A stretch of 64,000 nt of DNA, from assembly GCA_016790165.1 (NCBI GenBank), contig JAEUPL010000008.1, forward strand, positions 167,036 through 231,035, written 5' to 3'. Source of the DNA: Burkholderiales bacterium. Its GTDB lineage: Bacteria; Pseudomonadota; Gammaproteobacteria; Burkholderiales; Casimicrobiaceae. Numbering within the stretch: the stretch's first letter is position 1; every line of letters begins with the position of its first letter. Under the pieces are notes generated by a model that ran no database searches, was not told where the DNA came from, and was given only the letters and a program-made list of their open reading frames with translations. A program made the translations under genes and the position numbers. Of the stretch, positions 1-64,000 are shown in pieces.

Positions 1-1295
1 AGAGCTGGTCGCTGGAGGAGGGCATCGTCAAGAGCGGCAGCTTCTCGATTGAGTCGGGCGTCGGCGTGCGTGCGATCACCGGCGAGCAAACGGCGTTTGC
101 CTACTCGGGCGACATTGGCCTCGCGTCCATCACCGATGCTGCCAACACCGTCGCCGCGATTGGACGCGCGGGGCAATCCGCGTCGGTTGCGGTGAATGGC
201 AAGTCAACGCATGGGCCGCTTTACACCGCCGCCGACCCGCTCGCCTCGATCAGCGACGACGCGAAGATCGCCCTCTTGCGTGAGGCCGAGCGCATTGCAC
301 GCGCGCGCGACCCGCGCGTGACGCAAGTGATGGTGAACCTCGCCTGCGAGCATGTGGTGATGCTGGTGATGCGTACCGACGGCGTGATCGCTGCCGACGT
401 GCGCCCGCTGTGCCGCCTCAACGTCTCTGCAATCGTGGAAAGCAACGGAAAGCGCGAGCAGGGCCGTTCCGGCGGCGGCGGCCGCTACGGCTTTGAGCGC
501 TTTGATCAGGCGTTCATCACCAAGCGCGCCCACGAAGCAGTGGACATGGCGATCCTCAATCTCGATGCGCGTCCGGCGCCGGCGGGCGTGATGCCGGTGG
601 TCTGCGGCCCCGGCTGGCCCGGCGTGCTGTTGCACGAAGCGATTGGCCACGGCCTGGAGGGCGATTTCAACCGCAAGGGCTCGTCCGCCTTCACCGGCCG
701 CATTGGCGAACGCGTCGCCGCACCGGGCGTGACGGTGCTGGACGACGGCACGCTGAAAGACCGCCGAGGCTCGCTCACCGTCGATGACGAGGGCACGCCC
801 ACGCACGCCACGGTGCTGATTGAGGACGGCATCCTCAAGGGCTACATGCAGGACACCATGAACGCCCGGCTGATGGGCGTGGCACCCACGGGCAACGGTC
901 GCCGCGAGAGCTACGCGCATCTGCCCATGCCGCGCATGACCAATACGTACATGCTCGGTGGCCAGCACGATCCGCAGGAAATCATTCAGAGCGTCGACAA
1001 CGGCATTTACGCGGTGAACTTCGGCGGCGGTCAGGTGGACATCACCAGCGGCAAATTCGTGTTCACCATGGACGAAGCCTGGAAGATCGAGAACGGCAAA
1101 CTGATGTACCCGATCAAGGGCGCCACACTCATCGGCAACGGCCCCGACGCCCTGACCCGCGTCACCATGATTGGCAACGACATGGCGCTGGACGAAGGCA
1201 TCGGTGTGTGCGGCAAAGAGGGCCAGAGCGTGCCGGTCGGCATCGGGCAGCCGACGCTGCGCATCGAGGGCTTGACCGTCGGCGGCACGGCCTGA
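1..1295 (+). CDS. tldD: Metalloprotease TldD (5' end outside window)
   Basis: The reading frame is already open at base 3, so the N-terminus lies before the window; about 430 residues are visible, against roughly 480 for complete TldD proteins. The TldD signature is present: an [11 protein letters not shown] motif encoded at about 633-665, carrying the HExxxH-type zinc ligands. Further family blocks are the [19 protein letters not shown] stretch and the C-terminal [20 protein letters not shown] region. TldD works with TldE/PmbA as a heterodimeric zinc protease that trims unfolded peptides, for example in microcin B17 maturation and CcdA turnover. TldE is not in the window. The GTG at 66 is only an internal in-frame start-like codon. 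Confidence 0.95.
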
Positions 1296-1459
1296 TCACA
1301 CAAAACGCCAGAATTTGGCACACGCGTGCGGTTCGGAGGACATCTGGCGCGGTCTGGCGCAATTGGGGCTTGAATCGCGTCTTTTCCCAGAAGGAGGATG
1401 GTTGCGTCCTCCGGATGTCTCGATTGAAACGGCTGTTTTACGTTTTTCGCGCACGTACC

Positions 1460-2185
1460 ATGCATTCACCTCTGCTTACCGCACTGTTTCCTCGTCTCGT
1501 CGTGACCGTCGCCGCTGTGCTCGTCGCCGCCTGCGGCCCAAGTCCTGAGGAGCTGGCTCGCCAGGAAGCGATCAAGCGCCTCGAACAAGCCGCGAAAGAG
1601 ATGGAAGCCGCCGGCAAAAAAGCGGAGGCAGCGGCGGCCAAAGGCGATGTGGGTGCTGCGATGGGCGAAGCGATGAAGGTGTTGGGCGGCCTCGCGGGCG
1701 CGGCCGGTGGCGGCACTTACCAGCCGGTGGATTTCCGCAAACTCAAAGAAGCCTTGCCGCCAGAGCTGGGCGGGTTTGAAAAGGGCGAAAGCTCTGGCGA
1801 AAAGAACAACGCGTTCGGCATTGCAGTGTCCCAAGCGAAGCAATCGTTTCGCACGGCTGACGGTAGCAAGCGCGTGCGGCTTGAAATTACTGACCCGGGC
1901 TCGCTCACCGGCGCGTTTGCGCTGGCCAATGTGTGGCTTAACGTTGAAATCGACAAGGAAACGGACGCTGGATACGAACGCACCACCACGGTGGGTGGGC
2001 GGCGGACGCACGAGAAATGGAATAAACAAGATCGGCGCGGTGAGCTGCAGGTCGTCGTCGGGAACCGTTTCATGGTTGAAGTGCACGGCGTCGGCGTCGA
2101 CATGGCAGAACTGAAGGCTCTGCTTGGCAGGGTCGACGTACAGCGCCTCGAGGCCCTGAAGGGAGAAGGGCGCGTGGCGCCGTGA
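1460..2185 (+). CDS. Putative lipoprotein of unknown function
   Basis: This 241-residue protein starts with a hydrophobic segment ending in LVAAC, a lipobox with the modified Cys at about residue 25, so it is probably an outer- or inner-membrane lipoprotein. After the Cys comes an Ala/Lys/Glu-rich stretch (residues about 30-65) likely to form a helix or short coiled coil, then a Gly/Ala linker and a soluble domain of about 160 residues. I do not recognise the domain. An upstream in-frame ATG at 1415 would give a longer, more basic N-region (15 extra residues). Neither start has a well-spaced ribosome-binding site, so the start is uncertain. It follows tldD on the same strand with a 164-base gap. 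Confidence 0.7.
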   Translation: MHSPLLTALFPRLVVTVAAVLVAACGPSPEELARQEAIKRLEQAAKEMEAAGKKAEAAAAKGDVGAAMGEAMKVLGGLAGAAGGGTYQPVDFRKLKEALPPELGGFEKGESSGEKNNAFGIAVSQAKQSFRTADGSKRVRLEITDPGSLTGAFALANVWLNVEIDKETDAGYERTTTVGGRRTHEKWNKQDRRGELQVVVGNRFMVEVHGVGVDMAELKALLGRVDVQRLEALKGEGRVAP

Positions 2186-2362
2186 CGCTCGTTGGTGTCC
2201 GCCGGTTGTCCTGCGTTGCAGCGTGTTGCGCCGCCGCAACGGCGGTCGGCTGCGCGTCACCGATCCCACGCGCGATTGCGGGCTCGAACGCAGTTTTGCC
2301 CAGTAGAATTTTCTTATTGTCGTGTGTAGTCAATTTTTATTTGTTCTCAGGGGTGATGTGAC

Positions 2363-3184
2363 ATGAAATCAATAGTTCGCGCGATCTGCGCTGCGGCCGG
2401 GTTCGCTGCCTGCACGCCAGCGATGGCCATCTTCACGAATGGTGGGTTTGAAAGCGGCACGTTCGGCAGCTGGACTACCGGGTCCGGTATCAATACGGGA
2501 CTGACCGGGGCACAGCCGTTCACCAGCGCGAGCATTGGGCTGGGTAGCGGCGGATCGTTCCGCGGCTCGGTGGTGACCACCGGCGCCGTCGAGTTGTCGG
2601 GTGCCCCGATTACGTTACCGTACTCTGGAACATACACGGCACGCGTCAACAATGCCGACACCGGCGGTATCGCCAATTACATCACTCAGGCCGATGTGAT
2701 CACCAACGCCGACCGCGATGCGGCCGACGGCAAACTTCACGTTCGATTTGCCTACGCTGTTGTGCTGTCAAACCCAGGGCATTCGCCCTCGGGCCAGCCG
2801 TACTTCTTCATTCGCGTGCGCAACGTGACCAAGAATACGACGCTGTTTGAGGACTTTTCGTTTGCCGGCCAGACCGGGACGCAGTTCGTCCCGATCCCGT
2901 CGAACACCAGCACGCTGTACCTGAACTGGAAGCCCGCGGACGTTGTGGTTCCTGACGCCGACCTGGGCGATAGCATCGAGGTATATCTGCTGGCGTCTGA
3001 CTGCCAGCCGACGGGTCATACCGGCTACGCCTACCTTGACGGATTCGGGTCTGCGGTTGTCACGCAAGGCGCGACCGCAACGGTTGTTCCGACATTGTCG
3101 GAATCTGCGTTGCTCGGGCTCGGAGCGCTGCTGTTTGGCTCGGCATTGTTTGCGACGCGCCGTAGTCGCGCGGGCAAAGCCTGA
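2363..3184 (+). CDS. Exported protein with IPTL-CTERM sorting signal
   Basis: This is a 273-residue exported protein. A signal peptide (about residues 1-22, ending AMA) is followed by IFTNGGFESG..W, a start often seen in PEP/IPTL-CTERM surface proteins, then a beta-rich body. The C-terminus reads VPTLSESALLGLGALL followed by a hydrophobic stretch and a basic tail (RRSRAGK). That is the tripartite layout of the IPTL-CTERM sorting signal: motif, membrane helix, Arg-rich end. The family is expected to be processed by an exosortase/archaeosortase-like enzyme, none of which is encoded here. An AGGGG ribosome-binding site lies about 10 bases before the ATG. A strong terminator follows at 3204-3233, so the gene is probably a single transcription unit. 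The body's function is unknown. Confidence 0.8.
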   Translation: MKSIVRAICAAAGFAACTPAMAIFTNGGFESGTFGSWTTGSGINTGLTGAQPFTSASIGLGSGGSFRGSVVTTGAVELSGAPITLPYSGTYTARVNNADTGGIANYITQADVITNADRDAADGKLHVRFAYAVVLSNPGHSPSGQPYFFIRVRNVTKNTTLFEDFSFAGQTGTQFVPIPSNTSTLYLNWKPADVVVPDADLGDSIEVYLLASDCQPTGHTGYAYLDGFGSAVVTQGATATVVPTLSESALLGLGALLFGSALFATRRSRAGKA

Positions 3185-3203
3185 TCGCCGCGCATTGACC
3201 AGC

Positions 3204-3233
3204 AAGAGCGCCCAAGCGGCGCTCTTTGTTTTT
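3204..3233 (+). terminator. Rho-independent terminator after the IPTL-CTERM gene
   Basis: A nine-base perfect stem, AAGAGCGCC (3204-3212) against GGCGCTCTT (3218-3226), closes a five-base loop and is followed by TTTGTTTTT overlapping the stem end. This is the classic intrinsic terminator layout on the plus strand. The next gene's ribosome-binding site begins only one or two bases downstream. Confidence 0.88.
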
Positions 3234-3243
3234 CGAGGTACCG

Positions 3244-4029
3244 TTGAAAACGTCGTCCATTCTTTTTTCTGGCGCAACGATTTGTCTGCTGGTGGTCGCC
3301 ACGACGATGGGTTCGCGCTGGCTGGATGAGACCCGCAGCCGTCGCGCGTCGGAGCAACAGAGCAAAGCCGTCGCCGACGAGACCGCTGCCCAACGCGGCG
3401 CTCTGGCAAAAGACAAGCCCGAAGTGCTGCGAAAACTGGCGGACATGCAGGCGGCCGGTGATCATGAGGGCGCAATCAAGCTGGCGAGTCGCTATCGGCT
3501 GGCGGCCGACGCGGAGATTCAGGCAGCCTACACACGCTCCGTCGGGAAACTGTCCGATACGCAGACGCTCGCACGTATGAGCGATTTGCTTACGCGGGGA
3601 TGCGTCGGCATCCAGGCGATTGCTGCTGCGCGTACGATGATCGATCGAGCAAGGCTCGCGGGCGAGGCGGTACCGACTGATTCCTGGCGAAGTGAACGGC
3701 TGGACGCGAGCGAGCACTTCGGTGCGATTCGTGCCCGACTGGTGGAGTTGGCGGAACAGAAGCCGATCCCCGCGCAGAACGCTTTGCTTGCCCGCCTGCG
3801 CGGAGACCACGCACCGCGCTTGCAGCCACGAGTCATGTACGCCGTCTTGTCCAACGAACCCGACGCAAGCAAATACCTCTGCGTGTGGCGGGTGACGGGA
3901 AACCTTCCGTCGTCCGATACCTCGGGCGGCAGGACGATTGCGCGACCGTTCGAAATGGTAGTCTGGTTTGGTCCGTCGGCCACTGAACGCACGCTGGAGC
4001 ACGATCTGCTCCGAGTTTCTGGCCTGTAA
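3244..4029 (+). CDS. Membrane-anchored hypothetical protein
   Basis: About 261 residues: one N-terminal hydrophobic segment (about residues 5-22), probably a signal anchor, then a charged, Ala/Arg-rich, mostly helical soluble domain with three cysteines. I recognise no family. The TTG at 3244 is chosen as start because a GAGG ribosome-binding site (3235-3238) sits five bases before it. The longer TTG-started form from 3226 would begin inside the terminator hairpin of the previous gene. The close spacing to that terminator suggests either readthrough-dependent expression or a promoter inside the end of the upstream gene. Function unknown; the open frame, signal anchor and ribosome-binding site support a real gene. 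Confidence 0.6.
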   Translation: MKTSSILFSGATICLLVVATTMGSRWLDETRSRRASEQQSKAVADETAAQRGALAKDKPEVLRKLADMQAAGDHEGAIKLASRYRLAADAEIQAAYTRSVGKLSDTQTLARMSDLLTRGCVGIQAIAAARTMIDRARLAGEAVPTDSWRSERLDASEHFGAIRARLVELAEQKPIPAQNALLARLRGDHAPRLQPRVMYAVLSNEPDASKYLCVWRVTGNLPSSDTSGGRTIARPFEMVVWFGPSATERTLEHDLLRVSGL

Positions 4030-4106
4030 CGATTCGCCTACCACGCGCAGGGCCGCCAGCACCGCGCAATCGCGCTGCCCGCAGACAGGGACCACCCCAT
4101 CCGAGG

Positions 4107-4130
4107 CTAGGGCGTGTTAACACGCCCTAG
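4107..4130. repeat. Perfect 24-base CTAG-bounded palindrome
   Basis: The arm CTAGGGCGTGTT (4107-4118) is followed directly by its exact complement to 4130, with no spacer. CTAG sits at each end. It lies in the 280-base gap between the convergent hypothetical gene ending at 4029 and the BLUF gene ending at 4310. No T-run follows on either strand, so it is not a classical terminator. CTAG fits the YTAR target duplication of IS5-type elements, so it may be a collapsed inverted-repeat remnant. Nothing else was identified in this gap. Confidence 0.6.
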
Positions 4131-4309
4131 TGAAAACCTGAGTCTCCAGGCATGCTGAACCTGCGGCGAGGCCATCCAGAATCTGCATCCGACCGCTGGC
4201 GGGCTGTGTGCTTCGTCAGCAAGTCGCTTGGCCAATGGTTCGCTGCGAGCCGTGATGTGCGCCTCGCGGCGTGCGGTTGTCCGGTCACGTGTCTGGCCCC
4301 GACGAACGT

Positions 4310-4738
4310 TCAGTTGCCGCAGCTCGCCATGTTGGCCGTGATCACGAGCTCTTCGAGGAGCGCGAGAGACGCTCGTCCGGACACCGCGTACGGATCAAGC
4401 GTGGGTCGCTCCGAATACTTGAGCAGTACGGCGAGGTTCACTTTTTCGAGGTTCGCGCGAGCCATCGTCCAGCTGGCGAACTTTCGTTCCGCAATTTCAT
4501 CGTACAGCAACAACTCGACATCGTGGTGTCGAGGGTCGCGCAAAATCTTCGCGTAGGTTGCATTGACGGCGGAGCGACCCCCTTCAAGCAACTGCATGAA
4601 GACATCTCCTGAATGGCAGAGCAGGCCGGTAATCCCGGTGTCGGGATTGTTTTTTCTGGACTGCGCGACAATTTGATCGACCGTAGCGGTAGACAGGCCA
4701 TCGGCGGCGCGGGAAACGTAAAGCAGGCGAACGAGCAT
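4310..4738 (-). CDS. BLUF-domain blue-light receptor (short type)
   Basis: This 142-residue protein is a BLUF (blue light using FAD) domain plus a short C-terminal extension, with no attached output domain. The residues of the flavin photocycle are all visible: Tyr7 (LLYVSRA), Asn31 (RKNNP), Gln49 (FMQLLEGG), Trp90 and Met92 (ASWTM). Their spacing equals Tyr21/Asn45/Gln63/Trp104/Met106 of AppA. The C-terminal part (residues about 95-142) is helical, as in short BLUF proteins that act through partner proteins. The ATG at 4738 is chosen because the BLUF fold starts with MLVRLLYVS; the open frame runs further upstream but overlaps folE. It lies 16 bases after the folE stop on the same strand, so the two are probably co-transcribed. 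The signalling partner is unknown. Confidence 0.92.
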   Translation of the reverse strand: MLVRLLYVSRAADGLSTATVDQIVAQSRKNNPDTGITGLLCHSGDVFMQLLEGGRSAVNATYAKILRDPRHHDVELLLYDEIAERKFASWTMARANLEKVNLAVLLKYSERPTLDPYAVSGRASLALLEELVITANMASCGN

Positions 4739-4754
4739 GGTGAAAGAAGGGCAA

Positions 4755-5498
4755 TCAGGATTTACGGCTGTCGACCAGCGCAAGGAATTCGCGACGAAGG
4801 TTGGCATCTTTCAGGAATGAGCCACGCATCACGCTGTTAATCATTTTCGAGTCGACGTCTTTCACGCCACGCCATTGCATGCAAAAGTGGTCCGCCTCCA
4901 TGACCACAGCCAGTCCGTCGGGCTGAATTTTGTCCTGGAGCAGGTTCGCGAGCTGGGTGACTGCTTCCTCCTGAATCTGCGGGCGGCTCATCACCCAGTC
5001 GGCCAGGCGGGCGTACTTCGACAGGCCGATCAGGTTCGAATGCTGGTTGGGCATCACACCGATCCACACGCGGCCCATGATCGGACACAGGTGGTGCGAG
5101 CAGGCCGAGCGGATGGTGATCGGGCCGACGATCATCAACTCATTCAGATGCTCCACGTTCGGGAACTCGGTGACCGACGGTTGCGCCGTGTAGCGGCCAC
5201 GGAACACCTCGTTCAGGAACATCTTGGCGACGCGTTTGGCGGTGTCTTGCGTGTTGTGATCGCTCTCGGTATCGATGACGAGGCTCTTTAATACCTCGCG
5301 CATCTTGGCTTCGACCTCGGCCTGCAACTCGGCCGCTTCGCCATCACGGATGAACTCGCTGATGTTGTCGTTGGCGTGAAAGCGCTGGCCCGCGGCCTTG
5401 ATGCGCGTTTTCACCCGCTCAGAGGCAGGCATGGACGCGAGGTCGCGTTCAGCGGCGGCACGAGCCTCCGCGTGTTTGCTTGAGGTTTCAGCGGTCAT
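4755..5498 (-). CDS. folE: GTP cyclohydrolase I
   Basis: A 247-residue protein that opens GTP to 7,8-dihydroneopterin triphosphate, the first step towards tetrahydrofolate and other pterins. The zinc-site core reads SACSHHLCPIMG (Cys and His ligands), and the third ligand Cys lies in EADHFCMQWRGVKD; the substrate loop around SNLIGLSKYAR is also present. Residues 1-60 are a variable helical region. The ATG at 5498 is preferred over the longer frame to 5624, whose extra residues are of low-complexity shadow type. The TTG two codons upstream is an alternative. The BLUF gene follows 16 bases downstream, an unusual neighbour. The uracil-permease gene is divergent from it. Confidence 0.93.
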   Translation of the reverse strand: MTAETSSKHAEARAAAERDLASMPASERVKTRIKAAGQRFHANDNISEFIRDGEAAELQAEVEAKMREVLKSLVIDTESDHNTQDTAKRVAKMFLNEVFRGRYTAQPSVTEFPNVEHLNELMIVGPITIRSACSHHLCPIMGRVWIGVMPNQHSNLIGLSKYARLADWVMSRPQIQEEAVTQLANLLQDKIQPDGLAVVMEADHFCMQWRGVKDVDSKMINSVMRGSFLKDANLRREFLALVDSRKS

Positions 5499-5709
5499 CG
5501 TCAATACATCCAGGGTGGCCGGTTGGGGATTGTCGCATGGCGAATTACCCGCGTTGTCTACGCAGGCTTGACGTCTTGACTCCGCGACACTGCGTCCAAG
5601 CGGCGCTGGCGCCGTGGTTGTCAACTCGTCTGCCAGCCGCTACAAACGATACCGCCCGCACAACGGGCTATAAAAAAGCCAATTCCAAAACGTCATCACG
5701 AGAGGAACA

Positions 5710-6981
5710 ATGATGGGACTTTTTAGCTGGAAAGAAAACACCTCCGGCGGCGTGGTTGCGCCCGACGAGCGGCTGCCGTACGGGGCGACGGTTGCGATGG
5801 GCATACAGCACGTCATCGCCATGTTTGGCGCCACGGCGCTGGCGCCGATCCTGATGGGCTTCGACCCCAATGTCGCCATTCTGATGAGCGGCATCGGCAC
5901 ATTGATCTTCTTTTTCATCGTCGGCGGCAAGGTGCCGAGCTACCTGGGCTCCAGCTTCGCCTTCATTGGTGTGGTGATCGCTGCGACAGCGTATGCGGGC
6001 AAGGGGCCGAACGCGAATCTGGCGGTTGCCCTCGGCGGCATCATCGCCTGCGGGGCAGCGATCGCGTTGGTCGGGCTGATTGTGCAGATGATCGGTGTGG
6101 GCTGGATCGAGAAGTTCATGCCACCGGTGGTGACGGGTGCTGTAGTCGCGGTGATCGGACTCAACCTCGCCGGCATACCCATCAAGAACATGGCGCCGAC
6201 GCCGTTTGATTCGTGGATGCAGGCGGTGACGTTTGTCTGCGTGGGTCTCGTCGCGGTCTACACCAGCGGCCTCATCCAGCGGCTGCTGATTCTCGTCGGC
6301 CTCATTCTGGCAAGCGTTGTTTACGCCATCCTCACCAACGGCATGGGGCTGGGCAAGGCGATTGACCTGTCCGGCGTGGCCAACGCCGCGTGGTTCGGTG
6401 CGCCAAACTTCGTGTCGCCGGTGTTCGACGGCAATGCCATGCTGCTGATCGTGCCGGTGGCCATCATTCTGATCGCCGAGAATCTGGGGCATGTCAAAGC
6501 CGTGTCTGCGATGACGGGTAAGGATCTCGATCAATACATGGGCCGCGCTTTCATTGGTGACGGCGTGGCAACGATGGTCTCCGGCGCAGCGGGTGGCACC
6601 GGTGTGACGACGTATGCCGAGAACATCGGTGTCATGGCGGCCACCAAAATTTACTCCACACTCATCTTTGTGGTCGCGGGGCTCATTGCCATCCTGCTCG
6701 GCTTTTCGCCGAAGTTCGGCGCGTTGATTCAGGCCATCCCGCTCGCAGTCATGGGGGGCGTCTCCATCGTGGTGTTTGGTCTGATTGCTGTCGCAGGCGC
6801 AAAAATCTGGGTGGACAACAAGGTGGACTTTGGCAACAACACCAACCTCATCGTGGCCGCGGTCACGCTGGTGCTTGGAACGGGCGACTACACGCTCAAG
6901 TTTGGCGGGTTCACGCTGGGCGGGATCGGGACGGCCACGTTTGGGGCGATTCTGCTTTACGCCATTTTGCGGAAGCGGTAG
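5710..6981 (+). CDS. uraA: NCS2 nucleobase permease, uracil type
   Basis: This 423-residue inner-membrane protein of the nucleobase:cation symporter-2 family has 12-14 hydrophobic segments. Family marks include QHVIAMFGATALAPILMGFD near the N-terminus, the glutamate of IAENLGHVKA, and GVTTYAENIGVMAATKIYS. The last matches the substrate-binding ENIGVMA block of UraA and RutG rather than the NxGxxxxT motif typical of xanthine/urate carriers. The likely substrate is uracil or a related pyrimidine taken up with protons. A GAGG site precedes ATG codons at 5710 and 5713. It is divergent from folE with a gap of about 210 bases and stands alone. Assignment as uraA rather than rutG is by similarity only; no rut genes are nearby. 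Confidence 0.88.
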   Translation: MMGLFSWKENTSGGVVAPDERLPYGATVAMGIQHVIAMFGATALAPILMGFDPNVAILMSGIGTLIFFFIVGGKVPSYLGSSFAFIGVVIAATAYAGKGPNANLAVALGGIIACGAAIALVGLIVQMIGVGWIEKFMPPVVTGAVVAVIGLNLAGIPIKNMAPTPFDSWMQAVTFVCVGLVAVYTSGLIQRLLILVGLILASVVYAILTNGMGLGKAIDLSGVANAAWFGAPNFVSPVFDGNAMLLIVPVAIILIAENLGHVKAVSAMTGKDLDQYMGRAFIGDGVATMVSGAAGGTGVTTYAENIGVMAATKIYSTLIFVVAGLIAILLGFSPKFGALIQAIPLAVMGGVSIVVFGLIAVAGAKIWVDNKVDFGNNTNLIVAAVTLVLGTGDYTLKFGGFTLGGIGTATFGAILLYAILRKR

Positions 6982-7115
6982 CTGGCGGGCTCTCGCTTCT
7001 CCCAACGGGCCTGCGAAGGAACGCGGCGCGAACGTGGTGCGTCATTTAGCCTGATTCGGTCGCGTTCTGCGAAGGCGTGTCCATTGCTTGGCCACGCCAA
7101 GCAACGTCGTTGCGA

Positions 7116-7796
7116 CTAGTCGCCCAGACCCGGTAGAACTTGGCTCTTGGTCAACCAGGCGAACCCGAATGCGACCATGCCGAGCGACTCGAACCAGAAA
7201 ATGCCCGTCGGAATGGATAGCCACCAATCAAAGATAAATCCAGCGAGCAGGCAGACCATACTCGTCGCAATCAGCGCTGCACAGAGTCGGTAGACAGCAT
7301 TGCGCCGGCGCTTTTGCGGTGACTGGTGTGCGCTGCGCGTGTGATCGCTCATCGTGAAGCGGAAGGCTGAGAACCAAAACATCGAAACAAAAACGCTGCC
7401 GGCAGCGGCGAAATGCACGTATGTCGCGAGCGGGTAACGCAGCTCGTTTCCGAGGGACATCACGTCAGCGTCATTCGGGACGGCGGCGACAATGAGTGCT
7501 GCGGTGCCAGCAAAATTCGCGAGCGCATTGTCCGACCACATTTTCTCTGTCGTTCTTTCGTAGCCGCGATAGCACAACATGAGGATGCCAATGGCGGCAA
7601 GCGCCGAGACAAATATCACACGCAGGTTAGTGCCGTGATAGTCGCTGATCGACTCGATCGGCCAGGGCCAAGGCGCGCCCACTCCGACGAGTACGCCGAG
7701 GCCCCATAACAGCGGCGGAAGCACGCAGGCAACGGCGCCGACGCACAGTTGCAACTGTTTCACCGAAAAGACGAGTGGTGTAGCTCTGCTCCGCAT
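7116..7796 (-). CDS. Integral membrane protein, function unknown
   Basis: A 226-residue protein with about six predicted membrane segments (LCVGAVACVLPPLLWGLGVLV, VIFVSALAAIGILMLC, FAGTAALIVAAVP and three more). A basic cytoplasmic loop (HTRSAHQSPQKRRRN) separates segments 4 and 5. I recognise no transporter or enzyme motif. The ATG at 7796 is chosen because GAGGG lies a few bases upstream; the longer frame to 7859 adds only Arg/His-rich residues. It is divergent from the phosphoesterase-like gene starting at 8020, with about 220 bases between them in which I see no recognisable element. The 134 bases between this gene and uraA are also featureless. Confidence 0.7.
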   Translation of the reverse strand: MRSRATPLVFSVKQLQLCVGAVACVLPPLLWGLGVLVGVGAPWPWPIESISDYHGTNLRVIFVSALAAIGILMLCYRGYERTTEKMWSDNALANFAGTAALIVAAVPNDADVMSLGNELRYPLATYVHFAAAGSVFVSMFWFSAFRFTMSDHTRSAHQSPQKRRRNAVYRLCAALIATSMVCLLAGFIFDWWLSIPTGIFWFESLGMVAFGFAWLTKSQVLPGLGD

Positions 7797-8019
7797 GCGC
7801 CCTCGTGGATGCTGTGTTGAAAAATGCGTACGTCGTCGTACCAATAATTGCCGAACCATGATAGTTCAGGTCCGTATGCACTGAGACTACCTTTGCGAGT
7901 GGGAGCGAGGGACGCGGTCGGGTGCTGCCGAACGGACCATTTTTCAATTCACGGCGCGGAGTAACCCGCATGCCTCAATTCACTGCCGCCGGGAATCGCG
8001 TACGCGGCATACTGTGAAC

Positions 8020-9075
8020 ATGAACTTGACCTCGTCTGTATCCCCCGGTGTTTTGCCCAGCCCCGCTAAGGAGTCCAATGGGGAGCTCGGTCGCATATGT
8101 CCCGTGCGCTATCGCTATGGTGCTGCTGCGATTGCGCAGGCGCCGGTCCGCGTCGCTGACACGCTCTACGTTGTCGGCGGGCTCTACGGCAATCTTGCGG
8201 CGCTGGATGAAGTGGAGCGCATGGTGGCGGCTGAAGGTGTGCACGGGCCTGCGCCCACCCTGTGCTTTAACGGTGACTTCAACTGGTTCAACGTTGATGA
8301 CGCCCGGTTCGCCGCGATCAACGAGCGCGTTCTGCTGCACGACGCCATCGTCGGCAACGTTGAAGCCGAGTTTGCCAGTGACGATGACGACGCAGGCTGC
8401 GGCTGCGCCTATCCCGACCAGGTAGATGCGGATGTTGTGACGCGGTCGAACCTGATCCACGCCCGGCTCAAGGCGACGGCACGACGCCACCCGGCGCTCG
8501 CCCGGCGCATCGCGGCCTTACCGATGCTGGCTCGCTACCAAGTGGGGGCGTGCCGCGTCGGTGTAGTACATGGCGATGCCGACTCGCTGGCCGGCTGGCG
8601 GTTTGATGTCGCAGCGCTTGATGACCGCTCGAATCGGGCGTGGCTGCGCGATGCCTTTTGCAGGGCCGCAGTGGACGTGTTCGCCAGCACGCACACGTGT
8701 TTGCCAGCACTCCGCGCGATGCCGATGGCGGGGACCCCAGGGTCCGACGATGAGACGACCGGTTGGATTTGCAACAACGGCGCCAGCGGCATGCCCAACC
8801 TGCAGGGTGACCTGGCAGGGCTTTGCACGCGAATTGGTTTGACGCCGTCGCCACATGCAGCGATCCACGAGGTTCGCGCGGGTGGTGTCTGGTTGGCCCT
8901 AGTGCCAGTGCGTTACGACGTCGCGCGCTGGCAGGCCGAGTTTCTTGCGCAATGGCCACCGGGATCGGCCGCGTGGGAGTCCTACTGGCCCCGCATCTCG
9001 CGCGGGCTCGACTACGCGCTGTCGCGGGCGATCGCTACCTCGTCTGCGGCTACCACTGGGGGCGTTTCAGCATGA
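8020..9075 (+). CDS. Metallophosphoesterase-like protein
   Basis: About 351 residues. Motifs resembling calcineurin-type phosphoesterases appear in order: VVGGLYGNLAAL near residue 50, FNGDFNWF near 90 (the GD metal pair) and GVVHGDADSLAGW near 190 (the GH-type block). A DDDDAGCGCAYPD insertion with an acidic run and two cysteines lies at about 120-135. The classical GNHE motif is not obvious, so the metal site may be altered. A GTG two codons upstream (8014) is an alternative start, and no clear ribosome-binding site decides it. The last 26 bases overlap the end of the convergent DUF2269 gene. Substrate unknown. Confidence 0.65.
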   Translation: MNLTSSVSPGVLPSPAKESNGELGRICPVRYRYGAAAIAQAPVRVADTLYVVGGLYGNLAALDEVERMVAAEGVHGPAPTLCFNGDFNWFNVDDARFAAINERVLLHDAIVGNVEAEFASDDDDAGCGCAYPDQVDADVVTRSNLIHARLKATARRHPALARRIAALPMLARYQVGACRVGVVHGDADSLAGWRFDVAALDDRSNRAWLRDAFCRAAVDVFASTHTCLPALRAMPMAGTPGSDDETTGWICNNGASGMPNLQGDLAGLCTRIGLTPSPHAAIHEVRAGGVWLALVPVRYDVARWQAEFLAQWPPGSAAWESYWPRISRGLDYALSRAIATSSAATTGGVSA

Positions 9076-9526
9076 GTGCAATGATTGCGAGCACCGCCAC
9101 GAACGCCGGTATCCCGAGCGCGAACCAATAGCGGAACAACTGGTGATACCGCGGGGGTAGCGGTTGATCCTCGGATGCCGCGCGCCGCGCGAGATCGCGC
9201 AGGCGGAGTTGCAACCAGACGACTGGCAGCCAGCATAGCCCCGTCACAAGGTAGAGCGCGATGGAGGCAACCAGCCATGGCGTGCCAAGCGGCCAGCCAG
9301 TCAGGTAAGCCAGCGCGAGGCCAGAAATCGGCTGCATCACCACTGCAGCGGCGGTGAACAGCAGGTCGGCCACAACGACGGTTCCCGCGACATGCGCGAT
9401 CACCCGAGCGTCTCCGGTACGGTGAGCCCGCAGCATGAAGAACGCGATACCTGCGCCAGTGCCCAGCAACACGGTCGCGCCGATGACATGCACCCAGCGC
9501 AGAACGTCCAGCAGCGTCAGCATCAT
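9050..9526 (-). CDS. DUF2269-like integral membrane protein
   Basis: A 158-residue membrane protein with four hydrophobic segments, resembling the predicted integral membrane family DUF2269 (start LLDVLRWVHVIGATVLLGTGAGIAFFM, with a conserved H in the first helix and MLRAHRTGD in the loop). The function of the family is not established. The start ATG at 9526 overlaps the stop of the upstream SDR-DoxX gene by ATGA, so the two are translationally coupled. Its 3' end overlaps the convergent phosphoesterase-like gene by 26 bases. Context with a DoxX-like membrane domain suggests a shared membrane or redox role, which is inference. Confidence 0.8.
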   Translation of the reverse strand: MMLTLLDVLRWVHVIGATVLLGTGAGIAFFMLRAHRTGDARVIAHVAGTVVVADLLFTAAAVVMQPISGLALAYLTGWPLGTPWLVASIALYLVTGLCWLPVVWLQLRLRDLARRAASEDQPLPPRYHQLFRYWFALGIPAFVAVLAIIALMLKRPQW

Positions 9527-10833
9527 CGGTCGTCCGCGATCGCTCGCAGCACGAGCGCAAGGAGGGCGCCCGGAACTGGCTTCAACAGTGGTCCGAGTGG
9601 ATCGAGCCATAGGGATGGCGCGAGCAGTGTGGCCGCAACCAGATAGCCCGCCGTAGCGAGCACCATACCGAGCGTGGCGACAGGCACCGCGCGCCGGTGC
9701 AGGACCATCAATCCGAGCACCGTGTCGAGCGCCGCGCCGCCGTATACGATCGTATTTGCGCGCGTTTCACTGAGGCCCATGGCGCCCAGCAGATGCAGTG
9801 CGGGCGCAGGGTGAATGACTGCCACAAGCGCCGTCAACAACCAGAACAGGGATAGCGTTGCCACCAGCGCAGGCTTTAGCAGCCAAAGTCGCGCAAACCA
9901 GCGGTCCTGCACCGTGGCGGGGTGGCTGGCGAGCGTCTGCTCGAGGCTACAAAGTGCGCGGCCCGACACCTGCCGCCACCGCGTTGCGTCGCCGCGCACG
10001 CCATGCTCGAGTTCGCGCAGTGCCGTGCTTCGTAGCGGCGAGCGCCAACCTAACCACGCCAGTGCGTCAGCGCCGCGTGCCACGGCTCGGCCGACTGCAT
10101 CCGGCAACCTAACCACAGGTGCTTCGCGCAAGGCGAGCCATGCTCGGAGGGAGACGACGACATCGCGCAGGCCATGGGCCTCCATTTCCAGCAGATCGTA
10201 GCGCTCGCCCGGTGGAATCTCGCCGTGCAGGCAGGCAACCACGGCGCCAGCAATGTCGTCGACATCCACCGTTTGCAGTGGCGCGTCCGCATGTGTCACC
10301 GGGATAACGCCCGGAAACGCTGCCAGCGCTCGCAGCAGTGCACTGCCGCCGTAGGCGCCACGTGCAAGCACCAGTCCGGGCCGCAGAATCCACCACGCGA
10401 GCTGCGAGCCAGCTTGCGCGGCCAGGTAGTCGTCGGCATCGCCTTTGCTGCGCATGAATTCGGTGTCGGCAGTCGCCGCCGCGCCTGGTGCCGAAATTTG
10501 CACAAAGCGCTGGACGCCGAGGGCGGAGGCCGCGTCAATCATCGCGACGATGGCGTCGCGCTGTATGGTCGAGACACCATCTGACCCGCTGGTCTGCAGC
10601 AGGCCGGCGCAATTGACAATGGCGTTCGGTGGGTCTTCGCGGAGCAGGGCTTGCCAGCGAGCGGCGAGCGTAAGGTCACGCAAATCAGCACACAACCAGC
10701 GCACCGATGCCTGCGCCCGTTGGGCGCGGTCAACCTGCCGACCCAACCCGGTGACACGATCGCCACGACGTAGCAACGCGGCGACAACTTCACTGCCGAT
10801 CAACCCATACGCGCCCAGGACGACGACGTGCAT
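9523..10833 (-). CDS. SDR-family NAD(P)-binding protein fused to DoxX-like membrane domain
   Basis: A 436-residue two-part protein. Residues 1-290 form an atypical short-chain dehydrogenase/epimerase domain: VVVLGAYGLIGSEVV gives the GxxGxxG dinucleotide motif, followed by CADLRD, IVNCAGLLQ and RFVQISAPGA. The usual Tyr-x-x-x-Lys pair is not clear; the region reads MRSKGDADDYL. Residues about 310-436 carry four hydrophobic helices of the DoxX-like type. Such fusions are found in proteobacteria and are annotated as NAD(P)H-binding proteins without a known substrate. ATG 10833 is preferred over a TTG at 10845. It lies 42 bases after bcp on the same strand and overlaps the DUF2269 gene, suggesting a three-gene operon. 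Confidence 0.85.
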   Translation of the reverse strand: MHVVVLGAYGLIGSEVVAALLRRGDRVTGLGRQVDRAQRAQASVRWLCADLRDLTLAARWQALLREDPPNAIVNCAGLLQTSGSDGVSTIQRDAIVAMIDAASALGVQRFVQISAPGAAATADTEFMRSKGDADDYLAAQAGSQLAWWILRPGLVLARGAYGGSALLRALAAFPGVIPVTHADAPLQTVDVDDIAGAVVACLHGEIPPGERYDLLEMEAHGLRDVVVSLRAWLALREAPVVRLPDAVGRAVARGADALAWLGWRSPLRSTALRELEHGVRGDATRWRQVSGRALCSLEQTLASHPATVQDRWFARLWLLKPALVATLSLFWLLTALVAVIHPAPALHLLGAMGLSETRANTIVYGGAALDTVLGLMVLHRRAVPVATLGMVLATAGYLVAATLLAPSLWLDPLGPLLKPVPGALLALVLRAIADDR

Positions 10834-10875
10834 CAGACGCCCCAATACTGCGTGTGGGCCGCCCCGGCCAGCATG

Positions 10876-11340
10876 CTACTTCGGCTGCGCTCGAACCGCG
10901 TCCAGCACCGCCTGCGCATGGCCCGCGACCTTGACGCCACGCCATTCCTGGCGCAACTTTCCGTCCGGGCCGATCAGAAATGTGCTGCGCACCACACCTC
11001 GCACCTGCTTGCCGTACATGTTTTTCATGTGAATCACATCGAATTGCGCGCAAAGCTTCTCATCCGGATCCGAGATCAGGGGGAAAGGGAAGCCCTGTTT
11101 CGCGCAGAAGTGGTCGTGCGATTTCACGCTGTCACGCGAGACACCGAGCACCATGGCGTTGGCCGCAACGAACTGAGCGTGCAGCGCCGAAAAATCGAGG
11201 CCCTCCGTGGTACAGCCGGGCGTGCTGTCCTTCGGATAGAAGTAGAGCACGACGAAGCGGCCGCGGCAGTCTGAAATCTTGAATCGCCCGCCACCCGAGG
11301 TGGAGAGCTCAATGTCGGGGAGTTGGGATGAGGTCTTCAC
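10876..11340 (-). CDS. bcp: Peroxiredoxin of the Bcp/PrxQ type
   Basis: A 154-residue thiol peroxidase that reduces hydrogen peroxide and organic hydroperoxides using thioredoxin. The peroxidatic Cys43 lies in YPKDSTPGCTTEG. The E. coli-type resolving Cys five residues later is absent, and instead Cys79 (DHFCAKQGFPFPLISD) lies 36 residues on. This is the alpha-3 resolving arrangement described for PrxQ of Xanthomonas. The gene starts with GTG at 11340 (MKTSSQLPD). It is first in a likely operon with the SDR-DoxX and DUF2269 genes. The secreted protease gene on the other strand begins 125 bases away. Confidence 0.93.
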   Translation of the reverse strand: MKTSSQLPDIELSTSGGGRFKISDCRGRFVVLYFYPKDSTPGCTTEGLDFSALHAQFVAANAMVLGVSRDSVKSHDHFCAKQGFPFPLISDPDEKLCAQFDVIHMKNMYGKQVRGVVRSTFLIGPDGKLRQEWRGVKVAGHAQAVLDAVRAQPK

Positions 11341-11465
11341 GTGTCAAGTTTGCCACATACGTAGGTAGGGTTTCGCCATCGCAACTCGGCGGGTCTGCGT
11401 CTACACTGCGTTCGCGATCGTGTCAGACTGTTCCTGCGTCGTCGCTCGTCGCTTCGAAGGCTTCT

Positions 11466-14066
11466 ATGAAAGAGAACATCATATTGCTCCGGCTGCGGTT
11501 CTACCGTTCGATTGCCGCGGTGACGTCGTCGTTGGGCCTGGTGCCTTTGGTGACCGGATTCAGCGCGCAGCCGACCACGCTGGAGGATCTCGCTGGCGTG
11601 GCGCAATGTGTCGTTGAGGGGCACGTGGCCGCGTCCGAGGCTCAGGCGGTGGGCGTGGGTATTGTCACTTCGTACGTCCTGCGCGATGCGACTGCCCACG
11701 GCGATTGTGGCGCGGTGCGTGACGATTGGCGGTTCGAGATGGTGGGGGGGGCGTTGCCGTCGGGCGAGAGACTCGCCATTGCCGGGATCCGCGCACCTGT
11801 GCCCGGTGACCGTGTCGTCGTGTTGCTGAAGCAGTCTCCGCCGTGGCCCGACGGCCGTGTGCGCTGGCTTCCTGTGGAAGGTCCGCAGGGTGTGTTTCGC
11901 GCACTGCCTGCCGTCACAGCGTCCTCCACCGCGGCCGTCGTCACGATCGCCGATGCCGCGGGGACGAGCTTGGGCCGCGTGGCAGGCGTTGCCGCGTCCG
12001 GTGCGGGGGCATTTGCCAAGCGTACGGTGAGCTCGATGGAGCGGAAGATTCGCCAGACGGATGCCGCTGCGGCGACTCAGTGGAAATTTAGCGAAGATGT
12101 CGAGCTGAGCGAGTTCGTGAGCACACTGGCGGCAATGGTCACAGGTACGACCCCCGAGTCGCGCAGTGCAGCGTTTGAGTCGTTGGCCGCTCGCGGACGG
12201 CGGCCCCCGTCGGAAACACAGTGGCCTGTCGGGCAGCCGGAACAGATTGAGCAGTACCGACAGATGCGGGAGATCGATTGCAGTACCCGCCCAGATTCCG
12301 CGAGCAGCGTGCAGGCTTCTGTGACGCCCTGTGTTGGCACGCTTCGTCCGTCGTCCACCGTTGCGCCCGCAATGGTTGATCGTGCCAAATACAACCTGCT
12401 GGACAATGGCGATCAACTCTGGAATCCATACCCGGCTAGCTTTGGGAGTCTCTACCAGCTCGATACCGCGCTGATGGCTGAGTGGAACCGTTACGCGGAT
12501 CACTTCCGCTGGGGGGCGCCGACAGGTAGCTGGGGACGAAACAGTCGCAATGACATGGGCGGGTTTCCCACCAGTGCGCAGCTCGTGGGCATATACGGTG
12601 CCGGCACGGACTGGGGCGCAAGCACGCTGGGCGTCACCATCAATCACACGTTCTGTGCCGAGACGACGACCGAATATTTTCTGGGAATCCCGATTCGGAC
12701 GTACTGTTCCCGCTACAGCCACGAGTCCGATGTGTTCCTGAATCCAAACAAGTCATTTACCCTGTCTGACTACGACGTACGCTATGGAATCACGAGCTTC
12801 TCTACGTATTCGGTGCGGGAGGTATTGCATCACGAATTGGGCCACGCGTTCGGCCTCGATCACTCCAACGAGCCCGCCTTGATGCAACCCTACGTCAACC
12901 AGCTGGGCTGGCTGGCCTGGCCCGACGACGTTGCGGGTGCGCGCGCGAAATGGTCGGGGCAGGCACGGTACGTCCGAAGCGTCGTTCTGAGGGCAGTGCA
13001 GTTGTATACGCCCGCCCAGAACGGCGGTTCGCGATGGGGCATCGGCAATGCCCACCCGTACCGGGTTGGGCAGAACATCCGCTTGCCTTCTTACGTGCTG
13101 AACAACTTCAACAACGCGGCGGAAATCAATTTCACCGTCGAGTGGTATCTGACCGATGCACCAGGGACCTTCGCCGGGAGTTACCACTACCTCGGTACGG
13201 TGACACATGGGACGGTAAATCCCGGTTTGAACCAGATTGCTGCGGGGCAGCTGTTGCCGCTTCCCGTCGGTGTGACCGGGACCTGGTATGTGACTGCCTA
13301 TCTTCGAAACGCAGGCGAGTCGTCGGGCACGATTGATGGTTACCCTGACCCAGTTGTCCTTGTGTATGTAGATGATCATGGCGATTCGGCGATTGCCTCC
13401 ACGATGCTCCAACCGAATGGTTCGATCGCGGGCGTAATCGGGGTCATCGGCGATGCCGACTGGTTTGGGGTGACGACGCCGTCTAGTGGGACATTGACGA
13501 TCCGCAGCACCGGATCGACGGATGTCGCGGCAACGCTCTACGCGGCTGACGGGACGACGGTGCTGGCTTACAACGACGACGATCCAGCTCCCAATTTTCG
13601 CGTGAGTCGGGTACTTGCTGCCGGCACTTACTTTCTAAAGGTCAACCATTACGCGAACAGCAACGTCGGTGTGTATGGTGTGATCTCCCAGTTCGTACCG
13701 CTTGGTTGTTCGCTAAGTCTTTCGATCCCGCCATCGCCGCCTTTCGCGACAGACGCCGGTCGTGCAATCGTGCAGTTGATGCAGGGCCGTAGTCCTGGCG
13801 ATCTTGGTTTGCTGGATGACGCTGCGGATCGGGCGGGGCTATTCCTCGCCGATCGCGTGTGGGATATCGATGGCGACGGGTTCGTGACACCAGATCGCGA
13901 CGGAGTTATCCTGCTTCGCGCGCTGCTCGGATTTGCCGGCTCTGCGGTCACGCAAGGGGTGCCCACGGCGGGCGCGACTCGAACGAGTTGGATGGCTACG
14001 TCGGCGCCGACGTCCGCCAACTCAATCCGTCTCTACCTGAATCAGGTCTGCGGCGGCGCGTTCTGA
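11466..14066 (+). CDS. Secreted M10-like zinc metalloprotease with PPC and dockerin-like C-terminus
   Basis: An 866-residue exported protein. The N-terminus has a hydrophobic signal region (about residues 12-35). Residues about 300-500 form a metzincin domain: the zinc motif HELGHAFGLDH at 456-466 fits HExxHxxGxxH, with a likely Met-turn in ALMQPY. A beta-rich region follows, then a pre-peptidase C-terminal (PPC) domain at about 635-745 (DWFGVTTPSSGTLTI...GTYFLKVNHY). The last ~120 residues are a dockerin-like module: a degenerate first half, then WDIDGDGFVTPDRDG with LLRALLG and GATRT. A GAAGG site six bases before ATG 11466 supports the start. The role is probably extracellular proteolysis; the substrate is unknown. 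It is convergent with arnD. Confidence 0.88.
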   Translation: MKENIILLRLRFYRSIAAVTSSLGLVPLVTGFSAQPTTLEDLAGVAQCVVEGHVAASEAQAVGVGIVTSYVLRDATAHGDCGAVRDDWRFEMVGGALPSGERLAIAGIRAPVPGDRVVVLLKQSPPWPDGRVRWLPVEGPQGVFRALPAVTASSTAAVVTIADAAGTSLGRVAGVAASGAGAFAKRTVSSMERKIRQTDAAAATQWKFSEDVELSEFVSTLAAMVTGTTPESRSAAFESLAARGRRPPSETQWPVGQPEQIEQYRQMREIDCSTRPDSASSVQASVTPCVGTLRPSSTVAPAMVDRAKYNLLDNGDQLWNPYPASFGSLYQLDTALMAEWNRYADHFRWGAPTGSWGRNSRNDMGGFPTSAQLVGIYGAGTDWGASTLGVTINHTFCAETTTEYFLGIPIRTYCSRYSHESDVFLNPNKSFTLSDYDVRYGITSFSTYSVREVLHHELGHAFGLDHSNEPALMQPYVNQLGWLAWPDDVAGARAKWSGQARYVRSVVLRAVQLYTPAQNGGSRWGIGNAHPYRVGQNIRLPSYVLNNFNNAAEINFTVEWYLTDAPGTFAGSYHYLGTVTHGTVNPGLNQIAAGQLLPLPVGVTGTWYVTAYLRNAGESSGTIDGYPDPVVLVYVDDHGDSAIASTMLQPNGSIAGVIGVIGDADWFGVTTPSSGTLTIRSTGSTDVAATLYAADGTTVLAYNDDDPAPNFRVSRVLAAGTYFLKVNHYANSNVGVYGVISQFVPLGCSLSLSIPPSPPFATDAGRAIVQLMQGRSPGDLGLLDDAADRAGLFLADRVWDIDGDGFVTPDRDGVILLRALLGFAGSAVTQGVPTAGATRTSWMATSAPTSANSIRLYLNQVCGGAF

Positions 14067-14120
14067 TTGCGTGCGCTGCCGTATCGTTGCCGACGCTGCG
14101 GAGTTCCGATCCGCGCGTTG

Positions 14121-15077
14121 CTAGGGAGCAGGCGCGCCAGACAGCGCGCTGGCGGATGCAAGGTAGCGCGGGCCTTGCATAAAAAGATCTCCTGAACGTC
14201 CCGCAACGCTGCCCCATCGGACTTCGCAAAACGGTAACGTCGCCAGATCAAGGCTGGAAAAGTACAGCTCCGTAGTGCACAGGGTGTAGCCCTGGTCGCG
14301 CCACCCGGTGAGCAGTCGCTCCATCACGGGAAACAACGCCAAACCCTCCAGCTCTGCGTGCAACGTGAAGACGTGGTCACGCGGCGCAACGGTGGCTTGC
14401 AATAGCCGCAGATGGACGTTTTCTGCCGTGCAATCGTCAACGCCAAGCAGTTCGTCAAGCGTTGGAAGGGTCGTCGGCACCTGCGGGACTGGCATGGCCT
14501 CGCCACGTACCAACGGCCAGAAGGGGCCGACGTCGCGCTGAGGGCCGTCGACGCGTGAATCGGTGGCGTAGCGATAGCCCAGTCGCCCTTGTTCACGCAA
14601 GGCTTCGCGACTCATCTGCCAACCGGCCGCACCGCAGGTAAGCGCTGGTTCGCCGAACACCTTTTCGTAGCGCTCATGCGCACGTTGCATCTGCCGCCGG
14701 GCCCATGCGTCGGGCTTGTGCATGACGCCGTCCTGCCACACCACATGATCCCAGCAATGGATCCCGCACTCGAAGCCAGCGTCGCGGGTGGCACGCATCA
14801 CGTCGGCCCCCCGTTTGCCGATGTCGGGTCCGGGCAGCAGGGTGCCATAGAGCAGGGTTTTGAGGCCGTAGTTGCTGCGCACCGATGTACGGCGTACTTT
14901 CGCGAGAAAACCAGGACGAAAGATGCGTTTCAAAGCGCGGCCGGTGTGATCGGGCCCCATCGAGAAGAGAAAGGTCGCGCCAACGTTTTCGCGGCGGAAA
15001 AGCTCGATGAGGCGCGGTACACCTTCGAGCGTTCCGCGCAACGTGTCTACGTCAACCTTGAGGCAAAGGTGAGGCAT
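14121..15077 (-). CDS. arnD: 4-deoxy-4-formamido-L-arabinose-phosphoundecaprenol deformylase
   Basis: A 318-residue polysaccharide-deacetylase (NodB-fold) enzyme that removes the formyl group from undecaprenyl-phosphate-Ara4FN, giving the Ara4N donor for ArnT. Metal and catalytic motifs are visible: LKVDVDTLRGTLEGVPRL at the N-terminus (Asp9/Asp11), the histidine block GIHCWDHVVWQ, CGAAGWQ, and VFTLHAELEG near the end. Order and wording match ArnD of enteric bacteria. It is the last gene of the arn operon, 17 bases after the decarboxylase gene. About 54 bases separate its stop from the convergent protease gene; I see no hairpin there. Confidence 0.95.
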   Translation of the reverse strand: MPHLCLKVDVDTLRGTLEGVPRLIELFRRENVGATFLFSMGPDHTGRALKRIFRPGFLAKVRRTSVRSNYGLKTLLYGTLLPGPDIGKRGADVMRATRDAGFECGIHCWDHVVWQDGVMHKPDAWARRQMQRAHERYEKVFGEPALTCGAAGWQMSREALREQGRLGYRYATDSRVDGPQRDVGPFWPLVRGEAMPVPQVPTTLPTLDELLGVDDCTAENVHLRLLQATVAPRDHVFTLHAELEGLALFPVMERLLTGWRDQGYTLCTTELYFSSLDLATLPFCEVRWGSVAGRSGDLFMQGPRYLASASALSGAPAP

Positions 15078-15094
15078 CGTGCGGCGCGACTAAA

Positions 15095-16135
15095 TCAGCG
15101 CGATGTGAGCATGTGGCGGGCCTCGGCGCGGCTTGCTTCCAGAATCTTGCGCAGCCCCTGAGCCAGCGTGACCCGCGGCAACCAGCCGAGTTCGTCAACC
15201 GTGTTCGTGATTTTGGGGGTGCGGTTCTGTACGTCCTGGTAGCCCGACCCGTAATACGCGCCGGAAGAGGTTTCCACAATCGTGGTCTTCTCCGCACCAC
15301 CCGCATATTCAGGGTACTCCTTCGCAAGACGCAGTAGCGTGTCGGCGAGCTCGCGAATGGAATGATTGTTCGACGGATTGCCGATGTTGTAGATCTTGCC
15401 GCTCGCCACATTGCCGGGATTGGCCAGAATCGTCATCAACGCAGCAATCGCATCGTCAATGTCCGTAAAACTGCGTCGTGCGTGGCCGCCGTCTACCAGT
15501 TGAATTGGCTCGCCGCGGATGATGTGACCGAGGAACTGCGTAATCACGCGTGCGCCGCCAGGGCCGGCAGCGGTGAGGGAGTCGAGCCCGGCGCCGATCC
15601 AGTTGAACGGACGGAACAGCGTGTAATCCAGCTCGCCTTTCAGGCCGTAGGCGTGAATGATGCGGTCCATCAACTGCTTCGACGTCGAGTAAATCCAGCG
15701 CGGTTTGTTAATCGGGCCAACCACCAGATTCGACTGCTCCGGGTCGAACTCAGCATCGGGACACATACCGTACACCTCGGAGGTGGACGGAAAAATCAGG
15801 CGCTTCTTGTGTTTCACACACATGCGCACAATGGGCAGATTTGCCTCAAAATCGAGTTCGAACACACGCAACGGATCGCGCACGTAAGTCGCTGGCGTCG
15901 CGATGGCGACCAGCGGCAGAACCACATCGCAGGCAGCGACCTGCGCGTCGATCCAATCGGTGCTCGTCAGCATGTCGCGCTCGTGAAAACTCATGCGCGC
16001 GTGGTCGTTCAGGGCGCCAAGTCGATGCGCCGACAAGTCCATTCCCACCACCTGCCAATCAGTGGTCTCAAGAATGGCACGGCTCAAGTGGTGGCCGATG
16101 AAGCCATTGGCGCCAAGGATCAGGATTTTTTTCAT
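15095..16135 (-). CDS. arnA: UDP-glucuronate decarboxylase (stand-alone ArnA dehydrogenase domain)
   Basis: A 346-residue enzyme equivalent to the C-terminal half of E. coli ArnA, which oxidatively decarboxylates UDP-glucuronate to UDP-4-keto-pentose with NAD+. Visible residues match the known catalytic set: GANGFIG NAD motif (8-14), Ser119-Glu120 in PSTSEVYG (ArnA Ser433/Glu434), Tyr149/Lys153 in WIYSTSKQ, and Arg221 in RRSFTDI (ArnA Arg619). The formyltransferase half is a separate gene upstream, with a 51-base gap between them. It is fed by Ugd, which is not in the window. An Arn-specific role rather than UDP-xylose synthase is supported by the operon. Confidence 0.93.
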   Translation of the reverse strand: MKKILILGANGFIGHHLSRAILETTDWQVVGMDLSAHRLGALNDHARMSFHERDMLTSTDWIDAQVAACDVVLPLVAIATPATYVRDPLRVFELDFEANLPIVRMCVKHKKRLIFPSTSEVYGMCPDAEFDPEQSNLVVGPINKPRWIYSTSKQLMDRIIHAYGLKGELDYTLFRPFNWIGAGLDSLTAAGPGGARVITQFLGHIIRGEPIQLVDGGHARRSFTDIDDAIAALMTILANPGNVASGKIYNIGNPSNNHSIRELADTLLRLAKEYPEYAGGAEKTTIVETSSGAYYGSGYQDVQNRTPKITNTVDELGWLPRVTLAQGLRKILEASRAEARHMLTSR

Positions 16136-16186
16136 GTTGGGGAGTGCGGCGCGTTGTGCATGCGCGGCTGCGAGCCGGGAAGCCCG

Positions 16187-17134
16187 TTATTGTTTCATGG
16201 ACTGTGTGAGAGATTCGTTCGCCGCCAACCACAACTGGCTAGCCGTCGTGTCCAGCGTTTCGCCGCTCACGATTAGACGTAGTGGAACCAGCAGCTGCCC
16301 GTCGCCGCAGACGAAGCCGAGCTCGCCATCGTGGGTAACGTCGGCGGCGCCACATGTGCGCGTCGCGCCTCTCCTCGCCTTGGCCCGTGCAACACGAGCC
16401 TTTGCGACCACGAATCGTGTGCTACCGACATCGGTGAAGGCACCGGGGTAGGGGGGGGCCACGGCGCGGACAAGGTTGTAGACAGCGGCGGCTGGCTGCG
16501 CCCAGTCGATTCGACCGTCTTCTGGTTTTCGGCCCGAGTAATATGAGCCTGCCTTCAGGTCCAGCGGTACGCTGGGCGCGGTACCTGCAATAAGCTGAGG
16601 CAGTGCGCGGGCGAGGGTCAGTTCCGCTGCGACGGTCACCTTCTGGAACACCTCGAACGCCGTGTCATCGGAAAGAATGGGCACCGCCGTCTGCGCGACC
16701 AGATTGCCCGCGTCCGGTTTGATCTCCATGTAGTGCAGCGAGGCACCCGTCTCCCGCTCACCGTGAAGCACCGCCCAGTTGACCGGTACCCGTCCCCGGT
16801 ACTTCGGGAGCAGGGAGCCGTGCACGTTGAGCGCACCGCGCGTCGGGATACTCAGCATGTCAGCGCCAAGCATCTTGCGGTAGTAAAACGAAAACAAGAA
16901 ATCGGGCGCCAGGGCGCGGATGCGCGCCACTACCTCGGCGACATTGGCGTCGTCCGGCGTGATGAACGGTATGCGCTGGTCGGCGCAAACCTGGGCCACC
17001 GAGTCGTACCAGATCGTTTCGGTGGGTGAATCCTCGTGCGTCAGCACCAGAGCAATGTCCACCCCCTGATCGAGCAGCACTCGCAGACAACGCACGCCCA
17101 CGTTGTGGTACGCAAAGACGACAGCGCGGGTCAT
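16187..17134 (-). CDS. arnA: UDP-Ara4N formyltransferase (stand-alone ArnA transformylase domain)
   Basis: A 315-residue protein equivalent to the N-terminal half of E. coli ArnA. It transfers a formyl group from 10-formyl-tetrahydrofolate to UDP-L-Ara4N. The catalytic triad is visible at Asn103 and His105 (ALNVHGSLLPKYRGR) and Asp141 (IKPDAGNLV), one residue offset from ArnA Asn102/His104/Asp140. The C-terminal part (about 205-300) resembles the formyltransferase C-domain. The ATG at 17134 overlaps the arnC stop by ATGA. Separation of the two ArnA activities into adjacent genes is known from other Betaproteobacteria such as Burkholderia. The gene order within the operon differs from the enteric one. 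Confidence 0.93.
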   Translation of the reverse strand: MTRAVVFAYHNVGVRCLRVLLDQGVDIALVLTHEDSPTETIWYDSVAQVCADQRIPFITPDDANVAEVVARIRALAPDFLFSFYYRKMLGADMLSIPTRGALNVHGSLLPKYRGRVPVNWAVLHGERETGASLHYMEIKPDAGNLVAQTAVPILSDDTAFEVFQKVTVAAELTLARALPQLIAGTAPSVPLDLKAGSYYSGRKPEDGRIDWAQPAAAVYNLVRAVAPPYPGAFTDVGSTRFVVAKARVARAKARRGATRTCGAADVTHDGELGFVCGDGQLLVPLRLIVSGETLDTTASQLWLAANESLTQSMKQ

Positions 17135-18129
17135 GCCAGGTTGCGCGTGCTTTCGACGTCACTCGCGCCGGGTGGAAAAGCGGAATCCTCGACCACGCGA
17201 TCAATGACGTAGCGCGGGCGGTCGCGCACCTGCAAGTAGATGCGACCAACGTATTCGCCAACGAGGCCGAGACCGAACAGGACCATGCCAATCAGAAAGA
17301 ATGCGAGGATGTCGCGATCAAACATGGCCTTTAACGCGTCCAGCGGCGGCAACGTGGCGGCACGCCAAATCATAAGACCGACATAGGTCGCCACTGACCC
17401 CGCCGACACGACCATGCCGAGAAGCGAGAACATCTGCAGCGGTACCAGAGAAAAGCCGGTCATCAAGTCGAAGTTGAGTCGCAACAATTGATAGAAAGAA
17501 TACTTCGACTCACCGGCGGCGCGCTCGGCGTGCGCGACGACCACCTCGGTCGGATTCATGGAAAACGTGTAGGCGAGCGCCGGGATGAACGTTCGCACCT
17601 CACGCGTCTGGTTGATCAGTTCCACAATGCGGCGCGAATAGGCGCGCAGCATGCAGCCCTGATCCGTCATCTTGATGCGCGTGGTCTTTTCGCGAATTCG
17701 GTTGAGCAGTTTCGACGCTGCACCGCGCCACCACGCATCCCCACGGCGCATGTCCCGGATTGACCCCACGTAGTCGTGGCCTTCGCGATACGCCGCAAGC
17801 AGTTTGTGAATCTCTTCCGGCGGGTTCTGCAGATCCGCGTCCAACGTGACCGCGATTTCGCCACGGAGGTGTGCGAATCCGGCAAGGATGGCGCTGTGCT
17901 GTCCAAAATTTCCAGAGAAGAGAATCACGCGCGTCACATCTGCCCGCTTGTTTTGCTGATCCAGCAACAGGGCAACGGAACGATCTCGACTGCCGTCGTT
18001 GATGAAGATGACTTCGTAAGGCGTGTTCAATGCGTCCAGCGCCGGATACAGCCGCGCGAACAATTCGGCGAGTACAGCTTCCTCGTTGTAGACCGGAATG
18101 ATGATCGAGAGCGTCGGATGATGGTTCAT
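17131..18129 (-). CDS. arnC: Undecaprenyl-phosphate Ara4FN transferase
   Basis: A 332-residue GT2-family glycosyltransferase that moves 4-deoxy-4-formamido-L-arabinose from UDP to undecaprenyl phosphate on the cytoplasmic face of the inner membrane. The N-terminal GT-A domain has SIIIPVYNEE, INDGSRD and LDADLQNPPEE (DxD-type metal site). Two hydrophobic segments lie near residues 232-262 and 275-300, as expected for ArnC/DPM-type proteins. Both ends overlap neighbouring genes by four bases (arnB stop/arnC start; arnC stop/formyltransferase start), showing tight translational coupling in the operon. Confidence 0.94.
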   Translation of the reverse strand: MNHHPTLSIIIPVYNEEAVLAELFARLYPALDALNTPYEVIFINDGSRDRSVALLLDQQNKRADVTRVILFSGNFGQHSAILAGFAHLRGEIAVTLDADLQNPPEEIHKLLAAYREGHDYVGSIRDMRRGDAWWRGAASKLLNRIREKTTRIKMTDQGCMLRAYSRRIVELINQTREVRTFIPALAYTFSMNPTEVVVAHAERAAGESKYSFYQLLRLNFDLMTGFSLVPLQMFSLLGMVVSAGSVATYVGLMIWRAATLPPLDALKAMFDRDILAFFLIGMVLFGLGLVGEYVGRIYLQVRDRPRYVIDRVVEDSAFPPGASDVESTRNLA

Positions 18130-19304
18130 CGGAAGTCAACTTCTTTCAGCACGCTCGCCAGCGCTGCGGAGACGTAGTCCACGTCAGCCTCCGAGAGTCC
18201 GGCATGCAGTGGCAGCGTGAGTGTGGTGTTGGCGATCAGCTCGGTGTTGGGCAGGTCGCCTGGTTTCCAGCCCTGACTTCGGAACAGGGTCGTCAAATGC
18301 GGAGACTCATACGACACGCTGGTGGCTATCATTCGAGCCCGCAACGACTCCATAATCTGCGGCCGCGTCGCTCTAATTCGCTCAAGCGGCAGGCGGATCG
18401 CGAAGAGGTTCCAGCTGTGCCCCGCCTCGTCACCCGCATGCCCGCGATGCGGTAGCAGCTCGTCCGGCAGTACGCCCCCCAAATTGGCCAGATAGCGGTG
18501 GGCGAGTTGGCGGCGGCGGGCGCTGAAGCGGTCGAGTTTTTTCAGTTGCGCTCGGCCGATGGCGGCGTTGACATCCGGCATGTTGAACTTGCCGCCAGGA
18601 AAGTCGACATCGCGAGTCTGATCCGGCAGCCTCGAGATGCCGTGGAAGCGCAATACTTCGACGCGCTTTGCATCGGCCACATCGTTGCAGACCAGAGCAC
18701 CGCCCTCGATGGTCGTGATGTTTTTGTTGGGATGAAAAGAGAACAACGCGATGTCGCCGAAGCTGCCAATCGCCTTGCCGCGCCAGCTTGAGCCAACGGC
18801 GAGTGCAGCATCCTCAATCACCCGCACGTTGTGCTGCCGCGCAAACGCGTAGAGCGCGTCCATGTCGCAGGCAAGGCCGGCGTAGTGGGTCGGGATGATG
18901 GCCCTGGTTCGAGACGTCAGGCGGCGCGTCGCGTCAGCCAAATCGATGTTGCGACTTTTTAGGTCGACATCGACGAAGACTGATTTGGCGCCAACTTTTT
19001 CGACCATGTTGCCGCTCGAGAAGAACGTTTGTGCGCCAATCAGCACTTCGTCACCACTACCAATGCCCAGCAGTTGCAAGGCGACTTCGAGTGCAGCCGT
19101 CTCACTGGTCAAAACTCGCGTGGGCCGATTGCCAAAATAGGCCGACAGTTCCTTCTCCAAAGCAATCACGTTGGGGCCAGATGCAATCCACCCGGAGCGC
19201 AGCACGGTGTCAGACGCAGCGAACTCCTCGTCACCAAGCAGCGGTGCGGCGAACGCGATGGTTTGGCTAGGCGGCCTCACATCGAGCGTGGGTTCGCGGT
19301 TCAT
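18126..19304 (-). CDS. arnB: UDP-4-keto-pentose aminotransferase
   Basis: A 392-residue PLP enzyme of the DegT/DnrJ/EryC1 family that converts UDP-4-keto-arabinose to UDP-L-Ara4N with glutamate. The PLP lysine is Lys194 in SFHPNKNITTIEGG, with the cofactor aspartate in VIEDAALAVGS (Asp165). The N-terminal TIAFAAPLLGDEE and RSGWIASGP blocks match ArnB. The start at 19304 (MNREPTLDV) is chosen because its ATG overlaps the arnE stop by ATGA; the frame is open further upstream only as a shadow of arnE. The product is formylated by the ArnA transformylase encoded two genes downstream. Confidence 0.94.
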   Translation of the reverse strand: MNREPTLDVRPPSQTIAFAAPLLGDEEFAASDTVLRSGWIASGPNVIALEKELSAYFGNRPTRVLTSETAALEVALQLLGIGSGDEVLIGAQTFFSSGNMVEKVGAKSVFVDVDLKSRNIDLADATRRLTSRTRAIIPTHYAGLACDMDALYAFARQHNVRVIEDAALAVGSSWRGKAIGSFGDIALFSFHPNKNITTIEGGALVCNDVADAKRVEVLRFHGISRLPDQTRDVDFPGGKFNMPDVNAAIGRAQLKKLDRFSARRRQLAHRYLANLGGVLPDELLPHRGHAGDEAGHSWNLFAIRLPLERIRATRPQIMESLRARMIATSVSYESPHLTTLFRSQGWKPGDLPNTELIANTTLTLPLHAGLSEADVDYVSAALASVLKEVDFR

Positions 19305-19681
19305 TTCGAAAAATCCCAGGAGAGCAGAACGACGCCAAGTATGATGAAGCCGATGCCGACGATCTTTTGCACCGTCAGCGATTCGCCAAACAGCCAGTAT
19401 GCGATCAACGCATTGACCACATAGCCGATCGACAGGAGCGGATAGGCCACGCTGACTGGCGCCCTCGATAACGTCGCGATCCAGGTGAACAGACTGATGC
19501 CGTAGCAGGCAAATCCCGCCCAAAACCACGGCACGCGCGCAATCTGTATCAGTGTTTGCACTGTCTCCGCGCCGCCAAAGCTGACGGCGCCAATCACGTT
19601 GGTCCCCGCCTTCAGGAACAACTGCGCCGCTGCGTTGAGCAATACGCTGGTGATGGCGATAGCGAAGGCGACGCCGCTCAT
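19301..19681 (-). CDS. arnE: SMR-type Ara4N-lipid flippase subunit
   Basis: A 126-residue inner-membrane protein with four hydrophobic helices of the small multidrug resistance/EamA type, resembling ArnE/EmrE. It probably flips undecaprenyl-phosphate-Ara4N to the periplasmic face for ArnT. Enteric bacteria use an ArnE-ArnF pair, but only one SMR gene is present in this operon, so the protein may act as a homodimer or pair with a protein encoded elsewhere. The start at 19681 (MSGVAFAIAITSV) overlaps the arnT stop by ATGA, and its stop overlaps arnB. The choice of arnE over arnF is by position only. Confidence 0.85.
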   Translation of the reverse strand: MSGVAFAIAITSVLLNAAAQLFLKAGTNVIGAVSFGGAETVQTLIQIARVPWFWAGFACYGISLFTWIATLSRAPVSVAYPLLSIGYVVNALIAYWLFGESLTVQKIVGIGFIILGVVLLSWDFSK

Positions 19682-21351
19682 GGCGTCACTCCGTGCCGCG
19701 CAATGATGATGCGCCGCAGGTCGGCGGCCACTATTCGATAGTCGACGCCTGCGTGGTCGAGGCGTGGCAACTGGCTGCCATCGGTGATGGCATAACCGCG
19801 CTCCAGAGCCTGCCACTCTTCGACAAAATCATCAAAGTTGAATCGAACGCGGTCAGGATCGGTTGCGGCCCCCAGGCCGAGCTCGTCAAGCCAGTCGACG
19901 GGGATGGTGTAGCGTTGCAAATACGGCTGCAACGTTTGCTCGAACAACCCGACCGAATAGAAGGCGTCAGTGGGTTGGTAACTCGGCTCCGCCTGACGGA
20001 AGTCCTGCAGCAGGTATTTCACGGACGTGCTCGGCGCGAAGTGCTCATAGCCACTGGATGCCACGCTCCCGGACAAGGCGCAGACCACGGCAGCGACAAT
20101 GACTGCGTCAGCGCGGCGCCCCCGGCCGTTGAGCCGCCACGCCACGTACGCTGCCAGCGCGAAACCGAAAGCACCGATCAGAGCGTGCACCGCGAAGGCG
20201 TCAACCATGCCCTGGGTGTACGCCGCATTGACGAATTCGCCACGAAACAATGCGAGGACAACGAGCGTGACGGGAATCAGGCACATCGAGCCCAGTAGCC
20301 AGTGGAAGCTGCGCCGACGCAAGGTCAACAGGACGGGCGCAAGGAGCAGGGCGAATGCCGGTGTGACTGGCAGCAGATACGACGGCAATTTTGATTTCGA
20401 TGCCGTAAAGAATAAGAAGATGAACGCGCACCAGATCGCCAACAGGAGCGGCAGGTTGATCTCGGTATTTCGGTAGCAGTGACTCAGGTTGCCCCAACTC
20501 TGACGACGCAACAGCGCCAGCACGGCTGGCGTCCAGGGCATCAAGCCAATGATCAGGATCGGGACGAAGTAAAACACGGCGCCGAGGCGTTCGTGCTCTT
20601 CCTGCGAGAAGCGGCCGAAGTGCTCGTAAATGAAAAAGAAGTGCGTCCATTCAGGGTTGCGCGACTGAACAAGCAACGGCCATGGCAGCGCAATAAGCAG
20701 GAAGCCGAGCGGACCCCAGAACCACTCGAGTCGGCCCAGCAGTCGCCACTGACGCGTGATGAGGACGTAGAGCACAAACACCGCGCCAGGCAAGACGATG
20801 CCGATCAGTCCCTTGGAAAGAAAGGCCAACGCTGCGCCTGCCCACGCGGCGACCATCCAGCCGCGCGCGGCGCCGGCAGACTGTCCGGCGACGCCAAATC
20901 CGCGCGCCAATCCGACCAGCGTGAGTGTCATGAACGCGGTCAATCCCATGTCAACGGTGTTGATATGGGCGATGATGAAGAAGTACGCCATCGCCCCGAG
21001 CATGGCTGTAGCCGCCCACGCCGTCATTGCGTCCGCAAATGCACGCGCACCCAAGAACACGAACAGTAGTGTCAGCAGGCCGGCAAACGACGGCCACCAG
21101 CGAGCCGCCGCGTCACTCTGGCCAAACAAGGAGAACGCAGCCGCCGTCGCCCAGTATTGCAGTGGAGGTTTTTCGAAGTACTTGAGACCGTTGAGTCGGG
21201 GCGTCACGTAATCCCCAGAGATCGCCATCTCGCGAGCGATTTCGGTGTAGCGACCTTCGTCCGGGCGAACCAGTGTGCGGTTGGCCGGCAATAACCAGGC
21301 GAAAAGGAAGAGAGCAGCCAGGATGGCGAGCAGGGGGCGAGACAGCTTCAC
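19678..21351 (-). CDS. arnT: Lipid A Ara4N transferase
   Basis: A 557-residue GT83 (PMT/ArnT) inner-membrane enzyme that transfers Ara4N from the undecaprenyl carrier to lipid A phosphates, lowering negative charge and binding of polymyxin-type peptides. The N-terminus after the first helix reads VRPDEGRYTEIAREMAISGDYVTPRLNGLKYFEKPPL, matching the periplasmic catalytic loop of ArnT (split here only for description: RPDEGRY, GLKYFEKPP). About 12-13 hydrophobic segments follow, with a soluble C-terminal domain from about residue 430. No ATG fits the N-terminus. GTG at 21351 (MKLSRPLLAIL) gives the family's usual length of about 550. First gene of the operon, divergent from the RND genes. Confidence 0.92.
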   Translation of the reverse strand: MKLSRPLLAILAALFLFAWLLPANRTLVRPDEGRYTEIAREMAISGDYVTPRLNGLKYFEKPPLQYWATAAAFSLFGQSDAAARWWPSFAGLLTLLFVFLGARAFADAMTAWAATAMLGAMAYFFIIAHINTVDMGLTAFMTLTLVGLARGFGVAGQSAGAARGWMVAAWAGAALAFLSKGLIGIVLPGAVFVLYVLITRQWRLLGRLEWFWGPLGFLLIALPWPLLVQSRNPEWTHFFFIYEHFGRFSQEEHERLGAVFYFVPILIIGLMPWTPAVLALLRRQSWGNLSHCYRNTEINLPLLLAIWCAFIFLFFTASKSKLPSYLLPVTPAFALLLAPVLLTLRRRSFHWLLGSMCLIPVTLVVLALFRGEFVNAAYTQGMVDAFAVHALIGAFGFALAAYVAWRLNGRGRRADAVIVAAVVCALSGSVASSGYEHFAPSTSVKYLLQDFRQAEPSYQPTDAFYSVGLFEQTLQPYLQRYTIPVDWLDELGLGAATDPDRVRFNFDDFVEEWQALERGYAITDGSQLPRLDHAGVDYRIVAADLRRIIIARHGVTP

Positions 21352-21542
21352 GGCAACCGATGCTAGCAGAGCACTCTCCGGGTATTGGGCGGAGTCTGTG
21401 TGACCGCTGAATACACTTGGAAGACGGCGAAAATTCACGTCGCTGCTGGGGGACGAGTCCCGCTCTAAGCGGGCCACGTTGCTGTCGGCGCCGTGTCGAA
21501 CGCACTTCGAGTTTCAACCAGACGCAGGAAATCGGGTTTGTT

Positions 21543-22742
21543 ATGCCAAAAGCATTGAGCCATCAAATGTGTATGCGACGCCACATTACCTGTGGCGCAT
21601 TGATCTTGCGCCGCACCCGTGCTTCGCGCAGCGCCATCGCAACGATGATCGTGGCTGCGATGACGTTCGTGGCGAGTCCCACTGCGGCAGCGCAGGCAGC
21701 TCCGAAGGAGGCGCCCGCGACAGCAGCAAAGCCAGCGATGACCGTTACCGTTGCCCGGCCGACTCAGGCCAATTGGCCGATCCGCCTTGTGGCGAACGGC
21801 AACATTGCAGCGTGGCAGGAGGCCGTGATCGGCGCCGAGGTCAATGGGCTCAAACTGAACGACGTACGCGTCAACGTTGGCGACGTGGTCGCGCGCGGCC
21901 AGACGCTGGCGACGTTTGCGCCGGAATCGATCCGCGCGGAAGTGGCGCAGCAGACGGCGGGCGTGGTGGAAGCGGAAGCTGCCTTGGCTGAGGCGCAGGC
22001 GAATCTCGAACGATCCCGCCGTCTGCGCGAAAGCGGCATGGTGTCGCTGCAACAGTTGACACAGTCAGAGACGGCGGCGCGCACGGCAGCGGCGCGACTG
22101 GACGCTGCCAAGGCGGCCCGCGAAAGCGGTCAATTACGGCTTGGCTTCACCCGCGTTGCCGCCCCGGACGATGGTGTTATCTCGGCACGCAGTGCGACGA
22201 TCGGTGGTGTGGTCAACGCCGGGCAGGAGCTTTTCCGCATGATCCGCAAGAACCGACTCGAATGGCGGGCCGAGGTGACATCCACCGAGCTTGCCCGCGT
22301 CTCCCCTGGCCAGGCGGTTTCGGTATCACTGCCGAGTGGTGCCACGATCGTGGGCAAGGTGCGTGTCGTCGCACCGACGGTCGATCCGGCGTCGCGAAAC
22401 GCCATTGTCTACGTCGATTTGGCCGCGAATCCCGCGGCACGCGCGGGGATGTACGTGCGCGGCGAATTTGCCGTCGGCGCTGCGGCCGCGCTTTCTCTGC
22501 CCCAGCAAGCGGTGGTACTGCGCGACGGCTTCAGTTATGTGTTTGTCGTGGACAGCGCCAGTCGCGTCAGCCAGGTTAAGGTGCAGGCGGGTCGGCGTGA
22601 GGGTGATCGCGTCGAAATCGCGTCGGGACTCAAGGGGACCGAAAGTGTGGTGGCAAGCGGCGCGGCATTCCTGGCCGACGGCGATACCGTACGTGTGGTC
22701 AGCGCTGGGGCTCCCGCATCGGCGCCGAAGCAGGGAGGCTAG
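21543..22742 (+). CDS. RND efflux periplasmic adaptor (membrane fusion protein)
   Basis: About 399 residues, the HlyD/AcrA-type adaptor linking an RND pump to an outer-membrane channel. After a signal-like hydrophobic stretch (IATMIVAAMTFVASPTAAAQA) come a lipoyl/barrel-sandwich half (NGNIAAWQEAVIGAEVNG..VNVGDVVARGQTLA), an Ala-rich coiled-coil hairpin at about residues 140-200, the second lipoyl half (GVISARSATIGGVVNAGQELF), a beta-barrel and a membrane-proximal domain (LPQQAVVLRDGFSYVFVV). There is no lipobox Cys. The start is uncertain: ATG 21543 and ATG 21567 both lie before the signal segment. It is four bases from the RND gene. No outer-membrane factor gene is present. Confidence 0.9.
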   Translation: MPKALSHQMCMRRHITCGALILRRTRASRSAIATMIVAAMTFVASPTAAAQAAPKEAPATAAKPAMTVTVARPTQANWPIRLVANGNIAAWQEAVIGAEVNGLKLNDVRVNVGDVVARGQTLATFAPESIRAEVAQQTAGVVEAEAALAEAQANLERSRRLRESGMVSLQQLTQSETAARTAAARLDAAKAARESGQLRLGFTRVAAPDDGVISARSATIGGVVNAGQELFRMIRKNRLEWRAEVTSTELARVSPGQAVSVSLPSGATIVGKVRVVAPTVDPASRNAIVYVDLAANPAARAGMYVRGEFAVGAAAALSLPQQAVVLRDGFSYVFVVDSASRVSQVKVQAGRREGDRVEIASGLKGTESVVASGAAFLADGDTVRVVSAGAPASAPKQGG

Positions 22743-22745
22743 GCC

Positions 22746-25700
22746 GTGATCAACGTTTCATCATGGTCCATCCGCAACCCGGTCGCCTCCGTCATGGTGT
22801 TCGTGCTTCTCACGCTCGCGGGCCTCGTGTCGTTCAATGCGATGAAAGTGCAAAACTTTCCCGATCTCGAACTCCCTACCGTAGTGGTGAGTGCCGCGCT
22901 CCCCGGCGCCTCACCCGGACAACTGGAAACCGAAGTCGCGCGCAAGATTGAAAACGCGGTAGCCACGTTGCAGGGAGTCAAGCACATCTACACCACGGCG
23001 CGCGACGGCTCAGTGACCGTGACCACGGAATTCCGGCTGGAAAAGCCGGTGCAGGAGGCCGTGGACGATGTTCGCTCGGCGGTGTCCCGCGTGCGCGCCG
23101 ATCTGCCAGGCGATCTGCGTGATCCGATCATCAACAAACTGGATCTCTCTGGCGCACCGGTGTTGGCGTATGCGATTGCATCGCAGCGGATGGACGACGA
23201 AGCATTGTCGTGGTTTGTCGACAACACACTTTCGCGCAAGTTGCTGGCCGTGCGCGGCGTCGGGGCCGTCACACGCGTGGGCGGTGTGGATCGCCAGGTG
23301 CAGGTATCCCTGGACCCCGTGGCGCTCGCGGCGATGCGGCTTTCTGCGGCCGACGTGTCGCGGCAGTTGCGTCAGGTGCAAGTGGACGCGGCGGGTGGTC
23401 GAGCCGACCTCGGGGGGGCTGAACAGTCGGTGCGCCTTATCGCCACCGTCGCAAGCGCGGCCGAACTCTCCGCCTACGAAATCGCCTTGAACGACGGACG
23501 GCGCGTGCGGCTGGATCAGATCGCGACGGTTCGGGACAGCGTAGCAGAGCAGCGCGCGGCGGCGTACCTCGACGGCAAGCCGGTGGTCGGCTTTGAAATC
23601 ACGCGCAGCCGCGGGGCCAGTGAAGTGGAGGTCGGCGCCGGCGTGCGGGCCGCACTCACTCAGTTGCGCGCAGACCACCCTGACGTCGCACTAACGCAGT
23701 CCTTTGATTTCGTGACGCCCGTAGAAGAGGAGTACAACGCCTCGCTCAAGCTTTTGGGTGAGGGTGCACTGCTGGCAGTGCTGGTCGTGTTCTTGTTCCT
23801 GCGCGAGTGGCGCGCCACGCTGGTCTCGGCGGTCGCGCTGCCGCTGTCGGCGATTCCGGCCTTCATTGGCATGCACTATCTCGGCTTCTCGATCAACGTC
23901 GTGACGTTGCTCGCGCTGTCGCTCGTGGTTGGTATTCTGGTTGACGACGCGATTGTGGAAGTCGAAAACATCGTGCGCCACTTGCGCATGGGCAAGACGC
24001 CTTATCAGGCCGCGATGGAGGCGGCCGACGAAATTGGCCTGGCGGTGATTGCCACCACCTTCACGCTGGTCGCGGTGTTCCTGCCGACCGCCTTCATGAG
24101 CGGCATCGCAGGAAAATTCTTCAAGCAGTTCGGCTGGACGGCATCGCTTGCAGTGTTTGCATCGCTAGTGGTGGCGCGCATGCTGACGCCGATGATGGCG
24201 GCCTATCTGCTGAAACCCATCGTGACGGCGCGGCGCGAGCCCGGCTGGCTGAGCATCTATATGCGTTGGGCGGCGTGGTGCCTGAAGCATCGCTGGATCA
24301 CGCTGCTGGCGGCAGGTGCCTTTTTTGTGGGTTCGATCCTGCTGATTCCACTCCTGCCGACCGGTTTTGTGCCACCCGACGACAATTCGCAGACGCAGGT
24401 CTATCTGGAGCTTGCACCCGGCTCAACGCTGGCGGACACGAAGGCCGCCGCAGAGGAAGCGCGTCGTCGCGTAGTGGGTGTGCAGTATGTCAAATCGGTC
24501 TACACCACCATCGGTGGCGGAGCTGCCGGCACCGACCCGTTCGCGGGACCCGTTGCGAACGAGGTGCGCCGGGCCACACTGACGGTATTGCTTGCCGAAC
24601 GCCACGAGCGTGCGCTGCGCAAGCAGCCTATCGAGGCGAATATTCGCAAGGCGCTGGAAACGCAGCCGGGTATCCGCAGCAAGGTGGGCTTGGGCGGCTC
24701 GGGCGAAAAGTACATTCTTGTTCTGAGCGGGGAAGATCCACACGCGATGACGGTTGCTGCGCGCGCTGTGGAGCGTGACCTGCGCACGCTTCCCGGTCTG
24801 GGCAGCATCACGTCAACGGCGAGTTTGGTGCGACCTGAAGTGGCAGTGAAACCCAATGTGGCGTTGGCCGCGGAACTCGGGGTGACTAGCGCAGCGATCG
24901 CCGAGACGCTGCGCATTGCGACGATCGGCGACTACGACCAATTCTTGCCGAAGCTCAATCTTTCGCAACGGCAAGTCCCGATTGTGGTGAAGCTCGACAG
25001 CATTGCGCGGCAAGACATGGAAGCGCTGTCGCGCCTCTCCGTGCCGGGGACCAAGGGGCCAGTCGTGCTGGGTGCGGTTGCAGACCTTTCGCTCGCCAGC
25101 GGTCCGGCGGTGATTGATCGCTACGACCGCCAACGCAACATCAACTTTGAGATCGAGCTCTCCGGCGCGCCGCTTGGGGATGTTGTGGAGGCGGTAAAGA
25201 AGTTGCCGTCGATGACTAGCCTCCCGCCGGGCGTCAAGGCGGTTGAAGTGGGGGACGCCGAAGTGATGGGCGAACTGTTCGCGAGTTTCGGCCTTGCCAT
25301 GTTGACCGGCGTGCTGTGCATCTACATCGTGCTGGTGTTGTTATTCAAGGATTTCCTGCACCCCGTGACGATTCTCGCCGCGTTGCCGCTGTCGCTGGGC
25401 GGGGCTTTCGTCGCCCTGCTCGTGGCACAAAAGAGTTTTTCCATGCCATCGTTGATCGGCCTGATCATGCTGATGGGCGTCGCGACCAAGAATTCCATCT
25501 TGCTGGTGGAATACGCCATCGTCGCCCGGCGCGACCATGGCATGAGCCGCTTTGACGCCCTTCTCGATGCCTGCCACAAGCGGGCACGCCCGATCATCAT
25601 GACCACGATTGCGATGGGTGCTGGAATGTTGCCCATCGCGATCGGCAGTGGCACCGCAGACCCAAGCTTCCGCTCGCCGATGGCGGTGGCGGTGATCGGC

Positions 25701-25850
25701 GGCCTGATCACGTCGACCGTGCTTTCCTTGCTAGTGATCCCGGCGGTGTTCAGTTTTTTCGACGACATGGAGCGCGGCATAGCGCGGCTGCGCGGCTGGG
25801 TCGCTGGCCGCTTCGCGCAGAGGTCTCGCGTTCGTCACGGGGCGGACTGA
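22746..25850 (+). CDS. RND multidrug efflux transporter (HAE-1 like)
   Basis: A 1034-residue inner-membrane RND transporter of the AcrB/MexB superfamily, the usual length. It has an N-terminal helix (RNPVASVMVFVLLTLAGLVSF), two large periplasmic loops (about residues 30-330 and 560-860) and two blocks of transmembrane helices. The proton-relay Asp-Asp pair is visible in VGILVDDAIVEVENI (TM4), and the second block carries MLMGVATKNSILLVEYA. GTG at 22746 with GGGAGG upstream is the start. It forms a proton antiport efflux system with the adaptor just before it. The substrate range cannot be read from sequence. It is adjacent to the divergent arn operon. Confidence 0.93.
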   Translation: MINVSSWSIRNPVASVMVFVLLTLAGLVSFNAMKVQNFPDLELPTVVVSAALPGASPGQLETEVARKIENAVATLQGVKHIYTTARDGSVTVTTEFRLEKPVQEAVDDVRSAVSRVRADLPGDLRDPIINKLDLSGAPVLAYAIASQRMDDEALSWFVDNTLSRKLLAVRGVGAVTRVGGVDRQVQVSLDPVALAAMRLSAADVSRQLRQVQVDAAGGRADLGGAEQSVRLIATVASAAELSAYEIALNDGRRVRLDQIATVRDSVAEQRAAAYLDGKPVVGFEITRSRGASEVEVGAGVRAALTQLRADHPDVALTQSFDFVTPVEEEYNASLKLLGEGALLAVLVVFLFLREWRATLVSAVALPLSAIPAFIGMHYLGFSINVVTLLALSLVVGILVDDAIVEVENIVRHLRMGKTPYQAAMEAADEIGLAVIATTFTLVAVFLPTAFMSGIAGKFFKQFGWTASLAVFASLVVARMLTPMMAAYLLKPIVTARREPGWLSIYMRWAAWCLKHRWITLLAAGAFFVGSILLIPLLPTGFVPPDDNSQTQVYLELAPGSTLADTKAAAEEARRRVVGVQYVKSVYTTIGGGAAGTDPFAGPVANEVRRATLTVLLAERHERALRKQPIEANIRKALETQPGIRSKVGLGGSGEKYILVLSGEDPHAMTVAARAVERDLRTLPGLGSITSTASLVRPEVAVKPNVALAAELGVTSAAIAETLRIATIGDYDQFLPKLNLSQRQVPIVVKLDSIARQDMEALSRLSVPGTKGPVVLGAVADLSLASGPAVIDRYDRQRNINFEIELSGAPLGDVVEAVKKLPSMTSLPPGVKAVEVGDAEVMGELFASFGLAMLTGVLCIYIVLVLLFKDFLHPVTILAALPLSLGGAFVALLVAQKSFSMPSLIGLIMLMGVATKNSILLVEYAIVARRDHGMSRFDALLDACHKRARPIIMTTIAMGAGMLPIAIGSGTADPSFRSPMAVAVIGGLITSTVLSLLVIPAVFSFFDDMERGIARLRGWVAGRFAQRSRVRHGAD

Positions 25851-25868
25851 TTGCGCTAAAGGGGTCAA

Positions 25869-25882
25869 GTCTTATATAAGAC
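25869..25882. promoter_or_regulatory. Palindromic operator-like site before prpE
   Basis: A perfect 14-base palindrome, GTCTTATATAAGAC, sits 70 bases before the prpE start, in an AT-rich patch within very GC-rich DNA. Its size, symmetry and place fit a dimeric transcription-factor site, for example of the GntR type controlling propionate or acetate metabolism. The regulator is not in the window and its identity is inference. It could also overlap a promoter -10 element (TATATA). Confidence 0.6.
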
Positions 25883-25952
25883 CTAAGCTTCGTGTAAGCG
25901 ACCCGGTGCGACAATGACGCCATCATTATGATCGACTGCGTGGAGGCATGGC

Positions 25953-27833
25953 ATGGGCGCTTATCAGGAGCATTACAACCGTTCGATCGAGAACCGCGAC
26001 GCGTTTTGGGCCGATGAGGCAAAACTGATCGACTGGAAGACGCCGCCGACCGAGATTTGCGATTTTTCGCGTCCACCATTCGCCAAGTGGTTCGGCGGTG
26101 GCACCACTAACCTTTGCCACAACGCGGTCGACCGACACGTTGAACGTCGTGGCGATCAGCTCGCGCTGCATTTCATCTCGACAGAAACCGACGTCGAGTC
26201 GAAGTACACATTCAAGCAGCTTTATTCCGAGGTCAACCGGGTCGCTGCGATGTTGCAGTCGATGGGCGTGGGCAAAGGCGATCGCGTGCTGATTTACATG
26301 CCCATGATCCCGGAGGCCGTCTTCGCGATGCTGGCTACGGTAAGAATCGGAGCGATCCACTCTGTTGTGTTTGGTGGTTTTGCCTCCGCGTCGCTCGCCA
26401 CGCGCATTGATGACGCCAAGCCAAAGGTCATCGTGTCGGCCGATGCCGGCATGCGCTCGGGCAAGGTGGTGCCGTATAAACCCCTGCTGGACGCCGCGAT
26501 TGATCTTTCCGAGCACAAGCCGGACAAAGTGCTTCTGTTTGATCGTGGCCTGGAACCGATGGCGACGACGTCGGGGCGCGACGTCGACTGGGCGGCCTTC
26601 CGCAGTTCGCACATGATGAAGACGGTGCCGGTCGAATGGGTCGAATCCTCGCACCCGAGCTATATCCTCTACACCAGCGGCACGACCGGCAAACCGAAAG
26701 GCGTGCAGCGCGATACCGGCGGCTATGCCGTGGCGCTGACGTCGAGCATGAAAAAGATTTTCGGCCTCAATCCGGGCGAGATCATGTTCTGCACCAGCGA
26801 TATCGGTTGGGTGGTGGGACACAGCTACATCGTCTACGGCCCGCTGCTGAATGGCAACACCACCATCATGTACGAGGGGCTGCCGCTGCGGCCCGATCCG
26901 GCGATCTGGTGGAAGATCTGCGCAGAAAACAATGTCAAGACGATGTTCTCATCGCCGACGGCGGTGCGCGTGCTGAAAAAGCAGGAACCGAAGTACATGC
27001 AGCAGTACAAACTGCCGGCGCTGAAGTACCTGTTTCTTGCCGGCGAACCGCTGGACGAGCCGACGGCGCGTTGGGTGAGCGATGCGCTGGGGGGGGTGGC
27101 GATCATCGACAACTACTGGCAGACCGAATCTGGTTGGCCGATCCTTGCGGCGCAGGTGGGCATTGAAGACACGCCCCGCAAGTTTGGGTCGCCGTCGTTC
27201 CCGGTCTACGGCTTCAATGTCAAGCTTAAAAGCGAGAGCGGTGCGGCGGTCGGCGCGGACGAGAAGGCTGTTCTGACGATTGAAGCTCCGTTGCCTCCGG
27301 GCGCGCTGATGACGGTGTGGGGGGACGACGAGCGCTTCGTCAAGACGTACTTCGGCACGTTCAGCGACGAGCAGGTGTACAGCACGTTTGACTGGGCGAC
27401 GCGTGATGCGGACGGCTACTACTTCATCCTCGGCCGCACCGACGACGTGATCAACGTCGCCGGACATCGCCTCGGCACGCGCGAAATCGAGGAAGCGGTC
27501 CAGGCGAATCCTCTGGTCGCTGAATGCGCGGTGGTGGGCGTGGCGGATCAGCTCAAGGGCCAGATCCCCGTCGCTTTCGTCGTGCTGAAGGACCCAGCGC
27601 AGGCCTCGGACGCCACCAAGGCTGCAATCGCGCAGACGGTGGACAAGGAAATTGGCGCCATCGCGCGCCCGGGTGCGGTGCATCTGGTGTCGCTATTGCC
27701 GAAGACGCGCTCCGGCAAACTGCTGCGTCGCTCCATTCAGGCGCTCGCGGAAGGCCGCGATCCCGGCGACCTGACGACCATTGAGGATCCGGCGGCGTTG
27801 ACGCAAATCAAGGCGGCACTGGGAATCAAATAG
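25953..27833 (+). CDS. prpE: Propionate-CoA ligase
   Basis: A 626-residue acyl-adenylating enzyme that activates propionate (and probably acetate) to the CoA thioester through an acyl-AMP. Family motifs: the N-terminal YNRSIENRDAFWADEAKLIDW block typical of PrpE, the P-loop-like YTSGTTGKPKG at about residue 240, DNYWQTESGWP, the hinge region RTDDVINVAGHRLGTREIE, and the C-terminal catalytic lysine in RSGKLLRRS. A GGAGG site lies six bases before ATG 25953. The rest of the methylcitrate pathway (prpB, prpC, acnD) is not in the window. PrpE rather than acetyl-CoA synthetase is favoured by the N-terminal block. The palindrome at 25869-25882 probably regulates it. Confidence 0.9.
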   Translation: MGAYQEHYNRSIENRDAFWADEAKLIDWKTPPTEICDFSRPPFAKWFGGGTTNLCHNAVDRHVERRGDQLALHFISTETDVESKYTFKQLYSEVNRVAAMLQSMGVGKGDRVLIYMPMIPEAVFAMLATVRIGAIHSVVFGGFASASLATRIDDAKPKVIVSADAGMRSGKVVPYKPLLDAAIDLSEHKPDKVLLFDRGLEPMATTSGRDVDWAAFRSSHMMKTVPVEWVESSHPSYILYTSGTTGKPKGVQRDTGGYAVALTSSMKKIFGLNPGEIMFCTSDIGWVVGHSYIVYGPLLNGNTTIMYEGLPLRPDPAIWWKICAENNVKTMFSSPTAVRVLKKQEPKYMQQYKLPALKYLFLAGEPLDEPTARWVSDALGGVAIIDNYWQTESGWPILAAQVGIEDTPRKFGSPSFPVYGFNVKLKSESGAAVGADEKAVLTIEAPLPPGALMTVWGDDERFVKTYFGTFSDEQVYSTFDWATRDADGYYFILGRTDDVINVAGHRLGTREIEEAVQANPLVAECAVVGVADQLKGQIPVAFVVLKDPAQASDATKAAIAQTVDKEIGAIARPGAVHLVSLLPKTRSGKLLRRSIQALAEGRDPGDLTTIEDPAALTQIKAALGIK

Positions 27834-27874
27834 CGGCTCGGTTCTGCGCGTTTGCCGCCGCGTACACTTCACGG

Positions 27875-28729
27875 ATGGCAAACGCAAACACCGAACTTCT
27901 GAAGTGGATCAATGAGTGTCTCGCACGCGGCCTTGCCGCCGATGCGCTCAAGGACACCGCTGTCCAGGCTGGATGGCACCCCGGAATTGTGGACGAAGCG
28001 ATGGCCGAGGCGCTCGGTGCCTCCGATGCGGCGGCGGAGACAGCCATTCCAAGGGCTCCCGATGCGCCTGTCACGGGCATTCCCGGCCCCGATCTCTCTG
28101 AGTGTGCAAACTGGGTTGATGCCGATGGGCGGCGCATCTACATCAGCGCTGTCGTCAAGCTGCCGCGCATTGTGGTGTTCCAGAATTTTCTTGAAGCCTA
28201 CGAATGCGATGAGTTGATTGAACTCGCCAAACCGCGTCTACAGCGCTCGCTGACGATCGACAACGCCACGGGCGGTGAGCAATTGCACAAGGCGCGCACC
28301 AGCGACGGTATGTTCTTTCGGCGGGGGGAATTCCCGCTCTGTGAGCGCATTGAACGGCGCATTGCGGCCGCGGTGCGCTGGCCCGTGGAGAACGGCGAGG
28401 GCTTGCAGGTGTTGCATTATCACCATGGTGCACAGTACGAACCGCACTACGACTATTTCGATCCGGCGCAACCTGGCACCGCAAAGATCATCCAGCGTGG
28501 CGGGCAGCGTGTAGGTACGGTGGTGATGTACCTTGCGACCCCCGCGCGCGGCGGCGGTACTTCGTTCCCCGATATCGGGCTCGAAGTCGCGCCGATCAAA
28601 GGCTCGGCGGTGTTCTTTGCCTACGACAAACCGCATCCGGACAGCAAGACGTTGCACGGTGGCTCGCCGGTGACGCAGGGCGAAAAGTACGTGGCCACCA
28701 AGTGGCTGCGCGAGCGCGAGTTCGCGTAG
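27875..28729 (+). CDS. Prolyl 4-hydroxylase-like 2-oxoglutarate/Fe(II) oxygenase (copy 1)
   Basis: A 284-residue protein. Residues 1-75 are an unknown N-terminal region (LLKWINECLARG). Residues 95-284 are a P4H-type double-stranded beta-helix oxygenase. The iron ligands are His191 and Asp193 (EPHYDYFDP) and His261 (TLHGGSPV), and the 2-oxoglutarate-binding Lys lies in GEKYVATKWLRER. Such bacterial P4H enzymes hydroxylate prolines or related residues in proteins; the substrate is unknown. A closely related paralogue starts at 29376 and a small lipoprotein gene lies between them. The start is ATG 27875, 41 bases after prpE; no strong ribosome-binding site is visible. Confidence 0.9.
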   Translation: MANANTELLKWINECLARGLAADALKDTAVQAGWHPGIVDEAMAEALGASDAAAETAIPRAPDAPVTGIPGPDLSECANWVDADGRRIYISAVVKLPRIVVFQNFLEAYECDELIELAKPRLQRSLTIDNATGGEQLHKARTSDGMFFRRGEFPLCERIERRIAAAVRWPVENGEGLQVLHYHHGAQYEPHYDYFDPAQPGTAKIIQRGGQRVGTVVMYLATPARGGGTSFPDIGLEVAPIKGSAVFFAYDKPHPDSKTLHGGSPVTQGEKYVATKWLREREFA

Positions 28730-28812
28730 TAGCGTGGCAGTGATCGAGCCGCCTCAACAATCCAGGATTGAGCCCGGCTTAGTGGGTGGTGCGCTCGGCG
28801 ATAATTCGTACC

Positions 28813-29373
28813 ATGTCGAATGGGCATAACCGCGTCACGTTCCTGAGCATGCTGACGTCCGTACGAGCGCTGTCATTTCTGCCCGCTTTTCTCTTAGGGG
28901 GCTGTGCGGTCGTGGAGACCGGGGCGGGGGTCGCCAAGGCAAGCGCTGCCGTGGTGTCAACCGCGGTGAGTGGCACGGCGACCGTGGTGTCTACTACCGC
29001 AACAGTGGCGGGCAAAGCGGTCGCAGTCACTGCAACCACGGCGGGTGCTGCCGTCTCCGCCACCAATTCGACGCGCCAACTGGCAGTCGCCACTGCCGGA
29101 ACGGCCGTTGCCGCCGGAGCGTTGGTGCACGGGGTGGCCAGTCGCATGGAGCAGCAGAACCGCGCGGACGATGTGGTGACGTTGCCAGCCATCGCCAACG
29201 CGACGAATCGCGTGACGACCAGTGATGGTCGCGTCTGGCAGCTCCGCGATTGTGCCGAGGTCGTCGCCGGGCAGAGCGGGCTGTGGGTGTTGCGTCGTAA
29301 CGGTGACACGTTGGTCCGTTTGGGTGGCGATTTTTCTTGTGCCGCCAGCGCCGTCGTGGTCACAAAGGACTAG
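28813..29373 (+). CDS. Ala/Val/Thr-rich putative lipoprotein
   Basis: About 186 residues. A hydrophobic segment ends in FLLGGC, a lipobox, so the mature protein is probably lipid-anchored. The next ~70 residues are an unusual low-complexity run of alternating Val, Ala, Thr and Ser (VVSTAVSGTATVVSTTATVA), which may form beta structure or a membrane-inserting segment. A small C-terminal domain with two Cys (LRDCAEVV..GDFSCAAS) could form a disulfide. The family is not recognised. ATG 28813 is used; ATG 28849 is an alternative that leaves a shorter signal. Its stop is two bases before the next P4H gene, so translation is likely coupled. Confidence 0.68.
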   Translation: MSNGHNRVTFLSMLTSVRALSFLPAFLLGGCAVVETGAGVAKASAAVVSTAVSGTATVVSTTATVAGKAVAVTATTAGAAVSATNSTRQLAVATAGTAVAAGALVHGVASRMEQQNRADDVVTLPAIANATNRVTTSDGRVWQLRDCAEVVAGQSGLWVLRRNGDTLVRLGGDFSCAASAVVVTKD

Positions 29374-29375
29374 CC

Positions 29376-30221
29376 ATGGCCGCTGCAAACGCGGATCTTC
29401 TGAAGTGGCTGAATGAGTGCTTGGCCCGTGGGCACTCCGCGGAAAGCCTGACCAAATCGGCGTTGCAGTCGGGTTGGCGAGACGAAGTGGTTCGCGCGGC
29501 CGTCGCAGAAGCGCTTGGACACTCGCTGATCGCCAATCGAACGCCATCACCATCTAGCGTCGAGAAGCGTATTCCAGGGCCGGACTTGGCGCAGTCGCCG
29601 AGCGTGCTTGACGTGGGTGGTCGCCGCATCGCGGTTGTGAGCGTGGTGAAGCATCCGCGCATCATCGTGTTCGGCAATGTGCTCGACGAGGCAGAGTGTG
29701 ATGAACTCATTGCGCTGGCTCAACCAAAGCTCGCCCGCTCGCTGACAGTCGACAACCGAACCGGTGGCGAAGAGGTTAACAGCGCCCGTACCAGCGACGG
29801 CATGTTCTTTGACCGTGGTGAATATCCACTGTGTGAGCGCATCGAGCGGCGTCTAGCTGCGCTGGTGCAGTGGCCCTACGAAAACGGCGAGGGCCTGCAG
29901 GTGCTGCGTTACCGCCATGGCGCGCAGTATGTGCCGCACTACGACTACTTCGATCCGGCGCAACCCGGTACCCCGCGCATCCTGGAGCGTGGCGGGCAGC
30001 GGGTGGGTACGATCGTGATGTACTTGCGCACGCCGGAGCGGGGCGGCGGCACGGTGTTTCCGGATATTGGTCTGGAAGTCGCGCCGGTGAAAGGCTCAGC
30101 AGTGTTCTTTGCCTATGATCGTCCGCATCCGGACACCAAAACGCTGCACGGCGGAACGCCGGTCACACTGGGCGAAAAGTATGTCGCCACCAAGTGGATG
30201 CGGGAGCGCGAGTTCGTCTGA
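29376..30221 (+). CDS. Prolyl 4-hydroxylase-like 2-oxoglutarate/Fe(II) oxygenase (copy 2)
   Basis: A 281-residue paralogue of the gene at 27875, alike along its whole length including the N-terminal LLKWLNECLARG block. Iron ligands are His188 and Asp190 (VPHYDYFDP) and His258 (TLHGGTPV), and the co-substrate Lys lies in GEKYVATKWMRER. Differences concentrate in residues 25-75, between the N-terminal block and the oxygenase domain, which may set substrate choice. The start at 29376 is two bases after the lipoprotein stop, so the lipoprotein and this gene form a unit. It is convergent with gdhA, with a 60-base gap. The substrate is unknown. Confidence 0.9.
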   Translation: MAAANADLLKWLNECLARGHSAESLTKSALQSGWRDEVVRAAVAEALGHSLIANRTPSPSSVEKRIPGPDLAQSPSVLDVGGRRIAVVSVVKHPRIIVFGNVLDEAECDELIALAQPKLARSLTVDNRTGGEEVNSARTSDGMFFDRGEYPLCERIERRLAALVQWPYENGEGLQVLRYRHGAQYVPHYDYFDPAQPGTPRILERGGQRVGTIVMYLRTPERGGGTVFPDIGLEVAPVKGSAVFFAYDRPHPDTKTLHGGTPVTLGEKYVATKWMREREFV

Positions 30222-30281
30222 ACCCGCGCTGCGACGCCGCGTGACGGGCATCGCATTGCCCGGTGCGGTGACCAGATCGGC

Positions 30282-31565
30282 TTAGGGATACAGGCCACGC
30301 TGCTCGCGGGCGGCAAGCACGCGGGTGCAGGCGATGATGAAGGCCGCTGTGCGCAGTGAGACCTTGTGCTTCTCTGCGGTGTGGACGACCGCCTTCAAGG
30401 CCTCGACCAGAATGCGCTCCAGACGATCGTTGATCTCGGTCTCGGTCCAGAAGAAGCTCGAAAAGTCCTGTACCCACTCGAAGTAACTTACGGTGACGCC
30501 ACCCGCATTCGCAATGACATCGGGCACAACGACAATGCCACGCTCGTGCAGGATGTCGTCGGCGGCCGGCGTCGTCGGGCCGTTTGCCCCCTCGACGACC
30601 AGGCGGGTCGCAATGTGGCTCGCGCGCGTTTCGGTGAGTTGGTTCTCCAGTGCAGCGGGCACAAAAATATCGCTCTTGATCTGCCAGAATTCGCTTTCGC
30701 TAACCGGTGTGACGCCCTTGAAGTCCCTGAGCGTGCCGCCGCTTGCGACGTGTTCCAGGGCAGCGTCCACGTCAATGCCCGCGTCGTTGGCGACTGCACC
30801 ACTGACGTCCTGCAGCCCGACGACGGTGGCGCCCGCCGCCTTGAACAGACGCGCCGCGATGCCGCCCACGTTGCCGAAGCCCTGCACGACGACACGGCTC
30901 CCTGCGATGTCGAAACCCAGCGAACGCGCCGTTTCTCGCGCCGTGATGTAGACGCCACGACCCGTCGCCTCGCGTCGCCCGAGCGATCCGCCGAGTGCGA
31001 TGGGCTTGCCCGTGACGACGCCGGTGGCCGTCGCGCCGACGTTCATGGAGTAGGTGTCCATCATCCACGCCATGATTTGGTCGTTGGTGTTGACGTCGGG
31101 TGCCGGGATGTCTTTGTCCGGACCGATGATCAGACCGATTTCGCTGGTATAGCGTCGCGTCAGGCGCTCAAGTTCGCCGCGCGTCAGCTGCCTGGGGTCG
31201 ACGCGAATGCCACCTTTGGCGCCACCATAGGGCAGGTTCACTGCCGCGTTCTTGACCGTCATCCACGCCGACAAGGCCATGACCTCGTCGATCGTCACGT
31301 CGGGATGAAAACGCACGCCCCCTTTGCCGGGGCCGCGCGACAAATTGTGCTGCGCCCTAAAGCCCTCAAAATGCGCCACCGTGCCGTCGTCCCGGTTGAT
31401 CGGGATGTCGACCGCCAGCACGCGTTTGCAGCGCTTGAGCGTTTCCACCCAGCGAGCAAGATGGCCGAGGTGTGGCGTGACGCGATCCACTTGCTGCAAA
31501 TAAACCTGCCACGGGCTGCTTGGCGTGTTGGGAACATAGGAAAGACCGCTGATGCTGTTGGCCAT
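30282..31565 (-). CDS. gdhA: Glutamate dehydrogenase
   Basis: A 427-residue hexameric-type Glu/Leu/Phe/Val dehydrogenase interconverting glutamate with 2-oxoglutarate and ammonia. The substrate domain contains [14 protein letters not shown] and the catalytic-lysine block [14 protein letters not shown]. The nucleotide-binding domain has [17 protein letters not shown]. The [15 protein letters not shown] and [14 protein letters not shown] blocks follow. ATG 31565 ([11 protein letters not shown]) gives the usual length; the upstream extension is His/Gln-rich and not family-like. NAD preference is suggested by the GFGNVG fingerprint, but cofactor specificity is not certain. It stands alone, divergent from an amino-acid binding protein that may supply glutamate (inference). 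Confidence 0.93.
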
Positions 31566-31738
31566 GAATGTGCTCTCGGGCTGGCTGAGTTGCTGATGGG
31601 CGCAATGTAGGCCTGTACACGTCACGTGACGATGCCATTTATGCGGCTGACCATGCATGAACAGATTGCATATCTGCCACGCAAGGGTAAGAATGCGCCA
31701 CCTTTCACAGCGTCGGAGCGGCTCTAGGCCGAAGTCTC

Positions 31739-32623
31739 ATGCCGGGGAAAACAGTGAGTCGGCTCGCGTGTCGCGTTGCCGGCGTATATGCGGCGTTTGC
31801 GATCACAGCATGGAGCCATGCAGATACGCTATCGGACATTCGCGATCGCGGCGAATTCCGGCTGGGCCACCGTGAGAGTTCAGCGCCGTTCTCCTATATC
31901 GATGGCAAAGGGGAAGCCCTCGGCTACTCGGTCGACATTTGCCGGTATCTGTTTGATCGAGTGAAACTTGAGCTCAAGCGCAACGACCTCAAACTGCGCT
32001 TTGTGCCGCTGAAACCCGCTGATCGCATCGCCGCCGTGAAGGACGGACGCGTGGACGTGGAATGTGGGTCCACCACCAATACCGTGGAGCGCCAGAAGGA
32101 CGTGTCGTTCAGTTATACGACGTTCATGGCGGGCGCGCGGTTCCTCGGCAAGAAGGGCGCTGGCTTTCGCGAGGTGACTGACTTGAAGGGCAAGACCGTG
32201 GTGGTGACCGAAAAAACGACCACTGAAAAGGTGGTGCGGCAACTCAACGCCGAGCGCAATTTGAATCTCACGATTCTGACCGCGAAGGATCATGCAGAAG
32301 CGTTTGGCCGATTGGCTAAAGGCGAGGTTGCGGCGGTGGCGAACGATGATGCCTTGCTGGTCGGACTGGTGAGCGCCGCGCCGGATCCATCGGTCTACGA
32401 ATTTGTCGGAAAGTATGTTTCTGTCGAACCTTACGGCATCATGTACCGTCGAGACGATGTTGCATTTACGAAAGTAATTGATTCGGCGGTTGCCGCTCTG
32501 TTTTCGAGCGGTCAGATCCGTACGATTTACGGCAAGTGGTTCGAAAGCGGTGCCTTCAAGCTGCCGATGAACCAGTACATGAAAGAAAACGTCAAACTGC
32601 CGAACAAGTACGGGGTGCAGTAA
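31739..32623 (+). CDS. Periplasmic amino-acid-binding protein (PAAT family)
   Basis: A 294-residue exported solute-binding protein of ABC transporter family 3. The signal peptide ends SHA before DTLSDIRDRGEFRLGHRES. Family blocks are PFSYIDGKGEALGYSVDIC, the CGSTTNTVERQKDVSFS region with the ligand-binding Arg, and a second lobe with DLKGKTVVVTEKTTTE. The wording is closest to glutamate/aspartate binding proteins (GltI type). No permease or ATPase genes are adjacent, so it is an orphan component. The start may be ATG 31739 or GTG 31754. The 138 bases between this gene and the GGDEF gene show no recognised element. Confidence 0.87.
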   Translation: MPGKTVSRLACRVAGVYAAFAITAWSHADTLSDIRDRGEFRLGHRESSAPFSYIDGKGEALGYSVDICRYLFDRVKLELKRNDLKLRFVPLKPADRIAAVKDGRVDVECGSTTNTVERQKDVSFSYTTFMAGARFLGKKGAGFREVTDLKGKTVVVTEKTTTEKVVRQLNAERNLNLTILTAKDHAEAFGRLAKGEVAAVANDDALLVGLVSAAPDPSVYEFVGKYVSVEPYGIMYRRDDVAFTKVIDSAVAALFSSGQIRTIYGKWFESGAFKLPMNQYMKENVKLPNKYGVQ

Positions 32624-32761
32624 GTGCAGCACGCATTCACATGACGGTCGCCTGAGCGGAGCGCAGCGACTGGGTCAGGCTTGTCGCGCAAGTAGCTGCG
32701 CTGCATAATTCCGCATCCGGTTGCGGTTGCAGCGCGGGTCGACGCGATCACGAGGGGAAGG

Positions 32762-34117
32762 ATGGCGTGCGACTCGACACCCTCATCGAACGATCCTGCT
32801 ATGCCCGACTCCGAATTGAGCGCGGAACAACTGTTTGACATCGTGTCGCGTCATGTCGGGGCGACCATTTCTGTCTACGACCGGGACCTCGTATTTCGCT
32901 GGGTCAGCGATGGTTTTGCCAAGTGGTTTGGTCTGCCGCCGGATCGCCTTGTTGGGCGCACCCTCGCCGATTGCTACGGCGAGCACAATTTCACGCGATA
33001 CAAGCCCTACATTGACCGTGCACTCGCTGGAGAATCAGTAAGTTACGAGCGACAGGTGCGTGACCCGTCTGGCTTCGACGGCTGGCGGACAGTAAGCCTC
33101 GAGCCCTGGCGCGACAAGGACGGCAACGTCATCGGCGTGGTGAACTCAGCCCTGAGTGTGCACGAACTCAAGACGACGACGGAAGCGTTGCGTGCCGCCA
33201 ACCAGCGCTTGACGTCGCACATGGACAACAGTCCATTGGCGGTCATCGAGTTTGATGCCTCGTTGAACGTTGCTTATTGGTCGCCGCGCGCGGAGCGCAT
33301 GTTTGGCTGGCGCGCGGAGGACGCACGTCGGTTCTCGCTGACGCAATTGCTGGGCAGTAGCGATGCCAAGGACAATCCCCTGCGCCTCGCTTTCCAGCGC
33401 CTGCAAGCCGCCAAGGAAAGTAACAATCGCGTTGAAACCTCGCACCTGCGTGCTAACGGCGCGGTGATCCATTGCGAGTGGTTCAACTCCGCGCTCACCG
33501 ATGATTCAGGTCATGTGACGTCTGTGATGTCGTTGGTGCAGGATGTCAGCGAACGGGTCGAGATGGTTGAGAAAATCCGCGGCTTGGCGGAGCACGATTC
33601 GCTCACCGGGCTGCTCAACCGTAGCGCGTTCCGCGTGCAGATGGAGCGCGCGCTGAAGCGTGCACGCAACACGCAGGAGCTGGTCGCGCTGCTGTTCATT
33701 GACCTCGACGGTTTCAAGCAGGTCAACGATCGCTTGGGGCACGGCGCGGGAGACGACGTGCTGCGCGAAGTGGCCCGCCGAATCACGCGCGCCGTACGCG
33801 CGGCCGACATCGTGGCTCGGCTTGGCGGTGATGAGTTCGTGGTGTTGCTGGAGTCTCCCGTCGACGCACAGGTGGCTGAGGACATCAGTGGCCGGATTCT
33901 TAACCTGCTGATGCAGGACTACCCCTTCCTCCGCGGCGCCCTTGGCGATTCCGTTCCTGCGGTCGAATTGCCGCGCGTCGGCGCCAGCATCGGCGTCGCG
34001 GTGTACACGCCACAGGAGAGCCACGTCGACAGCCTGTTCAAGCGCGCCGACGAAGCGATGTACAGTGCCAAGCGATCTGGCAAAGGCTGCGTGCGGGTGG
34101 CCGTGCCTGGCGAATAG
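32762..34117 (+). CDS. PAS-PAS-GGDEF diguanylate cyclase
   Basis: A 451-residue cytoplasmic signalling protein without membrane segments. PAS domain 1 spans about residues 22-135, PAS domain 2 about 150-268, and the GGDEF domain about 278-448. The active site reads GGDEF at 355-359, and the product-inhibition I-site RAAD at 346-349 has the standard five-residue spacing, so active and feedback-controlled c-di-GMP synthesis is expected. The metal/nucleotide block FIDLDGFKQVNDRLGHGAGD is intact. What the PAS domains sense is not visible; no heme or flavin Cys motif was recognised. A GAGGGGAAGG site supports ATG 32762. It stands alone, convergent with the FAD oxidase gene. Confidence 0.93.
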   Translation: MACDSTPSSNDPAMPDSELSAEQLFDIVSRHVGATISVYDRDLVFRWVSDGFAKWFGLPPDRLVGRTLADCYGEHNFTRYKPYIDRALAGESVSYERQVRDPSGFDGWRTVSLEPWRDKDGNVIGVVNSALSVHELKTTTEALRAANQRLTSHMDNSPLAVIEFDASLNVAYWSPRAERMFGWRAEDARRFSLTQLLGSSDAKDNPLRLAFQRLQAAKESNNRVETSHLRANGAVIHCEWFNSALTDDSGHVTSVMSLVQDVSERVEMVEKIRGLAEHDSLTGLLNRSAFRVQMERALKRARNTQELVALLFIDLDGFKQVNDRLGHGAGDDVLREVARRITRAVRAADIVARLGGDEFVVLLESPVDAQVAEDISGRILNLLMQDYPFLRGALGDSVPAVELPRVGASIGVAVYTPQESHVDSLFKRADEAMYSAKRSGKGCVRVAVPGE

Positions 34118-34162
34118 CGCCCTATCACCGGGGGCCCGCGCCGCACAGAGTCTGCCTGCGTC

Positions 34163-35671
34163 CTATCTTCTGGGCAAGGCGGCGATTGCGCCAGGATTGC
34201 TCGCCGGCTGGATACTCTGCTGATAGTTGAAGAAGTTGCCGGGATCGTATTTCGCCTTGACCGCCTGCAGCGTGGGATAGGCATCGCCGAAGTACGCCCA
34301 TTGCCAGTTTTGTAAGCTCGCCATGGGGTAGTTTTGGTAGACGTGACCGTTGGCATAGGGCGCCACGATGTCCATCAAACCCTGCATCCATGCCAGCATC
34401 TGGGTCTGCTCCGACGGGCTCTGCCAGAACACGTCGATACAGAAGTCCATGTACACGTTTCGGTGAATGAACGCACTGTCGGCGACGGGGTAGCGGTTGA
34501 TTGCACCACCGTAGGGTTCGGTGTAGACCAGACTCCAGGCATTCGGTGACGTGGCGACGTAGTCCACAACCTGTTGCCAGACCGACTGCGGAATCGTCTC
34601 GCTGATGTAGCAAGACGCCTTGCCCTCGGGCGTGCCATCGGGTTGATCAGGTAGGGGATACGGGTTGTTTTCGAGATAGCTATCCATCGCCGGATAGCTC
34701 CCAACCTGATCTACCAGCAGTTGTGCGCTCGGGAAGTCCAGGAGCGGCTGGATTGCCGCGAGTCCGTCTTGTCGCGAGCCGGCGTACATGCCTTGAACCA
34801 TGTACACCGGTTGCCCCTGGTAGAACCCGACATTCATCATGTAGCCTAACTGATCAGGGCAGCCGCTGACCATGAATTGCTCCTGCATCAGGGCGAGCAC
34901 AGCAGCCGCGTCGGATGCACTCCACGAGATCGCCCACGCCCATACTGACGGCAACGTGACGAGGTTGTAGGCCACTTGTGTGACGATGCCAAAATTGCCG
35001 CCGGTGCCGCCACGCAGCGCCCAGAAGAGATCCGAGAACTCGTTGTCAGCAGTGGCGTAGACGATGGTCCCGTCGGCGAGAATCACGCGGAACGACGCCA
35101 CGCAGTCGCTTTGAATGCCGTAAGCGCGGGAGGTATAGCCGTAGCCGCCGCCCTGTACAAAACCTGCCACGCAGACGCCGCCGCACGCGCCGGTGGGGAC
35201 ATGCCACCCGGTGTTGCCCATAAAGCCGTTAAAGGTGTCCCAGTTGGTGCCACCCCCGGCATACACCAGTGCGTTGGGGCTGTCGAGAAACATGCTGTTG
35301 AGCCCGCTCACATCGATGACCATTCCATCGTTGACCGAATAGCCAGCGGTGCTGTGGCCGCCTGAGCGCACCGCGACCCACATGCCCGTCTGTTGTGCGT
35401 ACTGGATGCACGAAATGATGTCGTTCTCGTTCACGCAGTACACAATAATCTGCGGGTATGACTGAAATGCCGGGTTCGATTCCTGACGGTCCTGGTCGTA
35501 GTCGGGGTCGGACGGCAACACGATGCGCCCGGTGATGCTGCTTTCCAGCCGCGCGAGGCCATCCCAGCTGGCCTTGCCGTTGGGGGCAGGTGCGTTCTGT
35601 GCGCTCAACTGCCGAAAGTGTGCTACACGGCGGCTCTTGCGAAGCTTGGCCGGACTTTTGCGATGTGCCAT
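34163..35671 (-). CDS. Berberine-bridge-type FAD-linked oxidase
   Basis: A 502-residue flavoprotein: FAD-binding type 4 domain (about residues 70-240) and a C-terminal BBE segment (YQNYPMASLQNW..AKYDPGNFFNYQQSI). Two residues known to bind FAD covalently in this family are in place: His106 in VRSGGHSTAGY and Cys163 in PTGACGGVCVAGF, suggesting bicovalent flavin as in glucooligosaccharide oxidases and berberine bridge enzymes. The family oxidises sugars, alkaloids or other alcohols with oxygen. No classical signal peptide is present, although the N-terminus is strongly basic (HRKSPAKLRKSRR). Start ATG 35671 has GGGGGAA upstream. The substrate is unknown. Confidence 0.9.
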   Translation of the reverse strand: MAHRKSPAKLRKSRRVAHFRQLSAQNAPAPNGKASWDGLARLESSITGRIVLPSDPDYDQDRQESNPAFQSYPQIIVYCVNENDIISCIQYAQQTGMWVAVRSGGHSTAGYSVNDGMVIDVSGLNSMFLDSPNALVYAGGGTNWDTFNGFMGNTGWHVPTGACGGVCVAGFVQGGGYGYTSRAYGIQSDCVASFRVILADGTIVYATADNEFSDLFWALRGGTGGNFGIVTQVAYNLVTLPSVWAWAISWSASDAAAVLALMQEQFMVSGCPDQLGYMMNVGFYQGQPVYMVQGMYAGSRQDGLAAIQPLLDFPSAQLLVDQVGSYPAMDSYLENNPYPLPDQPDGTPEGKASCYISETIPQSVWQQVVDYVATSPNAWSLVYTEPYGGAINRYPVADSAFIHRNVYMDFCIDVFWQSPSEQTQMLAWMQGLMDIVAPYANGHVYQNYPMASLQNWQWAYFGDAYPTLQAVKAKYDPGNFFNYQQSIQPASNPGAIAALPRR

Positions 35672-35805
35672 GGATTCCCCCGAAATGGTGTCGTCAGACT
35701 ATTCTGTACGTGACGGAAGAATAGGCGATTGAACGGCTAAAATCGAGTTTTCCGCACTGCTTTCGATGCCGGTTTGTTGCGCCGAAAGTTCTTCACGCCC
35801 CGCGC

Positions 35806-38800
35806 ATGTCCCCCTCCTGCCTTTCACTCCGCGGCTCTGCTGCGCTTTCGCAATTCCGTCAAGACAAACTGGTCGCCGCACTGACCGAACATCGGGTGAC
35901 CGCGATCAACGCCGAGTTCTGGCATTTCGCGGCGGTGAACCGCGAGCTGAGCCGCGAGGAGCGCACCCGACTCGATGCCTTGTTGGCCTACGGCGCCGAC
36001 GCCGAACCGAGTGACGGACATCAATACGCCTTTCTCGTGGTGCCCCGACTGGGAACGATTTCGCCCTGGTCGTCGAAGGCGACCGATATCGCGCACAACT
36101 GCGGGCTGGATGCGGTGCAGCGCATCGAGCGCGGTATCTGGTTTTGGGTGTCGACCGGGAAAGCCTTGACCTCCCAGGCCAAGCACGCCATCGAAGATGC
36201 CTGCCACGACCGCATGACCGAGAGCGTCTTGCCGGACCTGAAGGCTGCCGAGGCGCTGTTCGATGTGCATGCCGCGAAGCCGCTCGTCACGGTGGCGCGA
36301 AACGCTGCCTCGCTCAGACTGGCCAACAGCGAACTGGGTCTTGCGCTCTCAGCCGACGAAATCGACTACCTGGTCGCGGCTTTCGACAAACTGGGACGCG
36401 ACCCCACCGATGTCGAGCTGCTGATGTTTGCGCAGGCCAATTCGGAACACTGCCGGCACAAGGTGTTCAACGCCAGCTGGATCATCGATGGCGAGGCGCA
36501 GGATCACTCCCTGTTCGCGATGATCCGCAATACCCACAAGCTGTCGCCGCAAGGCACCGAGGTGGCCTACTCTGACAACGCCGCCATCATGACCGGTGGC
36601 GACGCGGAGCGCTTCTATCCGGATGCTGATGGCCGCTACGCCGCCCATCGAGATCGCACGCACTACCTGGCCAAAGTCGAAACCCACAATCACCCAACCG
36701 CGATCGCTCCCTTCGCAGGTGCGGCGACCGGCGCCGGTGGCGAGATTCGCGACGAGGGCGCGACGGGGCGCGGCGCCGTGCCAAAGTCCGGTCTGACCGG
36801 GTTCACGACGTCCAACCTGCGCTTGCCAGGCCTGCCGCAGCCGTGGGAGGCAGCAACGGCCGATGTTGGAAAACCTGGGCGCATTGTGTCGGCGCTCGAC
36901 ATCATGATTCAGGGCCCCATCGGTGGGGCTGCATTCAACGACGAGTTTGGCCGCCCCAATCTGGGGGGCTACTTCCGCACTTTCGAACAGAAGCTCGGCG
37001 ACACCGTGTATGGCTATCACAAGCCAATCATGATCGCCGGTGGTGTTGGCGCGGTGTCCGACACGCATGTGCACAAGATTGCTTTCCCGTCCGGTACGCT
37101 GTTGATTCAGCTCGGAGGGGAAGGCATGCGCATCGGCATGGGCGGAGGGGCTGCGTCGTCGATGACAACCGGTCAGAACACCGCCGACCTCGATTTCGAT
37201 TCCGTGCAGCGGGGCAACCCCGAGATGGAGCGTCGCGCACAGGAAGTCATCAACGCGTGCTGGCGCCTGCGCGACGCCAATCCGATCCTCGCCATTCACG
37301 ATGTGGGCGCCGGTGGGCTGTCGAATGCCTTGCCCGAACTCGTACACGACGCCGGCCGCGAGGGCGACCCACGCGGTGCGCTGTTCGACCTGCGCAAGGC
37401 GTTGACGCTTGAGCCGGGCATGAGCCCGGCCGAGATCTGGTGCAACGAATCGCAGGAGCGCTACGTGCTGGCGATCGCGCCGCAGAGTCTTGCGACCTTC
37501 AAATCGTTCTGCGAACGCGAGCGTTGCCCATTCGCTGTCCTCGGCGTGGCCGACGCGTCTGGCAATCTCACGGTGGCCGACGCCAAGTTCAGCAACAAAC
37601 CCGTCGACATGCCGCTTGAAGTGCTACTCGGCAAACCACCCAAGATGGAACGCAAGGCGCAGCGAAAGGCCGCTCCCGCAGTTCCTCTGGCGGCCAGCAC
37701 GCTGAGCCTGCGCGATGCCGCCTACCGGGTGTTGCAGCACCCGGCGGTTGCCGACAAGACTTTCCTTGTCACGATCGGCGACCGCTTCGTCGGCGGCCTC
37801 ACGGCACGGGAGCAGATGGTCGGGCCGTGGCAGGTGCCGGTGGCTGACTGCGCAGTCACACTGCGCGATTTTGTTGGCGTCGCCGGCGAGGCGATGGCCA
37901 TGGGCGAGCGCACGCCGCTGGCCGTTCTCAACGCGCCCGCCTCGGCACGCATGGCGGTCGCCGAGGCGATTACCAACATCGCCGCTGCGCCGATCTCGGC
38001 AATCGGCGATATCAAACTTTCTGCCAACTGGATGGCCGCCGTTGATGTGCCGGGTGAGGACGCCGCACTGTATGACGCTGTGCGTGCAGTGGGCATGGCA
38101 TTGTGCCCGGCGCTCGGCATCGGCATCCCGGTGGGCAAGGATTCGATGAGCATGCGCACGGCTTGGAGCGACGGTGACGCGAAGAAATCGGTGCATGCGC
38201 CGGTGTCGCTGATCGTCACCGCCTTTGCCAATGTCAGCGACGCTGGAAAGACGCTGACGCCGCTGCTGCGTCCCGAGGGCGACACCGTGTTGCTGCTGGT
38301 CGACATCGCACGCGGCCAGCAACGACTGGGCGGTTCGATCTACGCCCAGACCCACTCGGCGATGGGCGCCGAGGTTCCCGATTGTGACGTCGCCGACGAC
38401 CTCAAGAAATTCTTCGCGGGCGTGCAGCGGCTGAACGCCCAAGGCCTCGCACTCGCCTACCACGACAAGTCGGATGGCGGACTGTTTGCGACGCTGGTCG
38501 AGATGCAGATTACGGCCCGCACTGGCCTCACTATCACCCTTGACGCGCTGGGCGGCGATGCGCATGCTGCGCTGTTCAACGAGGAACTGGGCGCCGTGAT
38601 CCAGGTGCGCCGCGCCGATGTGGCTCAGGCACGCGCAGCGTTCGCGGGCGTGCCGGTGCATGAGGTCGCGACGCCGCGCGATGATGGCAAGCTGGTCGTG
38701 ATGCACGCGGGGCGGGTGGTTCTCGACGAGGCTCGGCAGGCGTTGCACGCCGCCTGGAGCGCAACCAGCGTCGAAATTCAGCGTCTGCGTGACAATCCGG

Positions 38801-39681
38801 ATTGTGCCGACGCCGAATTCGACCGCGTGTTCGATGATGACGATGCAGGACTGGCGCCGCGCGTGCTGTTTGACGCGACGGTCAATGTCGCAGCGCCGAT
38901 GATTGCGACCGGCGTGCGGCCAAAAGTGGCGATCCTGCGCGAGCAGGGTGTCAACTCGCACATCGAGACGGGCCACGTGTTCACGATGGCGGGCTTCGAC
39001 GCGTACGACGTGCACATGACCGACCTGCACACGGGCCGCCGCACGCTCGACGAATTCAAGGGCTTCGTCGCCTGTGGCGGCTTCAGCTACGGCGACGTGC
39101 TCGGCGCGGGCGCCGGATGGGCCAAGTCCATACTGCTCAATCCAGCGCTTCGTGAGCAATTTCAGGCCTTCTTCGATGAGGAGGATACGTTTGCGCTCGG
39201 CATCTGCAATGGTTGCCAAATGCTCGCGCAAATGTCACCCATCATTCCGGGAGCGGCGCACTGGCCCAAGTTCGTGCGTAATGGCAGCGAGCAATTTGAG
39301 TGCCGTACCGCGTTGGTCGAAGTGATGGATTCGCCGTCGATCTTTTTCAACGGGATGGAAAAGACCCGGCTGCCGATTGTGGTGGCACATGGCGAAGGAT
39401 TTGCTCAATTCAAGGACGACGCCCAGCTTGACGCAGCGCAGCCCCTGGTGACGCTGCGCTTCGTCGACGGCCACGGCGCTGCGACGGAAACCTATCCGCT
39501 CAACCCGAACGGTTCGCCCGGCGGAATCACCGGGCTCACCACCGAGGACGGTCGCTTCAACGTGCTCATGCCTCACCCTGAACGCACGCATCGTGTCGAG
39601 AACTTTTCCTGGCACCCGGATGGCTGGAGGCGATCGCCGTGGCTGCGGATGTTCGAGAACGCGCGGGTGTGGCTGGGCTAG
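35806..39681 (+). CDS. purL: Phosphoribosylformylglycinamidine synthase
   Basis: A 1291-residue single-chain FGAM synthase, the proteobacterial large form, which converts FGAR, glutamine and ATP to FGAM in purine synthesis. The N-terminal PurS-like part (1-150), linker ([16 protein letters not shown] at about 213), two AIR-synthase-like halves ([32 protein letters not shown]) and a C-terminal glutaminase domain (from about 1040) are all present. The glutaminase has the nucleophile in [10 protein letters not shown] and the His/Glu pair in [12 protein letters not shown]. No frameshift is seen. ATG 35806 gives the expected length. It stands alone, divergent from the oxidase gene. Confidence 0.97.
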
Positions 39682-39918
39682 GCGCGCGCGGCATTCCATA
39701 CCCGCGCACGGACGGCGGTGAGGGGCGCTTTTTGCGAACCGCAGGTCCTCTGCGGACGTCCTTGCAAGCGCGGAACAACTCCTTGGGCCATGCGGTAACG
39801 GCTTTTCGGCCGGAACGACCGGCCGATGGTTCCTGGCGGCACAATCCGCGGCGAGTCGACTTGTGCGAAAAACACGTTGCAACGACCGTACCGCCGTCGG
39901 TCAAGCCAAAAAGCTGAA

Positions 39919-41100
39919 CTACGTCGCGCGGTGGCTGCGGAACGACAGCCAGAGCGCCGCCAGCATCGCGCTGACGATAAACGGCAACGCGGTGTAGTTG
40001 ACCGTTGACCACCCCTGCGCGTTGACCAGTACGCCAGCGCTTGATGACGAGATGGCCATCGTTGCGAACACGAGCATGTCGTTGAAGCCTTGCACGCGGG
40101 TTCTCTCCGACGGCCGATAGGTTTCGGTGAGCAAGGTCGTGCCGCCGATGAACATGAAGTTCCAGCCGATGCCGAGCACGAAGAGACCGAACCAGAAGTG
40201 GGCGACCGTCGTGCCCGACAGATCGATCGCGATGGTGGCAAGGTTGAGGACGGTGCCGGCGACGATTACCGGCAACGCGCCGAACCGCTTGATGATGTTG
40301 CCTGTGAAAAAACTGGGTGCGAACATTCCAACGACGTGCCACTCGAGCACGAAAACGCCTTCCTTGAACGGGTGCCCGCAAAAGTTCATTGCCAGCGGTG
40401 TTGCAACCATCAGCAGGTTCATGACACCGTAGCCAAACGCCGCCGACAGGGCTGCGACGATGAATTTCGGCTGCCGCGCGATCTCGGCGAGCGGCCTTGC
40501 CGGCTCATCGGTCTTCTCGATTCCAAGCGGTGGCAGTTTCAGCCGAGATTGCAACGCCATGGCGAGCACTGCAAACGCCACGAGCGAAAGATAGGTGCCG
40601 GCATACGTCACTGGGAGCCAATCCTTCGTCAGCTTCGAGCTCTCAGGGCCGATCAATCCCCCAACAATGCCCCCGGCCAGCACCAGCGAGATGGCGCGCG
40701 CCTTGTCCGGGCCGGTCACCGCGTCGGCTGCGGCGAAGCGATAGAACCCACCAGTCGCGTTGTAGCAACCAATGAAAAACGTGCCAAGGCAGAGGCCCCA
40801 GAACGACTTGGCCATCACCGCGACAGCGCAGACGACCGCGCCCAGCATCGCCAGCAAACTGCCTGACATGAACCCGCGGCGTCTGCCCCGCGTGCGCATG
40901 AATGACGCTGCGGGCATCGCCGACAGGGCGCTCCCGATCACGTAGGTCATTGCCGGCAGGGTGGCAAACATCTTGTTCTCCGCCAGCATGTAGCCCGTCA
41001 GCGCGTTCACCGCCATCAGAATCACAGTGTTGGTCAGCAGCAGCCCCTGGCAGAGGGCAAGGAGCAGGACGGTGTGGCGCTGGGCAGTCGAGAAACTCAT
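39919..41100 (-). CDS. Major facilitator superfamily transporter
   Basis: A 393-residue membrane protein with about 12 hydrophobic segments and the MFS pattern of a basic loop between helices 2 and 3 (MRTRGRRRGFM) and a longer central loop (LPPLGIEKTDEPARPLAEIARQ, shown only as a landmark: EKTDEPARPLAE). It resembles uncharacterised 12-TM carriers in Betaproteobacteria, and the substrate cannot be told. ATG 41100 begins MSFSTAQRHTV. It is convergent with purL; the 237 bases between hold no recognised gene or terminator. Confidence 0.82.
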   Translation of the reverse strand: MSFSTAQRHTVLLLALCQGLLLTNTVILMAVNALTGYMLAENKMFATLPAMTYVIGSALSAMPAASFMRTRGRRRGFMSGSLLAMLGAVVCAVAVMAKSFWGLCLGTFFIGCYNATGGFYRFAAADAVTGPDKARAISLVLAGGIVGGLIGPESSKLTKDWLPVTYAGTYLSLVAFAVLAMALQSRLKLPPLGIEKTDEPARPLAEIARQPKFIVAALSAAFGYGVMNLLMVATPLAMNFCGHPFKEGVFVLEWHVVGMFAPSFFTGNIIKRFGALPVIVAGTVLNLATIAIDLSGTTVAHFWFGLFVLGIGWNFMFIGGTTLLTETYRPSERTRVQGFNDMLVFATMAISSSSAGVLVNAQGWSTVNYTALPFIVSAMLAALWLSFRSHRAT

Positions 41101-41497
41101 GGGTGCATGCTAGCGCGGGTACGTCCCGCCATTGGCGACCCGTCCCACTACGATGTGGTTCCGGCGTTGCGACGGGATCGGTTTCGGGTGGACCGCGCTG
41201 ACGCTGCTCGGACCAGTATCCGACCAGGGAAACGCTGAGTTAGTCTGCGCGATACATCGCGCGTCGGGCTGGGATGAGCTGGCCGTCGAAATTCTGGAGC
41301 CAAAGCGGGACGATGGCGAGAAGTTTTTGGTTGCCGGTTCGCCCAAGCCCGACGATGCGGCGTCCGCGTGACGCTTGCTCAGCGTTTCCTTAAACCAACC
41401 GTACGACTAACCAACCGTACCACCGGTCACAATCCCTGGCGACCACGCACGAATTCGTTGTCGTCCAGGCCGAGCGCTTTGCCCGCCGCGGCTTCGC
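41101..41497. other. Gene-poor gap between MFS and pncB genes
   Basis: Nearly 400 bases without a convincing gene. A TTG-started 79-codon frame on the plus strand (41132-41371) has a fairly protein-like second half (ELAVEILEPKRDDGEKFLV) but no ribosome-binding site and no recognised family. A twelve-base direct repeat, AACCAACCGTAC, occurs at 41394-41405 and 41410-41421. No hairpin terminator was seen. Confidence 0.3.
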
Positions 41498-42661
41498 TCA
41501 CGCGATCTCGAACACCTGTTTTAGATAGGCCAGGTACGAGGCGTCGTCGCACATCGTCTTCGCCGGGGTGTCTGAGAGTTTGGCCACCGGCTGCCCATCG
41601 CAGCGAACCATCTTGAGTACGATCTGCAGTGGCGTGTAGCCGAGATCGTTGGTGAGGTTGGTGCCGATGCCAAACGCGGTCTTCGCGCGCCCCTGAAAGT
41701 GCCGGGCGATTTCGATGGCTCGAGGGAACGTCAGACCGTCGCTGAAAACGAGCGACTTGGTTTTTGGGTCAACGCGATTGGCCAAGTAGTGATTGATGAT
41801 CGCCTCGCCCCAGGCGATCGGCTCTCCGCTGTCGTGCCGCGCGCCATCAAAGAGCTTGCAGAAGTACATATCGAAGTCGCGCATGAAGGCGTTCAAGCCC
41901 GCCACATCGGAGAGCGCAATACCCAGGTCGCCTCGATACTCATCGGCCCATTTCTGGAATGCCCAGCGTTGCGAATCGCGCAACCGAGGCCCCAGTGCCT
42001 GCGCTGCCTGCAGCCACTCGTGCGCCATCGTGCCCACCGCGAGCAACCCGAGTTCTTTTGCGAAGTAGGCGTTACTCGTCCCGACGAATGCGCCCGGCGC
42101 GCGCGCCTTCACGGTGCTCAGTACCTCGCGTTGCCAATGGTGCGAAAAGCGGCGGCGGGTGCCGTAGTCGGCGAACGAGAAACCCACCTCTGGCGAAAGC
42201 GAATTCACCAAATCAAGCTTGGCGGCGAGACGGCGGCGTCCTTCATCGATGTCCGGTGCGGGCCGCGTGCGACGAAAGTAAACCTCATTGACGATGGCGA
42301 GGATCGGGATTTCGAACAGGATGGTGTGCAGCCACGGTCCCTTAATTTCGATCGCGAGGTCGTCGCCGGCCGGGCGGACGTCGATGTGCTTGCGGTTGAA
42401 GTGAAACAGCGCGAGAAAATCAACGAAGTCGCTTTTCACATACCGCAGGGAGCGCAGGTAGTCGAGTTCGTCGTCGGCGAAGCGCACCGTGCACAGTTCA
42501 TCCACCTCGCGGTTGATCTCGTCGGAAAACGGCGCCAGCGCCACACCTTCGTTTCGGCACTTGAATCGGTACTCCACTTGCGCGCCGGGAAACTGATGCA
42601 ACACTGCCTGCATCATGGTGAACTTGTAGAGGTCGGTGTCGAGTAGGGAGTGGATGATCAC
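41498..42661 (-). CDS. pncB: Nicotinate phosphoribosyltransferase
   Basis: A 387-residue enzyme of NAD salvage that joins nicotinate and PRPP to nicotinate mononucleotide with ATP. Family blocks: [17 protein letters not shown] at the N-terminus, [10 protein letters not shown], the [13 protein letters not shown] stretch, [37 protein letters not shown] (landmark: NAYFAKELG), and [19 protein letters not shown] with [15 protein letters not shown] at 42661 ([10 protein letters not shown]) is chosen from the match to PncB N-termini; a TTG at 42709 is the alternative. No ribosome-binding site decides. It is a single gene, divergent from the CAP-domain gene. Confidence 0.93.
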
Positions 42662-42849
42662 GGTCGATCCGAAATTCGGCTTGGGGTTTTCGTGGACGGC
42701 CGTTCTCAAGTTCGCGGCGGCTAGATCGTGGGCGAAGTGTAGACGGGGTCATCGACAGGCCCGGGGAGCGAGGCCCCGGCTCGGCCACTCAGCGTTGTAT
42801 CGGCGTTCCTGATATGTACACGCCGGCGCATCCAAAATAGAATTTGACA

Positions 42850-44718
42850 ATGTCATATTGCGAAACCAGCGTCTCAAGCCAGTTTGCGCGGATGTGCTAT
42901 CCGATGCAGGCTTGCGCTGCTTTGCTCCTGGCTTGGTTGACGAACCCAGTTGGCGCTGCCGCCGTGACAGTTTCGCCCGATCCGACCGGCGGACCGCAAG
43001 CCGTCGCGACGGGCGACGGGCATGCTGCGCCGAGTGCAATGGCGCGTGAGTCTGCTCTTGAGGTTTCGCGCACTCAGCGGCTGAAAGCGCTGCAGCCAGC
43101 GCCTACGAGAGCTCAAGCCGCAGCGCTCTATAACGTGAACTATCTGGCAGGGCAGGTCATGCCCCCAATGAGCTGGACAGGTAACGTCGCTGCCTGTGAC
43201 CCAGGATCGACCGCAGTCGCCTACCAGCAGTCGATCGTTGATCGCGTTAATGTGTACCGAAAGCTTGCGCGACTCGCACCGGTCAATCTGTACTCGCCAA
43301 GTGATGATAAGGACGAACGGACAGCGGCGGCCGCGCTCTTGATGGCGGCGAACAACGCACTTAGCCACAACCCGCCCAGCACGTGGAACTGCTACGGGAC
43401 GGCGTTCGCGGGCAGTACGGTGGGCGTGCTGGGCGGGGGGCAGCCCGCCGGCGGCGCGGGAAATTCGAATCTGGGGTGGTCCAGCGGCAACGCCTATGCC
43501 ACGAACGCGGTCATTGATGCCTATATGGTGGATAGCGGCGCTGGCAACCAGGCCGTGGGGCACCGCACCGGTATCCTCGACGCAAAACAGACGGTGATGG
43601 CCGTGGGGTCGGTCCCGGTTGGGCCGGGCCACGGTGCAGCGAATGCGCTATGGTGGATCAATTTTTCGACGCGCACGGGGCTGGCCGCAACGCCGGAAGG
43701 GGTTGCGTGGCCGCCCAACGGTTTTGTGCCATTTCAATTGCTGCCAGCGGGCTCAAATCGATGGAGCTTTCAGTACCCTGGTGCAAACTTTAGCGCCGCT
43801 ACCGTGTCGATGTCGAGCGGTGGGGCTGCATACGCTCCGCTTGTTTACGACTACCGTAGCACGGGGTGTCCGACGGGCTTCACCTGCTTGCCTGACGATG
43901 CGATCGTGTGGCAGCCGCCCCTCGACGCAGCAGGCATCGCCGGTGTTTCCTATGCAGCCCCGGGCGCCACCGACAAGGCGTACACCGTCACCATTGCTGG
44001 CGTAACCGGCGCCGGCGTGCCGAGCTCGTTCTCTTACACGGTCACCGTCATTGATCCGTCGGTCTCACCGTCGCAGACGGTCAGCGGAACAGTTACGAAT
44101 GGCGCCAGCGGCGTGTCGGGCGTGTCGTTTTGTGCGAAACCCGCTTCTGGAGTGACGTGCACGACGAGCACCGCTTCGGGGTTGTTTAGCTGCACGGTAC
44201 CCTTTGGTTGGAGTGGCGTTCTCCACTCGCCGATGGTCAACGGTTACCGAATCGCGCCGCTTCGGCTGAATAGTGTCACGGCTGCGTCGGTCGGAAATGT
44301 TGTACTCGCCCAGCCCGGCATACCGACTTGCAATCTCGATGTCGATGACAACGGCTTATTTGAGCCGGACATCGATGGCATTGCGATTGCGCGGCGCATC
44401 GCGGGATTCTCGGAAGCGGCTACATTCGACGGTTTGTCCGGCGCGTGCGCAGCAAACACCACATCCAACGCTGTTTTTGGCACGACTCAAAACAGTTACG
44501 TCGCCAATGGTTACGACGTGACGGGCTCATCAGGTGGTGTCAACGGGGCGGGCACGCGCGCCGCGGTCGATGGCACGGTTCTGTTGCGTGCCATGGCCGG
44601 GCAGGTGGGTACGGCCGTCACCAACGGCGTCGGTATCTCTAGCAAGCCGGGTGCCACGCGCACCACGTGGGCGACCATTCAACCGTGGTTGAATGCCAAC
44701 TGCGGCGCCAATTTCTAG
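42850..44718 (+). CDS. Secreted CAP-superfamily protein with dockerin-like C-terminus
   Basis: About 622 residues. A signal peptide (hydrophobic ACAALLLAWLTNPVGAAA) is followed by a CAP/SCP-like domain at about 115-275: VDRVNVYRKLARLAPV, ANNALSHNPPS and the late VGHRTGILD block, like the GHR..IL motif of bacterial CAP proteins. Beta-sandwich-like repeats follow (about 280-490). Residues 494-622 are the dockerin-like module: CNLDVDDNGLFEPDIDG with ARRIAG, then a second, less regular loop and DGTVLLRAMAG, then GATRT. ATG 42850, TTG 42844 and ATG 42892 are all possible starts. The subtilase gene with the same C-terminal module follows in the same direction. The function of the CAP domain is unknown. 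Confidence 0.85.
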   Translation: MSYCETSVSSQFARMCYPMQACAALLLAWLTNPVGAAAVTVSPDPTGGPQAVATGDGHAAPSAMARESALEVSRTQRLKALQPAPTRAQAAALYNVNYLAGQVMPPMSWTGNVAACDPGSTAVAYQQSIVDRVNVYRKLARLAPVNLYSPSDDKDERTAAAALLMAANNALSHNPPSTWNCYGTAFAGSTVGVLGGGQPAGGAGNSNLGWSSGNAYATNAVIDAYMVDSGAGNQAVGHRTGILDAKQTVMAVGSVPVGPGHGAANALWWINFSTRTGLAATPEGVAWPPNGFVPFQLLPAGSNRWSFQYPGANFSAATVSMSSGGAAYAPLVYDYRSTGCPTGFTCLPDDAIVWQPPLDAAGIAGVSYAAPGATDKAYTVTIAGVTGAGVPSSFSYTVTVIDPSVSPSQTVSGTVTNGASGVSGVSFCAKPASGVTCTTSTASGLFSCTVPFGWSGVLHSPMVNGYRIAPLRLNSVTAASVGNVVLAQPGIPTCNLDVDDNGLFEPDIDGIAIARRIAGFSEAATFDGLSGACAANTTSNAVFGTTQNSYVANGYDVTGSSGGVNGAGTRAAVDGTVLLRAMAGQVGTAVTNGVGISSKPGATRTTWATIQPWLNANCGANF

Positions 44719-44831
44719 CCCGTCCTGTCAACCGCTCGACGTGGCACCACAACGCAGCCGAGACTATCTTACGAACGACGAGCAGCGAGCGCGCTGGCTT
44801 CGTCATTCATCCTGACCAGGAGTTGCTTCTG

Positions 44832-47387
44832 TTGTTGCCTGCTTTGCCCCAAGTTCGCCTCACGCAACGCGTTTCTGAGACTGTGCTTCGATGGACAGCG
44901 GTCGCGGCGGTGTCCTGCGCCTGGGTTCCGGCGATTGGGGTGCCGCTGGGTGCGGCGGACAAAACTGCGGCTGACGCGGCCGACGTTCTGGGGTTGATCG
45001 TGCGCTATGAGGAACTGCCATCCTCGCCGGATGGCCGAAGTGCGTCGATGGCGGCCATGGCGCCTGCGCAGCGGACGGCGAGGGTCGTGACCTGGCTTGG
45101 AAGCGCCGGGGGCATGGCCTATCAGCGCACGATGGCCAATGGGGCCGACGTCTTGCGGTTCGATCAGCCCAAATCGGCCAAGGAGGTGACGGCCATGATT
45201 CGGGCCGTCACGGCGTTGCCCGGTGTGCGCTACGTGGTGCCGAATCGCGTGATTCGACCGCAGGTCACGCCGACTGACCCCTTGTACCCATCGCAATGGG
45301 GCTTCCAGTATCAATCCGGTGTCATCGAAGGGGCAAACTTTCCCGACGCGTGGAGCGTGACGCTGGGCGCGCCGAACCAGACGATCGGCGTTGTTGATTC
45401 GGGCATTGCGCGCGGGCATGACGAGTTGGGCACACAGCTTCGAATCCAGCCCGGGTTTCCGAACGGAGGTTACGACTTCTACTCGGACGCGGGGTCTTCT
45501 GGTGATGGCGATGGTCGCGACGATGACCCGCAGGAGGCAGCGACCCTCTGCGGGCACGGCACGCATGTGGCCGGCACCATCGCGGCGAGTTCGTCGTTCC
45601 ATGCCAACGGAGGCGCGGGCGTGGTCGGCGTTGCCGGCGGCGCACCCGCGAGCCGCGTGTTGATGGCGCGTGCGCTCAATTCGGTGGGCGATGATGCTGA
45701 TGCCATTGACGCCATGCATTGGATGGCGGGAAATGCAGTGGGCAGCATTGGCGTCAACCAGCAGATTCCCGTTGCCGTGAACATGAGTTTCGGCGGCGCG
45801 GGCGCATGTGGCGCCGGTTATCAGGAAGCAATCGACGCGCTGCGAGCAGCCGGTGTCTTGCCCGTGGTCGCGGCGGGCAACAGCAGCTCCGACATGTCGG
45901 ATCACGCGCCAGCCAACTGCCGCGGCGCGATTGCCGTGGCCGCGTCGACGCAATCCGGCGATCTGGCGAGTTTTAGTAGTTTCGGCGCCGGCGTTGCGAT
46001 CACTGCGCCGGGTGTCGACATCGTGTCCACTGGCGGCACGCTTAGCGGGAGCTGCGTGAAGAGCGGCACCTCAATGGCGGCACCCCACGTGACTGCGGCG
46101 GCGGCGCTCTTGCGAGCTGTGGCGCCCTCGTTGTCCGTCAACCAAATGGCGCTGGCATTGCGCGCCGGCGCGCGGCCGTTTCCGTCAGCCAGTAGCTGTA
46201 CGACCTCGGTCTGCGGCGCCGGCCTGCTCGATGCGGGGCGCTCGGTGGCGGCGGTGACGGGGACCGGGGCGCAGGTAGGTTGGGGGCAGGCTGCGATCAC
46301 GACGCGCGAGAATGACGGGACTGTGACGTTGACCGTCAGTCGCGTTGGTGCGCCGTCACAGGCCGTGACGGCGCAGGTCGCTGCAGTTCCCGGCTCGGCG
46401 CTGGCTGGGCTGGACTACGGCACCCCAACACCGACTCAACTGGTTTGGGCTGCTGGCGACGAGACGGATCGATCGGTGACCGTTCCTGTCTACGGTCGGC
46501 TGGGTGAGCAGGGTACGCGTGCTTTCTCGCTCGTACTGAGTGCGGTAACTGGCAACACGCTAGTCGTTGCGCCGGCAAGCGTGCCGGTGACCATCAACGA
46601 GGTCGACTGCAATACGGTGACGGCAATGGTCTACGGCGACGTGCGGAGTGGCGCGCTGATTTCGTCCAATCCGCTGGACTATTGTCACGGTGGCGTGCGC
46701 GGGCCGAGCTTTAACACTGCGCGCTACAGTTTCGCCGGTCAGGCGGGTGATCGGGTGACGATCGACCTGTCAAGCACAACCGCGGCTCCGGCCGTTCTCG
46801 ACACCTACGTGTACCTGTTGGCGGCGGACAAATCGATCCTTGCCGAGAACGATGACATCGTGGCCGGCCGTAACCGCAATTCGCGCATCACCAACTTCGC
46901 GCTGCCACAGACGGGCACCTACTTTGTCGACGTCACCACCTGGAGTGCTACGCAAGATGCGTCGGGCACCTACCAACTGTATTTGTCGCAGTGCGGGCCG
47001 TACCGAAGCACCGGAAGCTGCAATGTGGACGTGGACGGCGACGGCGTGTTTGACGCGTCGGATGCCCTCATGGTGTTGCGTCGTCTCGCCGGCTTTGATG
47101 GCGATGCTCTGGTCGGCGACCGACCGTTCGGCAGCTGCGCGACGCGGACCACCGCGCCTACGATTGCGGCATTCATTGACGCACAGCGTGCATCGTTGAG
47201 TCTGGATATCGATGGCGACGGCGCGGTGAACAGCACGACCGACGCAATGCTATTGCTGCGCGCCGCGCTTGGCATGCGCGTCGGGGCTTTCGCGACGGGA
47301 GCGATCAACACGGCTGGCTCGCGCGGCACAGGCAGCCTTGCCGCGCAGCATCTAAGCCAGCAGTGCGGTGTCATCGTGACGCCCTAG
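44832..47387 (+). CDS. Secreted subtilisin-like protease with Calx-beta-like, PPC and dockerin-like domains
   Basis: About 851 residues. The S8 catalytic residues are visible: Asp189 (GVVDSGIARGHDE), His245 (CGHGTHVAGT) and Ser414 (SGTSMAAPHV), with the oxyanion Asn in VVAAGNSS. A propeptide-like region precedes the domain (about 40-150). After it come a Calx-beta-like segment (about 480-590; TTRENDGTVTLTVSR), a PPC domain (about 600-725; TGTYFVDVTTWSA) and a dockerin-like module at 730-851 (CNVDVDGDG..VLRRLAG and SLDIDGDGAVNSTTDA..LRAALG). TTG 44832 is chosen since AGGAG lies nine bases before it and a signal segment follows; upstream codons overlap the CAP gene. The stop TAG is part of a CTAG flanking a MITE-like element. 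Confidence 0.88.
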   Translation: MLPALPQVRLTQRVSETVLRWTAVAAVSCAWVPAIGVPLGAADKTAADAADVLGLIVRYEELPSSPDGRSASMAAMAPAQRTARVVTWLGSAGGMAYQRTMANGADVLRFDQPKSAKEVTAMIRAVTALPGVRYVVPNRVIRPQVTPTDPLYPSQWGFQYQSGVIEGANFPDAWSVTLGAPNQTIGVVDSGIARGHDELGTQLRIQPGFPNGGYDFYSDAGSSGDGDGRDDDPQEAATLCGHGTHVAGTIAASSSFHANGGAGVVGVAGGAPASRVLMARALNSVGDDADAIDAMHWMAGNAVGSIGVNQQIPVAVNMSFGGAGACGAGYQEAIDALRAAGVLPVVAAGNSSSDMSDHAPANCRGAIAVAASTQSGDLASFSSFGAGVAITAPGVDIVSTGGTLSGSCVKSGTSMAAPHVTAAAALLRAVAPSLSVNQMALALRAGARPFPSASSCTTSVCGAGLLDAGRSVAAVTGTGAQVGWGQAAITTRENDGTVTLTVSRVGAPSQAVTAQVAAVPGSALAGLDYGTPTPTQLVWAAGDETDRSVTVPVYGRLGEQGTRAFSLVLSAVTGNTLVVAPASVPVTINEVDCNTVTAMVYGDVRSGALISSNPLDYCHGGVRGPSFNTARYSFAGQAGDRVTIDLSSTTAAPAVLDTYVYLLAADKSILAENDDIVAGRNRNSRITNFALPQTGTYFVDVTTWSATQDASGTYQLYLSQCGPYRSTGSCNVDVDGDGVFDASDALMVLRRLAGFDGDALVGDRPFGSCATRTTAPTIAAFIDAQRASLSLDIDGDGAVNSTTDAMLLLRAALGMRVGAFATGAINTAGSRGTGSLAAQHLSQQCGVIVTP

Positions 47388-47472
47388 GAGGCTGTCGGCT
47401 TTGGGGCGTGGTCGCAAGAAATGGGCTGCTGCGGTCAATTTGCAGCCGACGATCCAAAAATCGGACGGCCTC
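47388..47472. mobile_element. MITE-like element with CTAG target duplication
   Basis: An 85-base segment starts GAGGCTGTCGG and ends with the near-complement CGGACGGCCTC, giving imperfect terminal inverted repeats (about 12 of 15 positions). It is flanked by CTAG on both sides (47384-47387 and 47473-47476), the YTAR-type 4-base duplication of IS5-family elements. It has no coding capacity. The two flanking CTAG copies supply the stop codons of both the subtilase gene (plus strand) and the LysE gene (minus strand). It could alternatively be read as a bidirectional terminator, since the inverted repeats could fold, but the loop is long. Confidence 0.65.
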
Positions 47473-48111
47473 CTAGTGCCGCCGGTCTAGCAACAGAATG
47501 GTTGCGCCAGACGCGATAAAGAGACCACCGCTGCCGCGATTGATGCCGCGCAGGTAGCGTGGATGTTGCGCGAGGAAGCCGTTGACTGCTCCCGCGGCGG
47601 CTCCGAGCGTGCCATAGGCGAGTATCGTTAGTACCGAAAAGATTGCGCCCAGGGCCAGGATCTGTGCAAATGCCGACGACGACTGCACCGACAGCCGCAC
47701 AAACTGGGGGATGAACGCGAGCACGAAGAGGGCGACCTTCGGGTTGAGTAAATTGCTCAGCAGGCCTCGCATCAAGATCGTCTGGAGCGGGGCGGCGGCC
47801 GTACCGGTGGTTGCTGCCAACGAGGCACCGCTTCGCCACGCTTGAATGCCCAGATAAATCAGGTAGGCGCCGCCAAGCAATTTCATCGCCCAGAACGCCG
47901 CTTCGCTTGCCATCAACAAGGCGCTGATACCGAACGCGGCGAGTAAGGCGTGCGCCATGATGCCGAGGCCAGCACCCAGCGCGTGCGTGATGCCCGCCGC
48001 GCGCCCCTGCGTGAGGCCGCGCGAAAGCGACATCAGCATGTCGGGGCCGGGGACCGCGATAATGATCGCGACGGCGGGCAGGTAGAGCAGGGTCTGTTCG
48101 AGTGTCAACAA
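47473..48111 (-). CDS. LysE/RhtB-family amino-acid exporter
   Basis: A 212-residue inner-membrane protein with about six hydrophobic helices. Family marks are AVPGPDMLMSLSRGLTQGRAAG near the N-terminus (landmark: PGPDMLM), the LGGAYLIYLGIQAWR block and LLNPKVALFVLAFIPQFV. The family exports amino acids or homoserine-lactone-type compounds; the substrate is unknown. No ATG fits the N-terminus, and two tandem TTG codons (48111, 48108) are the likely start, without a clear ribosome-binding site. The stop lies within the CTAG beside the MITE-like element. Confidence 0.87.
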   Translation of the reverse strand: MLTLEQTLLYLPAVAIIIAVPGPDMLMSLSRGLTQGRAAGITHALGAGLGIMAHALLAAFGISALLMASEAAFWAMKLLGGAYLIYLGIQAWRSGASLAATTGTAAAPLQTILMRGLLSNLLNPKVALFVLAFIPQFVRLSVQSSSAFAQILALGAIFSVLTILAYGTLGAAAGAVNGFLAQHPRYLRGINRGSGGLFIASGATILLLDRRH

Positions 48112-48159
48112 GGTAGTAGATCCAACGCATCGAGGCGTGCTGGCGAGCCGTGACGCGGC

Positions 48160-48716
48160 TTACTGGGCCGGCACGCCGTCACGCCACAACGTCCGGCGGG
48201 CAATGATATCGGTCACGTGCGGCGCGCCGACGATGTACGGAATCGCCGTAGCGATGCCGAAACCGCCCGTTTGCCCCTGGGTTGAGGCCAGGAGCGAGCG
48301 GTGCGCGGACTGACCGGGACAAGGGCGGTCCGAATTGGACGCCGTGCTCAGCCCTGTGTGGCGGCTTTCGATCCACCTTGCCGACTACCGCGGCACACGC
48401 TAGCGCGTTGCGAGGCGCGTCATCCTCCTGCTGTGCGGTCCAGTAGGTGCCAAGACCGTACGTCCGCAGTCGGGTCCAGTCGCACCTGCTCTGGCCGAGC
48501 GGGTGACTGTGCCACCGCGATCTCCTGATCGAGCTACAGCGGCACGATCCAGAGTTCGGCCTCGGGTGAAAACAAACGGATGATGAGGCCTTTCAGCGGT
48601 CGAGCAGGGGTGGATGCCTGTGCACGTGACGCGCACGCACCGAACGCTGCCGTGAGCGCAATCAGGGCACGGACGACGTTCGGCACAAAGCGGTGAAACG
48701 ATTTGGTGACGGGCAT
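48160..48716 (-). pseudogene. Decayed gene for an exported protein
   Basis: The minus strand begins with a good signal peptide (MPVTKSFHRFVPN, then VVRALIALTAAFGACASRAQA) from ATG 48716. The frame stops after about 36 more codons at 48534. Protein-like segments then continue in shifted frames: LRTYGLGTYWTAQQEDDAP (about 48400-48470) and TQGQTGGFGIATAIPYIVGA up to a natural TAA at 48160. The pieces suggest one gene of about 180 codons broken by at least one nonsense codon and frameshifts. The family is not recognised. Sequencing error cannot be excluded. It is downstream of the tctC terminator on the same strand. Confidence 0.45.
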
Positions 48717-48739
48717 GCCAAACCTGCGGTGGAACAATG

Positions 48740-48760
48740 AAAAAGGCCCGATGCCGGGCC
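48740..48760 (-). terminator. Rho-independent terminator after the tctC-like gene
   Basis: Read on the minus strand, GGCCCG-GCAT-CGGGCC (48760 to 48745) is followed by TTTTT (48744-48740), a compact GC stem with a T-run. It lies 29 bases after the stop of the TctC-type gene and before the decayed gene's start. Confidence 0.85.
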
Positions 48761-48788
48761 TCTCATCGACTGCAAACTGAGTCGTCAA

Positions 48789-49757
48789 TCAGAGTTCGAG
48801 AGAAATTTTCTTCGCGTCAACGACCCGTTTCCACTTGGCTACTTCGCGCTTGACTTGATCACCGAACTGCTCAGGGGTATTGCCAATGACGAACGCGCCG
48901 TTCTCCTCGAGTTTCTTGACCGTGTCCGGGTCTTTCAGTGCCGCCATCGACGCGTCATAGATCTTTTTCACGATGTCCTTTGGCATGCCCGCCGGACCCA
49001 CCAGTCCGAACCATGTATCGGCTTCGTAGTTTTTAAGTCCCAGCTCCGCAAAGGTGGGTACGTTCGGCAACTGCGGAATACGCTTGGGGAAAGCCAGACC
49101 AATCGGGATGAAGTTGCCCGCCTTGATTTGTGCCAGTGACGACGACAGGTTGTCCCACATGATCGGCACGTTGCCCGCGAGTACGTCAGTCACCGCCGGG
49201 CCCGCGCCCTTGTAGGCGATGTGCTGCGCATCGGCACCGGTTTCCACAAGGAACAATTCCATGGCGAGGTGGCCAACCCCGCCTGCGCCCGAACTGGCGT
49301 AGCTGAACTTGCCAGGATTCGCCTTCAGTGCGGCGACGAACGACTTGTAATCCTGATGCGGAAAATTCTTGTTGACGATGATGATGCCAGGCACGGACGC
49401 CAGGTTGGTGATGTGCGTGAACTGCGTCAGCGGGTCGAGCTTATTGTTCTTGTAGGCAACAATGTTGGTGCCCATCGTCGATACCGAGCCCATGCCGATG
49501 GTGTAGCCGTCTGGCGCTGACTTGGCGATCTCGGCCGCGCCAATCGAACCACCGGCCCCGGCCTTGTTTTCAACGATTACCGGTTGCCCCAGCAGCGGCG
49601 ACAGTTTTGCTGCCATGATTCGGCCGACGATGTCGGTGCTGCCACCGGGGGCGAACGGGATCACCAGACGGATGGGCTTGCTTGGATAGGCCTGTGCAAA
49701 AGTGACGCTGGCTGCAAGTGCTGCGGCGACTGCGGTGGCCGTTTTGATAAGACGCAT
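48789..49757 (-). CDS. Bug/TctC-family periplasmic solute-binding protein
   Basis: A 322-residue exported binding protein of the tripartite tricarboxylate transporter type. The signal peptide ends AQA before YPSKPIRLVIPFAPGGSTDIV, the typical Bug start. The blocks VIVENKAGAGGSIGAAEIAKSAPDGYT and TWFGLVGPAGMPKDIV (landmarks ENKAGAGG, GPAGMP) are standard. These proteins bind carboxylates or similar small molecules and are greatly expanded in Burkholderiales, often as orphans without tctA/tctB, as here. GGAGGAAC before ATG 49757 is a strong ribosome-binding site. A clear terminator follows at 48740-48760. The ligand is unknown. Confidence 0.93.
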   Translation of the reverse strand: MRLIKTATAVAAALAASVTFAQAYPSKPIRLVIPFAPGGSTDIVGRIMAAKLSPLLGQPVIVENKAGAGGSIGAAEIAKSAPDGYTIGMGSVSTMGTNIVAYKNNKLDPLTQFTHITNLASVPGIIIVNKNFPHQDYKSFVAALKANPGKFSYASSGAGGVGHLAMELFLVETGADAQHIAYKGAGPAVTDVLAGNVPIMWDNLSSSLAQIKAGNFIPIGLAFPKRIPQLPNVPTFAELGLKNYEADTWFGLVGPAGMPKDIVKKIYDASMAALKDPDTVKKLEENGAFVIGNTPEQFGDQVKREVAKWKRVVDAKKISLEL

Positions 49758-49798
49758 AACTTGAGTTCCTCCAAAAAAAACTGGCGGGAAGTGTACGG

Positions 49799-51184
49799 CT
49801 AAAACGGCAGCGTCAATGCGGGGTTGACCCGTGCAAACTGGGCACGGAAGTCATTCTGGATGCGTGCCAGCGCATCCGGCGTGTCTGCCTCAAAACGGAG
49901 CACGATCACTGGCGTCGTGTTGGATGGGCGCGCAAGCCCGAAGCCGTCCGCGTATTCGACCCGGAGACCGTCAATGGTCGCAATGCGCGTGGCGGTTTCG
50001 AAACGTGCCTTCGCCTTGAGTTGCTCCATCAACGTGAAGTGCTCGCCTTCTGCGCACTTGAGGTTCAACTCGGGGGTTGACGGCGCATTGGGCAAATCTT
50101 CCAGCACCTTGCTGGGGTTGGTCGACTTCGAGACGATTTCCAGCAACCGCGCACCGCAATAGATCGCGTCGTCAAAGCCGTACCAGCGCTCCTTGAAGAA
50201 GATGTGGCCGCTCATTTCTCCTGCAAGTGGCGCGCCGGTTTCCTTTAGCTTGGCTTTCACCAGTGAGTGGCCCGTCTTCCACATCATGGGTTCGCCACCA
50301 TGGTCGCGGATGTACTTGTCGAGCAGGCGTGTGCACTTCACGTCGTAGATGATCGTCGCGCCAGGGTTGCGCGAAAGCACGTCGCCCGCAAACAGCATCA
50401 TCTGTCGGTCGGGGAAGATAATGTCGCCGTTCTTGGTCACGATGCCGAGGCGGTCACCGTCGCCGTCGAACGCCAAACCGAGCTCAACGTCCGTCTCGCG
50501 GACAACCTTGATCAAGTCTTCGAGGTTCTCGGGCTTCGACGGATCGGGGTGATGGTTTGGGAAGCTGCCGTCGATGTCGCAGAACATTTCCACCACTTGG
50601 CAGCCCATCGCGCGAAATATTTTCGGAGCGAGCTCACCGGCAGCGCCGTTGCCGCAATCCACGGCGATCTTCATGGGGCGGGCGAGTTTGGCGTCGCTGA
50701 CAACGCGATCGACGTACGCCTGCTTGATGTCGGCGGCGGTCTGTTTGCCAGCACCGGATTTCACGTCGCCCGCTTCAGCGCGCATCTTGATCGACTGAAT
50801 GGTGTCACCCCAGATCGCCTCACCAGCAACTACCATCTTGATGCCGTTGTAGTCAGGCGGATTATGGCTGCCGGTGACACTGACGCAGGAACCAGTGCCG
50901 AGGTAGTGGCCAGCGAAGTACGACACCGGCGTTGGCACCAGGCCAAGGTCAATCGCGTCGCACCCCGTTGCGGTGACGCCATCGCGTAGCGCCTGCGAGA
51001 GCGTTGGCCCGGACAAGCGGCCGTCGCGGCCAACCGCGATGGCTGACGCGCCGCGCTCCAGCGACAGCGTGCCCAGCGACTGCCCGACGGCGTAGGCAAT
51101 CTCAGGCGTCAATGTCTTGCCAACGATTCCGCGGATATCGTAGGCCTTGAAGATTTCGGGGGGGAGGGTAGGGCGGGAAGTCAT
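49799..51184 (-). CDS. manB: Phosphomannomutase/phosphoglucomutase
   Basis: A 461-residue alpha-D-phosphohexomutase of the AlgC/ManB type, interconverting mannose- or glucose-6-phosphate and the 1-phosphates for nucleotide sugar and exopolysaccharide/LPS synthesis. The four functional loops are visible: the phosphoserine loop SVTGSHNPPDYNGIKM, the metal loop LAFDGDGDRLGIV, the sugar-specificity loop MSGHIFFKE (GEMSGH), and the C-terminal phosphate loop VRPSNTTP-like segment read as LARPSNTTPVIVLRFE. ATG 51184 (MTSRPTLPPEIFKAYDIRG) gives AlgC length; the upstream extension crosses a REP element. A REP pair separates it from yheT. Confidence 0.93.
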   Translation of the reverse strand: MTSRPTLPPEIFKAYDIRGIVGKTLTPEIAYAVGQSLGTLSLERGASAIAVGRDGRLSGPTLSQALRDGVTATGCDAIDLGLVPTPVSYFAGHYLGTGSCVSVTGSHNPPDYNGIKMVVAGEAIWGDTIQSIKMRAEAGDVKSGAGKQTAADIKQAYVDRVVSDAKLARPMKIAVDCGNGAAGELAPKIFRAMGCQVVEMFCDIDGSFPNHHPDPSKPENLEDLIKVVRETDVELGLAFDGDGDRLGIVTKNGDIIFPDRQMMLFAGDVLSRNPGATIIYDVKCTRLLDKYIRDHGGEPMMWKTGHSLVKAKLKETGAPLAGEMSGHIFFKERWYGFDDAIYCGARLLEIVSKSTNPSKVLEDLPNAPSTPELNLKCAEGEHFTLMEQLKAKARFETATRIATIDGLRVEYADGFGLARPSNTTPVIVLRFEADTPDALARIQNDFRAQFARVNPALTLPF

Positions 51185-51191
51185 GACGAGA

Positions 51192-51276
51192 TTGTAGGAG
51201 CGGCTCCGACGCGACTTCGTCGCAGCGGAATCAAGCCCTGGTCCCCGACGGCTCTCGCGGAACCCCGCGCCTACAA
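51192..51276. repeat. Inverted pair of REP-like hairpins (BIME-type)
   Basis: One unit on the plus strand begins TTGTAGGAGCGGCTCCG and contains the hairpin GCGAC-TTC-GTCGC. The other, read on the minus strand from 51276, begins TTGTAGGCGCGGGG and contains CGCGG-GGTT-CCGCG. Both carry the GTAG head typical of REP sequences mobilised by RAYT (TnpA-REP) proteins, in opposite orientation. The pair fills the gap between manB and yheT and covers the yheT stop codon. No RAYT gene is in the window. Confidence 0.7.
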
Positions 51277-52239
51277 ATACAGTTCGAAGAAGCCGCAAAG
51301 CCGTTCTGGCAACCAGCGCAAGTGCCCCGGGAAGGGGCCGCTGACAAAGCCGACGTGGCCGCCGTCAGTCGGTTGCTCAAGCGTCACGTTGTCCGGCACT
51401 TCCCACACGTTGGGAAACAGCGAGGCCGGGACGAACGGGTCATTCTTCGCGTTCAACAACAGAAACGGCAGGCGGATCTTCGGGATGAAGCCGCGTGAGG
51501 AGGCACGGTGGTAGTAGTCCCACGCGCTCGAGTAGCCATGCGTTGGCGCAGTGTAGTGCTCGTCAAACTGCGGAAAGCTCTTCGGCTTTGCAAGAAACCC
51601 CTTGTCACGCAGGTGCGGATGCTGCTCCATGCGCTTGGCGTAGCTTTCGCCCATTGCCCGCATGAAGTAGGTGTTGAATACCCAATTGTGGGTGTGCAGA
51701 ATGGCTTCGGCGGAGATGCCCAGGTCAAGCGGGTTGGAGACGGATGCTGCGGCCAAGATGATTTCTTTCGCCACGTCGCCCTGTTCGCCGCACCATTTGG
51801 TGAGCGCGTTGCCGCCTAGCGAAACGCCGGCCGCGAAGATGGTGCGCCCGGGGTAGCGCTTGCGCATCTCGCGCAGCACGATGTCGCAATGCTCGCTATC
51901 GCCGGAGTGATACGAGCGCGGCAGGCGGTTGGGCTCGCCGGAGCAACCGCGAAAGTGAGCGACCATACCTGTCCAGCCGCGCGCATTGGCCTCCGCCATG
52001 GTGTTGCGGCAGTATTGCGAGTCGCTGGACCCCTCGAGCCCGTGAAAGAAAATCAGGAGCGGTGCTGTCGTATCCGGCACGTCAGCCCAGTCAAGGTCGA
52101 TGAAGTCTCCATCGTCCAGCTCGAGGCGTTCGCGCCGATAGTGGACTTTCGCTCGTGGCAAGTACTGCGCATAGATGCTTTGCAGGTGGCCGGAGGGCAA
52201 CCACCATGGGCGGCGATAGGTCGATTCGATGCGGGGCAT
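51271..52239 (-). CDS. YheT-family alpha/beta hydrolase
   Basis: A 322-residue hydrolase. The N-terminal RPWWLPSGHLQSIYAQYLPR block is typical of YheT/ABHD-type esterases. The nucleophile Ser lies in AAGVSLGGNALTKW, the acid Asp in LNAKNDPFVPASLF, and the His in DGGHVGFVSG, so the triad is complete. LIFFHGLEGSSDSQY forms the oxyanion region. The function in bacteria is poorly defined (ester or lipid hydrolysis). ATG 52239 is the start. The stop codon is inside a REP-like hairpin. It is upstream of manB on the same strand, but the REP pair may separate the transcripts. Confidence 0.92.
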   Translation of the reverse strand: MPRIESTYRRPWWLPSGHLQSIYAQYLPRAKVHYRRERLELDDGDFIDLDWADVPDTTAPLLIFFHGLEGSSDSQYCRNTMAEANARGWTGMVAHFRGCSGEPNRLPRSYHSGDSEHCDIVLREMRKRYPGRTIFAAGVSLGGNALTKWCGEQGDVAKEIILAAASVSNPLDLGISAEAILHTHNWVFNTYFMRAMGESYAKRMEQHPHLRDKGFLAKPKSFPQFDEHYTAPTHGYSSAWDYYHRASSRGFIPKIRLPFLLLNAKNDPFVPASLFPNVWEVPDNVTLEQPTDGGHVGFVSGPFPGHLRWLPERLCGFFELYL

Positions 52240-52329
52240 GCAGGGAGTGTAGGGGAGGGCGCAGCGTTACCCGTCGTCAGCTATGCTGGGGATCAGGCCT
52301 TGCTCAGTCGGACGAGGTATCCTCTGCGC

Positions 52330-53022
52330 ATGGAATCCCATTTACTTCCCCCCTGGTCGACGTTGAGCCTGTTCATGGGGAGCAGCCTGCTGCTCGCGGT
52401 CATCCCCGGCCCCGTCGTGCTCTACGTTGTCGCACGTAGCCTGTCGCTCGGGCGGCGCGCGGGCCTCGTGTCGGTCGCTGGCGCGTCGACAGGCTCACTG
52501 GTGAACGGAATCGCGGCGGCGCTCGGGCTGGCGGCGCTTCTCGCGGCCTCGACCGCGCTGTACTCTCTGGTGAAGTACGCGGGGGCGGCGTATCTGATTT
52601 ATCTTGGCGTCAAGACGCTGCTTGCATCGTCGGAAGGGCCGGCGAGTGTCGGTGCGAATGAGGCGATCGATGCCGCGCTGCGTGACCAAACGATACGCTC
52701 CGTGCCCATGTGGCCGCTGTTTCGTGATGGTTTCATCGTCGCGTTGTTCAACCCCAAGACCATCATTTTTTTCTCTGCGTTCCTGCCTCAATTCATGACG
52801 GAACAGGTCTCCGGCGGCGCCGCTGCCGCACAGGCCGCGATTCTGAGCGCGCTGTTTGTGCTCATCGCATCGGCTAGCGACGCAACCTATGCATTGGCGG
52901 CGGGAGCGATTGCGCCACGGCTTGCGCAAAGGCGCGGTGCCGGGGCTTTGGGACGAACCGTCGCCGGTTGCTCATTCATCGGCCTGGGTTTGTTCGCCGC
53001 CATGTCAGATAAGAAGTCGTGA
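52330..53022 (+). CDS. LysE-family exporter
   Basis: A 230-residue membrane protein with about six hydrophobic segments and LysE/RhtB marks: VIPGPVVLYVVARSLSLGRRAG, YAGAAYLIYLGVKTLL and FRDGFIVALFNPKTIIFFSAFLPQF (landmark LFNPKT). It is a second member of this family in the window, only distantly like the one at 47473. The substrate is unknown. ATG 52330 is chosen because the MESHLLPPWSTLSLFMG start fits the family; the longer frame is a shadow of yheT. A decayed exported-protein frame begins in its stop codon (GTGA). Confidence 0.87.
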   Translation: MESHLLPPWSTLSLFMGSSLLLAVIPGPVVLYVVARSLSLGRRAGLVSVAGASTGSLVNGIAAALGLAALLAASTALYSLVKYAGAAYLIYLGVKTLLASSEGPASVGANEAIDAALRDQTIRSVPMWPLFRDGFIVALFNPKTIIFFSAFLPQFMTEQVSGGAAAAQAAILSALFVLIASASDATYALAAGAIAPRLAQRRGAGALGRTVAGCSFIGLGLFAAMSDKKS

Positions 53023-53575
53023 GTGGGCGGAACCGCAGTCGCCCGGTCGCCGTGGTGGTCGTGGGCATCGTGTTTGCACACAGCGCCGTTGACGCCGCCG
53101 CGCAGCTCAGTGGCAGCCGGCGCCGCCCTCCGTCCGGGAGAATCAATCCGTGCGCAACGGGGCGCCTGGAGGTTTTGGACCGACTCAAGACTTAGACGGC
53201 CTGACCTACGAGAGGTTTGAGTACCGGTTGACGATTTTTGCCGAGGCGGCGCGCCCGACGCTGTAACAAAGGACGTTCCTGGACGCATTCGCCGGGGAGG
53301 TGCGACATTCCGCGGCCGATGCGGCCCGTCAACGTGCGGCGCAGCCGCGTGCACAGAAGCAGTTGTCGCAGGTGGTAGATGAAGCCCGCAGCCGCCTGAC
53401 CGCGCTGGAAGGCATCGAGACGACCGCGCGAAACCTGATGCAGTCACTCAATAACGAGCGGCGTGCCGTAGGTGATCTACGCATTCCAACCATCGTGGCG
53501 CCGCGTGCGTTGGTGGGGATCGTAATTCTGGCGGCGCGGTTGCACCAGGATTATGGCGGGAGCGAGGCATGGTAG
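53019..53575 (+). pseudogene. Possible decayed gene for a small exported protein
   Basis: A GTG at 53019 overlapping the LysE stop (GTGA) starts a 58-codon frame with a signal-like segment (RPVAVVVVGIVFAHSAVDAAA). Another frame then becomes protein-like (TQDLDGLTYERFEYRLTIFA), ends at a TAA near 53264, and continues in the same frame to 53575 with a charged helical region (QLSQVVDEARSRLTALEGIE) and a hydrophobic tail (IVILAARL). The pieces fit one gene broken by a frameshift near 53110 and one nonsense codon. No family is recognised. Spurious frames in GC-rich DNA are the alternative. Confidence 0.3.
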
Positions 53576-53651
53576 GCCGCCAAAACCCGCCATCCGGCGT
53601 ACTGCGAAATGCCGCTGCGCGCGCGGCGCTGGCACGCATACCGGTAAGCTG

Positions 53652-54884
53652 CTACGGCGGCGTGAGCGACGCGAGGTAGGCTTCAAGCGTCGCGATGGTC
53701 GTGCGTGTCGCGCCCGGTGCGACGACGCCACTGATGAGGTTGTTGCCGCGCAGGCCGAGTAGGTAGCGAACGATGAGTAACCCATCGGACAGCGGCCGCA
53801 CGAGCCCGTCGCCGTCCACGTCGAGTTGCGGACGGATGAAGTCAAGGTATTCGATGATGCGGCTCGGGGTCGCACGCGCCGCGTTGGCCCCGAGGGCCGC
53901 GCTGACGAGCGTTGACGGCGCCTGCCCGAACAAGTAGCGCGCGACCAGCACGCCGTCGAATTGAGGTTCGTAGACCCCGTTATTGTCGATGTCGAGTCGG
54001 CTATGACCGAGCTGTGCGCTGGCACCGCTGCTGCCCACCGAAATTGAACCGGAGGCAGCGCTGACGGTTGCCGTGTTGCTGATCGACCCGGGCGCAAGGT
54101 TTCCTCGCGGCTCAACCAGCACAGACACCCGATGTGATCCGGTGGGCATCTGCGGGACGTCACAGCGCAACTCACGCGTCGAGGGATTGAAGTGGCAGGT
54201 GCCGTCGAGCGCGCCGCGCGCTGAGACGCCCAAAAACTCGAAACCTGAGGGCAGAAAGTCGGACACCACGGCATTGATGGCGACGCTGTTGCCGGTGTTG
54301 CTGACCGCGAGCGTGTAGGTCATAGGCTCGCCGGCAACACCAACGCCTGGGCCAGTCTTGCTGACACTGAGCGAAGCGTTGGAAGACAGCGTGAGTGCGG
54401 CGCTGCTCGTGCTCTCCACACCACTGCCGACGACCCGTGCCGCAGCCGTGCGGGCGCCGCTAGCGGTTTCGGGGCTGACCTGGACGGTGGCGGTCACCGT
54501 GGCGGAGGCGTTGGCCGCGAAGGATGGCGCACGGCAGACCACCGTCGTCGGTGCCGGATCGGCAATGCGGCAGGACAACGCGCCGGCGTCGGGACCGGCG
54601 ACGGCCACGCCGATGACGTTGATGGAGTTGGGCATTGGCAACGTAGCGATGAGATCGCTGACCGCAACGGCGTTGTTGCTGAGGGTGAGCGTCAGCGTGA
54701 ACGCCGATCCGCCCGCGACCGGCGTGGCGTTGGATGACACGAGTTGGGCGGCGACGGCGGCAATTGAGGCTGCTGGCGCCACCACCGTGAGCGCGACGGC
54801 GCAAGCGGTGGCCCAGCGCAGCACGCCTAGCGATGCCACCCCTGGCCAGTTTTGTGTCGCTCGGTAGACGCGGCTTGCGACCAT
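53652..54884 (-). CDS. Secreted DUF11-like repeat protein with dockerin-like C-terminus
   Basis: A 410-residue exported protein. A signal segment (ATACAVALTVVAPAASIAAVAA) is followed by two beta-sandwich repeats resembling DUF11/conserved-repeat domains, about residues 45-165 and 170-290 (FTLTLTLSNNAVAVSDLIATLP; MTYTLAVSNTGNSVAINAVVSD, landmarks only). Residues 297-410 are the clearest dockerin-like pair in the window: DIDNNG..FDG..ARYLFG and DVDGDG..SDG..VRYLLG, then GATRT. ATG 54884 is two bases after the stop of the upstream DUF11-like gene, so it is translationally coupled. A structural or adhesive surface role is plausible but inferred. Confidence 0.83.
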   Translation of the reverse strand: MVASRVYRATQNWPGVASLGVLRWATACAVALTVVAPAASIAAVAAQLVSSNATPVAGGSAFTLTLTLSNNAVAVSDLIATLPMPNSINVIGVAVAGPDAGALSCRIADPAPTTVVCRAPSFAANASATVTATVQVSPETASGARTAAARVVGSGVESTSSAALTLSSNASLSVSKTGPGVGVAGEPMTYTLAVSNTGNSVAINAVVSDFLPSGFEFLGVSARGALDGTCHFNPSTRELRCDVPQMPTGSHRVSVLVEPRGNLAPGSISNTATVSAASGSISVGSSGASAQLGHSRLDIDNNGVYEPQFDGVLVARYLFGQAPSTLVSAALGANAARATPSRIIEYLDFIRPQLDVDGDGLVRPLSDGLLIVRYLLGLRGNNLISGVVAPGATRTTIATLEAYLASLTPP

Positions 54885-54886
54885 GA

Positions 54887-55714
54887 TCAGTTGGTGATCG
54901 TTGTATTGGCCGTGGCCGGCGAGCCGCTGGTGGTTGACGGCGCAACGACCAGCAGGGAGCCGGTCGTTGAAATGACGCCGGCCGGCAAGTCGTACGAACT
55001 GCGAGCGACCACCGTGACGTAGTTCGTTCCGGTCAGAAAGCGTGGTGAACATTCGACCGTGTTCGATGCGATGGTGAGGCTGCAAACCCCATGAAAGTCC
55101 TTGCTGCCGAAGACCCCCAGAAAGCTGAGCCCGGCCGGCAGCGCAATCTGCAGAAGCGGATTGATGGACGCCGCACTGCCCGACGTGACGACCATCGCCC
55201 GGACATTGACGATGCCGCCGGCCGCGACGCTGCTGGTGGCGCTCAGAGTCAGACTCACCAGGGGCGAGGACTGAAGCGTTTGCCCGACCGAGGCCGTACT
55301 TTCGATGCCACCGGACACCACGCGTACCGTCGCGGTGCGTACCCCGGCCGACATTTCACTGTCGTATTGTGCGACGACGGCAATCGTGGCGATGGCATTG
55401 GCTGCGACGCTGGCCGCCTCGCACACGACGGTGCCTTGCACGCCCAGCGACGGGGAGACGCAACTGTAGGCACCGCCCGCCGTGCCGGAGATGCTGTGGT
55501 TTGCATACTTCGCACCGGTGGGCAGAGGGAAGGTCATCTGCACGTTGGTCGATGTGCTCGCGCCGTTGGTCAGCGTAATGGTCCAGGTGAAGGCCGCGCC
55601 ACCCACGTCGGGCGTGGTGTCGCTGGTCGAGATGCCCGCGGTGATCGCACCGTGGCTCAGGCCGGTGACGACGAGGCCAATGACAGCGGCGAGGCCACGA
55701 GTCAAGCAGTTCAT
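54887..55714 (-). CDS. Secreted DUF11-like repeat protein without dockerin module
   Basis: A 275-residue exported protein. The signal peptide (RGLAAVIGLVVTGLSHGA) precedes two DUF11-like beta domains, about residues 22-140 and 145-275 (FTWTITLTNGASTSTNVQMTFP and VNVRAMVVTSGSAASINPLLQIALP as landmarks). Cysteine pairs in each domain (YSCVSP..VVCEA; GVCSLT..VECSP) may form disulfides. It lacks the C-terminal calcium-loop module of its downstream neighbour. ATG 55714 has GAGGG upstream and gives a normal signal peptide. The layout, two similar beta proteins with one carrying the dockerin-like end, suggests the pair works together at the cell surface. Confidence 0.8.
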   Translation of the reverse strand: MNCLTRGLAAVIGLVVTGLSHGAITAGISTSDTTPDVGGAAFTWTITLTNGASTSTNVQMTFPLPTGAKYANHSISGTAGGAYSCVSPSLGVQGTVVCEAASVAANAIATIAVVAQYDSEMSAGVRTATVRVVSGGIESTASVGQTLQSSPLVSLTLSATSSVAAGGIVNVRAMVVTSGSAASINPLLQIALPAGLSFLGVFGSKDFHGVCSLTIASNTVECSPRFLTGTNYVTVVARSSYDLPAGVISTTGSLLVVAPSTTSGSPATANTTITN

Positions 55715-56015
55715 CCGAATTCCCTCACAACAAATCAGATTGCACATCGCCAGTGTGGCGTTCCCTCAGACCGATGCGAAAACGGCACACATATCGACCA
55801 GCGCGTCTCGAATGACGAATGTCGACGCGATTTTGCGCCATCGCGCTGCGCCGCGCGGGCTGGTCAGCGCGATATGCGGCGGCATGGCCGTCGTGTTTGG
55901 CTTTCTCATGCTGACGGCGTCTGATCGGTCTTTGCAGCCAAGAAATTCAACAAGTCGACTATCGACAATAATTGGCTGCAATCGCCGTGGGACGGTCAAT
56001 AGCCGAAAAAAGCTG
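55715..56015. other. Gap upstream of the DUF11-like operon
   Basis: About 300 bases between the DUF11-like operon start and the 3' end of the acyl-CoA ligase gene. It is less GC-rich near 55930-55980 (AATTCAACAAGTCGACTATC), where a promoter for the minus-strand operon could lie. Small frames here look like shadows. No terminator or repeat was recognised. Confidence 0.4.
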
Positions 56016-57737
56016 TTAACCACCCGTCTCGCGCTCCTGCAGCGCTCGCCACATGACCTTGCCCGAGCCGCTCTTGGGTAAGGCATCGACAAATTCCACC
56101 GAGCGCGGCACCTTGTACGCGGCCATGTTGTCGTGCGCCCAGTCGATGATTTCTTGCGCGGTGGTGCCTTTCGCGTTGCCGCGCAGAACGATCACTGCCT
56201 TCACCGATTCGCCGCGATAGGCGTCGCGCGTGGCGATGACGCAAGCTTCCTGCACCGCCGGATGGCGGAAGAGCAGGGCTTCAACTTCAGCCGGCCAGAC
56301 CTTGAATCCGCTGGCGTTGATCATGCGCTTCAACCGGTCGGTCATGAAGAAATAGCCGTCTTCATCGACGCGCCCCATATCGCCGGAGCGGAAGAACCAC
56401 TTGCCATCGATCTGCACGAACGCGGCCTCGGTTGCAGCGCGATTCTGCCAGTAGCCCTTGAACACCTGTGGGCCGTGGATCAGGATTTCGCCCGGCTCAT
56501 TGACGGCACACGGACGCAGCGTTTCGGGATCGACCACGCGCGCGTCGACGCTCATGTACGGCACGCCGAGGCATTGCTGCTTTGGCCGCTGGAACGGGTT
56601 GGAATGGGAAGGCGCTGCGGTCTCGGTCAAGCCGTAGCCTTCCATGAAAGTCAAGTCGAATTGCTCCAGCAGGCGCTGCGCGACGGCCTGCGGCATCGCC
56701 GCGCCGCCGCCGCCGATGTATTGCAGGCTGGAGAGGTCGTAGCGATCGACGTTCGGGCTGCCAAGCAGGTCGATAATCATCGTGGGCACCATCGTCCAGC
56801 TGTCAATTTTCCACTTCGAGATCAGCTCACCTGCCACGTCGCGGTCCCATCGCGGCATGATCACGGCGCAGGATCCCAGGTAGATCGGCAGATGCAGGCA
56901 GTACAGCATGCCCGTGATGTGAAACATGGGCACCGCGGCGAGACTCACGGTCTCGGACGTCCCATCGCCCCAAATGGCCCCGGCTACCACGTTGTGCATG
57001 ATCGTGCGGTGCGTGTGCATGCAGCCCTTCGGCAGGCCGGTCGTGCCCGAGGTGTAGGGCAGCACGGCCAGGTCGTCCGGATGGCCGCCTGCTGCCGGGG
57101 CTGGGTGCGCTGGAACCTCCGTCGCCATGACCTCTCGCCAGTCGTGCCCATACGGCGCCAGCGGCACGGACAAGTCGAGCCACGCTCGCCAGGCCTCGGG
57201 CACGCCGTCTGCCGGTACGCGGTGATTGTGCATCTCGTCGCTATAGCGGGTGACGAGCAGATGGGTCAGCGCGCGCGCGGGGTCGTCGCGTGCCACCTCG
57301 GCGTTGGCCGCCGCCCATTCACCTGCGAGATCGCTACCCACGATGGCGACGCGCGCACCGGGGTCCGTGATGTAGTGAGTCAGCTCGGCGGCCTTGTTCA
57401 TCGGGTTCACCGGAACCACCACGGCATTGAGGCGCAGCACGGCATAAAACGCGATCGCATACTGCGGGGAGTTCTGCATGCAGAGCGCGACACGATCGCC
57501 GCGGCGCACCCCGGCGACCGTGTGCAGCCAGCCAGCAAGGCGCTCTACGGCGGCGTGCAACTCGTGGGTGTAAATGACGCGACCAAAGAAGACGAATAGC
57601 GGGTGATCGGGAAAGCGCCGTTGCGTGATATCGAGATTGGCCCAGAGCGTGGTTTCTGGCGGTGAGAGGTGGCGGGGCAGGCGCTTTGGCCAGAACGCAT
57701 AGTGGCGGGTCGGATCGGCGGCGGCAGGGGTGGTCAT
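56016..57737 (-). CDS. Long-chain-type acyl-CoA ligase
   Basis: A 573-residue AMP-forming acyl-CoA synthetase. Motifs: AMP loop PYTSGTTGLPKGCMHTH, the fatty-acid gate VPMFHITGMLYCLHLP, MEGYGLTETAAPSHSNPF, GDMGRVDEDGYFFMTDRLKRMINASGFKVWPAEVE (landmarks GDMGRVDEDGY and DRLKRMI), and the C-terminal lysine in PKSGSGKVMWR. These are the standard five A-motifs of FadD-like ligases that activate fatty acids to CoA esters. Chain length cannot be told. ATG 57737 is the start. It is a single gene, divergent from modE. A second, less related ligase lies at 61234. Confidence 0.9.
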   Translation of the reverse strand: MTTPAAADPTRHYAFWPKRLPRHLSPPETTLWANLDITQRRFPDHPLFVFFGRVIYTHELHAAVERLAGWLHTVAGVRRGDRVALCMQNSPQYAIAFYAVLRLNAVVVPVNPMNKAAELTHYITDPGARVAIVGSDLAGEWAAANAEVARDDPARALTHLLVTRYSDEMHNHRVPADGVPEAWRAWLDLSVPLAPYGHDWREVMATEVPAHPAPAAGGHPDDLAVLPYTSGTTGLPKGCMHTHRTIMHNVVAGAIWGDGTSETVSLAAVPMFHITGMLYCLHLPIYLGSCAVIMPRWDRDVAGELISKWKIDSWTMVPTMIIDLLGSPNVDRYDLSSLQYIGGGGAAMPQAVAQRLLEQFDLTFMEGYGLTETAAPSHSNPFQRPKQQCLGVPYMSVDARVVDPETLRPCAVNEPGEILIHGPQVFKGYWQNRAATEAAFVQIDGKWFFRSGDMGRVDEDGYFFMTDRLKRMINASGFKVWPAEVEALLFRHPAVQEACVIATRDAYRGESVKAVIVLRGNAKGTTAQEIIDWAHDNMAAYKVPRSVEFVDALPKSGSGKVMWRALQERETGG

Positions 57738-57881
57738 GGGGTGGTGTCTCCGTGGTGTCGCTTTTCGACGCGTTGTGTTCGGTATTGTGCCTTGCCAGGG
57801 GCGTCACGCCAGCGTTCCAGCTTCCGGATTCGGACGGGGTTACATTCGTCGCACAGCATCTATCCCGTCGAGCATGCGGTC

Positions 57882-58268
57882 ATGAGTGTCAAGCCCGTTC
57901 GTCTCCCTCGCCCGGTCGTGAACGATCACGACTCGCGCGAGCTGAAAATTCGTTTGTACGCGGGTTCCGTGGCGGCGTTTGGACCGGGCAAGGCCGACTT
58001 GCTCGAGGCCATCATGCGCACGGGTTCCATTTCGGCGGCAGGACGTGAATTGGCGATGTCGTATCGCCGGTGCTGGAACCTCGTGGACGAGATGAATGCC
58101 TGTTTTGCTGAGCCCCTGGTGATGTCCGTCAGTGGCGGGGCGGGCGGCGGCGGCGCGCGCGTCACGGAGGCTGGGCAGCGCGTGCTGCTTGATTTTCGTG
58201 CCCTGGAGGCGGAAGTGTGGCGAGTGGCCTTACCGCGCTTGCGCGCCTTGCGCCGCCTTCTGAGGTAG
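57882..58268 (+). CDS. modE: ModE-like molybdate regulator lacking the molybdate-binding domain
   Basis: A 128-residue protein matching only the N-terminal winged-helix domain of ModE: GKADLLEAIMRTGSISAAGRELAMSYRRCWNLVDEMN (landmarks GSISAAGRELAMSYRRCW), then VTEAGQRVLLDFRALEAEV. The C-terminal MOP/TOBE domains of E. coli ModE (about 262 residues) are absent, so molybdate sensing must be indirect or done by another protein. Such short ModE forms are known in several proteobacteria. ATG 57882 begins MSVKPVRLPRP; the upstream extension is not family-like. It is directly upstream of modABC with a ModE-box-like site between. Confidence 0.88.
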   Translation: MSVKPVRLPRPVVNDHDSRELKIRLYAGSVAAFGPGKADLLEAIMRTGSISAAGRELAMSYRRCWNLVDEMNACFAEPLVMSVSGGAGGGGARVTEAGQRVLLDFRALEAEVWRVALPRLRALRRLLR

Positions 58269-58312
58269 GCGTTGGACAGGTTTGCATCGCGATTCCGGGT
58301 ACTTTGCCGATG

Positions 58313-58336
58313 CGTTATGCATGGTTATATATTACG
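58313..58336. promoter_or_regulatory. ModE-box-like inverted repeat before modA
   Basis: CGTTAT (58313-58318) and ATTACG (58331-58336) form an imperfect inverted repeat around an AT-rich core (GGTTATATA). This resembles ModE operators, which pair CGnTATATA-type arms. It sits 37 bases before the modA ATG and in an AT-rich patch that could also hold the -10 element. By analogy, ModE would repress modABC there when molybdate is plentiful. Confidence 0.5.
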
Positions 58337-58373
58337 AATGTCGACGTCTTCGCGACATCCCCACGCAACAGCC

Positions 58374-59174
58374 ATGACCACCAGACAGCGCGCACACAAT
58401 TCCTTCAATGTGCTTCGGGGGCTGCTGATCGCAGCGGCAACGTTGATCGTCACGAGCTCGACTTACGCCGCCGAAATCACGGTGTTCGCCGCGGCCTCGC
58501 TGAAGGAATCCCTTGACGAGCAGATCAAGGCGTTCAGCGCGAAATCGGGGCACACCGCGCGCGTCGCCTATGCCGGCAGCAATGCCCTGGCCAAGCAGAT
58601 CGAGGCGGGCGCACCGGCCGAACTGTTCATTGCTGCCGATGAGGAGTGGATGGACTACCTCGCGGCAAGGAAGCTCATCATCGCCGCCTCTCGCCGCGTG
58701 CTGGTCGGCAATGAGTTGGTGCTGATCGCGCCCGTCGACAGCAAGGTGGTGGTGGCCCTGACGGCTGGCCGTGGCGCCGCGCTGCGGGAGGCGCTGGGCG
58801 AGGGGCGGCTCGCCGTCGCCAATCCCGATACCGTGCCGGCAGGCAAATACGCCCGCGTAGCGCTGACCACGCTGGACGCCTGGCGTGCGGTTGAATCGCG
58901 TCTCGCCCGCAGCGACAACGTGCGCAGTGCGCTGGCCTTCGTGGCTCGTGGCGAGGCACCACTGGGCATCGTTTATCGGACCGATGCGATCGCGGAACCC
59001 AGGGTGCGCGTCGTTGCGGCCTTTTCAGTGGCGAGCCACCCGCCGATCGCTTACCGCGCTGCGCTGGTCGCTGGCAAGCCGTCGGCGGCTGCAACCGAAC
59101 TGCTGGACTATCTCGGCAGCGCGGCGGCGCAACCGGTGTGGCAAAAGCACGGCTTCCGCGCAGCGAAGCCGTAG
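58374..59174 (+). CDS. modA: Molybdate-binding periplasmic protein
   Basis: A 266-residue exported binding protein for molybdate/tungstate. The signal peptide (LLIAAATLIVTSSTYAA) ends before EITVFAAASLKESLDEQIKAF, the ModA start with the oxyanion-binding Ser. Further ligand-region blocks are YAGSNALAKQIEAGAPAELFIAADEEWMD and NPDTVPAGKYARVAL (landmarks AGSNALAKQI, VPAGKYA). It delivers oxyanion to ModBC. ATG 58374 is chosen for signal-peptide length; ATG 58338 is possible. It is the first gene of the modABC operon, 105 bases after modE, with a ModE-like box upstream. Confidence 0.94.
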   Translation: MTTRQRAHNSFNVLRGLLIAAATLIVTSSTYAAEITVFAAASLKESLDEQIKAFSAKSGHTARVAYAGSNALAKQIEAGAPAELFIAADEEWMDYLAARKLIIAASRRVLVGNELVLIAPVDSKVVVALTAGRGAALREALGEGRLAVANPDTVPAGKYARVALTTLDAWRAVESRLARSDNVRSALAFVARGEAPLGIVYRTDAIAEPRVRVVAAFSVASHPPIAYRAALVAGKPSAAATELLDYLGSAAAQPVWQKHGFRAAKP

Positions 59175-59228
59175 CGCGCGGCTGCTGTCCAGGTGCAGTC
59201 GCGATTGCACGTAAGCAATAATCCTCGC

Positions 59229-59942
59229 ATGCTGTCCTCCGATGAATGGGCCGTTGTTGCTCTGAGCCTCAAGGTGGCGCTGGCGAGTGTGCTGGCAAGC
59301 GCGCCGCTCGCGCTCGCGTGTGCGTGGCTGCTGGCACGGAAGACGTTTCCCGGCAAGACGTTGCTGGACGCGACCGTCCACCTGCCACTGGTGTTGCCGC
59401 CAGTAGTGATCGGCTACGCGCTCCTCGTGCTCTTCGGCAAGCAAGGCCCGATTGGCGGCTGGCTGCATGCCTGGTTTGGCGTCAGCTTTGCTTTTCGCTG
59501 GACGGGTGCGGCGCTGGCGGCGGCGGTGATGGGGTTCCCGCTGATGGTGCGGGCCATGCGGCTCGCCATTGAGGCGGTACCGGAGCGGCTGGAATGGGCG
59601 GCGCGGACGCTGGGTGCGTCACGCGTCCGAGTGTTCGCAACGGTTACTTTGCCGTTGGCGGTGCCCGGTATTGTGGTCGGAGTGTTGCTGGCGTTTGCGC
59701 GCTCGTTGGGTGAGTTCGGTGCCACGATTACGTTTGTGTCGAACATTCCCGGCGAAACGCAAACGCTTCCGCTCGCGATCTACGGCCTGACGCAAAGTCC
59801 AGGGGCTGACGCGGCAATCCTGCGGCTCTGTGCGGTGTCGGTCGCACTGTCGATGGCGGCACTCGCTGCGTCGGAATGGATTAGTCGGCGTCTGCGCGGG
59901 CGGGGCCCGGCGGGCAACACCCGCGAGGGAATCGTCGCGTGA
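59229..59942 (+). CDS. modB: Molybdate ABC transporter permease
   Basis: A 237-residue inner-membrane permease with about five or six helices. The cytoplasmic EAA-type loop that docks on ModC is visible at about 145-165 (AVPERLEWAARTLGASRVRVF), followed by LPLAVPGIVVGVLLAFARSLGEFGATITF (landmark RSLGEFGAT), typical of ModB. ATG 59229 (MLSSDEWAVVALSLKVAL) is preferred over 59193, whose extra residues are not conserved in the family. It is 54 bases after modA, and its stop overlaps modC by GTGA. Confidence 0.94.
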   Translation: MLSSDEWAVVALSLKVALASVLASAPLALACAWLLARKTFPGKTLLDATVHLPLVLPPVVIGYALLVLFGKQGPIGGWLHAWFGVSFAFRWTGAALAAAVMGFPLMVRAMRLAIEAVPERLEWAARTLGASRVRVFATVTLPLAVPGIVVGVLLAFARSLGEFGATITFVSNIPGETQTLPLAIYGLTQSPGADAAILRLCAVSVALSMAALAASEWISRRLRGRGPAGNTREGIVA

Positions 59943-61138
59943 TCGAAGTGGATTTTGACACCACCTTCGGTGGCGCAGGCCGCGTTCAAGCAAACGCGAC
60001 GGTGACGGACGGACGGCGTTCGCCCGCGCGCATCAGCGCGCGCTTCACGAGTCAGGCACGGGTGCTTGCGTTGTTTGGCCGCTCGGGCTCGGGTAAGTCG
60101 ACGGTGATCAACGTGGTCGCGGGTTTGGTACATGCTGACCGCGGTGTGGTCAAGGTTGACGGCGAGATCTTGCTCGACACGGCACGCGGCATTGCACTGC
60201 CAGTCGAACGGCGCGGCGTCGGCTACGTGTTTCAGGATGGATTGTTGTTTCCGCACATGAGTGTGCGGCAAAACTTGATGTACGGTGCCACTCGGGGCCA
60301 TCGACAGCCAGTTCGCGAATCCGGTCAGGGTAGCGTTTCGTTCGATGAGGTGGTGTCGTTGCTCGGGTTGGAGCGCCTGCTGGAGCAGCGCGCACCGACG
60401 CTTTCGGGCGGCGAGAAGCAGCGCGTTGCGATCGGCCGCGCGTTGCTGTCGCGGCCTCGGTTGTTGCTCATGGACGAACCGCTCGCCTCGCTCGATAGTG
60501 GCCGGCGTAGTGAAATTTTGCGCCTGATCGAACGCGTACGCGACGAATTCGGGCTGCGCATCATCTACGTCAGCCATTCCATCGGCGAGGTATCCCGGCT
60601 CGCTGACGACGTCGTGCTGATGAATGAGGGTACGGCCATCGCCTGCGGTTCCGTAGAGGACGTCTTCAGCCGCCCCGACCTGCGTCCCTACACCGGGCGT
60701 TTTGAAGGCGGTGTTCTGATCGAGGCGCGGGCGGTGCGCCAGGACCTGGCTCACGTCATGACCACCTACGCGTTTGACGGCGGCGAACTGGTCGCGCCCG
60801 GCGTGGATACACCCGTCGGTGCCCGAGTTCGGATGCGCATCCGCGCGCGCGATGTCGCGTTGGCGACGGTTCGGCCACAGGGGTTGAGCATCCGGAACGT
60901 CCTGCCGGGCGTCGTGCGCGCCATTGAGGATCGTGGCGGTGCGATTGTCGAGGTTCACGTGACCGTGGGCGCCGAAACCCGGCCCGAGTCGGTCACCACT
61001 GCGCTACCGGAGCGAGAGCTACTGTCCCGCATTACGCGGCAGGCCATGCTTGAGATGAACCTGAGCGCCGGCCAGCCGGTGTTCGCATTGATCAAGGCGA
61101 TCGCGTTTGACAAACGCAGCATGGGGTTTACGGCCTGA
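59939..61138 (+). CDS. modC: Molybdate ABC transporter ATPase
   Basis: A 399-residue ATPase energising molybdate import. Walker A GRSGSGKST is at residues 47-55, signature LSGGE at 155-159 and Walker B LLLMDE at 175-180, with the switch His in YVSHSIGEV. The C-terminal ~130 residues are the regulatory MOP/TOBE-type region of ModC (about 285-399), longer than in generic ATPases, which may bind molybdate and trans-inhibit transport. The GTG at 59939 overlaps the modB stop. It is the last gene of the operon. Confidence 0.95.
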   Translation: MIEVDFDTTFGGAGRVQANATVTDGRRSPARISARFTSQARVLALFGRSGSGKSTVINVVAGLVHADRGVVKVDGEILLDTARGIALPVERRGVGYVFQDGLLFPHMSVRQNLMYGATRGHRQPVRESGQGSVSFDEVVSLLGLERLLEQRAPTLSGGEKQRVAIGRALLSRPRLLLMDEPLASLDSGRRSEILRLIERVRDEFGLRIIYVSHSIGEVSRLADDVVLMNEGTAIACGSVEDVFSRPDLRPYTGRFEGGVLIEARAVRQDLAHVMTTYAFDGGELVAPGVDTPVGARVRMRIRARDVALATVRPQGLSIRNVLPGVVRAIEDRGGAIVEVHVTVGAETRPESVTTALPERELLSRITRQAMLEMNLSAGQPVFALIKAIAFDKRSMGFTA

Positions 61139-61233
61139 TCGTCCGCGACGCGTGGCGCGGCGCGCTACGATAGGCGTTTGTCAAATCCAACGCAGCAAAA
61201 AACCTGGCGCCCAGCGCCACCGAAGGAGGAACC

Positions 61234-62862
61234 ATGCTTGGCCTGATGCAATACCACCCGCTGATGATTTCGTCGGCCATCGAGTTTGCAGCGAATTACC
61301 ACGGCGATACCGAAATCGTGTCCCGGCGGGTGGAGGGCGATATCCATCGTACCAGCTATGCTGAGGTCAACCGCCGCGCTAAACGAATCGCGAACGCCCT
61401 TGACGCCATGCAGGTTGCGCGTTCTGCCCGTGTCGGAACGCTGGCCTGGAATGGTTATCGGCACTTCGAGTTGTACTACGGTGTGTCAGGGTCGGGCCGC
61501 GTGCTGCACACGGTGAATCCACGCCTGCACCCGGAGCAGATGGCGTGGATCATTAACCATGCTGAAGACGAACTGCTCTGTTTTGATATCACATTCCTGC
61601 CCCTGATCAAGGCAATCGCCGGACATTGTCCGGGCGTGAAACACTGGATTGCGTTGTGTGACGCCGACAAACTGCCTGCGGACACTGGGGTGGCGAACCT
61701 GCTGAGTTACGAGGCGTGGATCGGGGCGGCGTCAGATCAATACGCCTGGCCCGTCTTCGACGAAAACCTTGCTTCCAGCTTGTGCTACACCAGCGGCACG
61801 ACGGGGAATCCGAAAGGCGTGCTCTACAGTCATCGGTCAACGATGCTGCACGCGATGGCGGCCGGTTCGCCCGACGTGATGGGATTGTCATCGCGCGATT
61901 GCGTGCTGCCGGTGGTTCCGATGTTCCACGTCAACGCCTGGGGCTTGCCGTACCTGATGGCAATGGTTGGATGCAAGGTGGTTTTTCCGGGCGCGCAACT
62001 CGACGGCAAATCGATCTATGAGCTGTTCGAAAGCGAGCAGGTCAATTTCTCCGCAGGCGTGCCGACCGTGTGGCAGATGCTGATTGGGTATCTTGAGGCG
62101 AACAACCTCTCGCTGAGCACCATGAAGCGAACGGTCATCGGCGGCTCCGCCTGTCCGCCAGCGATGATGGATACGTTCCGGGAGAAGTATGGCGTCACCG
62201 TCTTTCATGCGTGGGGAATGACCGAGATGAGCCCGCTCGGCACCTATGGCACGTTGAAAGGCAAACATGAGTTGGCGGACTGGCCGACGCAGCGTGCCCT
62301 GCTTTTGAAGCAGGGCCGGCCAGTGTGTGGCGTTGACATGAAGATCGTCGACCCCGAAGGCAACGCACTGCCACACGACGGCAAAGTGTCGGGCGACTTG
62401 ATGGTACGTGGCTCATGGATTGTCAAGGAATACTTCAAGGGCGAAGGCGGCCAGATCCTCGATCACGAAGGCTATTTTTCAACAGGTGACGTGGCCAACA
62501 TCGACGCCGATGGCTTCATGCAAATTACTGATCGCAGCAAGGACGTGATCAAGTCCGGCGGCGAGTGGATCAGTTCGATCGATGTGGAGAACATCGCAAT
62601 GGCGCATCCCGCCGTGGCGATGGCGGCGTGCATTGGTATCCGGCACGCGAAATGGGATGAACGGCCCATCCTGGTTGTGGTCAAGAAACCGAACACCGAC
62701 GTGTCGGCGCGGGAAATTTTGCAGTTCTACGACGGCAAGATCGCCAAGTGGCAAGTACCCGACGACGTACAGTTTGTCGACGCGATCCCGCTGGGCGCGA
62801 CGGGCAAAATGCAGAAGGCCAAACTGCGCGAGATGTTCGTGAACTATGCCCTGCCTCAGTAG
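61234..62862 (+). CDS. Medium-chain/methylthiopropionate-type acyl-CoA ligase
   Basis: A 542-residue AMP-forming ligase resembling AlkK and DmdB-type enzymes. It begins [21 protein letters not shown], typical of that subgroup. Motifs: [85 protein letters not shown] (landmarks [22 protein letters not shown]) and a C-terminal lysine in [12 protein letters not shown]. It probably activates medium-chain or substituted short fatty acids. AGGAGG lies before ATG 61234. It follows modC by 95 bases but is functionally unrelated. The native substrate cannot be told. Confidence 0.9.
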
Positions 62863-62927
62863 CGCACCAGACGTCGCGCGGCGATAGCCTTACCGCGAAG
62901 CACAGGCAAGACCTTTAGCATGACGGC

Positions 62928-63836
62928 ATGACCTCTCAGACTGCCCGATCGCTCGCGACACACTTGGCGGTGCCGGCGTTCATTTTTGTCTGGGCGACAG
63001 GGTATGTCGTCGCCAAGCTGGCCGCAAAGGACGCCGAGGCGCTGACGTTTCTGCTGGTGCGCTACGTCTGCGTGATGCTGATGATGGGTGCGCTCGCCTT
63101 GGCGGCACGGGCGCAATGGCCCACCGGGCGCCAGGCGATGCATGTCGCGGTGGCCGGCGTCATGATTCAGGCGATCTATCTCGGCGGTGTGTGGGTGTCG
63201 ATCAGGATGGGGCTATCCGCTGGCGTCGCTGCGTTGATCGTCAACCTGCAACCGGTTCTGACGGTTTGCCTCGCGCATTGGACCGGGGAACGTGTTGGTG
63301 GCCGGCAGGTAAGTGGTGTCGCCGTTGGATTTGTAGGCGTCATGATCGTCTTGTACGCCAAGCTCACGGGCGCGACCACACTGGCCCTCGGCTGGCCCAC
63401 GCTCATCTGCTTTGTAGCGTTACTGGGCACGACGTTTGGCGTGCTTTATCAAAAGCGTTTCGTTCCTCAATTTGATCTGCGGGCGGGGCAGGCCATTCAA
63501 TTCGCGGCTGCCACGGTCGTGACATTACCGTTTGCATGGGCGTTCGAACATTTTTCAATTGACTGGACGCCTAACGTGATGATCGCCATGGCGTGGAGCG
63601 TTTTCGTGCTATCGGGGGTGGGAATATCGCTGATGTTCTACCTGTTGCGAACCGGCTCCGTCACCCGTCTGACAAGCACGATGTACGTCGTGCCTGGACT
63701 CACGGCGATCCTCGCCTGGTTCATGTTTGACGAACAGCTCGGTAGCAACGTCGTCGCCGGCATGGCCGTGACATTGCTCGGCATCTACCTCGTTGTTGCG
63801 CCCACGCGCGCCGATGCTAAGGGTAACGACGTTTGA
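62928..63836 (+). CDS. EamA-type (DMT superfamily) transporter
   Basis: A 302-residue inner-membrane protein with ten hydrophobic helices arranged as two EamA repeats (about 10-140 and 155-290). The start FIFVWATGYVVAKLA and the repeated PVLTVC / VPGLTAILAWFMFDEQLGSN blocks (landmarks LQPVLTV, TAILAWFMFDEQ) are family marks. Members export metabolites such as amino acids; the specific substrate is unknown. ATG 62928 begins MTSQTARSLATHLAVPAF. It lies 65 bases after the ligase gene, so the two may be co-transcribed. Confidence 0.88.
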   Translation: MTSQTARSLATHLAVPAFIFVWATGYVVAKLAAKDAEALTFLLVRYVCVMLMMGALALAARAQWPTGRQAMHVAVAGVMIQAIYLGGVWVSIRMGLSAGVAALIVNLQPVLTVCLAHWTGERVGGRQVSGVAVGFVGVMIVLYAKLTGATTLALGWPTLICFVALLGTTFGVLYQKRFVPQFDLRAGQAIQFAAATVVTLPFAWAFEHFSIDWTPNVMIAMAWSVFVLSGVGISLMFYLLRTGSVTRLTSTMYVVPGLTAILAWFMFDEQLGSNVVAGMAVTLLGIYLVVAPTRADAKGNDV

Positions 63837-63862
63837 CCTCGGCGACCGAGGCGCGAACTAGC

Positions 63863-64000
63863 TGTGATGTTTCAATAGGTTGTTCACCTGAAAGATTCTG
63901 GGAGACTGGAGTTACCACGCTTCAGAACTCTCAGAGGAAATCAACCAGGTGAACAGCCATAAGAATGCCAGATTGACCGTGGAAGGACGCAAGTTGCTGA
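63863..64000 (+). mobile_element. Left end of an IS481-family insertion sequence (truncated by window edge)
   Basis: A short non-coding lead beginning near TGTGATGTTTCAATAGG precedes the start of an IS481-type transposase at 63949. A TGT terminus is usual for this family, but the exact left boundary and target duplication cannot be fixed without the right end. It lies 26 bases after the EamA gene stop. Confidence 0.6.
63949..64000 (+). CDS. IS481-family transposase, N-terminal fragment
   Basis: From GTG 63949 the frame reads MNSHKNARLTVEGRKLL before the window ends. This is the characteristic N-terminus of IS481-family DDE transposases (helix-turn-helix start, xxHKNARLTxxGR). An AGAGGAA ribosome-binding site lies about ten bases upstream. 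The catalytic domain is outside the window, so intactness is unknown. Confidence 0.8.
   Translation, partial: MNSHKNARLTVEGRKLL

Follow-up and report, generated by a model that had tools for sequence, protein, structure and literature searches.

A derived dockerin-like tail on exported proteins of a Burkholderiales genus and its candidate cohesin-fold partner

The window, by which we mean the whole stretch of 64,000 nucleotides analysed, includes four genes whose products end in the same kind of module, which we refer to as the tail. A tail has one or two units, each consisting of a calcium loop and a helix with an Arg residue. The four genes and their tails are as follows.

11466..14066, + strand: M10-like metalloprotease with PPC domain, exported and tail-bearing (Pfam PF00413 2e-06, PF04151 2.3e-06)
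13707..14063, + strand: tail of the M10 protein, with a degenerate first copy (13707-13859) and one scored unit (13860-14060, 73 bits)
42850..44718, + strand: CAP-domain protein, exported and tail-bearing (PF00188 4.2e-04, 21.6 bits against a cut-off of 21.1)
44332..44715, + strand: tail of the CAP protein, units 44332-44475 (28 bits) and 44545-44715 (48 bits; second loop degenerate)
44832..47387, + strand: subtilase (S8) with Calx-beta and PPC domains, tail-bearing (sequence and Pfam scan)
47019..47384, + strand: tail of the subtilase, units 47025-47183 (43 bits) and 47199-47384 (73 bits); predicted structure with pLDDT 91.7 and pTM 0.86
53652..54884, - strand: DUF11-repeat protein, exported and tail-bearing (sequence and Pfam scan)
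53667..53996, - strand: tail of the DUF11-like protein, of a cysteine-less two-unit type, units 53844-53996 (44 bits) and 53667-53828 (70 bits)

An earlier note on this DNA had recognised one module at the ends of these four proteins, and in this it was right: the coordinates hold, the tails align over their length and each is matched by our module profile, to which three of the four had each supplied a unit. It also described the module as usually present twice, which is so for the CAP, subtilase and DUF11-like proteins with two units each, but not for the M10 protein, in which the one scored unit is preceded by a degenerate copy without an acidic loop. Cys residues had been seen near the module ends in three of the four, and they are indeed at both ends in the M10, CAP and subtilase tails, the DUF11-like tail having none. 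The subtilase loop had been likened to a canonical type I dockerin loop, but the one quoted, DIDGDGAVNSTTD, has 13 residues, and it is the first loop of the tail, DVDGDGVFDASD, that has 12. Pfam Dockerin_1 matches only the subtilase among the four window proteins (7.3e-07, 29.7 bits, above the cut-off), and an NCBIfam scan of them gave no named model for the module. Plasmid records searched for the DUF11-like tail and for the cohesin-like domain discussed below gave zero matches.

The genome to which the window belongs (3.76 Mb in 41 contigs, 92% complete) has many more such tails. With the subtilase tail as query there were 42 matches in it, and a unit profile built from 24 last units and used at a threshold of E 0.01 found 80 units in 51 reading frames, the four window proteins included, a much larger set than those four. 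Two units were scored in 29 of the 51 proteins and one in 22, some of the latter having, as in the M10 protein, a degenerate first copy. The module is at the C-terminus, at most 22 residues from the stop, in 44 proteins, and near the N-terminus in seven, there mostly soon after a signal-like stretch; in the L003/L105 frame an N-terminal module is followed by sequence of the glucose/sorbosone dehydrogenase kind. A crude script found a signal-peptide-like start in 47 of the 51. It picked internal stretches in L098, L037:7258 and L120, each of which on reading has a signal-like stretch earlier, and such a stretch is also visible on reading in L100, one of the script's four misses. The cargo is not, as had been suggested, a set of proteases and adhesins. 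Beta-propellers are commonest in the 51 proteins, the tally for the 25 of 44 Pfam families listed being DUF5122 propeller 10, WD40 6, RCC1 4, S8 peptidase, DUF7948 and P-domain 3 each, laminin-G 2, and many singles.

With regard to the spread of the tail, a search of 60 related genomes at E 1e-4 found the module in 18, comprising all 17 genomes of the genus and one of the 43 others. The genus genomes have from at least 9 to at least 105 units each (n=17), and the lone genome outside the genus a single match. Matches were found in 7 of 399 genomes in a sample of the order, all from the window's genus (1 of 158 genera), and in 8 of 398 genomes in a sample of the phylum, these being the own genome and 7 from two other families (at least 2-8 units); the unit counts for the relatives and for both samples are minimum values, and weak members beyond the genus could have escaped. 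The tail is not a chance resemblance, because there are 80 units in the own genome and yet no match at E 1e-4 in 42 of the 43 genomes outside the genus.

Among the own-genome units the Arg is invariant (80/80), the loop is closed by Asp in 75 and Glu in 5, and the loop acids are Asp 63 and Asn 3 of 66, Asp 62 and Asn 6 of 69, and Asp 47 and Asn 20 of 72. Thr is frequent right before the closing Asp (42/80 and 31/79). In the profile alignment 66 loops span both ends, with 13 residues in 51, 12 in seven and more in eight, and the 14 of 80 units without a full loop span are left out of this count. The model of the subtilase tail has a helix after each loop and one more helix in each unit. Among solved structures the best, though weak, matches of the predicted tail are dockerins. 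When aligned by HMMER to the 1ohz dockerin, the tail Arg coincides with that of the dockerin's Lys-Arg pair, with the Thr residues next to the Ser-Thr pair. In C. thermocellum dockerins these Lys-Arg and Ser-Thr residues touch the cohesin, and a head-to-tail ring-stacking clasp stabilises the module (PMC4728124). The 44 C-terminal tails have cysteines at both ends in 34 cases and at neither in 5, and are discordant in 5 (Fisher p 6.4e-4). Four of the five discordant tails have a second Cys beyond the frame used by the script, which for M10 is before the degenerate copy, and the fifth is at a contig end. The paired end cysteines suggest a disulfide in place of the dockerin clasp.

Pfam Dockerin_1 gave 12 stretches in the own genome (E up to 1), all of them inside 11 tail frames. 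Five are above the cut-off, two of those only with their neighbours in the frame, and at E 0.001 the model finds 4 of the 51 tail proteins. Judged by its sequence the tail is a derived dockerin, with a dockerin-like calcium loop and helix and an added helix per unit, and we set it apart from standard members of the family because the canonical loop length fails and only a minority passes the Pfam cut-off. The relationship to dockerins proposed in the earlier note is thus supported by sequence, by predicted structure and by exchange with dockerin-type modules as described below, but loop length and module size depart from the canonical. An open-access literature search, covering titles and the beginnings of abstracts among the matches listed, gave no description of the tail.

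No cohesin-like domain had been recognised in the window, and a search of the genome for one had been suggested. Beyond the window there is a candidate partner: a secreted protein, predicted to have a cohesin-like fold, that is present in 11 of the 17 genus genomes with one match to the cohesin-like profile per genome. The best solved matches of its predicted beta-sandwich are cohesin modules, the fold match being shared also by integrin and pilin domains, and cohesins rank first both by Pfam and by fold. The PF00963 match is below the cut-off, with a best whole-protein score of 16.9 bits against 24.1. The family has a conserved GWIDTSIR...GAVGWP block. Pfam Cohesin gave no match above the cut-off in the 17 genus genomes, the weak matches in G006, G003 and G008 being outside the conserved locus, and in the own genome it gave two weak matches only, both on contigs other than that of the window. 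As a side observation, two weak Cohesin matches sit in very long frames (G006, E 0.07; own genome, E 1.6). A PDB profile search with the cohesin-like alignment gave zero matches up to E 10, and one with a single member gave three, none a cohesin, at E 0.72 and higher. No scaffoldin with several cohesins was found in the own genome and the 17 genus genomes by a search that very divergent scaffoldins could escape.

The neighbourhood of the cohesin-like gene was compared at 11 loci (L033, L082-L090 and L156). In every one the gene directly after it codes for a homologue of the IPTL-type protein, and the basic C-terminal end of this neighbour is visible in ten, L089 being cut by the contig end. 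Six neighbours were scanned for IPTL-CTERM (TIGR04174): three, including that of the own genome, are above the cut-off, and three score 18.6-20.3 against 20.5 bits. The gene directly before the cohesin-like gene is tail-bearing in 9 of the 11 loci, the exceptions being L084 and L085. GspE and GspF (in L156 GspF alone) are upstream in five, with L082, L089 and L090 too short to tell. Type II secretion exports folded proteins and would fit tail-bearing cargo. The nine records with a linked cohesin-like gene are metagenome-assembled Burkholderiales, Betaproteobacteria, Proteobacteria or Pseudomonadota. The N-terminal domain of the IPTL-type, presumably anchored protein was also considered as a second cohesin, and was dropped as searches gave no support.

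The end of the cohesin-fold protein is itself variable. In five of the 11 orthologues it is the new tail, and the other six have a different domain followed by a dockerin-type module. In a scan of five of the latter, L085, L087, L089 and L090 pass the Dockerin_1 cut-off and L088 is under it, L156 being outside the scan. Mapped on a tree of the cohesin-like domain, the end type requires a minimum of three switches, and well-supported branches alone call for at least two; two sisters (96/99) bear different end types. When labels were shuffled 146-151 of 500 shuffles were as low, so that the end type is not clustered on this tree of 11 rows only, which fits repeated exchange. Since tail and dockerin-type module have been swapped repeatedly at one place they would be expected to do the same job, and we regard this as the strongest argument for a dockerin function.

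In the case of the other genomes, the cohesin-like profile has no match in 6 of the 17 tail-bearing members of the genus, and at least three of these missing genes are perhaps due to broken or incomplete assemblies. The locus is not sampled in G014, where the contig breaks off within the IPTL-type gene, or in G010, where it does so within the adjacent amidase gene. G009 and G016 have the fewest units (12 and 9) and the amidase in another setting. G009 gave no IPTL-type match and the match in G016 is cut by a contig end, so that in G016 a cohesin-like neighbour is unseen rather than absent. No amidase orthologue was found at E 1e-100 in G004 (87% complete, 34 units) or G011 (98%, 79 units). The hardest case is G011, whose sole IPTL-type homologue is short and follows three tail genes; here either the assembly lacks the region or there is another receptor. 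Units are more numerous in genomes with the cohesin-like gene (one-sided Mann-Whitney p 0.02, uncorrected for kinship and broken contigs and on counts that are lower bounds).

On balance we lean towards the tail being a tag for calcium-dependent docking on a surface scaffold, acting through a cohesin-fold receptor. The docking or surface-retention role put forward in the earlier note gains from the exchange with dockerin-type modules and from the cohesin-fold gene lying, outside the window, beside that of a presumably anchored protein; the binding itself is a prediction. We infer an order of assembly in which about 50 tagged proteins would be exported, their tails, probably closed by a disulfide between the end cysteines, would then plug calcium-dependently into the receptor, and the docked proteins would be kept on the cell surface or in a scaffold there. 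As receptor the best candidate is the secreted cohesin-fold protein of the conserved locus, which, as it has its own dockerin or tail, would act as an adaptor, and the IPTL-CTERM-type protein of the next gene is the probable cell-side end. That this uncultured Burkholderiales genus assembles its general secretome on a cellulosome-like surface scaffold, with disulfide-closed dockerins, a chaining cohesin-fold adaptor and the IPTL-CTERM protein fixing the assembly to the cell, is a bolder proposal that we put forward only tentatively.

The tail could instead be an end cap, stabilised by calcium and a disulfide, that gives protection against proteolysis and binds no partner. The co-occurrence of cysteines at the two ends (34 both, 5 neither and 5 discordant of 44; p 6.4e-4) would suit a cap, and so would the 21 of 44 C-terminal tails that score one unit only, which would be sufficient for this purpose; nor was a universal receptor found. 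However a cap leaves unexplained the conservation of one Arg in all 80 units, the repeated swapping, in one protein, with dockerin-type end modules, and the linkage to genes for a cohesin-fold and a presumably anchored protein, and we think it unlikely.

We give still less credence to docking on another receptor, such as a surface glycan or a divergent domain, with the cohesin-fold protein being just one more cargo. That protein does bear the tail itself, its fold also matches integrin and pilin domains, and 6 of the 17 tail-bearing genomes have no match to its profile; against this cohesins top its Pfam and fold matches, and units are more numerous where the gene is present (p 0.02, with the same reservations on kinship, broken contigs and lower-bound counts). 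An export signal, read by type II secretion or by a different exporter, would be in keeping with the tail ending the protein in 44 of 51, with the 47 of 51 signal-peptide-like starts given by the crude script, and with the five loci of 11 that have gspE and gspF, or only gspF, upstream of the gene for the cohesin-like protein. It is nonetheless improbable, as the module is near the N-terminus in 7 of 51 proteins, and the tail is in 1 of 158 genera of the order sample whereas type II secretion is widespread in the order.

Dockerin-tagged secretomes are known mainly from anaerobic fibre degraders. Dockerin- and cohesin-like modules outside cellulosomes are reportedly a recognised class, to go by the title of Peer et al. 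2009. Like the type I dockerin (PF00404) the tail has a calcium loop DxDxDG and then a helix, two units in many cases, Arg and Thr residues that align with cohesin-contact residues, module ends that are probably held together, and a terminal place in many exported proteins that are otherwise unrelated. Unlike it, the loop is mostly of 13 and not 12 residues, there is an extra helix per unit, there are one-unit versions, and the Pfam model misses most members. The candidate resembles cohesin (PF00963) in its predicted beta-sandwich with cohesin modules as best solved matches, but is under the Pfam cut-off, has the GWIDTSIR...GAVGWP block and gives one profile match per genome. The likeness to a cellulosome lies in the many tagged exported proteins, the cohesin-fold protein with its own dockerin, comparable to an adaptor scaffoldin, and the adjoining, presumably anchored protein. 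In contrast to a cellulosome the hosts are Burkholderiales or Betaproteobacteria MAGs, the leading cargo is propellers, RCC1 repeats and subtilases, and no multi-cohesin scaffoldin was found; there were no plant-wall hydrolases among the 25 of 44 Pfam families listed for the 51 tail proteins. With about 50 tagged proteins in a Gram-negative genus and a candidate receptor and anchor at one locus, a non-cellulosomal role of dockerins would become testable with two small domains, and the tail, if our preferred reading of it as a docking tag is true, would provide protein assembly with a small calcium plug that may be locked by a disulfide. The probable disulfide would stand where type I dockerins have the ring-stacking clasp (PMC4728124). 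A reportedly predicted mucinolysome is an example of a cellulosome-like complex (PMC12997984).

Ten loci of the phylum sample were read. L140 and L145 are the same protein, and in L138 the module is not at the displayed end. The remaining tails have two units (L146 begins within the first) and lack the pair of end cysteines; in L144 one Cys precedes the first loop and a second lies between its two units, and in L142 and L143 the Cys residues are internal. The DUF11-like tail of the window resembles these tails of the phylum sample that are without the cysteine pair.

Several places with tail-bearing genes, whose products carry the derived dockerin-like module, are listed here by contig or extracted locus.

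G000:C7:161062-163907, 3-6 kb ahead of the window: a pair of neighbouring tail genes (frames L115:2060-4789 and L115:4756-7665)
L036:2311-7971, contig C12 of the same genome: three tail-bearing genes in succession
L037:9187-9477: a 97-aa frame, scarcely more than an orphan one-unit tail
L033:1475-3651, adjoining the cohesin-like locus: a tail-bearing serine hydrolase of the Beta-lactamase Pfam family
L161:3580-11367, genome G011: three tail-bearing genes, then a 658-aa frame and a 333-aa protein

In the own-genome listing of tail frames the tails of both L115 genes are degenerate, with one unit each, and as these genes add to those of the window, this end of contig C7 carries six tail genes in about 60 kb. 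Two of the three L036 genes have RCC1-like text by eye, and the trio looks like a tandem duplication of cargo together with tag. The 97-aa frame has no signal-like start and is probably a gene remnant.

The serine hydrolase beside the own-genome cohesin-like locus seems to be divided between two overlapping frames. Among the 11 cohesin-like loci compared, 5 (L083, L084, L085, L088 and L156, the last with gspF alone) have gspE/gspF, genes for type II secretion, at a distance of a few kb upstream.

In G011, where the main locus was not found, the 658-aa frame after the three tail genes has no tail, and the 333-aa protein has a basic, IPT-type C-end and is a possible second anchor. Pfam searches gave weak Cohesin matches in two very long frames, one of 2656 aa in the own genome (L034:602-8569, E 1.6), with no tail at its end on inspection, and one of 1695 aa in the genus set (match at G006:C128:5814-6134, E 0.07).

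Within the window, the subtilase frame opens at a GTG at 44667, overlapping the CAP gene end, and a TTG at 44832 is preceded by a ribosome-site-like AGGAG; the start may be at either, and its placing within 44667-44832 is uncertain.
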